Shown here piece after piece: positions 1 through 64,000 of a stretch of DNA of 64,000 nucleotides (position 1 is the stretch's first letter; each line of letters starts with the position of its first letter). A program made the translations under genes and the position numbers. The stretch covers positions 372,001 through 436,000 of the forward strand of contig JAPDRO010000009.1 in assembly GCA_030247885.1 (NCBI GenBank), in the 5' to 3' direction. This stretch comes from Taxawa tesnikishii (nom. ined.) (taxonomy: Eukaryota > Ascomycota > Dothideomycetes > Dothideales). The notes beneath the pieces were generated by a model. The model was not told the origin of the DNA and searched no databases. It saw only the letters and a program-made list of their open reading frames with translations.

Positions 1-16
1 CTCACACATAATGCAG

Positions 17-1029
17 GCCACGATGTGATTGCCCAGGCCCAATCCGGGACTGGCAAGACCGCCACCTTTTCCATCTCCGTCCTTCAGAAAATCGACCCAT
101 CCCTCAAGGCTTGCCAGGCCCTCATTCTCGCACCAACCCGTGAGTTGGCTCAGCAGATCCAGAAGGTCGTTGTTGCCATCGGTGACTTCATGAACATTGA
201 GTGCCACGCTTGCATTGGTGGTACCAACGTTCGTGAGGACATGAAGGCTCTTCAGGAGGGTCCCCAGGTCGTTGTCGGTACTCCCGGCCGTGTCCAGGAC
301 ATGATCCAGCGCCGTGTTCTGAAGACTGACTCCATGAAAATGTTCGTCTTGGACGAGGCCGATGAGATGCTGTCTCGTGGTTTCACCGAGCAAATCTACG
401 ACATCTTCCAGCTCCTTCCTCAGTCTACTCAGGTCGTCCTGCTGTCTGCTACCATGCCCCAGGATGTCCTTGAGGTTACCACCAAGTTCATGCGCGACCC
501 CGTCCGTATCCTGGTGAAGAAGCAGGAACTCACCCTGGAAGGTATCAAGCAGTTCTACATCGCCGTCGAGAAGGAAGAGTGGAAGCTCGACACCCTGTCC
601 GATCTCTACGAGACTGTCACCATCACCCAGGCTGTCATCTTCTGCAACACCCGCCGCAAGGTCGACTGGCTCACTGATAAGCTGACTGCCCGTGACTTCA
701 CTGTCTCCGCCATGCACGGTGATATGGAGCAGGCCCAGCGTGATGTTATCATGAAGGAGTTCCGCTCTGGTTCTTCCCGTGTCCTGATCGCCACCGATCT
801 TCTGGCTCGTGGTATCGACGTTCAGCAGGTTTCCCTGGTCATCAACTACGACTTGCCCGCCAACCGTGAGAACTACATTCACCGTATCGGTCGTGGTGGT
901 CGTTTCGGTCGTAAGGGTGTTGCCATCAACTTCGTCACTGCTGACGATGTCCGCATGATGCGTGAGATCGAGCAGTTCTACAGCACCCAGATCGAGGAGA
1001 TGCCCATGAACGTTGCTGATCTTATCTAA
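17..1029 (+). CDS. TIF1: eIF4A, DEAD-box translation initiation helicase (5' end outside window)
   Basis: ATP-dependent RNA helicase of the eIF4F cap-binding complex. It unwinds mRNA 5' leaders in the cytoplasm. The exon starts after an intron end ('tgcag' at 12-16), and the split Gly codon restores the conserved [15 protein letters not shown] entry, so only N-terminal residues are lost upstream. Helicase motifs run in order: Walker A (SGTGKT), [16 protein letters not shown] (VLDEADEM), SAT, ARGID and [13 protein letters not shown]. The frame is clean to the TAA at 1027-1029. Codon use is strongly C-ending at third positions, as expected for a highly expressed gene. The product cannot be mistaken; only its first exon or exons are missing. 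Confidence 0.97.
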
Positions 1030-1796
1030 ACGAATCTTCTGGGAGGACGAGCAGGTAGATCAACGAGTTCGGCAAGGCTTGGAGTGTTGTTGATACCCCA
1101 AGTTGTCAGCGGCGAGCGACTTGATTCCAGGGATATTTCTCGTGTCGTGGAACGCGTCTGCTGAGACGCCATGGACACTTTTACATTCGCATTTCGGCGT
1201 TTGTGCATGCCGTGTCAAAAATGCTTTTCAGTTTCCTTAGAGTAGGACGGGCTGATCTGGGTTCTTCCTTTAATGCAATCAAAATGCTCCATCTTCATTC
1301 CTATGTATCGCCTTTAGGTTCATGTGCATGTATGGTCAGTCCGCTTTACCACAAGATAAGATCGTAGCCACAACAGTTTTGGAGTTCGTTTACATGTAAG
1401 TTCAGTGCCTGTTTGCTTCAGCTGCTGCTACGATCCTGTACATGTACCAGCGTTACCTTAAGCAAGGAGACGAAGGTGCGGTCTTGAGAAGTCTCTGTAG
1501 CAATCACTGTTTGTGAGAAGACCTACGTCGAGCTAGAGACGTACCTTCCGCTTTGGGAAGCTTGCTCCTTCCCTAATCCCGACTGAACACCGGCCCTCCT
1601 TGAACCGACCGACTCCTTTCTTCGTCTCTCTTCCCCCATCATGCATTCGCTCCACTGCCCTGGTCGTCTTGAAGTGTTTTTGCACTGAATCTTGTGTTAC
1701 ATTCCATCCTTGCGACCCCATTACTTATTTCATGCATCGATTTCCAGAACCTTAAGCACCCCATCCTGCCCGGATAGATCTATAGAGCTCTTCATC
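1030..1796. other. Intergenic: eIF4A 3' flank and promoter of the coiled-coil gene
   Basis: No conserved reading frame was recognised. The first ~350 bases probably hold the eIF4A 3'UTR. Pyrimidine-rich sequence at about 1555-1740 lies just upstream of the next gene's start and resembles a fungal core promoter or leader. Confidence 0.5.
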
Positions 1797-3891
1797 ATGG
1801 TGTCAAGGCCCAAAGACTTGGAGGCCCTTCTCTGGGCGTATCAGCTCAAGCGGGAGCACAACTACCTTCTCGAACGAACCACCGCTCTTGAAGCAAGTTC
1901 CAAATCCCAGGATGAGCGCCTCAAGACGGCCGAAGCTGTCGCAGCTAGGATGAAGTCCGCCGACCTGAAACAAATCGCCGTTGATCTGGCGAGTATCCGA
2001 CAAGATGATGGCGATTTCGAGAGGCGACTACAGAAGATTGAAGAAACGGAGCAGAACAGAGCGCGTGTGGAGGAGCCCAAACTTGCAGCTTTGGCGGAGA
2101 AAGTCAAGGAACTCGAGGCGGAGAAAAGAAGTACAGACGACGAAAAGAGGAACGCCTTCAACAAGGAAAAGACCCTGCTGAAGAGAATTGGGGACTTGGA
2201 GGCTGCCAAAGACAAAGATGCAAGAGTCCTCGAAGGGTTGGAGACAAGACTGGAGAACATCAGTGTTGGCACTCTCGAACAGCACGTTAGGCGACTTGAG
2301 AAGGCTATGAGAGACGAGATCGCCTCAACTGCTGGTCTCGAGAAGAGAATTGAAGCTCTGGAAGCTGCCAACGGTGAGCTGAGGAAGACTAATTTGATTC
2401 TTCGTGAAAAACTAGCTCTCCGAGTGGACGTGCCATCCAGCCGCGGAAGTGGTGGGCAACAGAGGGAGCCTGTTCTCGGTGTATTTATCCAGAACAGAGA
2501 CAAGGGCACCGATCAAGGAGACGAGATTCATGGAGCGGATCCCCAACCACCTCGTCTGTACGAAGCCGCGAGCACCATACCCCTGTAAGCACGTCTGAAC
2601 CTTTTACTAGAACGGCAGTCCGCTAACGGCTTTGCGGTTCTGATCGCCCTTCAACAGCAACCAGAGGGATCATCGACAGATCTCCCGCGAGGCCTTCAGC
2701 TCGCGGCAACCCCACTGTCCCCCAGCCAAGAAAGGTGTCAAGCAGCACCGACAGCCTGATCTTGCCCCTGACAAACTTGGAGAGCGCAGGATCAACAGGC
2801 AACTGCCTCAAGCGCAACCCCTTGAGGACATTGCACCCGGAGACATACTCGCTGCACCTGCTTCTTCACGGTGAGCTAGGTCTCACCTTGTTGACTTCAT
2901 GTGACTGACGGCTTCGAAGGAAACAACGTAGCGTCGTCGAAAAGCGGAAAGCAGACAATGTAACTGGTGATCCATCCGCAACACCAGCTCCCAAAAAGGC
3001 GCGCGGACCTCCACAGCGCTCGTGGAGACAGGCGGATAATGCTGAGAAGTATCAACCAGTCGACACTCGATTCACACTTCCTCGAGACGCCCAGGGTTCG
3101 ATTTTTCTGCCCGCTTCAGGGTGAGTCTTCCGGTGAATTGCCTACGGACAGCGACTGATACAAATGACAGTTCACTTGCTGGCGGAAGTTTGTTTAACGC
3201 TCCTACTCAGGTTGAATCGCAGCTTCGAAGGTCCGCTAGAGTGGCACTGAAAGGTGTGGAAAGCCAAGCGGACAACCTACTTCGTGCAGCAGAATCTCGG
3301 AGACCTTCAACATCCCATGTGGCTCTTGCGAGAAACAGCCCTCGCAAGCAGGCTCAGAATCCGGCTCGCAGTTATGCGAGGACTAAAGGAACAGCGCAGG
3401 CGACATCCGCGAAGCGTTCTGAGGAGTTGCAGGGGCTTCGCACACCTGCCTTGAAGGCAGGATTCAAGGTAATGTCTGATTCCATGGTTAGACCTTCGAC
3501 TGCACGGCCGTCAGCAAACAAAGCGTCATCAACCAGACCGTCTACTGCTCGACCAGCTACGAAGACTGGCAAGGAAACCTTGACGAAAGGGGCCACGCGG
3601 GCCATATTTCCAAACCTGGACCCTGTCCGACGTCCACTGGAGCAGGCCAAACCAACCGCGAATGCAGCCACGAAAGGCGCTGTAAGCACTTTGGCAGACA
3701 CGCCGGGCTTTAGGACTGCAGCGGACGCCGAGGTGACTCTCAAGATGCCACAGAAGCGTCCTGTGGAGCAAGAGCGCACGGACGGCCATGGAATTGGCAC
3801 GACAGGTGCGGCAGATCAGAATGAGCCGCCTGTACGTACAAGAAAGCGAAGGACCATTCCTCAACCTTCCCCGGGCTTGGACGAGCTCTGA
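1797..3891 (+). CDS. Coiled-coil protein of unknown function, four exons
   Basis: I do not recognise the family. Exons 1797-2584, 2658-2870, 2920-3120 and 3171-3891 join in frame to 640 residues. All three introns have GT..AG ends, and the first has a CTAAC branch site. Residues ~15-225 are heptad-like and rich in Glu, Lys and Leu, so a long coiled coil is likely. The remainder is basic, rich in Pro, Ser and Thr and probably disordered, with an RTRKRR cluster near the C-terminus that could be a nuclear signal. The start is the first ATG ahead of the coiled coil (MVSRPKDLEALLWAYQL). Length and layout would suit a chromatin, cytoskeletal or septum scaffold, but that is inference. Confidence 0.72.
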
Positions 3892-4013
3892 TTGACAAGC
3901 TTAGGGCACGTTGGCCGAGCCGTAGGCGTGATATTGTGGAGTTCTAAATCTTGCTATTGGTACCTCTGCTGTATGAAGGACGATATACACATGGGCCATG
4001 TACATTAGCGCTC

Positions 4014-4781
4014 TCATGTTTCAGCGAACTCATACGGGCCCTCGCGGTCCTTGACATCGACCTTGATGTAAGCCTCGTCGACCTCCTTGCCATCAATCTT
4101 CATGCCGGCCTCCATGACATCGCCCGTCTTGACCGGACCAACACCCTTGGGAGTGCCGGTGAGCACAATGTCACCAGGCTCCAGGGTCATGACCTTGCTG
4201 ATGTCGCTCAACTGCCTTGGGATGCGGAACAGCATGAGCTCGGTGTTGTCCTGCTGCTTGATCTCGCCGTTGACCTTGAGGTACAGCTCGATGTTGTGCG
4301 GGTCGGTGATCTTGTCCTTTGAAATTGGCCCCGCAATGGGCAGGAAGGTGTCGAAGCCCTTGGCTATGCTCCACGGCAATCCCTTCTTCTTGGCCTCCTC
4401 CTGCACGTTACGGCCAGTCATGTCGATGGCCAACAGGTAGCTCTCGATCGAGTCCAGCGCGCCCTGGACATCGTCGGGGTCGAGGTCACGCACGCGCTTG
4501 CCCATGACTAGAGCGAGCTCCACCTCGAAGTGCATGTTCACGCCTGAGGGACGCAGGACGGGGCCATCGCCGGGGAGGAGGATTGATGAGGGTGGCTTGA
4601 GGAAGAAGAAGGGCTGCTTCGGACGCTGGTTGTTGAGTTCCTTGACGTGGTCGGCATAGTTGCGCCCGATGCACATTACCTGGGGTTGAAGCCGTTAGTT
4701 GTCTTGATGTGGGGCAGGTAGGTGGATGGAGCGTGGTACCTTGCGGCAATTGCGGGCGATTGAGCTCAAGGAAGAAGACAT
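4014..4781 (-). CDS. Fumarylacetoacetate hydrolase family protein, FAHD1-type acylpyruvase / oxaloacetate decarboxylase
   Basis: Two exons on the minus strand: 4781-4740 (14 codons) and 4679-4014. They join to 235 residues, the usual FAHD1 length. Visible family motifs are GRNYADH near residue 18, the metal-binding acidic pair in FEVELALVMGKR, the Asp in AIDMTGR, and the C-terminal LTGTPKGVGP loop. FAHD1 enzymes are Mg-dependent and hydrolyse acylpyruvates or decarboxylate oxaloacetate, usually in mitochondria; the exact substrate here is unknown. The short Ser/Arg-containing first exon could act as a targeting segment. The gene is divergent from VPS53, with 454 bp between the two starts. Confidence 0.9.
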
Positions 4782-4796
4782 TGCGAGCTGGGACGA

Positions 4797-4905
4797 TTGG
4801 TCTGGAGAGGGGTCGCTGGTGTAGAGGAGCAGGAAAAGGAGCAGAAAAGGAAAAGGGAGAAGAAAAAGGATAAAGGAAGAGGGGGAGGGGGAGCGAGGGT
4901 TGTTG
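4797..4905 (-). promoter_or_regulatory. Pyrimidine-rich promoter tract of the FAHD1-type gene
   Basis: Read on the minus strand this is an almost continuous CT-rich block ending about 16 bp upstream of the FAHD1-type ATG at 4781. Such tracts are common core-promoter or leader elements of expressed filamentous-fungal genes. It lies in the 454-bp interval shared with the divergent VPS53 gene. Confidence 0.45.
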
Positions 4906-5235
4906 TGTGCCGAATGGTAGGTAATGGTTGGAGATGGTAACGCGCGGATCACAGTGTGGAGAGGGCGGCGGAGAACTGCGCTGCGCGGGTGAAGTGGCCG
5001 GCTTCGCTTCCATCTCCACCGTGTATGATTAAGCGAGTGGGAACGGAACAGCTGTATGCATACGCTTCAAAGTACTGTACTCGGCTTACGCAGAAACCGA
5101 AAACCTGGACGCGGTGACGAGTATCCGTGGCTTTGCTCTAGAAGACCGAGACTGTTGCCGGCTTCTGTTCTCATCGGGCGTGAGAGAAGCACAAGAACCA
5201 GAAGTACAAGTACAAGTACCAGAAGCAACGACAGC

Positions 5236-7924
5236 ATGTCGCACTCTGCAGGCATACAGTCGCAGGACCCCTTGGATGCAGGTACACGCGGATACAGACA
5301 ACTCATCACACAAGAGCAAAACATAGCTAAGTCCCGAGCAGTTGAGTATAATCCTCTTGACCACTTGAACCAACTCTTCTTCCACCCCTCCACTCTTTCT
5401 TCCGTGTCAAACGTCTCCTCCGGTCTTCAAAGATACCAAGATCAACTCGACCGCGACATCACATCTCTGGTCACCAAGCAGACCGAGTCCGACGCTGAAA
5501 GCGTACAACGAATACAAGATGCACAAGCAGAACTGGCAGGTCTATTCGCCAAGATCGAGGGTGTGCGTGAGAGAGCGCTGCGCACGGAACGGGCCATCAC
5601 AGAGATGACGGCGGACATCAAGCGTCTGGACGGCACAAAGCGCAACCTGACACTATCGATGACAGCTTTGAAGAGGCTGCAGATGCTGACGACGGCGTAT
5701 GATCAGCTCCGTGCCCTGAGCAAGACGAGGCAGTACCGCGACTGCGCGCAGCTGCTGCAGGCGGTGATTCAGCTGATGGCGCACTTCAAGAGTTACAGGA
5801 GCATCGACCAGATAGCAGCTCTGAGCAAAGGCGTAGCCGATCTCCAAAGGGAGCTTCTGGAGCAGGTATGTGAGGACTATGAGATTGCCTTCGCAAGCAA
5901 TGAGGTGCAGCAGAAGAGAGGCATGCTTGCCGAGGCCTGTCATGTCATGGATGCCCTCGGAGACCACGCGAGGACGAGGCTCATAAACTGGTACTGCAAC
6001 ACTCAGTTGAGGGAGTACAGGCAGGTCTTTCGTGGCAATGACGAGGCTGGTTCTCTGGACAATATTGGACGGAGATACTCTTGGTTCAATCGTATGCTCA
6101 AGACGTATGACGCTGAACATGCGGCCTTGTTCCCGCCGTATTGGCATGTCAATGAGATGCTTGCGAACGCTTTCTGCGAGGGTACAAGAGAGGACTACAA
6201 AGGCATTCTGCAACGGTCTATGCGCCGGACCGACGGTCAGCCTCCAGATGTCAACCTTCTACTCTCGTGCCTGCAAGAGACCTTGGAGTTTGAGCACAGC
6301 TTGGAGCGCCGGTTTTCCGGAGCATCAAGGACTTCAGTGGATACGGATGTCTCGTCAAGGGACGACAGGCCTCACAGCTTTAGCCAGGCCATTTCCGAGG
6401 CTTTCGAACCATATTTGAGTATATGGGTTGAATCGCAGGACAGGTGAGTGCCGAAAAGATTTACTTAGGATGAGCGAGTTTGCTGACCAGGATATCAACA
6501 GGCAACTGGCTTCGCTGATACCCAAATACCGCCAACAGCCCATACACAATCCAGATGAGGAATTTCATGCGCAGATGGTCATATCCTCGTCCACGGAACT
6601 TTTCCACTCGTACAGGATCACCTTCGCTCAATGCGCCAAGCTATCTACAGGCAGCAGACTTCTTGGACTCACGAAGACATTCGCCAAGTACCTTGATGTA
6701 TACTCACAGCAGGTGCTCTTCCATCTGCTCTCTGAACGCAGTGGGCCCCAAGGCCCGTCCATCGAGGATGCTGTCATCATTCTCAACACCGCAGACTATT
6801 GTTACCAGACGACAAACCAGCTCGAGGAAAGGATCAAGTCTCGAATCGACGAAGAGTTTCGGGAGCAAGTGGACCTCCAGTCGCAAGCAGACTCGTTCAT
6901 GGGCATTGCCTCAGCCGCCATCCGCACGCTTGTGCGCAAAGTCGAAACCGACTGCGAGGCTGCCTGGCGAGAAATGCGCAACGTGCCATGGAGCAAGATG
7001 GAAAGCGTAGGCGACCAAAGCAGCTACGTCTCCTCGCTGCTGCAACGAGTCAAAGACCGATCGTCAGAAATCCTGCCGCATCTGCACAAGCAGCAGTACG
7101 CGCGCGCCTTCTGCGACAACCTCGTCGACGCGCTCATAAATACCTACATTAACATCCTGGCCGTTTGCCGCCCGATCGCCGAACCCGGCGCCGAGCAGAT
7201 GCTCCTGGACTCCTACGTCCTCAAAAACGGCTTCGCCATCCTGTCCACTCTAACCGCCGAGCCCGGTACCGCGCCACCCGCCGCCTTCATCAAGCGCGTA
7301 AACCAAAGCTTCGCCAAACTCGACCCCCTTCTCAAAACCCTGCAAGTGCGGTCCTCACCTCCCGAAGGTCTGGTCCAGGCATACCTGATCCACATGCACG
7401 ACCGCAGCGAAGCAAACTTCCGCAAACTGCTCGAGCTCAAAGGCATCGGTCGTAAGCAGGACCAGGCGCCTTTGGTGGAGCTCTTCAATGCGCACAAGGC
7501 CAGCCCCGCGAACGTCGATCTGCAGGCGAGTAACCCGCTCATTGCGAACCTCACGCTCACGGCCCAAACGCCCGCGCAGAGCGCCCTCGGTGGACTGGCG
7601 GGGCTCAAGGACGGCGCGGCCGCGCACTCGACGCCCGCGCTCGGCGCCGGCGGAAGGTTCGATCCGGCCACTTTCGGCTCCGCGATCATGAACGCGGCCA
7701 GGGATGGTGTGGATCGGTTCGGCACGCCGGCGCTGGGAGGGACAGGGACTCCGGGTGCGAGCGCGACAAGCAGGGTCACGAGTCCGCCACCCGGCGGTGC
7801 GGATGGTGGTGGTTTGAACGAGAATCTGAAGAACATCGGAAAGTTCTTCAAGAGGGATGTCGGTGGATTCGGCGGTTTTGGGAGGAAGGATGGAGAGGGG
7901 AGGAGGAGTTTGGATAGGAAGTAG
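5236..7924 (+). CDS. VPS53: Vps53, GARP tethering complex subunit
   Basis: Subunit of the Golgi-associated retrograde protein complex, which tethers endosome-derived vesicles at the trans-Golgi. Exons 5236-6443 and 6502-7924 give 876 residues, typical for fungal Vps53. The N-terminal half carries the family signature: YNPLDHLNQLF, then a long coiled coil, the QYRDCAQLLQAVIQLMAHFKSY helix and the CEDYE segment. The C-terminal ~110 residues are Gly/Ala/Pro-rich and low complexity (TPALG repeats, GGFGGFGRKDGEG), probably disordered. The chosen ATG precedes MSHSAGIQSQDP; an upstream in-frame ATG at 5056 would add an unconserved Arg-rich stretch. No frame break was seen. Confidence 0.93.
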
Positions 7925-8204
7925 GGGGTCGGTGGCTCGGAGCTTGAGTGAGGAGGTGTTGTGTCGGATTAGTTTGCGTGGTCTGAGAACGAGAACAAAT
8001 GTTCCACGTGGTTACCTGGAAGCAGCGCACTACGACAATACAGCTTCACTGCGCGTTCAAGGACATCGAGAGAAATGCTCTCTCGCTGCACGATTCCAGT
8101 AAGAGAGACAAAAGTGCAGGGTACTCAGATGTGAAGCACGGGAACGTCGCCGAGCCGAGAAGCAGCCGCGAAGACGGTATAGCAATCAGCACTGGCAGAT
8201 TACG

Positions 8205-9917
8205 CTACAGCCTCCCCATCTGCAAAAGCCATTGCCTCGCTCCCACAATACTCAGCAACACAATCCACCTCTTCAATCCACCCGCCGCCGTTTCCCCACC
8301 CAGCGCCAGCACCAACCAAACCAACCCGGCCCGCTTCACCTTCCCTTCGCGATCAAAATTCGGCTTCTGCTCTGCCATCCTCTTGAACGTCTCAATCTTC
8401 CCCTTGTACGGCGGATACCTGATGTCCAACAACCTCTCGACCCAGCCAGGAGTGCTCGTCACCGCTCTCCGGTGCGTGAAGCAATCGAACGAGGCTTTGC
8501 CGCGGTAGCTGCCCTGACCGGACTCGCCTACGCCGCCGAATTCTAAAGTCGGGATCGAGGCGTGGTAGAAGCCATCGTTGACGCTGGCCCCACCCGAGCG
8601 CGTCCGGTCGAGGATTTTCTCCGTCTCGGCGCGTGTGCCGAAAGGGTACACGCCTAGGGGGTCTGATGCACTTGGTTTGCGATGCGGATGGCGGAGTCGA
8701 GATCATCGACGGCGAGGATAGGAATCAGGGGCCGAACGACTCTTCGGTGAGGAGGGAGTCTGAGGGATCGGTGACTTGGACGACGGTCGGCTCGAGATAT
8801 TTCGTCGAGGCGTCCATGGTGCCGCCGATGAGGATCTTGCCGTGGGTTTCGTCGAGCATCTTCTTCAGGCGCGACCACTGCTTCTCGTTGACGATGCGGC
8901 CGTAATCTTCGCTTTCCCGGACGCCGTTGGGGTAGAATTCCTTCAGCGCGATCTTGAATTGTTCCAGGAAGGTGGGCAGTACATCCTTGTCAATCAAGAT
9001 GTAGTTCTGGCTGACGCAGATTTGTCCTGCGTTCATGCCCTTCGCCCACAGCAATCGTCGCGCAGCGAGTCTGAGGTTAGCATGGCGAGTGACGATGGCT
9101 GGGTTTCGACCACCGAGCTCCAACGTTACGGGCGTGAGTGTTTCGGCCGCCTTCTTCGAGACGATGACACCGACGTTGGCACCGCCGGTGTAGAAGATCT
9201 TGTCCCATTTGCAGTCCAGTAGCGCGGAGCTTTCCGGAATGCCTCCCTGAACGCACTTGTACGCCCTGGTATCTAGCCGCTCCTCGATGATCTTCTGCAT
9301 GACGGCCGCCGCGTTAGGCGCATTCTCCGAGGGCTTGAGGATTGCGGTGCATCCTGCCGCTATGGCGCCTATAAACGGACCGAGAGACAGTTGGATGGGG
9401 AAGTTGTAGGCTCTGCGACACGATCAGATCCAACTCTTCCAGAGCGTAGAAGCCAATGCCAGTACGCGTCCCGTTGCGCATTGCACTTTTATGAAGCGGT
9501 GCTGTTGCACACAACCAAAGAATCTTCTACTAACCCAAGAACCAGCACAGCTCCCAACGGCTCCTTCCTAATCCTTGGTCTCGTGGCCAAATGAATGAAA
9601 TCGATGCCCGTTGGCTTCTCCTCTTTCGCCCATTTCTCCAAGTTCTTGCACACGTAAATGATATCGTTCAAACACCAGCCGATCTCGGTGAGGTACGTCT
9701 CATACTGCGGCTTCCCCAGATCGCGGGCGCACGCTTCCAGGATGTCTTTCTCGTGGTCCTTGATGCCCCAGTAGAGCTTACGCAGCTGCACCAGGCGGTA
9801 TTCGAGTGGGCGCGTGAGGTGCGAGGCAAAGGTTGAAACGACAGTGGAGTGGAGGGCGGAGATGGATTCGACGGGGGTGTGGGTGAAGGGTGGGAGGAGG
9901 CTGTCTTTGGACGCCAT
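8205..9917 (-). CDS. HFD1: Fatty aldehyde dehydrogenase (ALDH3 type) with hydrophobic C-terminal tail; two one-base frame breaks
   Basis: NAD-dependent oxidation of long-chain aldehydes to fatty acids, as for yeast Hfd1 and human ALDH3A2. Exon 1 is 9917-9535; exon 2 starts at 9412. Seen in order: RLVQLRKLYWGIKD, AYNFPIQLSLGP, TLELGGRNPAIV (catalytic Glu region), NAGQICVSQNY (catalytic Cys), and a hydrophobic tail around GLVWLVLALGG and RWIVLLSIVGA that probably anchors it to a membrane. The frame slips at the G run 8728-8731 (between EESFGP and LIPILAVDDL) and at 8657-8661 (between IANQVHQTP and LGVYPFG). One added base at each restores a 530-residue protein. Because other genes here show the same defect, I read these as assembly errors rather than a pseudogene. 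Confidence 0.88.
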
Positions 9918-9969
9918 CCTTGTACGATGTACGGATTCAAATCAAATGCACATCAAGTGGGGATGATCG

Positions 9970-10014
9970 GGTAGGGGTAGGGGTAGGGGTAGAGGTAGAG
10001 GTAGAGGTAGAGGG
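9970..10014. repeat. Hexamer repeat (GTAGGG/GTAGAG)n
   Basis: About seven tandem GTAGGG-to-GTAGAG units. On the ALDH coding strand they read as a CT-rich tract ~55 bp upstream of the ATG. G-runs spaced by TA could form a G-quadruplex. It resembles a telomere repeat only superficially. Confidence 0.85.
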
Positions 10015-10206
10015 TCTAAATATGGAGGGGCAGGAGCTCGAGCGATACGTATATATATACAAAGTACTTGAACAACCAAGTTGAGCTGATGCAACACAAG
10101 CGATGGAAGCATTACTATCATTGGCCGTTGAGCATGTGACAAAGTGTGATTGAGCCTCGGCATCGGCACCGGCATCGCCCAGAAGAGAAGGCGTGGGGCG
10201 GAAACT

Positions 10207-10236
10207 GCCATATACGGCCATATACGGCCATATAAC
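10207..10236. repeat. Three tandem copies of a 10-bp unit GCCATATACG
   Basis: Three head-to-tail 10-bp units, the third with a slight change. The internal CCATATACGG is one base from a CArG box (CC, six A/T, GG), the site class of MADS-box regulators. It lies ~290 bp upstream of the ALDH start. Regulatory function is inference. Confidence 0.7.
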
Positions 10237-10327
10237 GGGACCTGTTAGATCGAATTAACACCAACACTCCGGCGACATGGGCACTGACCATCTTGAGAGG
10301 CAAAGGCTTAAGCACACTCATGAAGTA

Positions 10328-10380
10328 TGGCAGTGGCAGTGGCAGTGGTAGTGGTAGTGGTAGTGGTAGTGGTAGTGGTC
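10328..10380. repeat. Hexamer repeat (GTGGCA/GTGGTA)n
   Basis: Eight or so tandem 6-bp units that change from GTGGCA to GTGGTA along the array. Intergenic. Confidence 0.85.
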
Positions 10381-10473
10381 GTAAACATCACACGATTGTG
10401 CAGATTCCATTAGTACAATCCCATATCCCTTGGGCACATTTTGTTGGGTATAAAGTGAGCGTGTGCCCGATCC

Positions 10474-10497
10474 CAGTCACAGTCACAGTCACAGTCC
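10474..10497. repeat. Short hexamer repeat (CAGTCA)n
   Basis: About four tandem CAGTCA units in the same spacer, just upstream of a C-rich stretch. Confidence 0.8.
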
Positions 10498-10734
10498 CAC
10501 CCCACCCCATTCCATCATGTGCACAATACACAGAAACCAGTCCCAACGCCCTGTGCAGCTCTTGCAAAACCCGGGCGAGTGTACCCCATCGCCGCAGCCT
10601 CGTAGCTGGTTTCCCTGTGTCCCATCGCTTGTGCATCCCAAAGAACCCATCAATGTCATAACTCATGTGCTCGTGCAACTTGCCCAACTCACCCTCCCCA
10701 CTTCCCCCATTACCTCCACATTCTTTGGGCTTTC

Positions 10735-13700
10735 TTACAGGCACAAGGCCAGCACCAACACTCCTACACCACCCAGCACAGCCGTCAACCCGAGTTTCGA
10801 GGTTGAAGCTGTGCCCTGTAGGCTCGCACCGGGTCTTGCTGACCCTCCGGCCGTAGCTGAAGCACCCGCCTCTTGCGTCGCTGTAGATTGACCACCAGGT
10901 CCAATGATGCCGCTGGTGACCGTCGCTGTTCCCCTTGATCTCGTAACGGTTGCAGGGAAAAGCGTTTCGAATTGTGTAGCGGTGATCTTGCCACCAGCTC
11001 CCGCCTCTTCCACAACCAGGACGGTTGCGCTCGGGCTGAGGCTGATGATGATTGTGCTTCCGGATCTCGTTTCGGTGATTACGCCACCCGGTGTTAGTGT
11101 CTGACCGTCGATCAAGTAGCTGGGGCCCGGCCCGGGAAGGGCACTGAACGTCTGTCCGTCGATCGTCAGGACAGGTGCGACAGTCCCGACAGCACCGTAC
11201 ACGGAGGGGATTGTGGAGGTGGTCGTAGCACCAGAGACAACGTCAACAATGGCAGTGCCTGCGGAATCGAGCGAGATTGTCTCGAGACCGTTGGGTCCGC
11301 TGAAGGTGACGGCACCACCCGGCGTGAGCGCTTGTCCGGACACCAGATAAGTAGTGCCTCCATTGGCAGCAGCGGCGGCAGTGACAGTCTGGCCATCGAT
11401 AGTCAGTATTGGGGGCGCCGTGATGGTTGGCAGTGAAGGAATGGTTGATGTTGCCCCGTTGATCACCAAGTCTGAAGCAAATGGCGCGAGTGAAAGGGTA
11501 GTACCGCCAGCAAGGGTAACAACACCACCCGGGGTGAGAGTTTGTCCTGCGATGACATACGAAGACTCTGCATTTGCGGTGTAAGTTTGCCCGTTTACGG
11601 TCAGAATCGGAGCACCTGTCGCTTGGAAACCAGAGGCTGCAGCAAGATTGCGTTCAGATGGAATGGTCGACGTTGCGCCATTGATGACCAGATCAGAGGC
11701 GAACGGTGCGAGCGAAAGAGTTGTACCGCCAGGAAGGGTGACAACACCGCCCGGAGTGAGGGTTTGCCCGGCGACGACATACGAGGATCCCGAGTTCGCA
11801 GTGTAAGTCTGCCCGTTCACTGTCAACACAGGAGCGCCAGTAGCTTGGAAACCTAGAGTTTGGGTGACTCCGTTGATAATCACAGAGGACGCATCGCTGC
11901 CAAGAGAGATAGTTGTGCCGGAGACGGTGATGACACCGCCTGGTGTAAGTGCTTGACCGCCAATCTCGTAAGTTGTTCCTTCATTCGCCGCATACGCCGT
12001 ACCGCCAACGGTTACGAGCGGTGGAGGTGTGATCATTGGTGGCGAAAGGGTCGAAGTGGCACCGTTGACTACAACAACTGATGCAGATGGACCTAAACTG
12101 ACTGTGGTTCCACTGACAACGACGGAACCTCCTGGAGTCAATGTTGCTCCAGGCGCCAGATAGTATTGCGTGGCTGCATTCGCCGTGTAAGTCTGAGATC
12201 CGATCGTAAGCAGCGGAGGGCCAAATCCTGTTATCTGCGGTTGCGAGGCTGCAAGGTAATGGGTGGAAGACCCGATGACCACTGCATTCGCAGAAGGTGC
12301 AATCGACAGACGTGTTCCGTCAACTGTAATTGGAGCGCCTCCAGGTTGCAGTGTCTGGCCTTGAATAGCGTAGACAGGCGTCGGGCTGACAGTGATCGTT
12401 TGGCCCGCTGTCGTGAGAGTCATCGGTGTATTTGGTGCCGCAAGAGGAATTGTTTTGCCAGCGATGACGATGACTCCGGCAGATGAAGGTGCGGAAATGA
12501 CGGTGCCATCGACTGTGACTGGAGCATCACCGGGGCGTATGGTTTGGCCGCCGATCACGAAGGCAGGAACAGGTTGAGGGGTGATGACGGATCCACCAAA
12601 AGTGAAAGATGGTGCCTGACCTGGAGATACCAATGCTGGAAAGCCAGTTGGTAACGCCGATCCTGCACTCCCAAACGGTGAAGCCGAAAAGGCGCGCGTT
12701 ACGCCTCCGATAACAACTCCGCTCGGACCTAGGGAGACACGCGTACCGCTGACAGTGATGGCCGATCCTCCAGGTGCAAGGGTCTGTGTGCCAAGAACAG
12801 CGTTTGCGAAAGGTCCCACTGTAGCCGTTTGCCCTCCCACAGTGATGGGAAGTGGAAGAATGACCACGGGACCTGCTGGGAAGTTGTTGTTCCCTGCAGC
12901 ATTGTTGAATGAGCCCGAGCCTCCTTGGCCACCACTCGAGCCTGTGCCTGATCCGCCGCTGGAAGAACCACCAGAGCCTGCGCCTGCCACACCGGAACCG
13001 CCAGAGCCGGATCCAGCCAAGCCTGAGCCACCCGTATTGGAACCTCCCGAAGAGCCTCCAGAGGACCCGCCAGATGAGCCACTTCCAGAAGAACCGCCGG
13101 AGATGATTGAGACAAGGTTGCCTCCAACGTTCGCTCCTTCTCCGCCTTGCAGGCCGCCCGAGGAACCCCTGAAGAACCGCCAGACGAGCCACTGGAGCCA
13201 CTGGAGCCTCCACTGCTAGAACCTCCGGAGCTGGAGCCTCCTGAACCACTAGAGCTTGAGACTCCAGAGGAACCAGAACCGCCGGTTGAACCTCCGGAGC
13301 CAGTACCGCCAGATAAATCTCCAGAGCCGGAACCTCCTTGAGATCCGGATCCACCTCCAGAACTGCTAGAAGCGCCTGAGTTGCCTGAGGAGCTTCCTCC
13401 ACCGGTTGACGAAGAGCCTGAATTGCCTACCCCAAAGATTGACGCGATTACACCACCAATACCTGAACCCTCGTCTGAGTCTTTGGGGTTGCCGTTTGCA
13501 GGTGTTGGTGCAGGGGCTTGTCCTCCAGTCCCTGCCCCGATGATCGAAGCAATGTTGCCTCCGACGGTCGCCCCGTTTGCGTTTTGAGTCGCACCCGGTT
13601 GATTCGCTTGCAGTGCAGTGCCTGGCGCATTGTTGGACGTTACTGCCGTCGCGACGACGCGGATGGAGTTGTCGATTGTGGTTGTGATAACGTTGGATCC

Positions 13701-16149
13701 GTCAGTCGGCAAAGGCGCATCGAAGAAGGTTGTCGTTTGTTGTATGACAGCCCAGAAAGGAACCCAGTTAGTAAACAGGCCAGCATCGGGATCGTCGTCT
13801 CCAGAACCATCATCGTCAGACGCCTGAAGACCGCCGTTGGTGACAGTGGGAATTGGCTTCACGTCCACGGTGACAGGTGTTTCGGTTGGCGTAGGGGTAG
13901 CGCCACCATCGTCGATTATAGGACTCGGCAGATCGTAAGATGTCTGAGTCTGCTCAACGCGTCCACTGTTTGTTGTCCCTATCTGTGCCCCCAAATCTCC
14001 CGTGGGCGTTGGTTCCGGCGTGTCGAAGTCGGTCTCAGTCTGCATCACGATGGCCGAAGAAGCGGCCGAGGGTACAGGTGCGAACAATGGTGCTTGCGTT
14101 TGTTGCTCGACGGACATGATTGACATTGTCGTGTATCCAGCAAGGACTGCTTCAGCCGCGTAGACGAGTTCGACTACGACGACAACAGTAGGCTCTGCCT
14201 TCCAGGTACCTAGATCGACTGTCGCTGCGGTTTGTCCGATTGCCTTGAGGAACCGAAGCGGCACCGTGCCTGTAACCACGGGTTGACCATCAGGATCCTC
14301 ACCTTCGTACTCATAAGCGAATGCCTCCTTCAGTTTATGTGTGGTCCGTGATGTTGTGCACTGGACGCTTCCGTTGCGGTTGGTGTGTGGTCTCTCAGAC
14401 CAGATTTCGTATTCACTGAAGTGCACGAAAGGCGTGTCCGATTCAACCGTGACTGCTGCACTAGACGCATTAGATGGGCCAGGAACAATTACGCTCGCCG
14501 CTGGCGGACTGGTGACCGCAAGCGGAACAGCGCCTGTCCCGGTTGTTGCGTTAAGAGGTACAGCTTGAGTCTGAGTGACAACAGTTGTAGCTGCTGCCTC
14601 GGGCTTTGGACCTGTATAGGATGCCCACACCCACTGGGTATCGTTGTCCGCATAGGTCATGTACGGGTACCAAGTCGGGGACGCCAGCGCGCTCTCCACG
14701 TCGAACGAAGTTGTAGCCGGAAGCACTGTCCATCCGGTCCGCGAATCCTTCCAGTTGTACTGTATCGAGAAAGTTGATACAACATAGTCGTATGTTTGAT
14801 ACCACCAGTAATCGAGTGATGCGCTTGGAATGTGAACCGTGGCTCCTCCGCAGGTGTCATTGTGATGATTGTGATGTGGCGGTCTTCCCGGACGAGCACC
14901 ATCGCTAGGCGCAGGACGAGGAGGGTTTCCGGTAGGGAGATTTGAACCTGATGGGAAGACACGAGACGGCCACGCCACACCAGTGGTGTTGTACCCATGG
15001 TAAGGAGGAAGCACGTAGCTCACATTGCGAGACGCGGTTGCAGGCCCTACAGGAGATGGAGGAAAAGGCCTGGGTCGAGAGGATGGGGGTGGCGGTCGCG
15101 GAGTGATCGGCGAAACCGGCGCGGGGCCATAAGACGGGCCTAATGGTAGAGACGCACCGCTCGACAGCACGGACGAGGACAAGGTACTCGAGGCGACAGT
15201 CGGAGATACGCTTTCACTGGTGACAATGCCTGTAGAAGCAACGCTAGAGGGCGCAGAGACTGACGAGCTGCTGGCCGAAACAGGTGATAGTGAGCTGTTT
15301 GACGCGACGGAGGTGGGAGTGGCAGCTGCTGTAGGCGAGACGCTCTCCGAAACTGGCGCACCAGCAGATGGAGGAAATGTAGGAGGTGCGGCAGTGATTG
15401 GCACACTTTCGGATTGGGGGCACCAGTAGAGGCCGGCGAAGCGGAGAACGAGCTATCCGAGAAGCTAGAAGAACCCGAGCTTTCCGAAGTCAGATAGGGC
15501 GGTAGGCTGAACGGTACAACGATGGTCGATGAGCTGTTCCAGGAGACATATGACAAGCTGCTTGACAATACCGAGGATGAAATAGTCAGGGTAATGGGTG
15601 ACGAAGGGGTTCCTGTCGCAACAGAGGAGAACGTAGGACTTGTTCCAGATGTTGTAGATACCGGAAACACCGTCGAGCCATTTCCCTGAAGGCTGGAGAT
15701 GTACAGCGATGATGCAGTAGAGCCGCTCAGTGAAGGTGTCGGTGAAGTAGTAGAATCGGGTGGTGTTGAACTCTCCGGTAACGACGGGCTAGCGCTGATC
15801 GAATACGAAAGAGTTAAGTCGGAGCTTGACGATGAACTCTCTGAAGCTGATCCTGTTGACGTGCTTGCATCTGACGTAGAACGGCTGCTGGAAAACGGGA
15901 CTGCGGGCGGCGTGGAAGGCACGTATGGGGAAGGCGTGCTCAAGGGAGTTGTCAGAGACGAGTTCCATATCCCCGCTGTATGCGATAGTCAGCCTGGTGA
16001 TCTGAAGAGAAACGGGACGGGTTCCGGCAGCGTTTTTGGTATTCCTCACCATACGTTGAGAAGTCCCTCTTGTGTCTTTGACCACCGACAGCTCCGCAAA
16101 AGCCTTCGGTTGTCAGCACACCTATGAGTACCGCATGCCTGAACAGCAT
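10735..16149 (-). CDS. Giant Ser/Thr/Gly-rich GPI-anchored cell-wall protein with ~9 'GQTLTPGG' repeats; two one-base frame breaks
   Basis: Predicted secreted surface protein of about 1,780 residues. Exon 1 (16149-16050) encodes a signal peptide (MLFRHAVLIGVL...) and a possible KR cleavage site (RHKRDFST). Exon 2 runs 15975-10735. Domain order: Ser/Thr-rich mucin-like stalk; Pro-rich linker; a Trp/Tyr-rich globular block around residues 330-400 (DYWWYQTYDYV...WVWASYTG); acidic and Gly/Ser linkers; about nine units of ~55-65 residues containing (V/I)xGQTLTPGGxIT..GT..SL; and a C-terminal hydrophobic tail (LTAVLGGVGVLVLALCL) fitting a GPI signal. The frame slips at the G run 15416-15420 and the C run 13166-13169; one base added at each gives a continuous protein. 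The enzyme or ligand function is unknown. Confidence 0.82.
11444..11857 (-). repeat. Recently duplicated repeat pair inside the wall-protein gene
   Basis: Two ~190-bp segments (11444-11635 and 11666-11857) are near-identical at the protein level (SLAPFASDLVINGATSTIPS in both) and similar in DNA. They are the youngest copies in the GQTLTPGG array, which implies recent unit duplication. Confidence 0.8.
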
Positions 16150-17176
16150 TTCTGCTGCGACGGGGAGGCGTTAACGGGTTTCCAAACGAGTGCACCGTTG
16201 GATCAACCGCTCATAGCTCGAAAGAAGGTCTCGGAGCAAAGAAACGAAGGACAATGCTCTGGAGCCAAGAAAGAAACGAAGATGAAACGAAGAAGAGCGA
16301 GCGCGTTCAGCAGCGAGATGGCTGACGGGACAAAGCGCGGAGTGTTGAAATAGCGCCAAGGTTGGTTTACCGGACCATGGAGGCCTTATGGATACGATCG
16401 GCGAGTAGCAGGGCTCAGGGCTCTGCGGAATTCAGGGTTGTTGCAGATAGCTGCGCGGTACATCCTGGTACATCTGGTGCCTTGCCGCTACTCACTGGTA
16501 CCCCAGCGGTCGGTCGGCACAGAGTTTTGGATCCGCCAGAAGTCCCGTGGCTGGCCCTTAGGTTGCAATCAGCCGGGCTTATCGGAATGCCATGCACACG
16601 TTGTCCCGTGCCATTTCCACATAATCCCATTCTTACCCGTTCAAGACCGCCGGGTACAGAGAAGTCACCACGTCGCACGAGCTGGTGTGCGGCTGTCGTG
16701 TGCGACTTGATCAGCAGGAACAGAGACATGTACAGCGAAGAACCACGAGCCATTCCGGCCTTCCCTCGCTTGAGGAGGATGGGCTGCATTAGCCCACGTC
16801 GCGCAGCATGGGTCATCTCGAATAGGCTTTGTCGCTCGCCCCTCTTGAGCTCACCCTCACAGTAGAGTAGTCAGCGGCCCGCAGTTGCGACAACAGCAAC
16901 AACGGACACATGGACTGAAGCTCCGTCAGACCACGCAAAATCCACCCAGGATCGGCTGCGTTGCCATGTGTCATATATATGCGGTGATATGACGGTGGCG
17001 TGGCAGAACCCAAGCAATTCATCCATGCGCAGATTCCGGCAGCGCCTGCTTCTTTCTTGACAAGGCACTGGTCAGCGCACTGGCGGATTTGTGCGGCACG
17101 GTAGGCGCAGATGGCGATGGCCGATCAAACACAGGTGCTTACTGCTTGTTTGATGGCCGCCTACAATTCTGCCGCG

Positions 17177-17201
17177 TCTCGACTCGACTCGACTCGACTC
17201 G
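17177..17201. repeat. Pentamer repeat (CTCGA)5
   Basis: Five tandem CTCGA units. The overlapping TCGA palindromes make the array self-complementary. Confidence 0.85.
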
Positions 17202-17493
17202 GCGGCGTGTGATTGACGCAGCAACAACTTCGCCGTCTAACATCGCGCCGTCGCGCAGGCTATATTAAAATCCAGGATGCATTGCTCCTTTGTACCTGCG
17301 CGAGGTTGCATTGCTTTTGTGCTGCGCGTGATCCGATACGGGAGCTTGCAGTGGCACCACAGTCTAGTTCGCTTCTCCTTGCTGCATGCGGTGATGGTAC
17401 AGGCAAGGGTTCTCCGAAGACACGGGATCTGCTGAGGGAGGCCACGTTGAGCGTGCATCTACAGGCAGCACGTCCACAGCTGACTGACCAACT

Positions 17494-17517
17494 GATTGAC
17501 TGACTGACTGACTGACT
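17494..17517. repeat. Tetramer repeat (TGAC)n
   Basis: Five or six tandem TGAC units in the same spacer. Confidence 0.85.
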
Positions 17518-17613
17518 AGCCGTATATGGCTGCGTTCTGACTAGCTATGCATGGCCGCATTATGCATACATGTTATATCGTACAGACCGACCCAGCCACG
17601 ATCTCTCGTCAAT

Positions 17614-17660
17614 CGCTTGCATGCTTGCTTGCTTGCTTGCCTGCTTGCCTGCCTATCCGC
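17614..17660. repeat. Tetramer repeat (GCTT/GCCT)n
   Basis: About ten imperfect GCTT/GCCT units, ~500 bp upstream of the protease-like gene. Confidence 0.8.
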
Positions 17661-18140
17661 CCGCTCGCTGCTCACCACCACGCCCGCGCCGTCGGCACTG
17701 CCAGGTCTAACGGTCCAGTCCTCGATTCCCCGCACCGCAAATCGCTTCGTCAGTCAGCCCGGCCAAGGCTTGTCGCCTCCTCGGAGCGAGCAGTTCCTTT
17801 CCGCCTAACTTACTCAGGAGGCAGAGCCACTGTTCTGGGTTGCGGCCGAGCTTAGCCGATGGCATCAGAGCGGATCCGTCTCGTAACTTTGTGCTCGTGA
17901 AGTCTGCTTGGCCGTTGTGCTGACTGCAGCGTCTTTTCGCTCACCACACACGTCCTTCGTTTCTTGTCTGTTTCGCAACCAATCCTTACGCCGATTTGTG
18001 GTTGAGCAGCGCCCCTTCCTTCCATCCACAGCACGCTTGACAGCGCGGCCATTCAAGCCCTCGAAGAAGAAAAAATTCTGGTGCAATGCCGCTTGCGGTC
18101 TTGTCTGTCTGCGCATCTTCCACATAGAAACTCTAAAGCC

Positions 18141-20331
18141 ATGCCCTCATTTGACCTGACCCGTTTGCTCTCCTTTTGCGGCCTTGCCTTCGTTCTACAC
18201 GCACTGACAACCACCGCGGCATCTCTTGAACCGCGTGCGACAGTCGTTCCCGCGCCAATCAGCTATGCGCCCAATGAGTATTGGTAAACGGCACCTTCTC
18301 CGGCTGTAGAGATATCATGTACTGACACGCGATTCAGGGACGGTATAGATGGCCAATGGTCCTCCTTCGACATCCGCGTGGGCACTCCCGCCCAAGTGTT
18401 GCGCGTCTTCCCTCGTGGATGTCCTACAACACCTGGGTCATTGCTCCCGAAGGATGCCCGTACACGGCGAACAGCTCTGACTGGAAGGCCTGCTATGAAT
18501 CCCGAGGTCACCTCTTCAACTCCAACCAGTCGTCGACTTGGGATTATCGGGGCTTGTATTCGCTGTGGATCGAGCAGAACCTGGGATATGAGGGGAATGC
18601 CCACTTCGCGGACGATACGGTTGGGCTTGGGCTTGCAGGCAGCGGTTTGCCAACACTCGACAATATGACGGTCGGCTCGCTTGCCGTATACGACTTCTAT
18701 CTGGGCGTGTTCGGGTTGAATCCCAAGCCAACCAACTGGACTACCTTTACGGATAGCACGCCGAGCTTCATGACCACACTGAAGCAGAACAAACAAATAC
18801 CGAGCGTGTCTTTTGGGTTCACCGGCGGAGCTCCATACCGTATGGTCTAACAAGGAACGGTTAATGGAGATGTTTGCTGACTTGGGTTTGCAGGTTTTAC
18901 CGGAGTTCTCGCTTCCTTGACTCTGGGTGGGTACGATGCATCACGGTTCACGCCCAACAACGTGGAGTTCGTCTTTGCGCAGGACAACGAACGCGATCTC
19001 GTTGTGGGAATCCAGACAATCACGACAACTTCGTCGAATGGAACAGGAACGACGGATCTGCTCCCAAACCCCGTTTATGCTCTTATCGACAATACCGTTC
19101 CGGAGATCTGGCTGCCAATCGAGGCCTGTCAGGCTTTTGAGCAAGAGTTTGGCCTCGTGTACGACAACACTACTGAGCTCTATATCGTCAACAACACGCT
19201 GCACAACGGCTTGCTTGCCCGGAATGCGAACATCAGCATCACGCTTGGACAAGCAACCGGCGGCGGAAATACCGTCACAATCACTATGCCGTATGCTGCA
19301 TTTGATCTTACCGCCAAGTCACCGTACAGGGGCCTCCTCAACAGCACTACGTATTTCCCGCTTCGAAGGGCGGCGAACGCGACGCAGTACACGCTGGGAC
19401 GGACGTTCATGCAAGAGGCGTACATCAGTGTCGACTACGAACGCGTTCGGTTCAATGTATCACAAGTCAACTGGGAGCAGAACTATACGCCTCATCTCGT
19501 TGCCATTGCTGCAGCATCGGACGAAGAATCGAGCAACTACAGCGGCAACACCGCTCATCCATCCTCGTCGTCATCCTCCAAGCTCAGCGGAGGAGCCATT
19601 GCAGGCATCGTTGTTGGGGCAGTCGTTGTGGTCTGCGCGGTAATCGGTTTGGCAGTCTGGTACTTCCGCCGCAGCAAAAGCATGCCTTCGAGAAGACAGG
19701 GCAGGAGGAAGAGGCGGCAGGCGCCGGCAAGCCGACCGACAGCGTATCGAGCTCGGATCGCTCGACGGAGAAGGGCACGCAGGTGATACCCAAGGCAGAG
19801 CTGGACGGCAGCTCGCCCTTGGAAAGCGAGACGAAGGGGCTCCTGCACGCGCCACAGACGCCCACGTCGCCCTCGAGCCAGGGCTACAGCACTTACAACT
19901 CGTCTACCGGCACGTGGGTCATGAGTCCCATGTCGCCGACTCAGGCGAGCGAGGCCGATGCGGGCCTCGGGGCGCAGATTTTCGAGATGCCGGGCGATAT
20001 GCCGACGCTGCGTGAAGCGGACGGCAAGCAGATCACGGAGAAAGACATGATGAGGAGACGGGAAGAACAGTACAACGGCGTGGATCCGAGTACGCCGACG
20101 GCGGATACGCCGACCACCGAGGCGCCGCCGACGACGAGGAGGATGCTGGAGCCGAGCCAGGTGCAGGAGGTTGGGGGACGGGAGAGGCAGTTCAGCTTTT
20201 CCAAGGATGACGATGCGGAATTGTCGGGTCACGGGTCGGGGAGTGCGAGCGAGAACGCGACGAACGGGTCGTCGGAGAACGCAACACATGGGTCGGCAAG
20301 TACGGCACAGAACAGCACGGGCGTGTTGTAG
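18141..20331 (+). CDS. Membrane-anchored aspartic-protease-like protein without catalytic DTG motifs; two one-base frame breaks
   Basis: Type I membrane protein of about 694 residues with a pepsin-fold-like ectodomain. Exons 18141-18283, 18338-18839 and 18894-20331. Seen: signal peptide (LLSFCGLAFVLHALTTTAAS); IRVGTPAQVLRVFPSW...NTWVIAPEGC where active peptidases have DTGS; SLTLGGYD; ALIDNTVPEIWLP at the second catalytic position, where the Asp is kept but the TG is lost; many NxS/T sites; a Ser linker; one transmembrane helix (AIAGIVVGAVVVVCAVIGLAVWYF); and a ~200-residue acidic, Ser/Thr-rich cytoplasmic tail. The frame slips at the C run 18410-18412 and the A run 19676-19679. The changed motifs suggest a non-catalytic binding or sensing ectodomain rather than a yapsin; this is inference. 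Confidence 0.8.
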
Positions 20332-20409
20332 AGACACAATGGTGGAAGAAGGCGTTTGAGGGTGGGCTGGGTAATGGGATATACCTTTGTGGCATATTGG
20401 GCGTTTTCT

Positions 20410-20472
20410 GGATGGATGGATGGATGGATGGATGGATGGATGGATGGATGGATTGACTGATGGATGGATTGA
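20410..20472. repeat. Tetramer repeat (GGAT)n
   Basis: About eleven GGAT units followed by a few degenerate ones; 3' flank of the protease-like gene. Confidence 0.9.
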
Positions 20473-20532
20473 TAGACTGTTTGTTTTTTATCTTCTGCAT
20501 GTCGGGTATTCGCAAGACATGCCTGTGCCGGT

Positions 20533-20586
20533 AGCTGAACTGAACTGAGCTGAGCTGAGCTAAGCTGACCTGAGCTGAGCTGAGCT
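20533..20586. repeat. Pentamer repeat (GAGCT/GAACT)n
   Basis: About ten imperfect 5-bp units drifting from GAACT to GAGCT and TAAGC. Confidence 0.85.
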
Positions 20587-20855
20587 GGCAAGGGTGGCGT
20601 GCTACATCAGTTAAGGCGCTTATCGGACCAAGCAGCTTCTTCGCGCGCGACTTTTGTCAACAATCAACGCGGTCGGCTCGGCCTCTCCGCTCTCGGCGGC
20701 TGTACGCGCTCGGCACGGACCTTGACTTGTATCGAGGTCGAGGCGGGGCGGTCGAGCCGCGATAAGTTCCGGTGGGCTGTTAAGGTTAAGGCTGACTGTG
20801 TCCTGCGGCTCCTGCCCTCTGAGCCCGCAGCCACAAGTGGGTTGTTCAGGGCGGT

Positions 20856-20930
20856 GCAGAAGCAGCAGAAGAAGCAGAGGCAGAGGCAGAGGCAGAGGCA
20901 GAAGCAGAGGAAGTAGAAGAAGCAGGAGGC
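20856..20930. repeat. Purine-rich (AGGCAG/AGAAGC)n repeat
   Basis: About twelve imperfect AGGCAG and AGAAGC units in a long polypurine stretch. Confidence 0.85.
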
Positions 20931-21120
20931 CTTGTCGTAAGAACTGCTGACACGGAACACTCGCATCCCCGACGAGTATAGTACATGCATATATACTGCA
21001 GCCAACCACCGCTGCTTCTCCTCGTAATTCGCCGTGCTCTCAACGTCAATACACGCTTTTCTTTGGCTGACCGGTCAGGCCGCTGTGGCCCCGCTATTGC
21101 TCGCCGAATCACTCGTGCCA

Positions 21121-21213
21121 TCCATCCAGCATCCAGCATCCAGCATCCAGCATTTAGCATCCAGCATCTAGAATCTACCATCTACCATCTGCCATCTACC
21201 ATCTACCATCTAG
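21121..21213. repeat. Heptamer repeat (CCAGCAT then CCATCTA)n
   Basis: Two adjoining 7-bp repeat families: roughly five CCAGCAT units followed by five CTACCAT-type units. It sits ~150 bp upstream of the kinase start, so it may lie in the transcribed leader. Confidence 0.88.
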
Positions 21214-21364
21214 CACGACAGGTGTCGGTTCATATCGTCCCCTGCATCCAGCCGCGCCTCCAAGCAAGCACGACCGTGACACTCTACCCCCACCTCTTTC
21301 CCCGTCGTCATCACGCTACACCAGGCACGCCAAAACGGCAAGAGCGAGGCAAGAGCGAGGCAAG

Positions 21365-22961
21365 ATGGACGGCAGGAAACAGTTCAAGGTCTTCAACCAG
21401 GACTTCATCGTCGACGAGAGATACACCGTCACCAAGGAACTCGGACAGGGCGCTTACGGCATTGTTTGGTACGCCCTTTGACACAGCACGTCTCTGCATC
21501 TGCGTCTGCTTCTGCATCTGCATGCGCAGGCTGCCCGGCCATGCTAGAAAAACCGCGAGGCTTACCACTCGACCAGCGCCGCCGTCAACAATGACACGAA
21601 CGAGGGCGTAGCGATCAAGAAGGTTACCAATGTCTTCAGCAAGAAAATTCTCGCTAAGCGCGCCCTGCGAGAGATCAAGCTGCTACAACACTTCAGAGGC
21701 CAGTGCACGCCCTATCTTGTCCGTAGAAGCGGCATACTGATCGACCACAGGACACAGAAACGTATGCGCGTACGGCATCAGACATGCGGAAACACCGACT
21801 GACGAAACATGCGTAGATAACATGTCTGTACGACATGGACATTCCCAGGCCGGACAACTTCAACGAGACCTACCTCTACGAAGGTTCGCAAACACAACCA
21901 CAACCTCACTCCCCGGTTGCGGTCCGCTGACCACCCCGCAGAACTCATGGAATGTGATCTCGCCGCCATCATTCGCAGTGGACAGCCATTGACCGACGCA
22001 CACTTCCAGTCCTTCATTTACCAGATTCTCTGCGGTCTGAAGTACATACACTCCGCAAACGTCCTCCACCGTGACCTGAAGCCCGGCAACCTGCTCGTCA
22101 ACGCCGACTGCGAGCTCAAGATTTGCGATTTCGGTTTGGCGCGAGGCTTCAGTGTGGACCCGGAAGAGAACGCAGGATACATGACCGAATACGTTGCAAC
22201 GAGATGGTACAGAGCGCCGGAAATCATGCTCAGCTTCCAATCGTACACGAAAGCCAGTGCGTGCAATGTCCTGTCTGCCCGAGCTGCATGCAAGCTGACG
22301 CATATGTACAGTCGATGTGTGGTCCGTGGGCTGTATCCTGGCCGAGCTCCTGGGCAGCAAGCCTTTCTTCAAAGGCCGGGACTACGTCGACCAGCTCAAC
22401 CAGATCCTGCACTACCTCGGCACACCCTCCGAGTCGACGCTGTCTCGCATCGGGTCGCCGCGCGCGCAAGAATACGTCCGCAACCTTCCCTACATGTCCA
22501 AAATCCCCTTCCAGCAGCTCTTTCCGAGGGCCAACCCGGACGCTCTGGACCTCCTGGACCGCATGCTGGCCTTCGACCCGTCGCAGCGCATCAGCACCGA
22601 AGACGCGCTCGAGCACCGCTACCTGGCCATCTGGCACGACGCCTCCGACGAGCCCACCTGCCCGACGACATTCGACTTCCACTTCGAGGTCGTCGACGAC
22701 GTGCAGGAGATGCGCGAAATGATCCTGGACGAAGTGCGCAGGTTCCGCGCCGAGGTCCGCCAGCCCACGCCTCAGCACCGTGGCCAGTACGCCGATGCGG
22801 CTGCTTATGCCCAGCAGCAGGGCGGTCAGGTCCCCATTCCGAACCAGTGGGATGCTAGACACGAGGCTGACCCCAGGCCGCAGGAGATGGGCGCACACGG
22901 GGCCGGTGGCCTGGAGCAGGATTTGGCCTACGGAATGGACGCTTCGTATGGCAGGAGGTAG
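21365..22961 (+). CDS. SLT2: Cell-wall-integrity MAP kinase, Slt2/MpkA type
   Basis: Terminal Ser/Thr kinase of the Pkc1-Bck1-Mkk pathway that answers wall stress. Six exons: 21365-21468, 21577-21698, 21751-21761, 21817-21883, 21942-22256 and 22312-22961, giving 422 residues, the usual MpkA length. Seen: Gly loop [13 protein letters not shown] lysine, HRDLKPGN catalytic loop, DFG, the TEY activation motif in [17 protein letters not shown], and a Gln/Pro-rich tail. Two points are odd. The third exon is only 11 nt, needed for the conserved [12 protein letters not shown]. The intron before it starts with GC rather than GT (AG|GCCAGT), so it is a GC-AG intron. No frame break. Confidence 0.96.
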
Positions 22962-23280
22962 AGCTGTGGTCGGCGTATGGGTGGCAGGCGCGCGCTGGTA
23001 GTGGCCTGCTTTGTGTCGCGGTCTGATAGGCACGTGACAGATGGACGAAGTCAACGGCCGTGGAGAGCTTTGAGCATACAAAGGGCGTCTGTTTCCGGTG
23101 CAGGCTAACGTTGAGTTAAGAGTGGAAGAGTGGATGTTGGATGATATGATAAGCTCCCCCCTCTTTCCTTTTCAAGTCTCGAAACAACACCTTGATAGAC
23201 CGTCAATACCAAACTTTTGCATAACCTTTGATCCTATTCAACGAATCTTCGCGCCTCGGGTTCGTAACCGTCACAACCCA
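22962..23280. other. Convergent 3' spacer between the MAP kinase and OSH3-type genes
   Basis: Only 319 bp between the two stop codons; no gene seen. Both 3'UTRs must fit here or overlap. Confidence 0.6.
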
Positions 23281-26200
23281 TCAGACCTGAAACACCTCCC
23301 CCACACCCTCCCAATGTCCGCCTTCCCTCCGTTCCCAATACCCTTCCTTCCCCACTCTCAACCTAAACACGCCTCCCTCCTCATCCTTATCCACCGCACC
23401 CGCACCCTCTACCTTCTCAAAAAGGTCGGCGACCACTTCGCCCCGTGACCTTCCAAAACTTTCTTCCGAGCCCTCTGTCTCTCCTCCAACCTGGCCTTCA
23501 ACCCCTCGGCCTTGTCCAACAACCCCTCCTCCAGGGCGCGCTGATCGGGCCTCAACCTCGAATCCGTCGGCGGCAACCTCCCCTCCTCCACGCCCGTGAC
23601 TTGGTTCAGCGCGGCCGCAAAGGCCGTGAACCCGTAGCACTTGGCCGCGTCCGGCACCAGGGGACCGGGCGTCCAGACGCTGGCGCCCGTGTCTGTGCGC
23701 GCGAGCCCGGAGGTCCACTTGCCCGCCAGCCCGAGCGGGAGCGGAGCGGGAGAGGTCGGGGTGTAGAGCGCGATGGAGACGTCTTCGCTGCGGCCGGCAA
23801 ACATGCCGCCCGCCTTGAACGTCGCGATGGCTTTTGCGCCCGAGCTTTCGCAGATTATGGTCATGGAGGCGACGGGTTCGACGTATTTCTCCCCGCGATC
23901 ACGTTGCGCAGGAAACAGGTCGCTTGTTGCCACGAGTAGCACTCCCTCCTCCTCCTCCTCCTCCTCCTCTCGTCGTTATGCTCTCCGACGCTTGCACATC
24001 GTGCAGCACGAGCCGCGTCTTGCCCAGCGTGTTCAGCTCGACGCTCTTGCCCCAGAACTTCTGCACCGGCGACGCCGTCTGACCGAGACTCCAACCCGCG
24101 CCGTCCGCCTGGAATGCCATGCGCAGCGGATGGTGCTCCACCTTCTCCGCCACGAAGCGGAACCCCAGATCTTCGCGCACCAGCTCGTACGTCTCGCCGA
24201 GCATGGGGTTGAAGGGTTTGCGGATAGCCCGCTCCTTGACCCGGTTGGCGGCAAAGCCGGCGATGGCAAACACGGCGACGTGGAGGAGGCGTTCTGTGGC
24301 CTGCGCCGCTGCCGAGAGTGAGGCGGCCGCGTCGAGGAGGGCAGAGGCTTCGAGGGGTTCGGCGAGTTTCTGCAGGAGTGAGGTTGGCTCGTTGGCGCTG
24401 ACGGGCATGCTGACGGTGCTGAGGTCTTTGCCGGCGTTTCTGCGGAGGAAGCCGATGATGGAGGGTGGTGGCTGTACAGGCGGTGGAATGGTGGTTCGGC
24501 GTTGTACGGATGGGAGTGGGAGTGGCGAGAGCGATCTTGGCCGGCTAGGGAAGAGGGAGGAGAATGCATCTGAGGCCTTTACGGGAGAACCAGGCACGGT
24601 CATCGCGTCTCCAGCGTCGCTGCTGGATTCGGAATCGTCTGTTTCGGACGCGTCGTCCGAAGGCTCCTGGTCTCTGCCTCCGTCGACATCGTCCGACATG
24701 GTGAGTAGTTGCGAGCTTCTGACGCCGCCGTCTTCGGCATCGAAGAACTCGTCCGACGAAGTCGTTTCGAGGACATGCGCGAAGTAGAAGTGGCGAGAGG
24801 TGGCATACGACGCGCTTTGCTTTCAGCAAGGAGGGCCGAGAAATCCGACACCACGGCATCGAGGTCTTTCAGAAGGGCCAGGCAGCGCTCGTGAACGTCT
24901 TCTCCAGACGATTGTGGTAGCGCTTGACTGCGCTTCTTTGCAAGCTGAGCCCACCGCCAGCGTTCAAGGACATTGCTGGAACAGCAGACGGTGCTGACAC
25001 TGCTACTTGTGCTGAGACGCTGCGCCGGAAAATGGCTCCAGGACTGGTACCACCGCTCGAACTAGGCTTACGCTTCCAGAACGGGACCTTCTCCGAGGTC
25101 TTGTCTTCAGTATCCAGAAAGAACGGGTTTGACGAAGATTCTATAGAGGAGGCACTAGGCGAACCACCGTTGCTGATGCCTAGACCGTTGCTCGGGCTCG
25201 GACCGTGGTATTTGGGGTCCGTATCTTGAGCGAGACGGCGTGCGGCATCTCGCGATCCGGACACTCTTGCCACGAGTTCTTCAACCCTCTCCCAGTCTCG
25301 TTCGTCGGCGGGGCTTTGTAGAGCCGCGGTTGGAAAATCCGACGAGGTATGTAACGGTGTCCCAGGTCCCGGCGTGCCAGGGGCCGTGTTCGATGCTCGC
25401 TCCAAAGCAGCCTTCCACTCCTCAAAGTCCTTTTTGTTTCCTGCTTTGAGGTGCCAGACCTCAGCACCAGAATCCACAGAAAACTCCCTGCGCTTTTCGT
25501 TGACTCCTACAGCTGCTAGCGACAGAGGAATGGCTCCACGAAGTGCTGAGGAGTGTCCGTTGCGGTAGTAGGAGAGTGTGGCCGACGTGAAGTCTAGGGA
25601 GAAGAATCTTTTGCATGACCCTGATTCCGCTTTCTGCGCTTCTTCCAAAGTGTGCCTGTGTGGAAATTGCCCCCATCTGATGCCTTGACCGTGCTCCCAC
25701 GCTTCCTAGTCGCAGGGCCACCCCGAACCGTTGTGGCCAAGCCAGAATCTTGCGGCAAGGAATCCGTTGAATCTGCTACAGGCCTCAGGCTAGGGCTCGA
25801 CTTCGCTACGCTGGTGGTGCTCCCTGCCGCCATGGCCTGGGAATAGTGCAGGTGTGCCTGGGACTTCGGTGGTGCGTTGGTTGGATGCGTCATGAGGACG
25901 AAGGTCGCCGTCTTGGACACTTGTCTGGAGAACGTGTTGTCGAAGACCAGACCATACATGCCGCCTTCTCCCTCGCCAACGTTGTACGTCCCCATGGACA
26001 CCTTGTCTGCTTCGCATTTTCCGGTCCAGGCAACACATCTCAACCCAATGCTCTGCAATTTCTCTACGACAGTACTCGAATCATTTCTGGCAACTGACCC
26101 CCTCCTTTTCTTCTTCTCGTCTGCGTCTGCAGTAGCGGTAGTGAGTGTAGCCGAGACATCAAAGGTCGCAGGAAGGTTGGGGGTGAGGCCATTCTTGGCA

Positions 26201-26404
26201 CCAGGGTGCTTGAAGATACCGAAGTTAAGACTCTTCTTATGTGGTTGGAGACTCCAGGATATCGAATGGCCGGCACTGACGTTGATCCACCGTACTATGT
26301 AGCTCTGAGCACAGGATTTAGCTATAGGTACTACAAGACCCGGTCCGAACCGGGTCGACTGGATAATGTCTGCTTACCTGGCTGTGGACCTGGATCTGCT
26401 CCAT
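23281..26404 (-). CDS. OSH3: Oxysterol-binding protein homolog, Osh3 type (GOLD-PH-ORD); six one-base frame breaks
   Basis: Lipid-transfer protein acting at ER-plasma membrane contacts. Exon 1 is 26404-26378 (nine codons, MEQIQVHSQ); exon 2 runs 26304-23281. Predicted 1,018 residues: N-terminal GOLD-like domain (INVSAGHSISWSLQPHKKSLNFGIFKHPG), PH domain (FHTGTLWKKR...DFEEWKAALERA), a Ser-rich linker, then the OSBP domain with NPMLGETYEL and AEKVEHHPLRMAFQADG, the Osh3-type variant of the EQVSHHPP fingerprint. Frame slips: near 25610-25613 (T run), 24881, 24763, 23944-23946, 23891-23894 (C run) and 23419-23423 (A run). Six added bases restore a multiple of three and a continuous match, so I treat the gene as intact. 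Confidence 0.86.
23943..23969. repeat. Coding trinucleotide repeat (CTC)n
   Basis: About nine CTC triplets inside the OSH3-type coding region. In the frame used upstream they encode a poly-Gly run just before the ECYSWQQATC segment. Frame assignment across the repeat is uncertain because a base seems to be missing at its edge. Confidence 0.85.
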
Positions 26405-27206
26405 TGCTGGTGTATGGCATGAGTATTGAAAAGAATTTATAATGCTAGCAAGTGTCTCTGCAGCGCCAGTGAACCTGGCAAGCATATGAAGGTACGGTCG
26501 GCCGGTGTGAGACTTACAAATGCTCCGGTGCTCGGTCTCTCCCCTTCTCGGATGTGTTTCAAGCCGGTGGCCGATACAATTTGACCGGTTTTGGCAAGAT
26601 GGTAATTCCCTAGGTAAATATGTACAAACTATAGTTTTCAGTGTTGGTTTGAAGCATGACCCGAAGCGCTGTCTATGGGACAGGGCATGTCAGCATATGA
26701 ATGTTCGTTTGTGTATACCTATAAACATGCCAAGCAACTCAGCCTTACCGTATAGGTACGAGCACATCGTCCGTACAAGCATGTCCAAAAATAGATAGAT
26801 AGCCACGCGGCCATCGTTGACATCAAGCTAAAGTGAAGACGCATATCCTTCTACTGTACAAATTTCTTGTTGGCTTTCTGCAAGTTCCTCAGCGTAGTGA
26901 GAGTTTGATACACTAGTATTTCGGCATCACCTTGTTGGTACGCCTGCCACCCACTGCGCCTGTATACCTTGCCTCTCCTGCGCAGTGATGCAGAAAGCCG
27001 AGATGCGATACAATGCTGGTTCTTCCTCAACCGCATACACGGGCGGGTTGTGAGGGAGTAACAAGCATAGGGAGACGCTGCTGCGGGTCTGCCGGCAGAG
27101 GTTCCGACCGTCATCATCCCCATAGATGAACTTCGGTGAGTCCGTAAGCCCATACCTATCCCACATCCACCCGTACACGAATCAAGTCAATCCAAGTTAG
27201 CCAAAA
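26405..27206. other. Divergent intergenic region, OSH3-type versus unknown membrane protein
   Basis: About 800 bp between two divergent starts. No convincing gene. An open minus-strand frame at 26927-27178 has mixed composition and no recognisable motif, so it is not called. Confidence 0.5.
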
Positions 27207-28467
27207 ATGAGAGTGATTGTACCGGCCCCAGTGGCTCATACCGGCACTGAACTGCTGTCGAAAATCTGGAGAGGTTTGAGCGCTCAGTGGGCCCCAACAG
27301 CGACAAGGAACGGCACAACAGGCATTATTTTTCTTCTCTGGCTGCCACTATGGCTATGTCGTGTTGTCCGATCGGACCCTACCTAGAAGACGGATTTGTT
27401 GATATGCGCGATCATCGACCAAGGGCTGGCAGGGTGGCCGATACTGTCCATAAGATTGCCAGAGTGGGTATCGAGCGAAGAGTCCCCCTACGTACAAGTT
27501 TTTACGTTGTTGGGCATTTCCATGTTGTCTGGCGCGAGTATCGTACTTCGAGGACGGTCGCTTCGAAGCACACAAAACTCCGGACAAGTCAGCGCAGAGA
27601 AGGCTACGAGCAATGATTTAGGAGCCTCTGAGCAGGAAAAGTGAGTACTTGATGTAGGAATGCAAACGGCTAGGATGAGGGGGTCTAACAGAGGAGTGTA
27701 GGGTTTTGGAGCCATACTTCTACCAATATCTGAAATATCTGGTCAGGAATTGTCAGAAGCCTCTTTCAGTAACATACACGCCTCCGGCTAGCATGGGAGA
27801 TTCTGTGCGCATGTCGTCGTCCGCCCACCAAGGACCAGGAGATGCTCCGAGCCTAGACATTCACGTCACATCTCCCGCGTTCTACCGTCTGTTCGTGCAT
27901 CACTCTCACACCGAGGAAGGTTTCGATCGCGAGGGTCTCTACGCGGAGGAAAAGAACCGCACAGTTCATTTCTCCGACCCGAAACGACTCGCCCTGTTGT
28001 TCCAGCAAGACAAGAAAAGCAAAGCGCATGCTTCTGATGAGCAGACGTTAGGTCTTGTCGAGCAGGTGCGATGGAAAGTCCTTCAGTCACTGCGATGTCC
28101 TCCGGCGAACTCACCAGTACAGAAGCAATCAGCGAATGTTACTGTGACAGATATCCGCTCCTTTCCGCTTTCTGGTCTGGATCGCTTTGTTCAGTCGCAC
28201 TGCAAAGACGCTGCCGTCTATCGTAAGACCGTCACGAAGCTGTTTCTGGCCCGCCGCTTTGCTTTCGGATCCACGAGCTTGATCACCGTGGCGGATATCC
28301 TGTATCGAGTTGGATTGGTCTTCGCTGCATATCAATCCATGACAACGATCACTGGATCTAAGATGACTGATCTGTCGAAGCTAACTTCGGTTGGTGTGTT
28401 GGGGTTGCTGCCGAACTTGTATCAGACAATGGCACCTCATGCCTGGGCGTTCTTCAAAGGACTATAA
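27207..28467 (+). CDS. Predicted membrane protein of unknown function, with an in-frame TAG
   Basis: I do not recognise the family. Two exons, 27207-27642 and 27702-28467, join in frame (GEQEK-type end to VLEPYFYQYLKYL), giving ~400 codons. Hydrophobic segments: GIIFLLWLPLWLCRVV (residues ~40-55), VFTLLGISMLSGASIVL, and two near the C-terminus (ITVADILYRVGLVFAAY; VGVLGLLPNLYQTM). The soluble middle contains SPAFYRLFVHHSHTEEGFDREGLY and LSGLDRFVQSH. A TAG at 27384-27386 interrupts an otherwise open frame running from the ATG. No plausible intron removes it and one missing base would not rescue it. It may be a base error, a real nonsense mutation or an unrecognised exon boundary. Confidence 0.6.
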
Positions 28468-29589
28468 GCTTGACCGCATATACGCCTGTCAATCTACATG
28501 TTTATGCAATCGTTTTTGCCTTCTTTTGCTCAGTGCCGCTTGGGTCGTTGAAGGTAGGACTGTTATCGCTCCGTGTTCGAGAAGTAGGTTGTTGTTTGAT
28601 CTTGGTCCCATTCGAAACCCAAAGGGGTGACCTCATCAGCCAATCGTCTCCTTCTGAGTGGTGCTTGGCATAAGTTTCTCCTTTGGTTGAAGGAGACGCG
28701 GTTGTATCGAGAGTTGTCCTGTCTGCCTCAGCTGCAGACCTGTTGTCTTGTCCTGACATGCCGACACAACGGTCTTTGTTCGTGTTTTTGCTACCCAACC
28801 TTGTCTCCTGCATTCTATTCCGGAAAGGAATGCTACATTGACTGGGTCGCGTCTATGCTCTGCCTGGGAGGTTCTCCGCCGCTCGGCTTGCGTAACCAGT
28901 GCCAAGCTTGACAATGCACACAATCGCGCAGAACCCTAACTCTAAGCTGAGCCTCCACAAACCGGATCTTGGAGCGAAGACCAAGATCTGCTGGAATGAG
29001 CGCATATCCCTATCGGCAAGCGTCTCGTGTGCAAGGACTGCAACCAAGCGCGAAGACGACGATGGTTGATCTTCCACCACTGGGACACGGCGAGGCCTCG
29101 TTCGATCTCAACCACCCTGACTTGATCGAGGGAAATCCACCGATACTAAAACAGAGATGATTCGACCGTGAAACTCTCGGCCGTTGCAAAACCACGTGGA
29201 AAGCCATGCCTGTCAAATGTCGCTTAACGTCTTCCACAACGGTTTCCTGGTTTGTGGAACCACATCCGCTGTATCGTGACTATGACGGCGCGCATAGTGA
29301 CTTAGGGCTGCGTTTAGGATACCTTTTAGATGAACACTCGGCGCGGAACCGGTCAGACCACGACTCGGTACCGAGACCAACTAACAACGGCACTCGAGGC
29401 AATTGTCGAGTCAAGACAAATCGAGAATGGCGACTCCGATACATTGTTAGTAAGTAGCGAGGCCTGTCTACGACAGCCCCGAAGACGAGCCCGAAGGGAC
29501 AAGCTGAACTTTCCCGGCTCGATATACATACCCAAACCGCCGCCGTGGGATCCATACCATAGAACTGTCGCTGTTGTCGTTTTCCTACA
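28468..29589. other. Intergenic region before the PTH11-like gene
   Basis: About 1.1 kb. Several short open frames exist on both strands but none has a recognisable motif, splice-consistent extension or codon bias. Nothing is called. Confidence 0.5.
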
Positions 29590-30941
29590 ATGTCTGCTTC
29601 TCTTTCGGACCTGTCTGCGATTCTACCCCTCCTCCCCAATGTAGAGGATCTACGGCCTCGTTCAGGCCTTATGATCAACCTCTCCGTTGCTTTTCTCGTT
29701 TTGACTTGGATTGCTGTGGCTCTCCGCGTCTATGTCCGCGCTGGTATGATCCGGTCATTTGGGTTGGATGACTGGTTCATGCTCCTTTCTTTGGTACGGC
29801 CTTTGCTGCTAAACCGGTCCTCGGTGCTGACAATGTCCAGGCCTCCTTTACGTCCTTCTGTGTAATTCTGATAGTGATCGCCAACTACAGTACAAGTCGT
29901 GCGGTAACAGCAGCCTACAGTAATCGAGAGCCAATCGGGATATTTAGTGTCCTAACGGAGGCACTGGAAGTTCGTAAGATAGATAGAACTTGCGGCCAGT
30001 ATCTTACTGATACCACTGTAGTATGTTGTCATCTACAACGCGTTGTACATCCTTACAACTATTCTCCTTAAAATCACTCTGGCCGTTTTCTTTCTCAGGA
30101 TCATCGTCATCGCATGGCAACGGAAGCTAGTCTACGCGGCTGCATCAGCCTACACTATATACAGCCTTGCGTTCATCTTCGTAGTAACATTTCGATGCGG
30201 CAATCCCCGGACCTCCTCGTCAACGCTCTGGGAGGAAAATGTATATCAAACCAAGCCCTGATGCCTCTGGTATACATATCCGGAGTTCTCAATGCTCTCA
30301 CAGATTGGGTCTACGCCTGTTTGCCTGCCGTTATCCTCCGGCACAGCAGCATGCCTCGAAGGGCCAAGATCTCAGCCGGGATATTGCTCAGCTTCGGTTG
30401 CGTTGGGAGCGTTGCGTCTGTCATCCGTATCGCTTACCTGGGCGGCTTGAGCGTTGACGACCATTTCTTCCGCCACGCTCTGGATGCTGGACTCTGGTCA
30501 GTAGTTGAGCCCGGCCTTGGCATAACCGCAGCATCCCTATCAGCGCTGCGACCACTGTTTAGAAGCATGAAGGATAAGACCGTCTTCACTAGAACCAAGC
30601 AAACCAGTAACCCCGACCAGAAGCGGATCACCAGATCAAATGTCAGCTACCAGGATCAGAAAGGCTTCCAACTGTTCGAAAACCCCGACTCGTGGACACG
30701 CACGATGATCACAACCGGCACCGGAAGGAAAAACCTGAGCGCCATCAATGAGATGCAGGATCTCGAGCCGGTGCTGCCAGATACCGACTCCCAAAACAGC
30801 CAACCCGGACCACTTCTGGAAAGAAACGTCAGCCAGAAGTCTCTCGTTGACCGGAGCACTGGTGGGTGGACAAGGGTTGAAAGAGCAGGCGTTACTGTTA
30901 CGCGGCGCTTCGATATCTCGAGCTCAGAGAACATGGTGTGA
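29590..30941 (+). CDS. PTH11-like seven-transmembrane receptor (fungal rhodopsin-like domain); one frame break
   Basis: Exons 29590-29793, 29841-29969 and 30022-30941 give ~417 residues. Seen: an extracellular N-terminus; seven hydrophobic helices, the first INLSVAFLVLTWIAVALRVYVR; the DDWFMLLSL entry to helix 2; YNALYILTTILLKITLAVFFLRI; FRCGNPPDLL extracellular loop; and a ~130-residue hydrophilic cytoplasmic tail. This layout fits the large PTH11-related / fungal rhodopsin-domain family, whose founding member senses surfaces in a rice pathogen. The ligand is unknown. The frame slips at the C run 30205-30208 (FRCGNP to DLLVNALGGKC); one added base restores it. Introns are 47 and 52 nt with normal ends. 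Confidence 0.83.
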
Positions 30942-31995
30942 ACAAGCATAGAACATAGGGGCATAGACAAAGCATAGGGCGTCACGCATACCGCGTCCAA
31001 TTGACGAACGAGGAAGCGTGAGCGGAAAGAAGATCTTGAGGTAACTCACCGCATAACGGTATGGTGATATGGAAGTGTAGCCTGTTAGTTTATGGATCTA
31101 CAACGTTCGTGCTATCACAGAGAGTGACCAGAGAGGCTGATGTCCATTGTGTTAGCGGGGTTTGCTCAGGGATTGTCATACTGAATCTCTGCATAGAACA
31201 GCTGAGACCTTGTTGGTTGATACGCCCGAGGGCAGATGGAGAAGAGAAAGATAAAGCTGCTCTTAACATGTCCAATCTTGCTTCGTGTTAGCAAACAAGT
31301 CTGTTGCTTCTTGCTTGGTAAGAAAGCGGTTGTATCGAGGATGTCTGTCCACTTGCCTTTGAAAGACACTAGGAAGAGACAACATCAACGGGAATCTTGT
31401 AGGCACGAAGACAATGGTACGGCATCATCAATAGTGATGAACTTGTTCATGAAACCACCACTGACCAGGACGAGGGCTGTGAGTGATGTTCATCTGTACA
31501 GCTTCCAGCGGCAGCGCCGAAATGGCAGTTCATATGACCATCGGAAGTCAACTTTGTAATCGCGGAGCACGGCCAGGTGACGATGATGACCGCCCGATAG
31601 GTCAACTTGTTCATCCCAGACCCCTGTGAATGTGCTGCCGCAGTCGTAGCCGCATATTCGAAGCCGTATACGCTAATCTGGCATTATCTTGAAGATGACA
31701 ATGTGCAGATGTGGGTATCATGCTCCTAACTACAGACGCCGGAGCTAGCCCATTCGAATCATTTCCTCTGATCCTCTTGTAATTGCCACTACGGCAGCTG
31801 GAAGGGCTCCTAAGAATTCCAGTTCGAACAGTAAGCTACCTGTTTGATGTTCGCAGAGTCTGACCTTCTCCAGAGTCCTTCCAATGCAAGCTTTTGCCCT
31901 TGGCTATTAAAAGCACCTTCTCAGAACATGAGTGTCATGCTCCTCCCGTGGGAACAACAGACGGAACTTTGTCGGAAACACCAATCCAGAGACAA
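30942..31995. other. Intergenic region
   Basis: About 1 kb between the convergent 3' ends of the PTH11-like and 256-residue genes. Only short unconvincing frames are present; nothing is called. Confidence 0.5.
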
Positions 31996-32832
31996 TCAGC
32001 GTCGGCTCTCAGCTTCAAGCTGTTTCAAACGCTCGACCAGCTTCTCCCTCAAATATGGAGTCAGACCGAGGCTGGTCGTGCATGTCAGTATCATCCTTCC
32101 TAAACGCATGCTTCCTTCCATTCGCGAACACACTTACATCCCTTCTCGTGTCACTACTCTGTATGTGCCACTCTCCTGGTAATTCCCATTGTTTCCAACA
32201 AAGCTGCCTTCGCCGTCCACCTCTAGGCTTCCGAAGATATCCTCAGGCCACGCTATCCGTCCATAGTCTGGTGGATTCCTCCGGTCGCTCACGTGGACCC
32301 ATCCACCTCTTGCCGCGCCGCCTATCCCGCCTTGTCTACTCGTCGGTCCGCCGCCACCCCCGCTTACACCGCCTCCACTGCTCCAGCTTCTTCGCTTTTG
32401 CTTCACGTGCTGCCGCGAAGGGTGGTTCGCTGGGAAGAAAACGCCTCCGGATCCTAGCGAAGAACCTGCCGAACTGGCATAAGCGGCCGCAGCAGCCTGG
32501 ACTTCGGGATCCTTGGTAGCGTGCTCGCGGATGACGGATTGCAGGATCGAGAGGAAGTTGTGGTTCTCTGTCAAAGATTCCGGCGTCGGCGGTAATGCGG
32601 TTGTGCTTCCTATGGCAAGCTTGCCATTGGGTGGACTAGTCGGAAGATAGGAGAGCGTATGTGAGCTGGGAGAATTAGAATGGATGTACTGTTCGCGATC
32701 AGCAGAGGCACATGTCGGTTCGGTGTGTTGGTCGCGCACTATGTGAGGGTTGTTCGGCAGGGTAGAGATGGCCCTGCGGAACTGCAAGGGCGTGTTTGCC
32801 GCTATCGATCGCCGGCACTGGAGAGCGAACAT
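31996..32832 (-). CDS. Conserved-looking protein of unknown function, probably mitochondrial
   Basis: Two exons, 32832-32138 and 32071-31996, join as EGI|LGLTPYLREKL to 256 residues. The N-terminus (MFALQCRRSIAANTPLQFRRAIST) is Arg/Ser/Ala-rich without acidic residues, a good mitochondrial presequence. Then come a Ser/Pro-rich region, a helical segment (NHNFLSILQSVIREHATKDPEVQ), a Gly-rich loop, and a compact C-terminal block (GWVHVSDRRNPPDYGRIAWPEDIFGSLEVDG..YQESGTYRVVTREG). The C-terminal block looks like the conserved core, but I cannot name a family. The gene is divergent from the MFS permease, 609 bp away. Confidence 0.72.
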
Positions 32833-33441
32833 TACGGATTACGTATAGTGTTTGGTATTGGGAGAAGGGGAGTTTGAACCAAGACGATACGAACCTGGTT
32901 AATACTTTTGATGACTATACCAATACCGACCTAAGGATGACGTCTACAGAGAGAGCTTTGAGCACAGACCCGAGCCGACATGCACAGGACATTTCTTGCG
33001 GTAAGCTGGGCCACTCGTTACATTGGCAAGAGAACAGACAAGGTTAACATGGCTGAAACTGGCACAGTAGCTATGCAGAAGAGACGGACGAGGCGGTGGT
33101 TGTGAGTTGCGTTGTATGCCTCAGCACCGCGATGCTCGATACCTGTAGTGAAGGCGTCGGGCGCCTTTACTACAGGCTAGGACGTTGTTGTTGCAACGGT
33201 CCGCCCAACAAACCCGAAGATGATCTCTTCCGGGGAATTGGTACGCACCAACGGATGTGGTCCTCAAGCTACGGCTGTGGTCCATCATCTGTATCGGTAT
33301 CGGTATCGCTCGGCCGGCAAGTGTGTTTGGAGATTCCGGTATGATTCACTCTTAGTCAAGTCCGACCTAGTTAGATATATCTGTTCCCACTTCCTTCTAC
33401 TCCGATTGATTCCTATACAACCATTTGGGCCCCAGACAGAC
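32833..33441. other. Divergent promoter region, unknown gene and MFS permease
   Basis: 609 bp between two starts. It contains a short (TATCGG)n stretch near 33288-33307. No gene. Confidence 0.5.
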
Positions 33442-35167
33442 ATGGAAGAGCAACCTGCACTGGATGCTTCGAAGCATCAGGGTGTTCTAGAAGACCGCGA
33501 AATCGGTCAGGAAGCGACTGATTTGGCCCGCATAGAGAGAGTATACAAGTAGGTTTGGTCAATATGTGTGGTACGACTGGTGGTTAACACACAGTCAGGA
33601 AACTCGACAGAAGAATATTGCCAGGTACAATCATAGAGCAATGACAGCACAAGTGTCGGGATTTGACGATGTGACCAGCTTTCTGGGTCCTCTACTTCCT
33701 TTGCTCAGCTATTCGCTCTAATGTCGGCCTCGCTCAGACAATGAACGAAACGCAAGGTCACGATCTCGCTCAGCAGTTACATCTCACGGCCAAGCAGGTC
33801 TCTACAGGACTCGCCTTGTTCTATGTCTGCTATGTGATCTTCGATTTCCCATCCAACCTGATCATGTCCAAACTCAGCCCGCGCGTCTGGATGAGCAGAA
33901 TCGTGATCAGTGTAGGAGTCATTGGAACATGTATGACAGCAATGAAGGCGGCTTGGAGTCTTTAGTGAGTGTTTCGATCTCTTTGTGAACGCAAATACTG
34001 ACCAAACCCGGTCTCCTGCGACTGCTGCTTGGTGTGGTCATTGCTGGCATGTGGCCGGGGATGGCATACTACTTGACACTCTTCTACCCACCGTCCCGCA
34101 CCGGAAAGCGGATCGGACGGTACTACACTGCTGCCCAAGTATCTGCATCCGTCGTGGGTCTCGTATCTGCTGGGTTCCAGGAAATGGATGGTTTGGGCGG
34201 CCTAGTAGGATTTCAGTGGATGTTCCTGATCTACGGACTTCTTGCCGTACTCCTGGGTATTTCATTGCTGTGGTGGCTGCCGGACCGTCCGCTTCCGCCT
34301 GGAGAAATGCATGAGCGCAAGGGCTGGCACAAGTGGGTGCTACACAGCAAACCAGCTCTAACGGGAGAGGACGCACATGTTCACTACGGAGACCTGACCC
34401 GAGTGTATCATCGACCTGCATGGGGTTGGAAAGACTTGGCGCGAGTGATGTTAGATTGGCGCATCTGGCCGTTGGTTGTTATGTACTTCGGTGTCGTTGG
34501 CGTGGGCATCGGCGTCCAGAGTTATGGCACCGTCATCATTCAAGCCATCAACCCTGCTCTGAGTGGTGTCGACCTTTCCCTCCTGTTCGCGCCTATCTGG
34601 GTTATGGATCTCATCGCCATCCTTGTGGTCACTCCGCTCTCCGACCGCTTCCACCACCACCGTGCACTCTTCTTCTCCTTCCCAGCCTTGCTGCAAATCG
34701 CAGGTCTGCTAATCACAACCTATGCTGGGGGCTCAAACACGGCATCTTGGTCACGATATGGCGGCTTGCTCATTGTGGGATTCGGCCTAGGTCCTACTGT
34801 TCCCATCACAATGACATGGACGAACGAGATCTTCCAGCCAAGGCACGGCGAGGTGGGCGTCGCAGCTGCTTCGGCGCTGGTGTCTGGCTTAGGTAACCTC
34901 GGGAGCATCCTCACCACGTACGCGCTGTATACCGGGTGGCCGGAGGATGCAAAGGGCGAACACCCGTACAGGAAGAGCAACCTGGTCATGGTGGGCATTG
35001 TAGCTGCTAGCATTGTGAGCAGCATTGTCATGACCGTTGCGTTGGAAGCGACGGGAGGCGTGCAGGGGAAGAAGATCAGCGGAGCAAGCTCGGTGGCAGT
35101 GCTTGATGGCGCTGCACGGAGAGAGATGCAGCAGAGGGGTTTAGGTAGATTGTGGTTCAGGAAGTAG
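33442..35167 (+). CDS. MFS permease, allantoate/anion:cation symporter type; intron 3 lacks an AG acceptor
   Basis: Plasma-membrane transporter of the Dal5/Tna1-like family, which imports allantoate, nicotinate, vitamins and similar anions; the substrate here is unknown. Exons 33442-33548, 33599-33624, 33679-33964 and 34012-35167 give ~524 residues. Family marks: YKKLDRRILPAFWVLYFLCSAIR before helix 1, FDFPSNLIMSKLSP, GMWPGMAYYLTLFYPPSRTGKRIG, and about 12 hydrophobic helices. Intron 3 begins GTGAGT and has a CTGAC branch site, but the position that restores the frame (AWSLYLLRLLLGVVIAG) ends in GG, and no AG exists between the donor and that point. This is either a base error or a damaged or non-canonical acceptor. 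Confidence 0.82.
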
Positions 35168-35890
35168 GCGAGAGTGTTATGTACGAGTCCATGGAGCGTC
35201 GGCAACGTGTGAGAAGCGACTGCGGAAAAGCCCAAAGACCTCTTTTCCGGATCACTACATGTACTTTGTTATGAGTAACGACGACCTGTTGTGATGCTCG
35301 CTCAGTTGAGTTGACCGTTGAAGGCTAGTCTGCTTTACAAAGAGATGACACCGGTTGTCGTCCGTGTGAACGCACCGTCCTCAACGAAGCTCTCTTGAAG
35401 GCTGCCTGTGTGCTACATCGTTGTCCGATAAAGACTTCACAGACACACCAATACCTATAATAGAGGACAAGCGAGATTAGATACATCATCACATAGGCGT
35501 TCACACGAAAGAAGGCGGAGCATTTGCCCGAAACAAGCACAGACAACCACGGACGCACGGGTGTTTTGAGTGACGAGGCTTTGCAGGAATCCTTGCGGAA
35601 AGGACCGGCAGGGCTCTCTCCCTCTGCTCTCTACCAAGAATTGCAGCACACTCACGTCTCGTGCCCCTGCCAATATCGACTGGACGTAGGACCATTGAAC
35701 CCTGGCTCCAGACCTATACCAGAACACACAATACGACTCTGACAGCCCGACCTCTACTCCCGAACCATCACAACATCATTTCTGCAGCTGTCAGCTGGCG
35801 ACTGTCCAATGATACGGCACGCGACCAGCTCCTCCGTCCTCCGATAAACATCGCGCATTTCCCTCCACTCTTCGAGCCCACTTCAACAGT
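35168..35890. other. Intergenic region upstream of MDM34
   Basis: About 720 bp with no supported gene. The last 120 bp are CT/CA-rich, as in a fungal leader. Confidence 0.5.
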
Positions 35891-37563
35891 ATGGCGTTCA
35901 ACTTCAACTGGTCGCCGCTCATTGCGGACACCTCCAAGGCGAGGGAGATGCTCACCACAGCCCTGAATAAATCTCCGAAGCCTCCTATCATCGTGGACGA
36001 CATCATCGTAAACGAGCTGAACCTGGGATCTCGGCCTCCGGAGTTGGAAATACTGGAGATTGGCGACCTGGCAGAAGATCGGTTCAGGGGAATATTCAAG
36101 ATGTCGTACAGAGGGGACGCCTATCTCACGCTCAAAACAAAAGTCGAAGCCAATCCGCTGAAAACAAACCTCTCCACAAAACCGTCGTTTGCTTCACCGG
36201 AGCCACTGGCAGCGTCTTCCGGTCTGACCATCCCACTCCAGATTACTCTATCAGATATTCGCCTGTCCGGGTTTGTCATTCTGGTCTTCTCTCGGCAAAA
36301 AGGAATCACGCTTGTCTTTCGGAACGACCCACTGGAATCACTCAAGGTCTCTTCGACCTTCGATTCAATACCCTTCGTCAGGAATTATTTGCAGAAAGAG
36401 ATCGAGAAGCAGTTGAGGGTACTGTTCATGGACGATCTGCCCGCAATTATACATCGCTTATCGTTGCGCGCGTTTGTTCCGGAATACCAAAGGGCAGCGG
36501 AAGAGGAGAAGAAGGCAGCAGAAGAGACTCAGGCTCCGGTTGACCCCTGGCCAGCCCGCCTCAGAACCCAGTAGATGCTTGGGGCAACCCTCTGGATGAG
36601 GAGTCTTCTTTTTCTCTGGATGCGCCTACCGAGACTTATGCATCGTTCTCTCAGAAAAACCTGCTTCGTCTGGCTGCTCTGACGGAGTCGCAGCGCACCC
36701 TGTCACTCTTTACGCCGTCCATACGCGACACTGTCTTCCGTGCGTGGGCAGGGGCCACAGACCGTGACTCTACGGGACAGACTACGCCACACACAAGGCC
36801 ACACTCCCTTGCGAGACTGCAGTCTTCGATCGGCAGCTCATGGAGCTCGAATGCTTCAGAAACGTCAGAGACGCCATCCCACGCCAGCAGGCCTTCCGTC
36901 GCAAGCTACACATCTTCGTCTACAGTTTACACGATGAGCACGAACAGGTCCAGGGCTCACGCGAATCGCAAGAGGAAGAACAGAGTTGTCAATCTCCGCA
37001 AGACCACAGAGAAGGACGAACATGATGATGCAAGTGTCAGCAGCGAGTTCGCCGAAAGCACCTCGACACCAAGTATTAAAATCACCGAGGCGCCGACAAC
37101 ACCGGTTTCCGAAGAACCGGAAGGCGACGTCAGCACACCGCCGCGAACAGGCAAAGTCCGCTTCCAGCGCCGGCAAGAGGACATCCCAATCCTTGCCGAG
37201 CCAAAGGCGCGCTCGCGGCCATCCACACCACGACAGCAGGCTTCTACAAAGCCTGCAGAGAATCCAGACGACCAGACACCACGGCCAGCCAGATCTGATA
37301 CGAAGCGGCAACCACTCCGCCCCAAGCCAACACATATGCAGTCTTTCCCGCTGGAGAAGCGGCCGGTGCTCTCGCGGTCGTCGTCCACGAATCGCCTGCA
37401 GTCGCAGGGCTCGAGTGGTGGTATCTTGGAGCAAGCATGGATGATGAAGATGGCAGCAGAGATAGCACGAAAGGTGCACGAAGAGAAGGTTGCAGGACAG
37501 ACGGGTGGATTTTGGGACAGGACAGAAGGCGAAGACGCACCGCCGCCTGCCTATGCTGCTTGA
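35891..37563 (+). CDS. MDM34: Mdm34, ERMES complex subunit (SMP domain); one frame break
   Basis: Outer-mitochondrial-membrane component of the ER-mitochondria encounter structure, which transfers phospholipids and shapes mitochondria. Single exon, ~557 residues after one correction. N-terminal SMP domain, residues 1-~200: [105 protein letters not shown] and [11 protein letters not shown]. The second half is Ser/Thr/Pro-rich with a KRKKN basic patch and ends in a Pro-rich APPPAYAA. The frame slips at the C run 36544-36547 (PVDP to [15 protein letters not shown]); one base restores an open frame to the stop. Confidence 0.93.
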
Positions 37564-37825
37564 GCGTGCAATTTGGCACGTCACTCTGTACAACGTTTTT
37601 TTAACCTTCTACGACTCAACTCGGGAGCGAGGGGTTTGGCGCTCGTTTACTTGTGCTGGAGAAAAGAGACATGGGGGACTCTCATGAGGGTTGGGCCGGG
37701 AGGTTGTTGTGATTCTATCTTGGGACTCAAAGGGAAGAGAGGAGGCGCTTGTCTGTATGATAACTAGGAGCATGCAATGACCCGTAGCAGGAAGACAGTA
37801 CGAGGCTATCGTACGCTTGATGTGA

Positions 37826-38299
37826 CTACTGCTCGTCCTTGTCCAGAATCGCTCGCACTGCGGCGACTTTGTCTTCGAACGACTGCTTTTTGTCCGTCCG
37901 TGACCCTACGCGAATGTCGGACTGGATCCTGACTACGCCGCTTGCGTGTAGCATTGAGTGTGCTTGTCCGATGACCCGCATGACCTCGTCCCATGAGCCT
38001 TCTGTAGGTGGCATGAGCGGACCGCGCAATCCATGGACGTGTCTATCCGTCTATAATGACAGGAGGTTACATACCCACTGTGGTGCCTGCTGAGTGCATG
38101 GAATACTTCAGTCCGCTCTTCTTGAGCAGCCGCTGCACTTCAGCCACTTCTTTGGATACGCTTGCCGTCGGAGTACCCAAGGGTATAAGGCAGAAGTCTT
38201 TCGAGTACTTTAGCCCAGTGTCTCATCAAAACGCTTCTGTGTCCTACCTGCTGTGCATGCTGGAGGTGTAGGCAAGTCATTCAACCCGTCGGATGCCAT
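37826..38299 (-). CDS. UPF0045 / MTH1187-family thiamine-binding protein
   Basis: Small cytosolic protein of 116 residues from three exons: 38299-38248, 38197-38075 and 38001-37826. The family marks are DFCLIPLGTPTASVSKEVAEVQRLLKKSG, YSMHSAGTTVEGSWDEVMRVIGQAH and VRIQSDIRVGSRTDKKQSFEDKV, which match the ferredoxin-like UPF0045/YkoF-related fold known to bind thiamine pyrimidine moieties. Exact cellular function in fungi is unclear. The start lies 181 bp from the divergent IPK1 start, so the two share a compact promoter. Both introns have proper GT..AG ends. Confidence 0.85.
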
Positions 38300-38480
38300 G
38301 TTTGGATGTTTGGGTGGGTGTGGGTGATAACGTGCAGGCAAAGTCGAAGTTTGGCGCTTGTACTCAAACCAGGCCAGACGACGACCTCGCACAACCAGCA
38401 TCAATACTCCTCTTGACGCAACGCTCGCCAGAAAGTCCAGTGTGACGACTAACCATCGTCGAAGGAGTATAAACAGTAAA
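38300..38480. promoter_or_regulatory. 181-bp shared divergent promoter (thiamine-binding protein / IPK1)
   Basis: The two ATGs face away from each other across only 181 bp. No TATA box is obvious. A GTGGGTGTGGGTG G/T-rich patch lies near 38312-38325. Confidence 0.5.
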
Positions 38481-39723
38481 ATGAAAACCATGACCCAAGG
38501 CTACATCGGCAAGGATCCTGACGGAAACTATATCATCACGTCAACCAGCAGAGGTGATGCAACCCCAGACGAGGAGGATGTCTTCGCCGAATACCTTGCA
38601 GAAGGAGGCGCCAACATAGTCTATTACATATTGGGCGACGGCCCTCGACCCTATTCCGGAAGGTTGCTTCGAGCACGGAAGGATAAGCCGTTTATTCAAT
38701 CTACGATGAAACAATATGAAGCTTTTCACAAGCATTTCGCTACACTTTTTCCCTCAGAGAACCTCATCGAGCTAATCCCGGTTCGACTGGATCCGGAGTT
38801 CATAGCTGCTCTCAATTACGATCTGGAGAATACATTCTCGGGCCGGCTCAAGCAATGGGACAAGGACAGAGTAGCCGAGGATGAGGCAATGGGCATGTTC
38901 ATCACTAACATGACCGCTGGTCCAGACGAATACGTTGTTGATGCGAAGCCAAAGTGGTTGGCCCAGTCTCCAAATGCACCAGCGGATGCAGTTAGATGCC
39001 GAACTTGTGCCTTGAGAGCACAGAGAAGGGTTGAGAATACCAAGAAACATGCTGGATCTGCTGATTTCTGCCCTCTTGCGTTGGTTGCGGATGATGAACA
39101 AACAAGGGAAAGAGCTGCCACGGCGTTGGTTGAGTTACAAGGACAATCTTTGCCGTCAGGTGCTGGTGAGTGCAAGCTGCCGGCTCGCATTTCGTGTATA
39201 TCTGTCTTCATTTTGTCATGCATCCCGGCAGTCACAGTATTCATCCATTGCGATACTGCTGCTTCACTAAAGATTCCGGGCGCTCCATGTAAACTTTGCG
39301 ACTGACGCACGCAGCACCCAGTCTCGTTCACTACCTTACCAGAGAGGGCTACAAACTTCTCGACGCGTTGCGCAAACACCAAGCAGCGCTTGACCCTACT
39401 GGCATTCTTTCAGTGAAGGTGTATGTACATCTACCCAGTATAGCTTCACTGTTACAGCATTGACCGCCTCTAGTGAAGCTACAGTCCCTGAAGACTACCT
39501 CAAGGCTATGACGTTGCGTGATTGTTCACTCTTCATCAGAGGCAACGTAAAAGTCTCCCACAACATTGAAGCGCGACTAGCAGATCTTGATCTCAAACAT
39601 CCACATCCGGACAAGGTTGCTTATTGGAAAGCAACCGAGCGAGGACTGATTGACGGAGGTTGGTATACCAACACCGAAGAGAACCATACACCAGAGACTA
39701 TCTGCCTGTTGGCAAGAAAGTGA
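38481..39723 (+). CDS. IPK1: Inositol-pentakisphosphate 2-kinase
   Basis: Phosphorylates InsP5 to InsP6 (phytate) in the nucleus, feeding mRNA export and pyrophosphate signalling. Exons 38481-39165, 39315-39420 and 39474-39723 give 346 residues. Family signs: YLAEGGANIVYYI near the N-terminus (ATP-binding strand), CRTCALRA...DFCPLALVADDEQT in the Cys-rich middle typical of fungal Ipk1, and LKAMTLRDCSLFIR near the C-terminus. The second donor is GTATGT after AAGGT, giving SVKVEATVPEDYL. A second ATG three codons in (38490) is an alternative start. No frame break was seen. Confidence 0.86.
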
Positions 39724-39765
39724 ACTGGAAGAACACACTTACAATCCAAACCATCATCCGAAGTC

Positions 39766-40675
39766 ATGCCAGGTTTCTACCACCATCACCACCACAGAGA
39801 GACACGCGAACCACCATACCATACCTTTCCAATTCCTTACAGTTCAGCCAAGCGCAGACATGAACTTCAGCGCCGGCGTGGAGACAGCTGGAGGCCTCAA
39901 GACTCCTCTCCAAATCGTTGTCCGTGTCCACTTGCGGAGCGAATCACTCCTCGGTCAACGAGGGTAGATACGCAGAGGCCCAGAATGTATCGCCCGGCCT
40001 TGCCTTACGATCGGACGGAGCACATGGCGCCGAGCGGGAATAATTACGATCCGAGGACTAAAGATTCCACCTACGCGCGACCTACGGCCCAGGTGCATCC
40101 GGAACGCGTGCCGAACTTGTCGGGGAAGGTTACCAGAACGTGCTTTTGGTGGTATCATGGCAATTGTCTGAACGGTGAACGCTGCAACCACCTGCATGCT
40201 CTTACAGAGCCGCCGACGAACGTCACTCCTCCTGCGGGGTACTTCCACTTGGAAGACTGTAAGCTGCGGCTGTGCCCCTCAGAGTAGGAGACCCTCCAGA
40301 AGGCGTGACGTTAGTGAAGAACCATGGTACGAAAGGCGCACAGAATGGAAAAAACAAAGGTGGTATCTCCAAAAGAAAGTCCAGAAAGTCTCATGGTGAT
40401 GGAAAAGCCCAGGCGCGTGGCAACAAGGGCAATGGTGGGGTCAAGACAGAGGGTGGCAGCGCGGCGGCCAGACCACTTCTCGCAGCGGTACAGTATCTTG
40501 AACAGATGTCAACCACTGCTCTGTCACTAACAGCAAACAGTTCCAAGGACACGAGGAAGACGCGGGAGACGATGACGGCAGATGGTTTCTAGAAGGATTC
40601 CCAGAAGGCAACGGGGCACTGAAGGATGCCTCAGGTGCTGCAGGAGGGAACACCGGTGAGAAGCGCAGGCTTTAG
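39766..40675 (+). CDS. CCCH zinc-finger protein; one frame break
   Basis: About 289 residues. One clear C-x7-C-x5-C-x3-H zinc finger (TCFWWYHGNCLNGERCNHLHAL), a fold that commonly binds RNA. Flanks: a His-rich N-terminus (YHHHHH), Arg/Pro-rich linkers, then a basic Lys/Gly-rich segment (NHGTKGAQNGKNKGG...KSRKSHGDGKAQARG). The frame slips at the C run 40275-40278 (KLRLCP to LRVGDPPEGV); one base restores it. A probable 41-nt intron, 40493-40533 with a CACTAAC branch site, leads to an acidic C-terminus (FQGHEEDAGDDDGRWF) ending KRRL. The start only 42 bp after the IPK1 stop is the first good ATG; an internal start is possible. Confidence 0.65.
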
Positions 40676-41734
40676 TTGTCACAAGGCCGTGGAGACATGT
40701 GATAGTTGGGTAGCGCTCTCATTGCGCATCGGCAGCCTGAATTCAGGACGTGTATGTTGAGAGAGTGGGCAAGCTGATGGAGAGAACGTTTCAGCACAAT
40801 GCGTCTTCAGGGAGAACAAGTGCTAGAGCGGAACCAAGAAGCTTTCACATGCTGTGTCGTGTGTAATTCCAACACTGCCTCTACAGAATGCAGAACGACA
40901 TGCTGCGCGTTTCACAGCCTCATGTATGTGTTGCTGCCCCGCAGTGCAACAGAGGGGCGTACGTCGGCAGCAGATGCGATTGGCAGGCAGACTCCACTCC
41001 CAAGGCCAAGGGCAGGGGTCCATGTCGTACGGCTTGGCGCAACTGAATCTGTCGGTTTGTCGTCAGAGTGTTTGGCGACAGCATGCCGCAAGCTGCTGAC
41101 CTTCTTTGGGGAGAGAAGCCTCGCAATCGACCCTTAGACCTGGCCTGACTCGACTTCTCAGCGACTGCAGCGTCAACCGTTGTCCCAGACACAGCAGCAG
41201 TCCCCAACAACGCTCGCCGCAGAGAGAGGCCACACACCCGCCCACCTCCAAGATGAAGATGGCGTCATCACGGCCAAGCATGGAAGCGCCGTATCCGGTA
41301 GCGATGAACGATGAACTCAGCACAGCCCAGGATGCCTGACCATGACCATGCGCACAACAATCGACACAGCACCCTCGCAGACGCACTCGCAGGGCCTTGG
41401 GCGACGGGGCGTAGGGACGCCATGCCACACCATCCTGCCTCTCTGCCGGATGGCCGCCCCAACCCACCCGCCGCTCTTTCCCATCTATGCTTCCACCGTC
41501 TTGTATATATACAGACCATCCCAAGCCATTGTCTACAACGCCGCCAACTTTCCCATTCCAACCTAACAACCATTTCGCCCGCCTCCGCCAATCTCATTTA
41601 GCCGAGACCGCACGCACTCGTCACGCGTATCTGCCACCACCCTGTTCTCAAGGCTGCAACATCACTATCACCCCGCTACTCTGGGTCGACTTGCTCCTCT
41701 CTCGTCCTTTCAGTCCGGAGTTATCCACTACACC
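40676..41734. other. Intergenic region, GC-rich, several overlapping unsupported frames
   Basis: About 1 kb. Three frames on both strands stay open through 40800-41570, but none shows motifs, so this reflects composition. The last 230 bp are CT/CA-rich with a TATA element and serve as the next gene's promoter and leader. Confidence 0.5.
41504..41511 (+). promoter_or_regulatory. TATA-like element of the Q/P-rich gene
   Basis: TATATATA lies 224 bp upstream of the ATG at 41735, followed by a long CA/CT-rich leader. Confidence 0.5.
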
Positions 41735-42292
41735 ATGGCTACATATCAACATCCACCACAGCAGCCTTACCAACCTTCACCAATGTCGTCCAGAACCAGC
41801 TCCTACAACCAGCAACCACAAGACTGGACGCAGCAGCCGCAACCTATGTCAGCTTACCCGCAAACGGCCCCTCCGGGATCACAGCCGCCTATGCTGCAGC
41901 AACAACAACAACAACAACCCTACAGGCAACCACAGGCGCCCCTGCAGCAACCTCAGCAACTATATTCCTCGGCGCCCTACCACCAGCAACCTCAGCAGCC
42001 GTACGCGCCTCCCATGCCGTTTCAAACGCAAGCGCAACTCCTTCACCCCGCCGCTGCCGCCCAGCCGTACCCGCTGGGCGAGCCATACCCCGCCTCACAG
42101 CGACCACCGTACGATGGCCGGCGTGACAGTCAATCAAGCCAGCGCAGCCACAAGTCGCACCACTCCCACCACTCGCACCACTCGCACAAGTCGGATGGCA
42201 AAAAGAAGCACGACAAGGACACGAGGCCGACGCTGGGCGACTCCATGTTTCTGGTTTTTGATAAGATCGGAAGCTACTTTGGTGGCAGATAA
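41735..42292 (+). CDS. Gln/Pro-rich low-complexity protein of unknown function
   Basis: Single exon, 185 residues, with a strong CACCATGG start context. Residues 1-~125 are Gln/Pro/Tyr-rich with a seven-Gln run near residue 54. Then follows a Ser/His/Lys stretch of SHHSHHSHHSHKS type and a short C-terminal segment, KKKHDKDTRPTLGDSMFLVFDKIGSYFGGR, that looks structured and amphipathic. The Q/P part resembles annexin- or scramblase-type N-terminal tails and prion-like domains, but no enzyme domain follows, so no function is assigned. Confidence 0.75.
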   Translation: MATYQHPPQQPYQPSPMSSRTSSYNQQPQDWTQQPQPMSAYPQTAPPGSQPPMLQQQQQQQPYRQPQAPLQQPQQLYSSAPYHQQPQQPYAPPMPFQTQAQLLHPAAAAQPYPLGEPYPASQRPPYDGRRDSQSSQRSHKSHHSHHSHHSHKSDGKKKHDKDTRPTLGDSMFLVFDKIGSYFGGR

Positions 42293-43388
42293 TATTGAGC
42301 TACAGCTCAAGTCTCGGCATGGCGAAGTTCTGCTCCTTCGCCACGGAGATTTGGATATTTTTGTGATGGGTTCTGGCATTTTCCTTCTTGGTCGCTGGGA
42401 AGGCTTATGATACCACTGGCGCGTTGGGGGCCTCTTCTTGGGCGGGCGGTTACCTTGCATTGTATCATCCGTATCATGACTCGAATGTATCGTGACAAGG
42501 CAAAAGGAACTCAATTGCCCCCTGACAGATCTGAAAAGTCGACCTCGACATGTCATATTGACGAACACACAGCTAAACGGACTCGAAGTGCCTCGCTCTC
42601 TGTGCACCAAGAGGTGTTGGAACTGCGCTGAGTGATGTGCCCGGAGCTCCTTTGTGCACGTGCAGCGTAAATGTAGGCACGCGCATCTGTCTGTGCTTTA
42701 GCGGTTCTAGCGCGACGCTTGCGTGTACATGCTCATGTTCATGTAGTGTCACTATGCTCACAAGGTGGTATACTGTCTTCTCAATGCATGTTCTCGTGTA
42801 TGTCGGCATAGGAGGGTAGTACTTGACGCATTGTTGCGCGTTCGAGTAGACGTAGAGACGCGCTGCTTGGTCTAGTATCGCGTAGAGCCGTGACAGCGAA
42901 CAGCATAAATCGTGAACACCGATCGAGGGGAAAAATTTGCAACAACACACATAGAGATAATTTCAGATACAGAAACAATTCCCATCAAGTCTGTAGTGTG
43001 CGCGTGTGTGTGTGTGGTCGTCGCGATGTCGTGCGCGTGTCTCAAGTGAAGATGGAAGCAAGGAACGAAGCAAGGCTTGTACCGAGGATTCCCCGGTTCT
43101 CTTGCGTTGACTAGAACGGCCAGTTATGAATCCCTTAGCAGCGCTCGCTTTCCGACCCCTCAAAGTTGTCAGCGTTGCCTTGAGCTGCCCCGTGCGCGCC
43201 TGCCTTCTTTGATTTCGGATTTGATTTTCCACGCTTGCTTGCGAGAGTATATAAGCTGCGTTTCCCTTCGCTTTCTGTTTCCCTCGTCCATCTATTTCTG
43301 CTATACAACAACCACACGCTATCTCACCAACAACAACTACTTTCATCATCCAAACCACTACTTTTCATCCCTAACACAGGCTATCAAC
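42293..43388. other. Intergenic region upstream of histone H4
   Basis: About 1.1 kb with no supported gene. The H4 promoter lies at its right end. An 18-bp sequence (42882-42899) recurs near the window end (63950-63967). Confidence 0.5.
43248..43254 (+). promoter_or_regulatory. TATA box of histone H4
   Basis: TATATAA in the context GAGAGTATATAAGCTG, 141 bp upstream of the ATG. It is followed by a CT/CA-rich leader to 43388, typical of highly expressed fungal genes. Confidence 0.75.
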
Positions 43389-43972
<584 letters not shown>

Positions 43973-44466
43973 ATGACTTGACCGTCTATCAACGCGCAGC
44001 AACACGCGTGTCTGCCTTCTCATCTTCTTCGACCATCGCCCGTGCTATCCAAGCACATGTGGATGTCGCGCGTGATGGCGAATGCTTTGCACTTTTGATC
44101 TGCCTTCGAGATGCAACTGGCGTGCGGATACATGAGCAAGCCTTTGCGCTGCTAAGGAGGAACGGCGTTTGCGAGGTGCAGGGAGCACACGACGGAGTGG
44201 TTCAGTGACGGATGCTTATGAAACAACGATAGCGTGTTGAGCTATCTACATACTCTTGAAATGGCATAATCCTCTTGCCCACCATTCTGATTTCCTTTAT
44301 CGATGTCTTGCACTTTCCACAACGTGCCACCTTGTAACTACTGCTGTTTCCCATGGATTTTGCCCGGCCAACCAGTCTCGCCGTAACTTGATTCCGAATG
44401 CCCCAAACGCCTGTGTTATGCAACCCAAGATACCCGTACAGAATGCCCAAGTGTTGGGCAGAGCAA
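43973..44466. other. Convergent 3' spacer, histone H4 and MRPS16
   Basis: 494 bp, no supported gene. It holds both 3' ends. I saw no metazoan-type histone stem-loop, as expected for polyadenylated fungal histone mRNA. Confidence 0.5.
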
Positions 44467-45210
44467 TTATTGTGCAGTCCCAGCTGGCTTTGGGGTCTGA
44501 CTGTTGTTGGCTTGCTGTCCGCCTATCCGGTACTTGGGCTCCATCAATCCAATCTACACCCATCCCAGTCAGTCCAGTATTCCGTGCGACTGTTCCATGC
44601 CGATCGAGATGAGTCTTCCTAGCCACGACTGCCAGCTATCGAATACCCATAGGTCATGGCTGTCCTCGTTCGTTGCCGTTTCAGAACATGTTCCTCCAGA
44701 CAAGACCAATACATCTTCATCAGTCCATTCATGTTTTCTTCCAACCCATGAACACCTTGATTCCTTGAGCGCCTCCAGAACAGTAAAGACCCACTCACCA
44801 TACTCAGCAACCTCCACGCAGGATCGCTGGGTTGCGCACCGACACCCAACCAGTACTTTGCGCGCGCCGTGTCCAGTTTAATGTCTTTGAACTTCCGACC
44901 TTCTCCACCTTCTGGAATTTTAGGGATAGGATCGTATGTGCCGAGGACTTCGAGGGGTTTCGAGTTGCGGGCCGTTCTAAATTGGACACATCAGTACCAC
45001 CGCGCAATGGGACAACTTCCAGAAGAGCAAAGCGCATCGACTTCGGAAAAGCAGAAGCCGATTAATGAATCTGGCATGTTGCTGCCGTGGGGACGGGTTG
45101 TAGATGTAGACTGAAGTGTTGGGTTTCTCGTACCGGGCATGAGCGACGACGATGTTGTAAAATGGCGCATGACGCTTACCGAAGCGTGCGAGTCTGATCT
45201 TCAAAACCAT
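44467..45210 (-). CDS. MRPS16: Mitochondrial ribosomal protein bS16m
   Basis: Small-subunit mitoribosome protein homologous to bacterial S16. Exons 45210-45134, 44976-44799 and 44553-44467 join to 113 residues. Recognisable: MVLKIRLARFGKRHAPFYNIVVAHART, KPLEVLGTYDPIPK, FKDIKLDTARAKYWLGVGAQPSDPAWRLLSM and GLMEPKY. Fungal S16 proteins usually run ~100-130 residues. The start codon is fixed by homology, since S16 begins directly with the KIRL strand. Introns of 157 and 245 nt are long compared with neighbours. The gene is divergent from NNR1, 468 bp away. Confidence 0.92.
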
Positions 45211-45678
45211 GTTGAATGTTGTGCGGGTTGAAGGAGTGTTGTAATAGATGTGCAAAGGGCGGATGGGTGGTGTATGGAAGAGCAGCAGCAAAGAAACCGA
45301 CTCGAAACCGACCAATCGGCGGGGGACTCAAACCTCCGGGAATGAGATTCTTGGCTGCTTGTCCCTCTGCAAACCAGAAACACTCATTTTCTTGAGTTGG
45401 CTACGTTTCCTTGCTCTGCTATAACACCTAGGCATGGTTTGACTCCTGTGTGATCTGAAGCTCTTGTGCTCGACGGTGGGTTCAGTCCCTTTGCATCGCA
45501 AGATCTCACCAACTCCTCGACAGGCGTCATTCGTGGCATTGTTGATATGATGTAACCCTACATTCATCCTCTAGGGACCGTCTGCAGTCCCTACATCTCT
45601 TTTCCATCTCTCTCAATACCTTTCAATAATTGTCCTTTCTATCCACTGACTGTGCACAACGACAATAGCATTCCAATA
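45211..45678. promoter_or_regulatory. Divergent promoter region, MRPS16 and NAD(P)HX epimerase
   Basis: 468 bp between two starts. The right end is CT-rich (45590-45650) ahead of NNR1. No TATA box is evident. Confidence 0.45.
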
Positions 45679-46654
45679 ATGGCTCTGAGAGTAAGTCGCG
45701 TTCGAGGCTTCCAGGCCATGCAACTACACGACATTTACCTTGCTGCTGCTCACATGATCTCCTTCCTACCTTTCATGCACCCGTCGTGGTAGCTAGGGAA
45801 TCTGTCATCTACGTGTTGGAAGTGCTGACAGAAAGCAGTACCTTACGGCGAAGAAGGCAGCAGGCCTTGACCAGGAGCTGATGAGCACTGGAGCTTTCTC
45901 ACTGGACCAACTCATGGAGCTAGCGGGTCTCTCAGTCTCTCAAGCTCTATACAAGTTACATCCTCCAAGTAAGGGAAACCGCATTCTCGTAGCCTGTGGC
46001 CCTGGCAACAATGGAGGAGACGGACTAGTAGCGGCTAGACATTTGTTCATGTATGGCTACAAGCCTACTTTGTACTTTCCCAAGCAAACCAAGAACGAGA
46101 TCTACGCGGTAAGAGAAAAGAAGTTTTTCAGAACGTTGGAGGAAGTCTGTCTCTGACTAACGTGAGATAGCGTTTGTCGCAACAACTCAAAGACCTCCGC
46201 ATACCCTTCACCGACGACTTCCAAGGCTCGATAAAGCAGAGCGACTACATCGTAGACGCAATCTTCGGCTTCTCCTTCTCTGGGGAAGTGCGTGAACCCT
46301 TTCCTGCTGTCATCGAGGCTCTGCGCGATTCCAAGGTTCCTGTTCTTGCAGTCGACGCGCCGAGCAGTTGGAATATCGAGGATGGCCCGCCAAGCGACGG
46401 GCCAGGAAAGGGATACAACCCAGAAGCACTTATCAGCTTGACGGCGCCGAAGCCATTGGTCCAGTGGTTCCAGGGACGGCATTTCGTGGGAGGAAGGTAA
46501 GAGAAAGCCAACAACTGGCATTGCAGGCGCTAAGTGCTGATGTCCGACTAGATTTCTGTCTCCAGCCATGGCTGAGAAGTACGAGTTGGACCAGCCACCG
46601 TACGAAGGTATTGACCAGGTCGTGGAAGTTCCGATCGGTGAGGAGAAACTATGA
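45679..46654 (+). CDS. NNR1: NAD(P)HX epimerase (YjeF N-terminal domain)
   Basis: Repairs damaged hydrated NAD(P)H by interconverting R and S forms for the partner dehydratase. Exons 45679-45690 (12 nt), 45839-46108, 46171-46496 and 46552-46654 give 236 residues, the normal length. Seen: YLTAKKAAGLDQELMSTGAFSLDQLMELAGLSVSQAL, the nucleotide-binding ACGPGNNGGDGLVAARHL, VDAIFGFSFSGEVREPF, VLAVDAPSSW, LTAPK and the C-terminal RFLSPAMAEKYELD..PPYEGIDQVVEV. The microexon for MALR has a GTAAGT donor. No frame break. The dehydratase partner is not in this window. Confidence 0.94.
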
Positions 46655-47253
46655 AGCGGTACTTGGCGACTGTACGGCAGGCTATAGCGGAAGGTCCTAC
46701 TGATTCGTTGCATATAATATTGTTTGCGAACTCATCCGCAAACAGAGGGGTCGAGACAAAAGATGGGCTTGAGATGAACCTGCGCAACATGCATGTACAA
46801 ACCGTCCGCATAATTACTGAGGCGGTACAAATAGAGCTGGCCTCGGCACGAAACGAATCCGCGCTAGAGCTGAACCAAGCAGACTGCACGAGCTAAGGAT
46901 AGAGAGTGAGGTTGGGCAAGACTCATATGAGAAACCGAGAATCATGTATTCGGCCACGGAAGGACATGGGGATGTGTGGAATCGAATAGGTGTAGATGTA
47001 GAGTGGTAGTGCGAGAAGCGGCATGATTGGTCTACTAGCTTAGTCAAGAGATGGGCGTCATGGATTTTGCCTTCCGCCCGCGTCGACCTGGCCTGACTCC
47101 GTCGTGTTTCTTCGCCATCAACCAACACTGCAAAACACAGAGCGCCACACACCGAGCTCAAGTGGGACGCAGTTGCATGGTAGCATACATCTGAGCTCTT
47201 GCACATTCCCCCATCTCATCTTTACCGCCGTCTCCCACCTCTACTAATCCACG
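46655..47253. other. Intergenic region before the m-AAA protease
   Basis: 599 bp without a supported gene. The last 60 bp are CT-rich, as in a leader. Confidence 0.5.
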
Positions 47254-50019
47254 ATGACAAGCCTATTGCGGCAACCCACGCATTTGGCCCGCTTGACAAG
47301 ACAGACCTTGCGAACAACATCGAGATCACGCCCACTTGCTTTCCGCCCTGCGTCGCTTCCGAGGCCACTCTACGCGTTCCAGCGCACCCGGCGGTATGCC
47401 ACTCAACCCGAGGAGCCCAAGCAAGACGGCAAACATGCAGAGGATAAGAAGGCAGCGTCGGAGAAGACGCCTGGCAAGGCCGCCCCAGGATTCGAGCACA
47501 TGTACACTAACTCGAGTCCAATGACACCGGGAGACCCGGGGAGTGGCAACCGGGATGGTACCAAGGCTGGGTACACAAAACTCACGCCGGAGGAAGAGAA
47601 GGAGCTGACTGAGCTGTTCTCGCACGTCAAGAAGGGTATGCCGGCTGCAATGGCGGCGGACATTGAGAAGATCGTGGAGCGGTTAAAGAAGGATGGTATA
47701 CCCCAGGACTTGCGCGAGACGATGAACGAGGTCAAGAACGGCTCGATGACACCGGCTATGGCGGCGAAATTGTGGCGATTAACGTCGCAGATGGCGAGGA
47801 AGACAGCGGAGGAACAGATGGCGGAAGAGAAAACAGGCAGTGAGAAGGGTGAGCAGAAATCTGGCGCACACGACCCTGGTCCAGCTGGGAAGGGCAAGAA
47901 GAAGAAGGACGGCAAGCAGGAAGGTTTCCAGATGAACGAGATCAAACTGGACCTCAACAACATCCTCTTGTCGGCATTCATCTCCTACATGTTCTACCGA
48001 TTGATGGTTCCAAGCGAAAACTCGCGCGAGATTACCTGGCAGGAGTTCAGGAACACCTTCTTCGACAAGGGATTGGTGGAGAAGCTTGTCGTGATCAACA
48101 ACAGCCGAGTCAGAGTGTACCTGCACCGCGAGGCTGTGGCTGCCATGTACCCTGAGTCACCGGCAGCACATGGGAACTTCCACTACTATTTCAGTATAGG
48201 ATCTGTGGAGGCGTTCGAGCGCAGAGTGGACGAGGCACAATCAGAGCTTGGCATTCCTTCATCCGAGAGGATACCGGTTTCATACGCGCGTGAAGTGCCG
48301 TGGTTTGAGACTGTTTTGAGCTTCGGGCCCACGCTTCTGTTTATCGGAGCCATCTTCTACCTCTCGCGACGAGCAGCTTCCGGTGGCGGTGGCCAAGGAG
48401 GTGGCTTGTTTGGTATGGGCAGAAGCAGAGCAAAGAAGTTCAACCACGAGACGGACGTCAAGGTCAAGTTTGCCGACGTCGCCGGCATGGATGAGGCGAA
48501 GCAGGAGATCATGGAGTTCGTCAGTTTTCTCAAGGAGCCTGGCATGTACCAAAAGCTCGGAGCAAAGATCCCTAGAGGCGCTATCCTGTCTGGACCACCC
48601 GGTACTGGTAAGACATTGCTCGCAAAGGCCACTGCTGGTGAATCCGGCGTGCCTTTCTTCAGCGTCAGCGGTTCCGAGTTCGTCGAGATGTTCGTTGGTG
48701 TCGGTCCGTCCAGAGTACGAGACCTGTTTGCCAACGCGCGCAAGAACACCCCTGCATCATTTTTATCGATGAAATCGATGCCATCGGCAAGTCGAGATCG
48801 AAGGGCAATTTTGGAGGAGGCAACGACGAGAGAGAAAGCACGCTCAACCAGATCCTGACGGAGATGGATGGTTTCAACACTTCGGAGCAGGTCGTCGTCT
48901 TGGCAGGTACGAACAGAGCAGATGTTCTGGATAAGGCGCTCATGAGACCCGGACGTTTCGACAGACATATCTCGATCGACCGGCCTACCATGGACGGCCG
49001 CAAGCAGATTTTCGGTGTCCATCTGAAGAAGATTGTGACCAAGGAGGATGTTGAATATCTAAAGGGCAGACTGGCTGCTCTTACGCCCGGCTTCGCAGGC
49101 GCAGACATCGCCAACTGTGTCAATGAAGCCGCACTAATTGGTAAGGCATCCATATCGTCTGTGTCGTGACTGCTTGCATTAGCTAACATCTGTTGTAGCT
49201 GCCCGTCACAACGCCGATTCAGTGATGATGACGCACTTCGAGCAGGCCATCGAACGTGTCATCGGAGGCCTCGAGAAGAAATCACTCGTGCTGTCGCCCG
49301 AAGAAAAGCGCACCGTCGCCTACCACGAAGCCGGCCATGCTATCTGCGGTTGGTACTTCGAGTACGCCGACCCGCTTCTCAAGGTCTCTATCATTCCACG
49401 TGGACAGGGTGCGCTCGGATACGCACAGTACCTGCCCTCCGGCGACACTTACCTTATGAACGTCAAGCAGCTGATGGATCGTATGGCTATGACACTCGCG
49501 GGTCGCGTGTCCGAGGAGCTTCACTTCGATACGGTCACATCGGGTGCAAGCGATGACTTCAACAAGGTTACCCGTATGGCGTCCGCCATGGTGACGAAGT
49601 GGGGCATGAGCTCTAAGGTCGGATACCTGTACTACGAAGACGATGGACAACAGCAATTGCAGAAGCCGTACTCCGAGGAGACGGCCCGGAATATTGATGC
49701 TGAGGTGCGCCGGATCGTCGACGAGGCGTACAAGCAGTGCAAGGACCTTCTTACAGAGAAGAAGAAGGAGATTGGCATCGTGGCGGAGGAGTTGCTGAAG
49801 AAGGAAGTCTTGACGCGAGATGACCTGATTAGGTTGCTGGGTCCTAGACCATTCGAGGACAAGGGCGACTTCAGCAAATACTTCGGCAGTAGAGGCGATC
49901 GTGAAGGCCCTGGGTCGGGTATCCCTGAAGCGCCGGAGAAGCCAGACGGACCCATCATTCCGGGTCCTGGGAGCGAGAACCCCGCACCTACCATCTTCAA
50001 GGATATTGAGAGGAGGTGA
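47254..50019 (+). CDS. YTA12: Mitochondrial m-AAA protease subunit (FtsH/Yta12-Afg3 type); one frame break
   Basis: ATP-dependent zinc metalloprotease of the inner mitochondrial membrane that degrades unassembled proteins and matures MRPL32-type substrates. Exons 47254-49140 and 49199-50019 give ~902 residues. Order: Arg-rich presequence; charged KGKKKKDGK linker; transmembrane helix ([17 protein letters not shown]); FtsH extracellular domain; second helix ([14 protein letters not shown]); Walker A GPPGTGKT; Walker B FIDEID; second region of homology ([18 protein letters not shown]); and the HEAGH zinc site. The frame slips at the C run 48749-48752 (ARKNTP to [11 protein letters not shown]); one base restores it. 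Yta12 or Afg3 cannot be separated with certainty from sequence alone. Confidence 0.93.
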
Positions 50020-50799
50020 GCCGGTATAGTGAACCTTCCAGAGGAGTCTTTGCGGTTGAAGGGAAGGCATTTTGGGCATTCACCCCTGGTATTGCATGAA
50101 TAGTGGCGTTTCTTTGATCGGTCTTGCTTGTTACGATGTAGACATCTGACTATTACTGTTCAGGGAGCGTGTGAAGGAGGCGTTCTGGGCGCGGGGAAGC
50201 GTAGATAGTCCACTCTTGTATGAATGTTTGTACAGTACATGTAACAAGAGGATATAGATCAACTCTGTGTCCGCCTAGTCTATCGTAAGATTTCAGGCCG
50301 GTCCCGTTACTGTCCTTCGCAGTATAGATCATCTTCTGCAGCCGTGCCGTAACCCTGTGAACGGTCTTGTGGTTTTCTTTTGCATCCTTCCGCGTCCTTG
50401 TTTGTTGTCGCATTGCTCGCCTCATTTATGTTGCTTGTTCTGTTGTCATGGGAAGTCTGCCTCTGCTATGAAGAATCGTGTCAGATCTATTCCGTCGTTA
50501 TGATCTACCATTCTTCCACGCAGCAGACATTCATGTTGGCGTTCGGAAGTTCAGCTGACTGATCACGTGGAATCCCTGCTATTGTATCCTACTATGGATA
50601 GACTCTCGATTAAACCAAGAGAAAGTTGAACAAGTTACCCGAGCGAGTGTCAGGACCCAAGAAAGACCAAGGTGAAACTGTTCATCTCTGTGTCTTTCCC
50701 ATCACCGCCATTCAATGAACAGGAGTCCGGAGCTAAGACCAAGTCATGACACTCGGAGCCGTGAGACTGCATGAAGGTTCTCCGCCGCGTTTTCTGTCA
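50020..50799. other. Convergent 3' spacer, m-AAA protease and WD40-like gene
   Basis: 780 bp with no supported gene; short frames only. Confidence 0.5.
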
Positions 50800-53141
50800 T
50801 CATACATGCACGTTCCCAACACCAAACCCGAATCTCTTCGGTTGGTTTTCCCAATAGCCGTCCTCTTCGTCCAACTGCGTGACCCTTTTCTTACTACGTC
50901 TGCCGAGCGCTCCATTCCAATCATCACCATCACCCATCCCCTCAGCAGCCCTGTTATCATCATACCACCCCGAAGCGGCTCTGTTGGCGTCATACTCTGA
51001 AAAGACCATCAGCCCACCGACCGTCTTGTCTGAATTCGCGACGATTAACTCCCTTCCGCCCTCCAACGCCGCCACTCCAGCAATCGAGCCAAAAAATCAA
51101 CATCCTGTTTCGTGTCCCACGTCCTAGCATCATAGACGCTGACAACATCGTCTGACTCGCCTATGACGAGCGCGGGACCACCGCCTATTGCTCCAGACGC
51201 CGTGAACTGCAAAGACCGTGCATAACCCATTTCACAGCCCAACACCGTCAGCGGTGTCCGCCAGTTGCGCGCATCGTAAACGACGACGCGACCGTCCTGC
51301 GCGCCGGTTGCGACGTGGCGCCCATCGTCGCTCCATGCGCACGAGAAACCCCACACACTGGCGCGCCAGTCTTGCCGTTCCTCGTGCTGACGGCTACGCA
51401 CAAGCACGGTACCGCGTTCGGCGTCTGTCACAAGCGTCTCGTCCCAGTCACCCAGCACGACACGAAGCCGACCGTCGGGCGAAGTGGCGGAGCAGTTAAG
51501 CGAGTGCTGGTACGTAAAGGTGGCAGTCCAGGTGTCGGTGGCAACGTCAAGCAGACGCAGTTTGTGATCGTTGGAGCAGAACGCTGCGCTCAGCGCGCCT
51601 GTGCGGCGGTGCGGAATGACCTGAATGTGGGTGGAGATGCCGTCCCAAGCGTGAGTCAAAAGGCCTTCCGTTGGTTTCGTAGGATGACATGAGTTGAGAT
51701 TGAGCAGCGCGTATTCGCCCTGAAAGCTGCCTGCGATCAGTACAGATTCGGAGGCGTAGCTTGTGAAGGCAGAGGGCGGAGAGGCGGCGATCGTGGTGAT
51801 GCGGTAGTCTGCGGCAGAACTACGGGGTTCGTTGGGTGAATTGCTCAAATCCAGTACAATATCTGCAACGCTTGGGCAGGCGAGCGAGGTCCGGATGACC
51901 TTGTTTTGAGTTGCGTAAAATACGTCATTGCGGCTTGTCGCAGCCAAGACATTACGCAGCTGATAATGGGTGTAGATAGCTCGGTGTTGGAAGAGCATCT
52001 GACTGAAGTGGTAGAAGGAGCCCTGCCGGATAGTTCTGGTCGGACTGAAGGTTGCTTGTTTGGGAACGGGCCACCGTTCGAATTCGCTGTACTTTGGAGA
52101 CAGGATCTTTCTGACTGCTCTCGCAGTTCTTCTGTCGGTTTCTAGACCGCTCCAGTCCAACCCTTGAATGTCGCGGCCCGAATCTGTCAAATCCTGACTC
52201 CATGCATCCGGTGGTGGCCGCCAATCGCGTATCCGTGAGGACTCGAGGGCGATCGAGTAGTGTCGAGGTAAATGGTTCTGTTCGTCAAGATGCCATCTAT
52301 CCAAGAACGCTTGAACATCATAACCTTGCCGGACGTCGTCCGCCAAGTCCTCAGGTAGATGTGGTGTTTGATCTGTGTGTAGAGTCCCGACCGGAAACAT
52401 TTCTGCCTGTGTTGACTGGACAACATGTAACCCGTCGCTCGTGGGTATAGAATTCGAATGTGAGATGGGTACAGAAGGTGATGAGCCCCTGACTGAGGTG
52501 GGAAAGACAGGTGGAGTAGTCTGTGGAGTGACACTTGGATCGTTGTGAGATCCGCTAGGCAGATATTGTGTCGATGTAAACGAATTGGGAGCATAAGGGG
52601 CAGGAGGTTGGGGAAGAAACTGAGATGTCTGCTCATGTTGCGCATAGACGTGCAACAGCGGATCATTTGCTGAACTGTACCCTAACCGTGGAATGTTAAG
52701 AGATGCTAAGCCAGACACAGCTGACTGGATACTGTCTTCCTGAGAGCTTTGCGAGGTGCGGTTGTTGAGTGAAGCGACGTAGTGCCGTGGAATTTGTAAG
52801 TTGTCCGGATAACCATGTTCAGGGTCAGGATACGTAAGGGAAGGCGTACTGTAGGCGTTCTGGTCTGTGAAATCCGGATCTAAAGGTACTCCGCCTGGCT
52901 CGTCGTCTTCCATAGGGATACCTTGGTGCTCGGAGGATGACGGTTCCTGGAGAGGAGCCAAGGTTGCTGAAGCGGGACACGGGATGTTATCGGTACAAGA
53001 AGTGCTCTCTGGACCGCAAACCTCATCCGCAACACAGGGGCGTGCATTGCCGCTGCAGGTGCAGCTGACACTGCTGTCATGCTGTGGCGAGGCGTGCTGA
53101 AAAATGCATTGACGGGCCGGCCGTGAAGTGGAAAATGGCAT
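50800..53141 (-). CDS. WD40-like beta-propeller protein, function unknown; one frame break
   Basis: Single exon, ~780 residues after one correction. Residues 1-~310 are Ser/Pro/Gln-rich and probably disordered. From ~residue 270 comes a structured region: DVQAFLDRWHLDEQNHLPRHY, then propeller-like strands such as LIAGSFQGEYALLNL, HKLRLLDVATDTW, NCSATSPDGRLRVVLGDWDETL, CAWSDDGRHVATGAQDGRVVVYDAR and PALVIGESDDVVSVYDAR. The WD dipeptides are degenerate. The layout resembles large uncharacterised fungal WD-repeat proteins of the SPAC2A9.03 type. The frame slips at the A run 51091-51096 (VDFF|GSIAGVAALEGG); one base extends the protein by ~90 acidic, Gly-rich residues ending GFGVGNVHV. Confidence 0.78.
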
Positions 53142-54601
53142 CCTGGCTGGTCATGGTGATTGGGTGGATCTCGTCCAGTCGCGCTTGGCAGCTTGTGGAA
53201 CGCTCGAGGAAAGGCCAGGGCCGGCGACACGTTATGTCGGGTTCGTGCAGGCGCAAGAGGTTCGCGCAAAGCTTCGAAGATGGCGGTATGTCGTCGAAGA
53301 GTCCCGAACGGCAGGAAAGATGCTACAAGTAATCCAGGAGGGAGGGTCAAAGGCGAACAAACGAACTGTCATTTAACGGGATTTCCGCTGGCGGGTTGTA
53401 ACATTGGGCCTCAATGAATGCTGCAGCGGTAACTTGCAGCGGATAGCCACATGGTTCCCCTTCGCGAAGATTTCGCAAGCAGGCAACGGAGGAAACGCAG
53501 GCGACAGAAGCGAGGCTCAGGGTTCTGTCGACTTGGTGGGATGTGTGCGCGTGCACTGTGATGAGGGGTCGGGATTGGGGTCCGCACGGACGGAGAGGCG
53601 GAAGAAGCCCAGTGTGAGCCCTCCCTGGTGGTTGACAGGTCGTCTTTCTGTGGGTTGTCTCGCGGTGCGGTGCAACTGCAGACCTGAAAAGTGCATACGA
53701 GTACAGGTCAATTTGTCGCAGCCGGCCATGACGGGCAGCAAGCATGGACGCCAAAAGCCAGCATCCACGCCGAAAGCGTGCTTGACGAATGAGACAAGCC
53801 AGAAGGCCCCATTCGTCTCTCACGTGTCGCCATTGCACTTGTACCTGTCATACACACCCAACCATGGCTCCTAAGCAGCCTAAGAACAGTACGTCCCGGG
53901 GTGCCATCCAAGCAATTCAGAGCGTCAGGACCGAATGCGTGGCCTGCCCTTGTCACGCTAGTTTGTTCGATTCTCGCTGCCGCTTCAAGCGCCACTCGCC
54001 GGCCTAACCAAACGCGCTGTCGCATAATTCGCTTCCTATCCCTATTCTCTAGTCCGCCTCTGGAGTTTCATGCAGCTGTCACCTTGCATTCATGCAGCCC
54101 ATCGAAATCGCGCTCGAGAGGCCAATCATGGCATCTCGAGCAAGTAAAGGGATGCGGAGACTGTCGGCCAGCTAGTCAAATGATACGCTGAGCCGTCGGA
54201 AAAGGGAACAAGAGACTGCAGAAGACGGCACCGTCGAACGGCCATAACGTCCAGCCTCACCCGTCGGGACCGCCATCACATGCGAGGAGAGAGCGGATAT
54301 CTCTTGCATGGGTGATTGCACCAAGGGGGCAGGAATGCCTAAGCGACATCGTAATATACACTAACAATGAGAAAGGCTTGAGGATAGGTGTGTTTCTGCC
54401 TGTGTCAACGGGAAAAGAAGGGAAGAACGGTTGCCACCCTGAATTGGTATATACATAGAAATAGAAGTATTACTGTGATGCTGCTACTCGCAGCCAGATA
54501 GCAATACACAAAACGCCGGAAAATGCAGCAATGTAGCAATGCAGAGAGCCTTCCGAAACAATAACACAAAACGCAGAACCCTTTTTCGCTCGATGCAACT
54601 C
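53142..54601. other. Intergenic region with one orphan start-plus-donor
   Basis: About 1.46 kb between two minus-strand genes. On the plus strand at 53864 there is an ACCATGG start, eight codons (MAPKQPKN) and a perfect GTACGT donor, but no downstream exon that I can recognise. Otherwise nothing is seen. Confidence 0.45.
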
Positions 54602-57600
54602 TCAGAAATCGTAATTAGCCTCGTAACCCAGGTTGGAAGGTTGTCTGTGATGATGCACTTTCTGCTGCGGGCTCGGGAAGCCTCCTCCGCCCATGGTAGG
54701 TGTACCGAACGACATCGAAGGGCTTCCCTGGCTCCATCCTTGTTGCGAACCCTTCATACGTCGCTCGTGCTCAAAGTCGCCCCACCTCTTCATGGTGATC
54801 TTACTGCTGTCAAACTCGCCCTCGGCATCGCCATGACCTGCTCCCTTCACGTCGCCGGCAGTCTTGCGAGTATCACCCCATGAGAAGTCGTCAAACTTCC
54901 AGTAGGCATACGTTGGAAGGACAAAGTTCCAGATCGGGAGGGATAGCAAGTAAATCAACATCCACGCGACGTAGGACCAACGGTGTGCCGTCATAACAAT
55001 GAGGACAGCCGGCAGACCGAGAATGAGTGCCAGAAGGACGAGTGGAATCGTTGGTGCTGCTGTGTGTGTTATAGCTGCTTTGAAAGCGATAGCAACTGAT
55101 GATCGTTAGCGTATGCTTGCAAAAGGAGAGACACAAATCTACTTACTAAGGTAGATGGTGAAGGAGATGGCTGCAGGGAGGACAAGCGTGCCGACCAACT
55201 CGATGAAGACGACGAACTGCATACTGAAGCAAAATGTACCGCAAAGATCCCGGACGAGCACGAGTTCCATGAGGTTGTGGACAGTACTGTTAATCCAGCG
55301 ACGCCGTTGAGAGAGAAGCACCATGAACTTGTCTGGAACAGTAGTCTTGCACACCGCCTGAGGTACGAAAACCTGCTTTCGTTTGGGAAAAGTCCTAAGC
55401 ATAAGTGTCGACAGGTATCGATCCTCACCCAGGAGTAGTAGGTTCTTCTGGTGTAGTGTCTCGACCACGTTTTCCGAATAGTGTTCCACTATATCCGGGT
55501 TTGCCAGGATTGGTACCCAGTAATTTTGTCCACCCTTTGGGGTTTTGATGCGGTACATACAGAAACAGCCAGGCAGACAGGTCACACCACCAAACACGGA
55601 TTCGAAGGACTTCGACATGTGGTGCGAGATGAAGTATTCGAAGACCTGAATCATCGATACCCAGCTTTGCCTCTTGTTCGCAATCTTCGTTTCACCGCAG
55701 AGACCCATGATTTCGGGATCCTTGACCATAGCGCTGACCATGTGAGTGAGACTGTCCGGGAAGACCTTGGTGTCGGCATCCACCATGAGTACAATCTCAT
55801 AGAAGTCGGGCGAGATACCAGTGACCTTCCAGATACCGTTGAACATTTCGTACTCAAGCTCCGTCATACGCTCGTCGAACATGACTTTTTGCAGGAAAGA
55901 CATGAGAATGATTTGACTGTCGCGCTTGCCGCGATTCCCGGGCTTGGATGCTGTGACTTCGTCTGGAGTGCCGCACTTGACGACAACCATCATAGGGACA
56001 CGCTGCTGCTTCTCGGCAGGGATGACGGAATCTGTACCATAGTCATAGAATCCAGAGTAGATCTTAGCCATGTTATGACGCTTCGAACCACTAGCAACAG
56101 CAACGTACGAGAAGGGCTGGACCTCTTCTTCTGGGATTGCGTGGTCCCTCATCATGCTCAAGCAAACATCAGGGGTAGACATGCTTTCGCCTTTGCCCTT
56201 GATGATGCCATCACAGATGACCAAAATAAGCTTGTGGCTGTTGGGGTACTCGGTTGTAGCAATGGAGTCGAGGGTCGTACGGATACCGTCGGGGCCTTCA
56301 GAGTATGCTGTGACAAGACATATGGTGTGCGCAAGCGGATATCCGAAGGGCTGCCACTCAGGCGGAGGCTGGGGAACAACTGCTTCGTGTATAAATCCCG
56401 AAGGCCCAGACATATCTGTGCTGTCCATCACACTAGAATATCTATGATCGCTGCCATTTGGAGCACCGTGGGGAGCCAGAAGGCTTGCACGACTCTCAGC
56501 CATGGATTGTTTGCCTGACTCTGCAAAGGTAGGGAGCGTGCCTTCGCTGCGGTTTGTGTGACCGTACATCTGCGCACCGGGCAAGAGGCGGGACGTCGAG
56601 CTCTGGCTGGCCATCGTGGTCGGCTTAGGACGATGCCCAGACTGCTCTATAGCATAAGGACTGGTGAACCTAGAAGTAGTAGGCATGAAGCTGCTCCTTT
56701 TGCGAGACTTCTCACCGGATCCAAATGCAGGCTCAGCAAGCTTCGGCGCGGGACGGTAGATGTCGTCAGTCCAGTCTTCAATCTGCTGCTGCCTCGTCTT
56801 TTCATCTCCTCCGAGAGATGATCTGTCAGCAGCGTACTTGCGACAAAGGAACCATTGGAAGATGAGGGCCAAGAAGAATTTTACGGCGACAATCGACAAG
56901 ATGAACACCAGAGACACGTATAGGACAACTTTGGAAGCAATACAGCCAACAGTTTCGGTGTCAATGGAACCGACTTTAATGATCTCCTGGAAGCACTTGG
57001 CAATCTGCTTGTCTTCACCAGAGGAGAAAACCATAGTCATATCCAAGCCCCTGATGGCGCTGTTCTCACGAATCTGGTCAAAACGTGCAGGATAGGAGAC
57101 TTGACTCGTGTTGAACCACCTGAGAAGATCCAAGTCCAGGACATCACCACTGTAGACCATAAGGTTCCGGCTTGAGTTTTTGACATCATCCCAAGTAAAG
57201 TAAACATCACCAGAGCTACGCAGGCCATAAAAGTCAGTACGCGACTGCTTTGAGGTATGGCAGGCATAACCGAGATAGTAAGGAATCGTTTTATTGGGCT
57301 CGGAAGAGCCATCCTGGTTGAAAGTGTTGCAGGGGAAGTACCAGGCAAGATTGCCACTGGAATCCGTAGGCACGTCGGAGTTGGTGGCAGCCGTAATCAA
57401 GCCCTTGCAGTGTCCGTTGACGTTCTGGAAGAGAAAGCTGCCATCCTGACCGCCGTGTGGCTCGTCCATATCCCACAGAACGTTGCCTCCTTGGGGAATG
57501 CCTCGAGCGAGCGGGTGCTTGGAATAAACCAGGTCGTAGGCTTGACCGTGAAAGATCATGTACCCCTTATCCACTTTGTTGACCCTCAACCTTGCAGGTC

Positions 57601-58380
57601 CCCCGCAGGGCAAACAGTCTCCGTAAAGCCGAAAGTGAGGAAACCGACAAAGGTCATGATCGCAAGGATTATGCTGATCAGACCCATCTTTTCCCTCCAA
57701 GCCTGTTGCTGCTGCTTTTGAGGCATGCCGAAGCAACGGAGAATAGCACCAGGCGCCCAAAAAGTCACCAAGTGGCAGTATGAGTTCCACAGACTGGGTA
57801 CTCGCCCAGCCTCCTTGGCCTTCTGCCGTTGTTTCTCTTCGGCTTCCGCTTCCACCCTGGTGGGCTTGCGCTGCAGCTTGCGACTACCGCTTCTTCCAGG
57901 TGCTTTTTCTGTGAGTTTCAGGTCTGAGCTTTCTGAGCTGACAGTCTCTGCCTCTGCCTCTTCAAGCATTGGGTCGTGGCCAGTAGTGGAGGGCATGACT
58001 TGCATGTTTTGCGCATGCTTGCGGTAGTAGTAGTTTGGATCCTCACTGTCATTCCTTCTTCTTTCTGGGCGAACCAAACTCCTCTTCCGGTGGAGCTCAG
58101 TGTTCGGTGCGAGCGACGAGGCCGCTGCCATCATTGGATCTGTGACTTGATGCTGTGGGGAAGGGAGGCCAGGCGAAGGAAGCGCTCTAATATGAGAGTC
58201 GGCTGGAGCCTTAGGTCGCGCAGACGAGCTCCTTCTGCGGCGGCGTTCGTGCTTGTTGTGATCGTATAGCGAAGATTCGATATCGGATGGGCGGCGTCTA
58301 CGAGAACCTTCTCTGTGTGAGTTTGACCGTGAGTCCCGACGTCTCGGAGACGCTGGGCTCGGCCGTGAAGGTGTCGACAT
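54602..58380 (-). CDS. Chitin synthase, class IV (yeast Chs3 / Aspergillus ChsD type); one frame break
   Basis: Membrane processive glycosyltransferase making wall chitin from UDP-GlcNAc. Exons 58380-55147 and 55095-54602 give ~1,242 residues, normal for class IV. Order: Arg/Ser-rich cytosolic N-terminus; transmembrane helix ([19 protein letters not shown]); large luminal or extracellular domain; helix ([24 protein letters not shown]); catalytic core with [39 protein letters not shown] and [12 protein letters not shown]; and several C-terminal helices. The frame slips at the C run 57600-57604 (TETVCPAG to [13 protein letters not shown]); one base restores it. The final intron (51 nt) has a GCTAAC branch site. 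The CWI kinase gene in this window acts in the pathway that regulates chitin synthases. Confidence 0.95.
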
Positions 58381-59561
58381 GTTACTGTCGCAGCACTGGT
58401 ATTAGCCCGCATTCCAGAGTCGCATTGCTCTTAAACATACCTGAACAGCCCTTTGAGGGGCGACTTGCAAAAGACGTCCTATATGAATACCACCCAACTG
58501 TCGCGACCCGATTGCTGAACGAGCGGTGCTGGAAGAGTGGATGTGAAGCGTGTCGCAAGCAACGTGGAAGGCAAAGGCGAGGGTATCTCGATTACGCGGA
58601 CGAGGATTATTTAGGCTGCAGTGGCGTGACAGAAGAGGACTAGACGTTGCTGTGGAAAAGGGGACACTCTTAAAATAGAGAACAATAGCGGCCAGGGCGC
58701 CACGAGACGGAGAACGCCGTCCATCCGTTTCTCCTTTATGGGGACAGGACTTCAACTCGATAGAAATGCTCAACGCTCGTGCGAACGTCCAAACACACTC
58801 AGATACAGGACGCATGGTCTGCCGTCCATGTTTCTTCAGACAAGACCTCAACATGTCGCATCGTGGCACCAACGCGTACATGTGCGGCTTCACATCTCCT
58901 TCCGGTCTCACAGACAGCAGCCCGATGGGCAAGTAAGGGGTTGTGTAGTCATGATCCTTTATCTGTATTGTGGCGGAAATCCGGACACGGAAGGGCAGAA
59001 ATCGGTAGAAGAGTCATTGATATCGAATGAGCAATCTGAGGAAGAAGAAAACGGCACTGTATCATGGCTATATAATTACAAGGCCGGTATGATGAATGCT
59101 TTGCCGCAGCATCGCCAGCATCGCGGTGCTTATGCCACCAGTCTGGTCTGCAGACCACACATTGCCGGCTCCGCCCTGCACTCATAGGCCGAGGGAGGAG
59201 CTGCGTGGCAGTGTTTCGAGGACGGAACAAGGTGCCGTGTCTGATGGAGCGGTTCGAAAAGAGACAGATGTTGGTGAGACGGACACGTTTGTCGTTGAAC
59301 AGGCTAACGCCGTCGCAGTTCATGTTGCATGTCACGCCATTAGCGCGAAATCACGCCGATATCCATCCCGATTGATTCAACGCGCTGTCCAGCGTTCCCT
59401 TGGGGCGGAGGAGAGACGGGATTCTTCATGCTCACTTCCCGCGAAACGCGTTGCTGAAACACATCTACTGGGACATCACACAAATGACACCATGAATGGG
59501 AGGAGACGTTGGGGTTGACCTGACCATCTATCTACGATATGGCCTTTTCCTTTGCAGATTC
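58381..59561. other. Intergenic region, chitin synthase promoter and helicase 3' flank
   Basis: About 1.2 kb without a supported gene. The chitin synthase 5' region is at the left. Overlapping open frames on both strands have no motifs. Confidence 0.5.
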
Positions 59562-62500
59562 CTACTCCTTCGCCTTCTTCGGACCCCGGCGCCTCCTCTT
59601 CTTCTTGGGCTGAGCAACACCCACCTCCGCTGCCGCCTCGCCCTCTTCCTCTTCCTGTTCCGCTTCCTGTTCCGCTTCCTCTTCCTCGTCCTTCTTCCGC
59701 TTCTCTGCAGCCAGCTGCTTCTCCTTCTTCCCAATCTCTCTCCTCTGCTTTCCCTTAGCCTTCTTCTCTTTGGCCTCAAGCGCCTCGAAAGCGTTCTTTG
59801 TCTTGTTGGAGCCCGGCTGCTGACCTCCGCCATCACGGCCACTGTACTGGTTGTTGGGGTCAACGATCAATCCAGGGAATCCTGCTTCCTTCAGAGTCCG
59901 CTTCGCCACCATGACCTCTTGCCAGTCTTCGAAGGAGATAATGTTTCTCTGGTCCTGGTGCTTGACGCCGTGTGGCCAGTGAATCCTCAGCATGTCATTG
60001 TAGGTTTTCCTCTTCAGGAGAGTCTTGGAGCCATTGACGAGTGCCTGTACCTGACGCTGGAAGTCTCCCACCACCACCTGAAACAGCCTGGCCCTGGAAA
60101 GCTCTACGCAGATTTGCTCTGAATGAGACACGAAACCGAGCTTCAACGGATCGTCTTTGGCCATGCAAAGCGAGATGAAGACGAAGAACCCCTCACCGCC
60201 TTGGATCTTGGATACAGTACTGATGTCTACCACGGTGTCGAAACAGGCACCGAACAAGTTCCGCCCGTACATCTTCTGGCGCAACAAGGACTCCTGGCCG
60301 CCGTATGGTGTGATCAACAGGAAGTCCTTGGGCTCGATCTTCGTGCCGTTGCTGGCCGGCGAGGGTGTAAATTGACAGAGCGCTTCCACCGTCGCTGCTA
60401 TGATTTCGGCCTCGTACTCGTTGCAATGGCTCTTGGTGTTTCCGTACGGCTTCGAACGTACGGTCTGTCCGCTCACGTCAATGGCCAGGTTGCGCGTCCC
60501 GTTGTAGGCCGGACCAAATTTCAGTGCGAAGAACTCCTGCGCCGTGGCTGCCTTGGGGTCAAACGCGAAGGTCGACGGGTGATCCACGAGCTCGCTGTTG
60601 TAGAAGATCCTGCTGACGTGCTTGGAGATGTCCGGGTGCATGCGGCGCTGCTCGTTCAACTCCACGACAGGATATCTCTTCTCTTCGTCTTCGAGCAGCG
60701 ACGAGAAGACGGATCTCTGCACAAGCTTGTATGCTTCGTTCCTCCCACGGCCGGCTGCGTATGCTCCTTGCTGCTTGTTGTCTCCGGCGAAATCAGCGAA
60801 GTGAATGCTCCGGTTGTTTGCAGCTGCCGCCGCTGCAAGATCGCCTAGGTTGCTGCGACCGACTTCGTCCACGCGCTCGGCTGAAGGTGGTCCCGGATCA
60901 GTGGGTGGGCTGCAGAACTGTTGGTAGCGAAGAAGATTTCGGCCTTCTCAAGGACATACGACATGTCGAGAAATTCTCGCAAGGTGACCAACTTCGCCCG
61001 AGCCCGCTTGGCTGTCTCGGCATCAGCGTAGTTGTGCTCTTCCAAGTCTGGCAGCGCTCTTGAGATCCAACATGTCCCAAGCTTCGTCATCGCTGTCGAC
61101 CGGAACGGGAGCGATGTCCATCGCCGTATCCTCCTTCTGCTTGGCAGCCTCAACTGTGTCTCTCATGGTCACATCTTCACTCGACTTCTCAGCGCCGGGA
61201 GCAGGCAGATCCAGCAGCATTGCACCTCTCTCCACAAGAACGTCCGCTGCGTCTGTCTCCTCGAGCGCGTTGGCATATTGTCAAGGTTCTCGTCCACGGC
61301 GTCGTTGCTAGGCGCAGTAACGAGTAGCTTGGAGCGATAGCCGAGATCCGTCTTGTTCCGCTTGTCAGCGCTCATCAGACTGCTTGCAAGGGCCATGAGG
61401 ACATAGCTCTTGCCAGTACCAGGAGGCCCCTTGAGACACGCCAGTCCAACCGAGTTGTCCATCACCTTGTCGATAAACTCAACCTGCTTCTCGTTCAGTG
61501 CGAACCTCGCGATATCGGGCCCGAATCGCTGTTGCATCTTGTCGGTCATCGAGCCGGTGACCCAGCCTGGGTTCTGGCTCTGCATGGGTGCGTTGAAGAA
61601 GACGTTGTTGAAGTCTACACCTTCTGTGCGCTCACCCATACCATTGGTCGGTTCACAAAGGCCGGCAAGCTGGCGGTTCATGGCGGTGCGGTCCTCGATA
61701 ACGTAGCAGCTGACGTATTGCGCCTCTTCCGTCAGCCCCTTCGAATTGCGACCACTCGCCAGCGCGCAAAGCCCTGTGTTCTTGTTGCGGACGTCGTTGA
61801 CAATGCGACCGCTGAAGGTCTTCTGGCCAATGCGAATCTCCACCTTGGTGCTGATCGCCGGCTGCAGGGTCCGTCCATCCGTGGCCATGAGCTTCACCAC
61901 CATCTCGACGAGGAAGAAGTTGTGGTTGTCTCTGTGCTGGGAGAAACGAGCTTCAATCCTGCCAGCCAATTCGTCCAGCCTCGTTCTGATCTCTCTTTCG
62001 TCGGCTTCGATTGAGCGAAACGTGCCCAATCTGGCGAGAAAGATCGCCGTCTCCTTGTTGGGGAAGGTGACTGGAGGCGGCGGGATCTCGCCCCATGTGT
62101 TTGGGACGCATGTCTCACCATTATCACCTTTTTCGATCTTGAAGGTCTTGATCAACCAACGGGGTGGCTGCAGCATGTCCTCAATGTCGAGGTCCCGGCC
62201 GTAGATATCAAGACCCTCGAACAAGCGCCGGTAATAAGGAAGATGGCCCCACGTCTTGGTATCGCTGAGTGCCTGCATCATGTAGTCCGACATCTTCGTC
62301 CAGGCATCGTTCATAACGCCAGGGTACCACCGATAGATGCAGAGTCGCTCCGTGATGGCGAGCCAACCGATCATTTGATCTGCCTGACTCATACCCTCCA
62401 CGTCGTTGGACTGAACCTTCTCCTTGAGGAGAGCCGTCTCAGACTGGCTGATGTTGGAGAATACCGGCTCCTCCTTGCTGCGGTCGAGGTACATGTGGAT

Positions 62501-63201
62501 CAAAGCGAGTGGGTTTTCTCGCTTACAGTCAGCCATATCCTTGCTTCCGTTCTCCAAGAACTCACTTCTGACAGTGTTTCCGTGCATGAACTCCAGGCTC
62601 AGAACTCCGTTAGAGTCGGCACAGATGCCCGGGCCAAATACCATGTAGTTCACCTGTGGCTTGTCTGGACGGCTTATGTGCAGGGTCACACTAGGGAACT
62701 GCATGTGTGTTTGCACGTTGACGAACACGAAGTCTTCTCAACCGTCGGGTTTGTTGTCAGGCTTGAGGTCGCCGAACCAGAGAGTGTCTCCTTCACGAGG
62801 CCATGTGATCGCCCCAGCGTGGACCTTTGCGTCCGGCTTGAAACGCCGAGCCAACTTGCTGCTGCCAAACTCGTCCGGATGGTCGTGACCGCGGTACTCC
62901 CCATGGACCAGCATGGTTTCGCGCGGGTACAGGTACTCGTTCTCTTTCAACATGTGCTACGGCGGCAACTCGTGAGGCTTGATCGTCCTCGCGACTCGCA
63001 ATGATGAGGGCATGTTCTCATAGTCGCTCCCATCTATGCCGGATTCAGCGCTTCACTCGCTGTCGGAGTCCGAAACATAAGGCTTTTAAACGCCTTGATG
63101 GTCTCGTCGGCATTGTCGTCGCGCCTGGCATCAGAGGCCTTGCTGCTGGGCTTGACGAAGTCACCGAGGGATGCTTTGGTGGTTGGCTTTTGAGGAGCCA
63201 T
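59562..63201 (-). CDS. SF1 helicase, UPF1/SEN1-like (AAA_11/AAA_12); about five frame breaks and two in-frame stops
   Basis: Large ATPase of ~1,214 residues, likely acting on RNA or RNA-DNA hybrids. The start is the ATG at 63201 (MAPQKPTTKASLGDFVKPSS). Seen: N-terminal domain (DFVFVNVQTHMQFPSVTLHISRPDK), Walker A GPPGTGKS, motif Ia LLVTAPSNDAVD, a Walker-B-like VDEVGRSN instead of the usual DEAxQ, LNEQRRMHPDIS (UPF1-type QxRMHP), VDISTVSKIQGGEG, ELSRAR, and an acidic then Lys/Arg tail (EEEEAEQEAEQ...KKKRRRRGPKK) like a nuclear signal. Missing bases near 63034-63087, 61274, 61055-61100 (two) and 60873 restore the frame. TAG at 62957-62959 and TGA at 62738-62740 remain. An intact gene with poor sequence is likelier than decay, but decay is possible. 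Confidence 0.75.
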
Positions 63202-64000
63202 TGGAACACACGCTCAGTTAAGAGGTGCAGGAGGAGACTGTTTTGAGGTTGTATTTACCAGCGATTCGCGCTCAACACAAGAGCTGTTTGCTCGACTATG
63301 CTTTGGCAAAGAATTCCGTAGAGAACTAAGCCGCTGCAGAGGTGCAGACGGGGTGTCGCTCGCTACGCTTCGATATAGCAGTCCGGAGACGAACTTTACC
63401 TCTGCGAAGGTGCAGACGGAGAGGCCGCTTCAGCTCTTAGCCAGAGAGCGACAAAGAAGGAATGAAGAGGGAAATGCCTTATCAGCAAAGACAGAAGTAA
63501 AGTGTGTGTCGTAGTCGCATGTAGTTGGCTGATGGACAGGAGAAGGATAGAATTCGCTGGTAGATTGAAGCTGATGTCGGGCGTCGCGCCTTCTCATTTC
63601 GGGAGGCACGTTGAAGCGGACCCAAAACTTTAAACTTGCCTCAACTTGTTCGATAACACAAGACAGATGCCAATTGAAAGGGACATGCACTCTGCTTCAT
63701 ACCGTCTCTATCCAGTTGCCCTTTGCACTCATCTCGTCGAGGCGTACCTGAACGAAAGACTCATCCTCTTCCCCCATCACAGATGACTTCGGACCAGACG
63801 CTCAGCTCCAGAAACTCGCATACGTACTATGTCGAAGCATCGACTCAGATGAAGACCATGGTCGGTGCGACGATGCGGATGTGCGCCCCGACCCATCCCC
63901 TGTCGGCATGCATACGTTCAAATGAAGGCTGGTGTTTCGGTGTCTTCTGGTAGAGCCGTGACAGCGACAAACGTCTGCATTTCCCTGGATCGCCCGACAA
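63202..64000. other. Intergenic region at the window end
   Basis: About 800 bp upstream of the helicase. Two copies of AGGTGCAGACGG (near 63340 and 63410) are about 70 bp apart. An 18-bp match to 42882-42899 lies at 63950-63967. No supported gene. Confidence 0.45.

Follow-up and report, generated by a model that had tools for sequence, protein, structure and literature searches.

The loss of single bases from homopolymers is a well-known error of long-read sequencing; the phenomenon described here is already known, and biologically it is nothing new. In a published yeast nanopore assembly, deletions often occurred in homopolymers and few genes were free of indels prior to short-read polishing, namely 429 of about 6250, a number that nanopore-only polishing raised to 2590 (PMC5466710). 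The same report describes the R9 nanopore chemistry as leaning toward homopolymer insertions, which counts against the reading preferred below (PMC5466710). For ascomycete nanopore assemblies, a second report describes homopolymer indels at low coverage (PMC9453082). The present assembly is like the yeast nanopore-only assemblies in that deletions dominate the errors and often lie in homopolymers, but its error density is far lower, a break being called about once every 3 to 5 kb of coding sequence with a recall of approximately two-thirds (PMC5466710). It is likewise similar to the Oxford Nanopore ascomycete assemblies, in which homopolymer indels affect conserved genes, are more frequent at low coverage, and have frameshifts as a named consequence; the passages considered give no indel direction (PMC9453082).

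The window, a stretch of 64,000 nucleotides (C34:372001-436000), belongs to an assembly of 29,367,862 bases (29.4 Mb) in 34 contigs, and its gene content is fungal and, judging from the genes, filamentous-ascomycete-like. Pfam searches of the likely coding strand across most of the window (setting aside positions 1-4000, intergenic gaps, and most opposite strands) returned domains of VPS53, FAA hydrolase, aldehyde dehydrogenase (ALDH), protein kinase, oxysterol-binding protein, fungal rhodopsin, MFS transporter, inositol-pentakisphosphate 2-kinase, YjeF_N, m-AAA protease, chitin synthase, and AAA_11/AAA_12 helicase; an eIF4A-like helicase was recognized by eye, and CENP-T-like and WD40-like matches scored under the curated Pfam cut-offs. 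Scans of the window found no tRNA and, at gathering scores, no Rfam match. Roughly 22 genes were counted by eye, and 10 of them contain the fifteen sites where the initial annotation had proposed that a homopolymer is one base short. The resulting frame breaks are very probably errors of the assembly and not features of the organism, namely homopolymer deletions that persist in a consensus built from long, probably nanopore, reads. One-base losses that run mostly one way, are linked to homopolymers, occur genome-wide, and are exact in several conserved genes, together with a scarcity of G/C runs of six, make an uncorrected long-read consensus the best explanation.

All 15 listed coordinates were read in the sequence. 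A run of at least four identical bases is touched by 14 of the 15 sites, a contact that is partly circular in that the earlier reader chose runs near each break, and such runs make up 3.1% of the window. The site at 18410-18412 is a run of three only, and one site given as 25610-25613 is off by one base, the actual TTTT run lying at 25609-25612. Without recourse to homology, a phase-aware codon model found that the best frame shifts in the missing-base direction at 13 of the 15 sites, with weak support at 18410 and 23419, where a stop lies within the best frame on one side. The two exceptions are 8728, where the tested stretch beyond the site includes the next break at 8657, and 13166, a Gly/Ser-rich repeat in which two frames score equally. 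With the full frame model, a missing-base call fell within 40 nt of six of the 15 sites (15416, 19676, 25610, 36544, 48749, and 57600) and extra-base calls beside two (13159 by 13166 and 23923 by 23891). The proposal of one-base-short homopolymers is in part confirmed; several of the sites were judged by eye.

In the m-AAA (AFG3L2/Yta12-like) protease gene, the frame breaks at a CCCC run that appears one base short (48749-48752, +), just before the Walker B region. The match to chain A of 6NYY (AFG3L2) runs as far as residue 131 and then picks up at residue 134 in the next frame, and the Pfam AAA domain of this gene is split across two frames; the junction holds 5 nt vs the 6 expected for two codons, and four of these 5 nt are the CCCC itself (a whole run of at least four falls within a random 5-nt interval in 1.4% of cases). 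The frame model called a missing base at 48755. In the gene with the fungal rhodopsin domain, CCCC stands at the junction as well (30205-30208, +): positions 1-120 of PF20684 are matched in one frame at 20.1 bits, a weak score under the curated cut-off of 27, and positions 129-236 in the next frame at 55.4 bits. This junction measures 23 nt vs the 24 expected for eight positions, with the proviso that the upstream match is weak and the alignment ends are soft.

The ALDH gene (class 3 or fatty aldehyde type) contains two of the proposed breaks, at 8728-8731 (-) and 8657-8661 (-). Its open frame matches 1ad3 as far as residue 337, where it ends, and the C-terminal 86 aa lie in a third frame and align with 1ad3 363-444 and 3sza 380-462. 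Taken together, the breaks leave 76 nt for 25 residues between the 1ad3-matched parts, which, on the sequence as it stands, would mean two missing bases together with an added residue, or else a single extra base; in neither case would there be room for an intron. The frame between the two breaks presumably resembles the expected sequence, and its look by eye favors two breaks; the 22 residues between the breaks, searched alone, found no relative in the PDB. The initial annotation had also claimed that protein similarity resumes in another frame, which homology on both sides, with too little space for an intron, confirms in the m-AAA gene, in the rhodopsin gene, and in the ALDH pair taken together.

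The oxysterol-binding (Osh-like) gene is broken at 23891-23894 (-), where positions 1-151 and 170-347 of PF01237 lie in different frames; the split leaves 46 nt, and the Pfam arithmetic is compatible with an intron. Past 23891, the reading frame picks up Osh3 (4ic4) at residue 212, the frame leading into the break was read by eye only, and the 20-residue middle piece found no Osh chain in the PDB. The same gene is broken at its PH domain (25609-25612, -), with PH_8 in the downstream frame and a missing-base call at 25606, and near its 3' end (23419-23423, -), where the frames were read by eye. Separately, the stretch 23895-23994 (-) likely contains a second, unlisted Osh-like frame change beside a GGA-type repeat, or an intron of approximately 46 nt.

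Frames were assigned by eye in the MDM34-like, chitin synthase N-terminal, WD40, CCCH-like, and protease-like genes, for which the identities of the broken parts are our assumption. What we take to be an MDM34 counterpart, for which there was no Pfam match, is broken at 36544-36547 (+), with a missing-base call at 36546. The chitin synthase gene is broken in its 5' part (57600-57604, -; missing-base call at 57589), and its catalytic domain is intact in a single frame. The WD40-like gene changes frame near its 3' end (51091-51096, -; codon model), and WD40-type matches upstream of this break are all under the curated cut-offs. A presumed protease-like surface protein gene is broken on the plus strand after a transmembrane-like segment (19676-19679; codon model, with a missing-base call at 19649) and also near its 5' end, at the run of three mentioned above (18410-18412). 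The gene broken at 40275-40278 (+; codon model) contains what we take to be a CCCH-like segment. On the minus strand, a break at 15416-15420, supported by the codon model and a missing-base call at 15452, lies in a Ser/Thr/Gly-rich gene without a Pfam match, and another was proposed at 13166-13169, in the Gly/Ser-rich repeat. The long Ser/Thr/Gly-rich gene at 10735-15968 (-) has the composition of a cell-wall or surface protein and gave no Pfam match on its own strand.

The direction of frame changes was counted with a symmetric frame model using stricter splice scores, and the sample outside the window comprised 19 loci of 10 kb, with 107.3 kb of coding sequence (the 23% G+C locus C1:100001-110000 being set aside). 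These loci gave 21 missing-base vs 3 extra-base calls (P = 0.0003), and 10 of the 19 contained at least one missing-base call, so the effect is genome-wide and not local. Twelve of the 21 missing-base calls had a run of at least four no more than 15 bases away, where 19% would be expected from window positions (P = 0.0001). Within the window there were 12 missing-base vs 4 extra-base calls, an imbalance that is not significant alone (P = 0.077); only 4 of the 12 missing-base calls were near a run of at least four, which is not a clear enrichment, and one was an edge call at base 12. A further 14 ALDH loci gave 3 missing-base and no extra-base calls, and all groups pooled gave 36 vs 7. When indels were planted as a control, recall was 80 of 121 for deletions and 77 of 107 for insertions, one being given the wrong type, with no direction bias; as about a third of planted breaks are missed, the counts of the model are lower bounds. 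A local cluster of errors in the window was also considered and is not supported, the call rate there (12 per 39.7 kb of coding sequence vs 21 per 107.3 kb outside) being not clearly above that of the rest (P = 0.096). This lack of a clear difference in rate, together with the imbalance and homopolymer enrichment outside the window, supports the earlier view that the breaks reflect a sequencing shortfall and that real inactivation is unlikely.

Neighboring profile matches were recounted in five families (11 of 48 ALDH candidates scored and the other four families whole; AAA, with 20 of 92 scored, lies outside the recount). Of the 39 pairs obtained, 22 change frame with space enough for an intron, 12 stay in frame, and the remaining 5 leave no such space. 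Exact one-base losses account for two of the 39, in a chaperonin gene on contig C1 and an HSP70-family gene on contig C3; in both, the profile positions abut one base short, and the protein continues across GGGG and AAAA, respectively. The other three pairs without room are an HSP70 pair on C1 (38 nt, ambiguous), an OSBP pair on C8 (with a 66-position profile gap), and a nested synthetase match on C1 that is not comparable. The OSBP genes on C23 and C11, candidates for intron-free breaks, were dropped, as approximately 50 nt of room is present in both; these genes and the OSBP gene of the window prove nothing about missing bases. Several family matches contain internal stops that are assigned neither to introns nor to breaks. 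Exact breaks are few in the conserved families relative to the window, and this may reflect composition, chance, or polishing with RNA reads. Conserved housekeeping genes are where the exactly resolved breaks are found, and in these the protein carries on beyond the break. On C1, the tRNA-synthetase match at 572421-574634 (-) has eight internal stops and its nested piece in another frame, representing introns or several breaks, and the HSP70-family pair with 38 nt to spare, at 1373467-1374950 (-), fits either an unusually small intron or one lost base.

That many of the listed breaks are unrecognized introns is a very improbable explanation. The genome has many short frame-changing introns, a description that fits the 22 pairs with room; in the window itself, a kinase domain is split across 22257-22311, the Osh domain split leaves its 46 nt, and a permissive model makes introns of some listed breaks. 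However, only 5 nt (m-AAA) and 23 nt (rhodopsin) lie between matched residues, the chaperonin and HSP70 matches on C1 and C3 abut, and introns would favor neither one frame direction nor single-base runs. The permissive version of the frame model, with its loose splice rules, had explained several breaks as odd introns and was superseded by the version with stricter splice scores. It placed one intron at 36472-36554, across the listed break at 36544, and a second at 19613-19674, ending 2 nt before the break at 19676; the two illustrate what had been foreseen, namely that annotation would add false introns.

True inactivation, through real one-base slippage deletions in a decaying or hypermutable lineage, is given equally little weight. 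The breaks are present in the sequence as given, and homopolymer slippage also yields one-base changes; nevertheless, chaperonin, HSP70-family, and m-AAA genes are hit with the protein conserved on both sides, and slippage would also insert, whereas the pooled calls stand at 36 vs 7. Strong PDB-chain matches on both sides of the breaks in the m-AAA and ALDH genes do not suggest the relaxed constraint that would mark a pseudogene. Programmed ribosomal frameshifting at homopolymer slippery sites, toward which the shared frame change and run context of the four tool-resolved single breaks might point, can be given almost no credence, as the run letters differ, the genes are unrelated, and no common heptamer was found by eye. 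At the resolved sites, real inactivation, introns, and programmed frameshifting each fail one test or more.

Under the preferred explanation of residual long-read errors, a consensus (most likely Oxford Nanopore, insufficiently polished) would lose one base at many homopolymers, mainly G/C runs that now have a length of four or five and also some A/T runs, and each lost base would shift the frame of an otherwise intact gene. The assembly itself shows the breaks, which way they run, the homopolymers beside them, and their occurrence on other contigs; that the reads are the cause and nanopore the platform is what we infer. Nanopore is the likeliest platform because of the contiguity of the assembly and the published behavior of yeast and ascomycete nanopore assemblies. 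For users of the assembly, split or truncated gene models and false introns are likely genome-wide, and counts of pseudogenes or lineage-specific genes drawn from it would be wrong.

The run-length spectrum was compiled from 254 kb, that is, the window and the 19 loci. For G/C runs, the step ratios from two to five are 0.20, 0.21, and 0.16, and that from five to six is 0.021, with 146 runs of five vs 3 of exactly six, plus one of nine. The whole genome contains 747 G/C runs of exactly six and, extrapolated from the sample, approximately 16,900 fives (a ratio near 0.044); this count implies about 6 or 7 sixes in the sample, where fewer, 3, were seen. A/T runs fall smoothly to six, and runs of at least 14 are still present. 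A finished E. coli sequence (100 kb) served as a small and imperfect control in place of a finished fungal genome: its 35 G/C fives are followed by 3 sixes, plus 3 runs of seven. G/C runs of at least six make up 4 of 150 runs of at least five here vs 6 of 41 in this control (P = 0.007), and A/T runs of at least six occur at 0.13 vs 0.76 per kb. The depletion of G/C sixes is real against the genome's own trend and modest against the small E. coli control. That the fungus truly shortens or avoids G/C homopolymers genome-wide, with ribosomal or transcriptional slippage letting it tolerate one-base frame breaks in essential genes, is scarcely credible. As a separate observation, the locus C1:100001-110000, 10 kb at 23% G+C within a 2.8-Mb contig whose other four sampled stretches have 53-55% G+C, contains no run of at least seven despite its AT-rich composition; it is possibly a RIP-type or centromeric AT-rich block.
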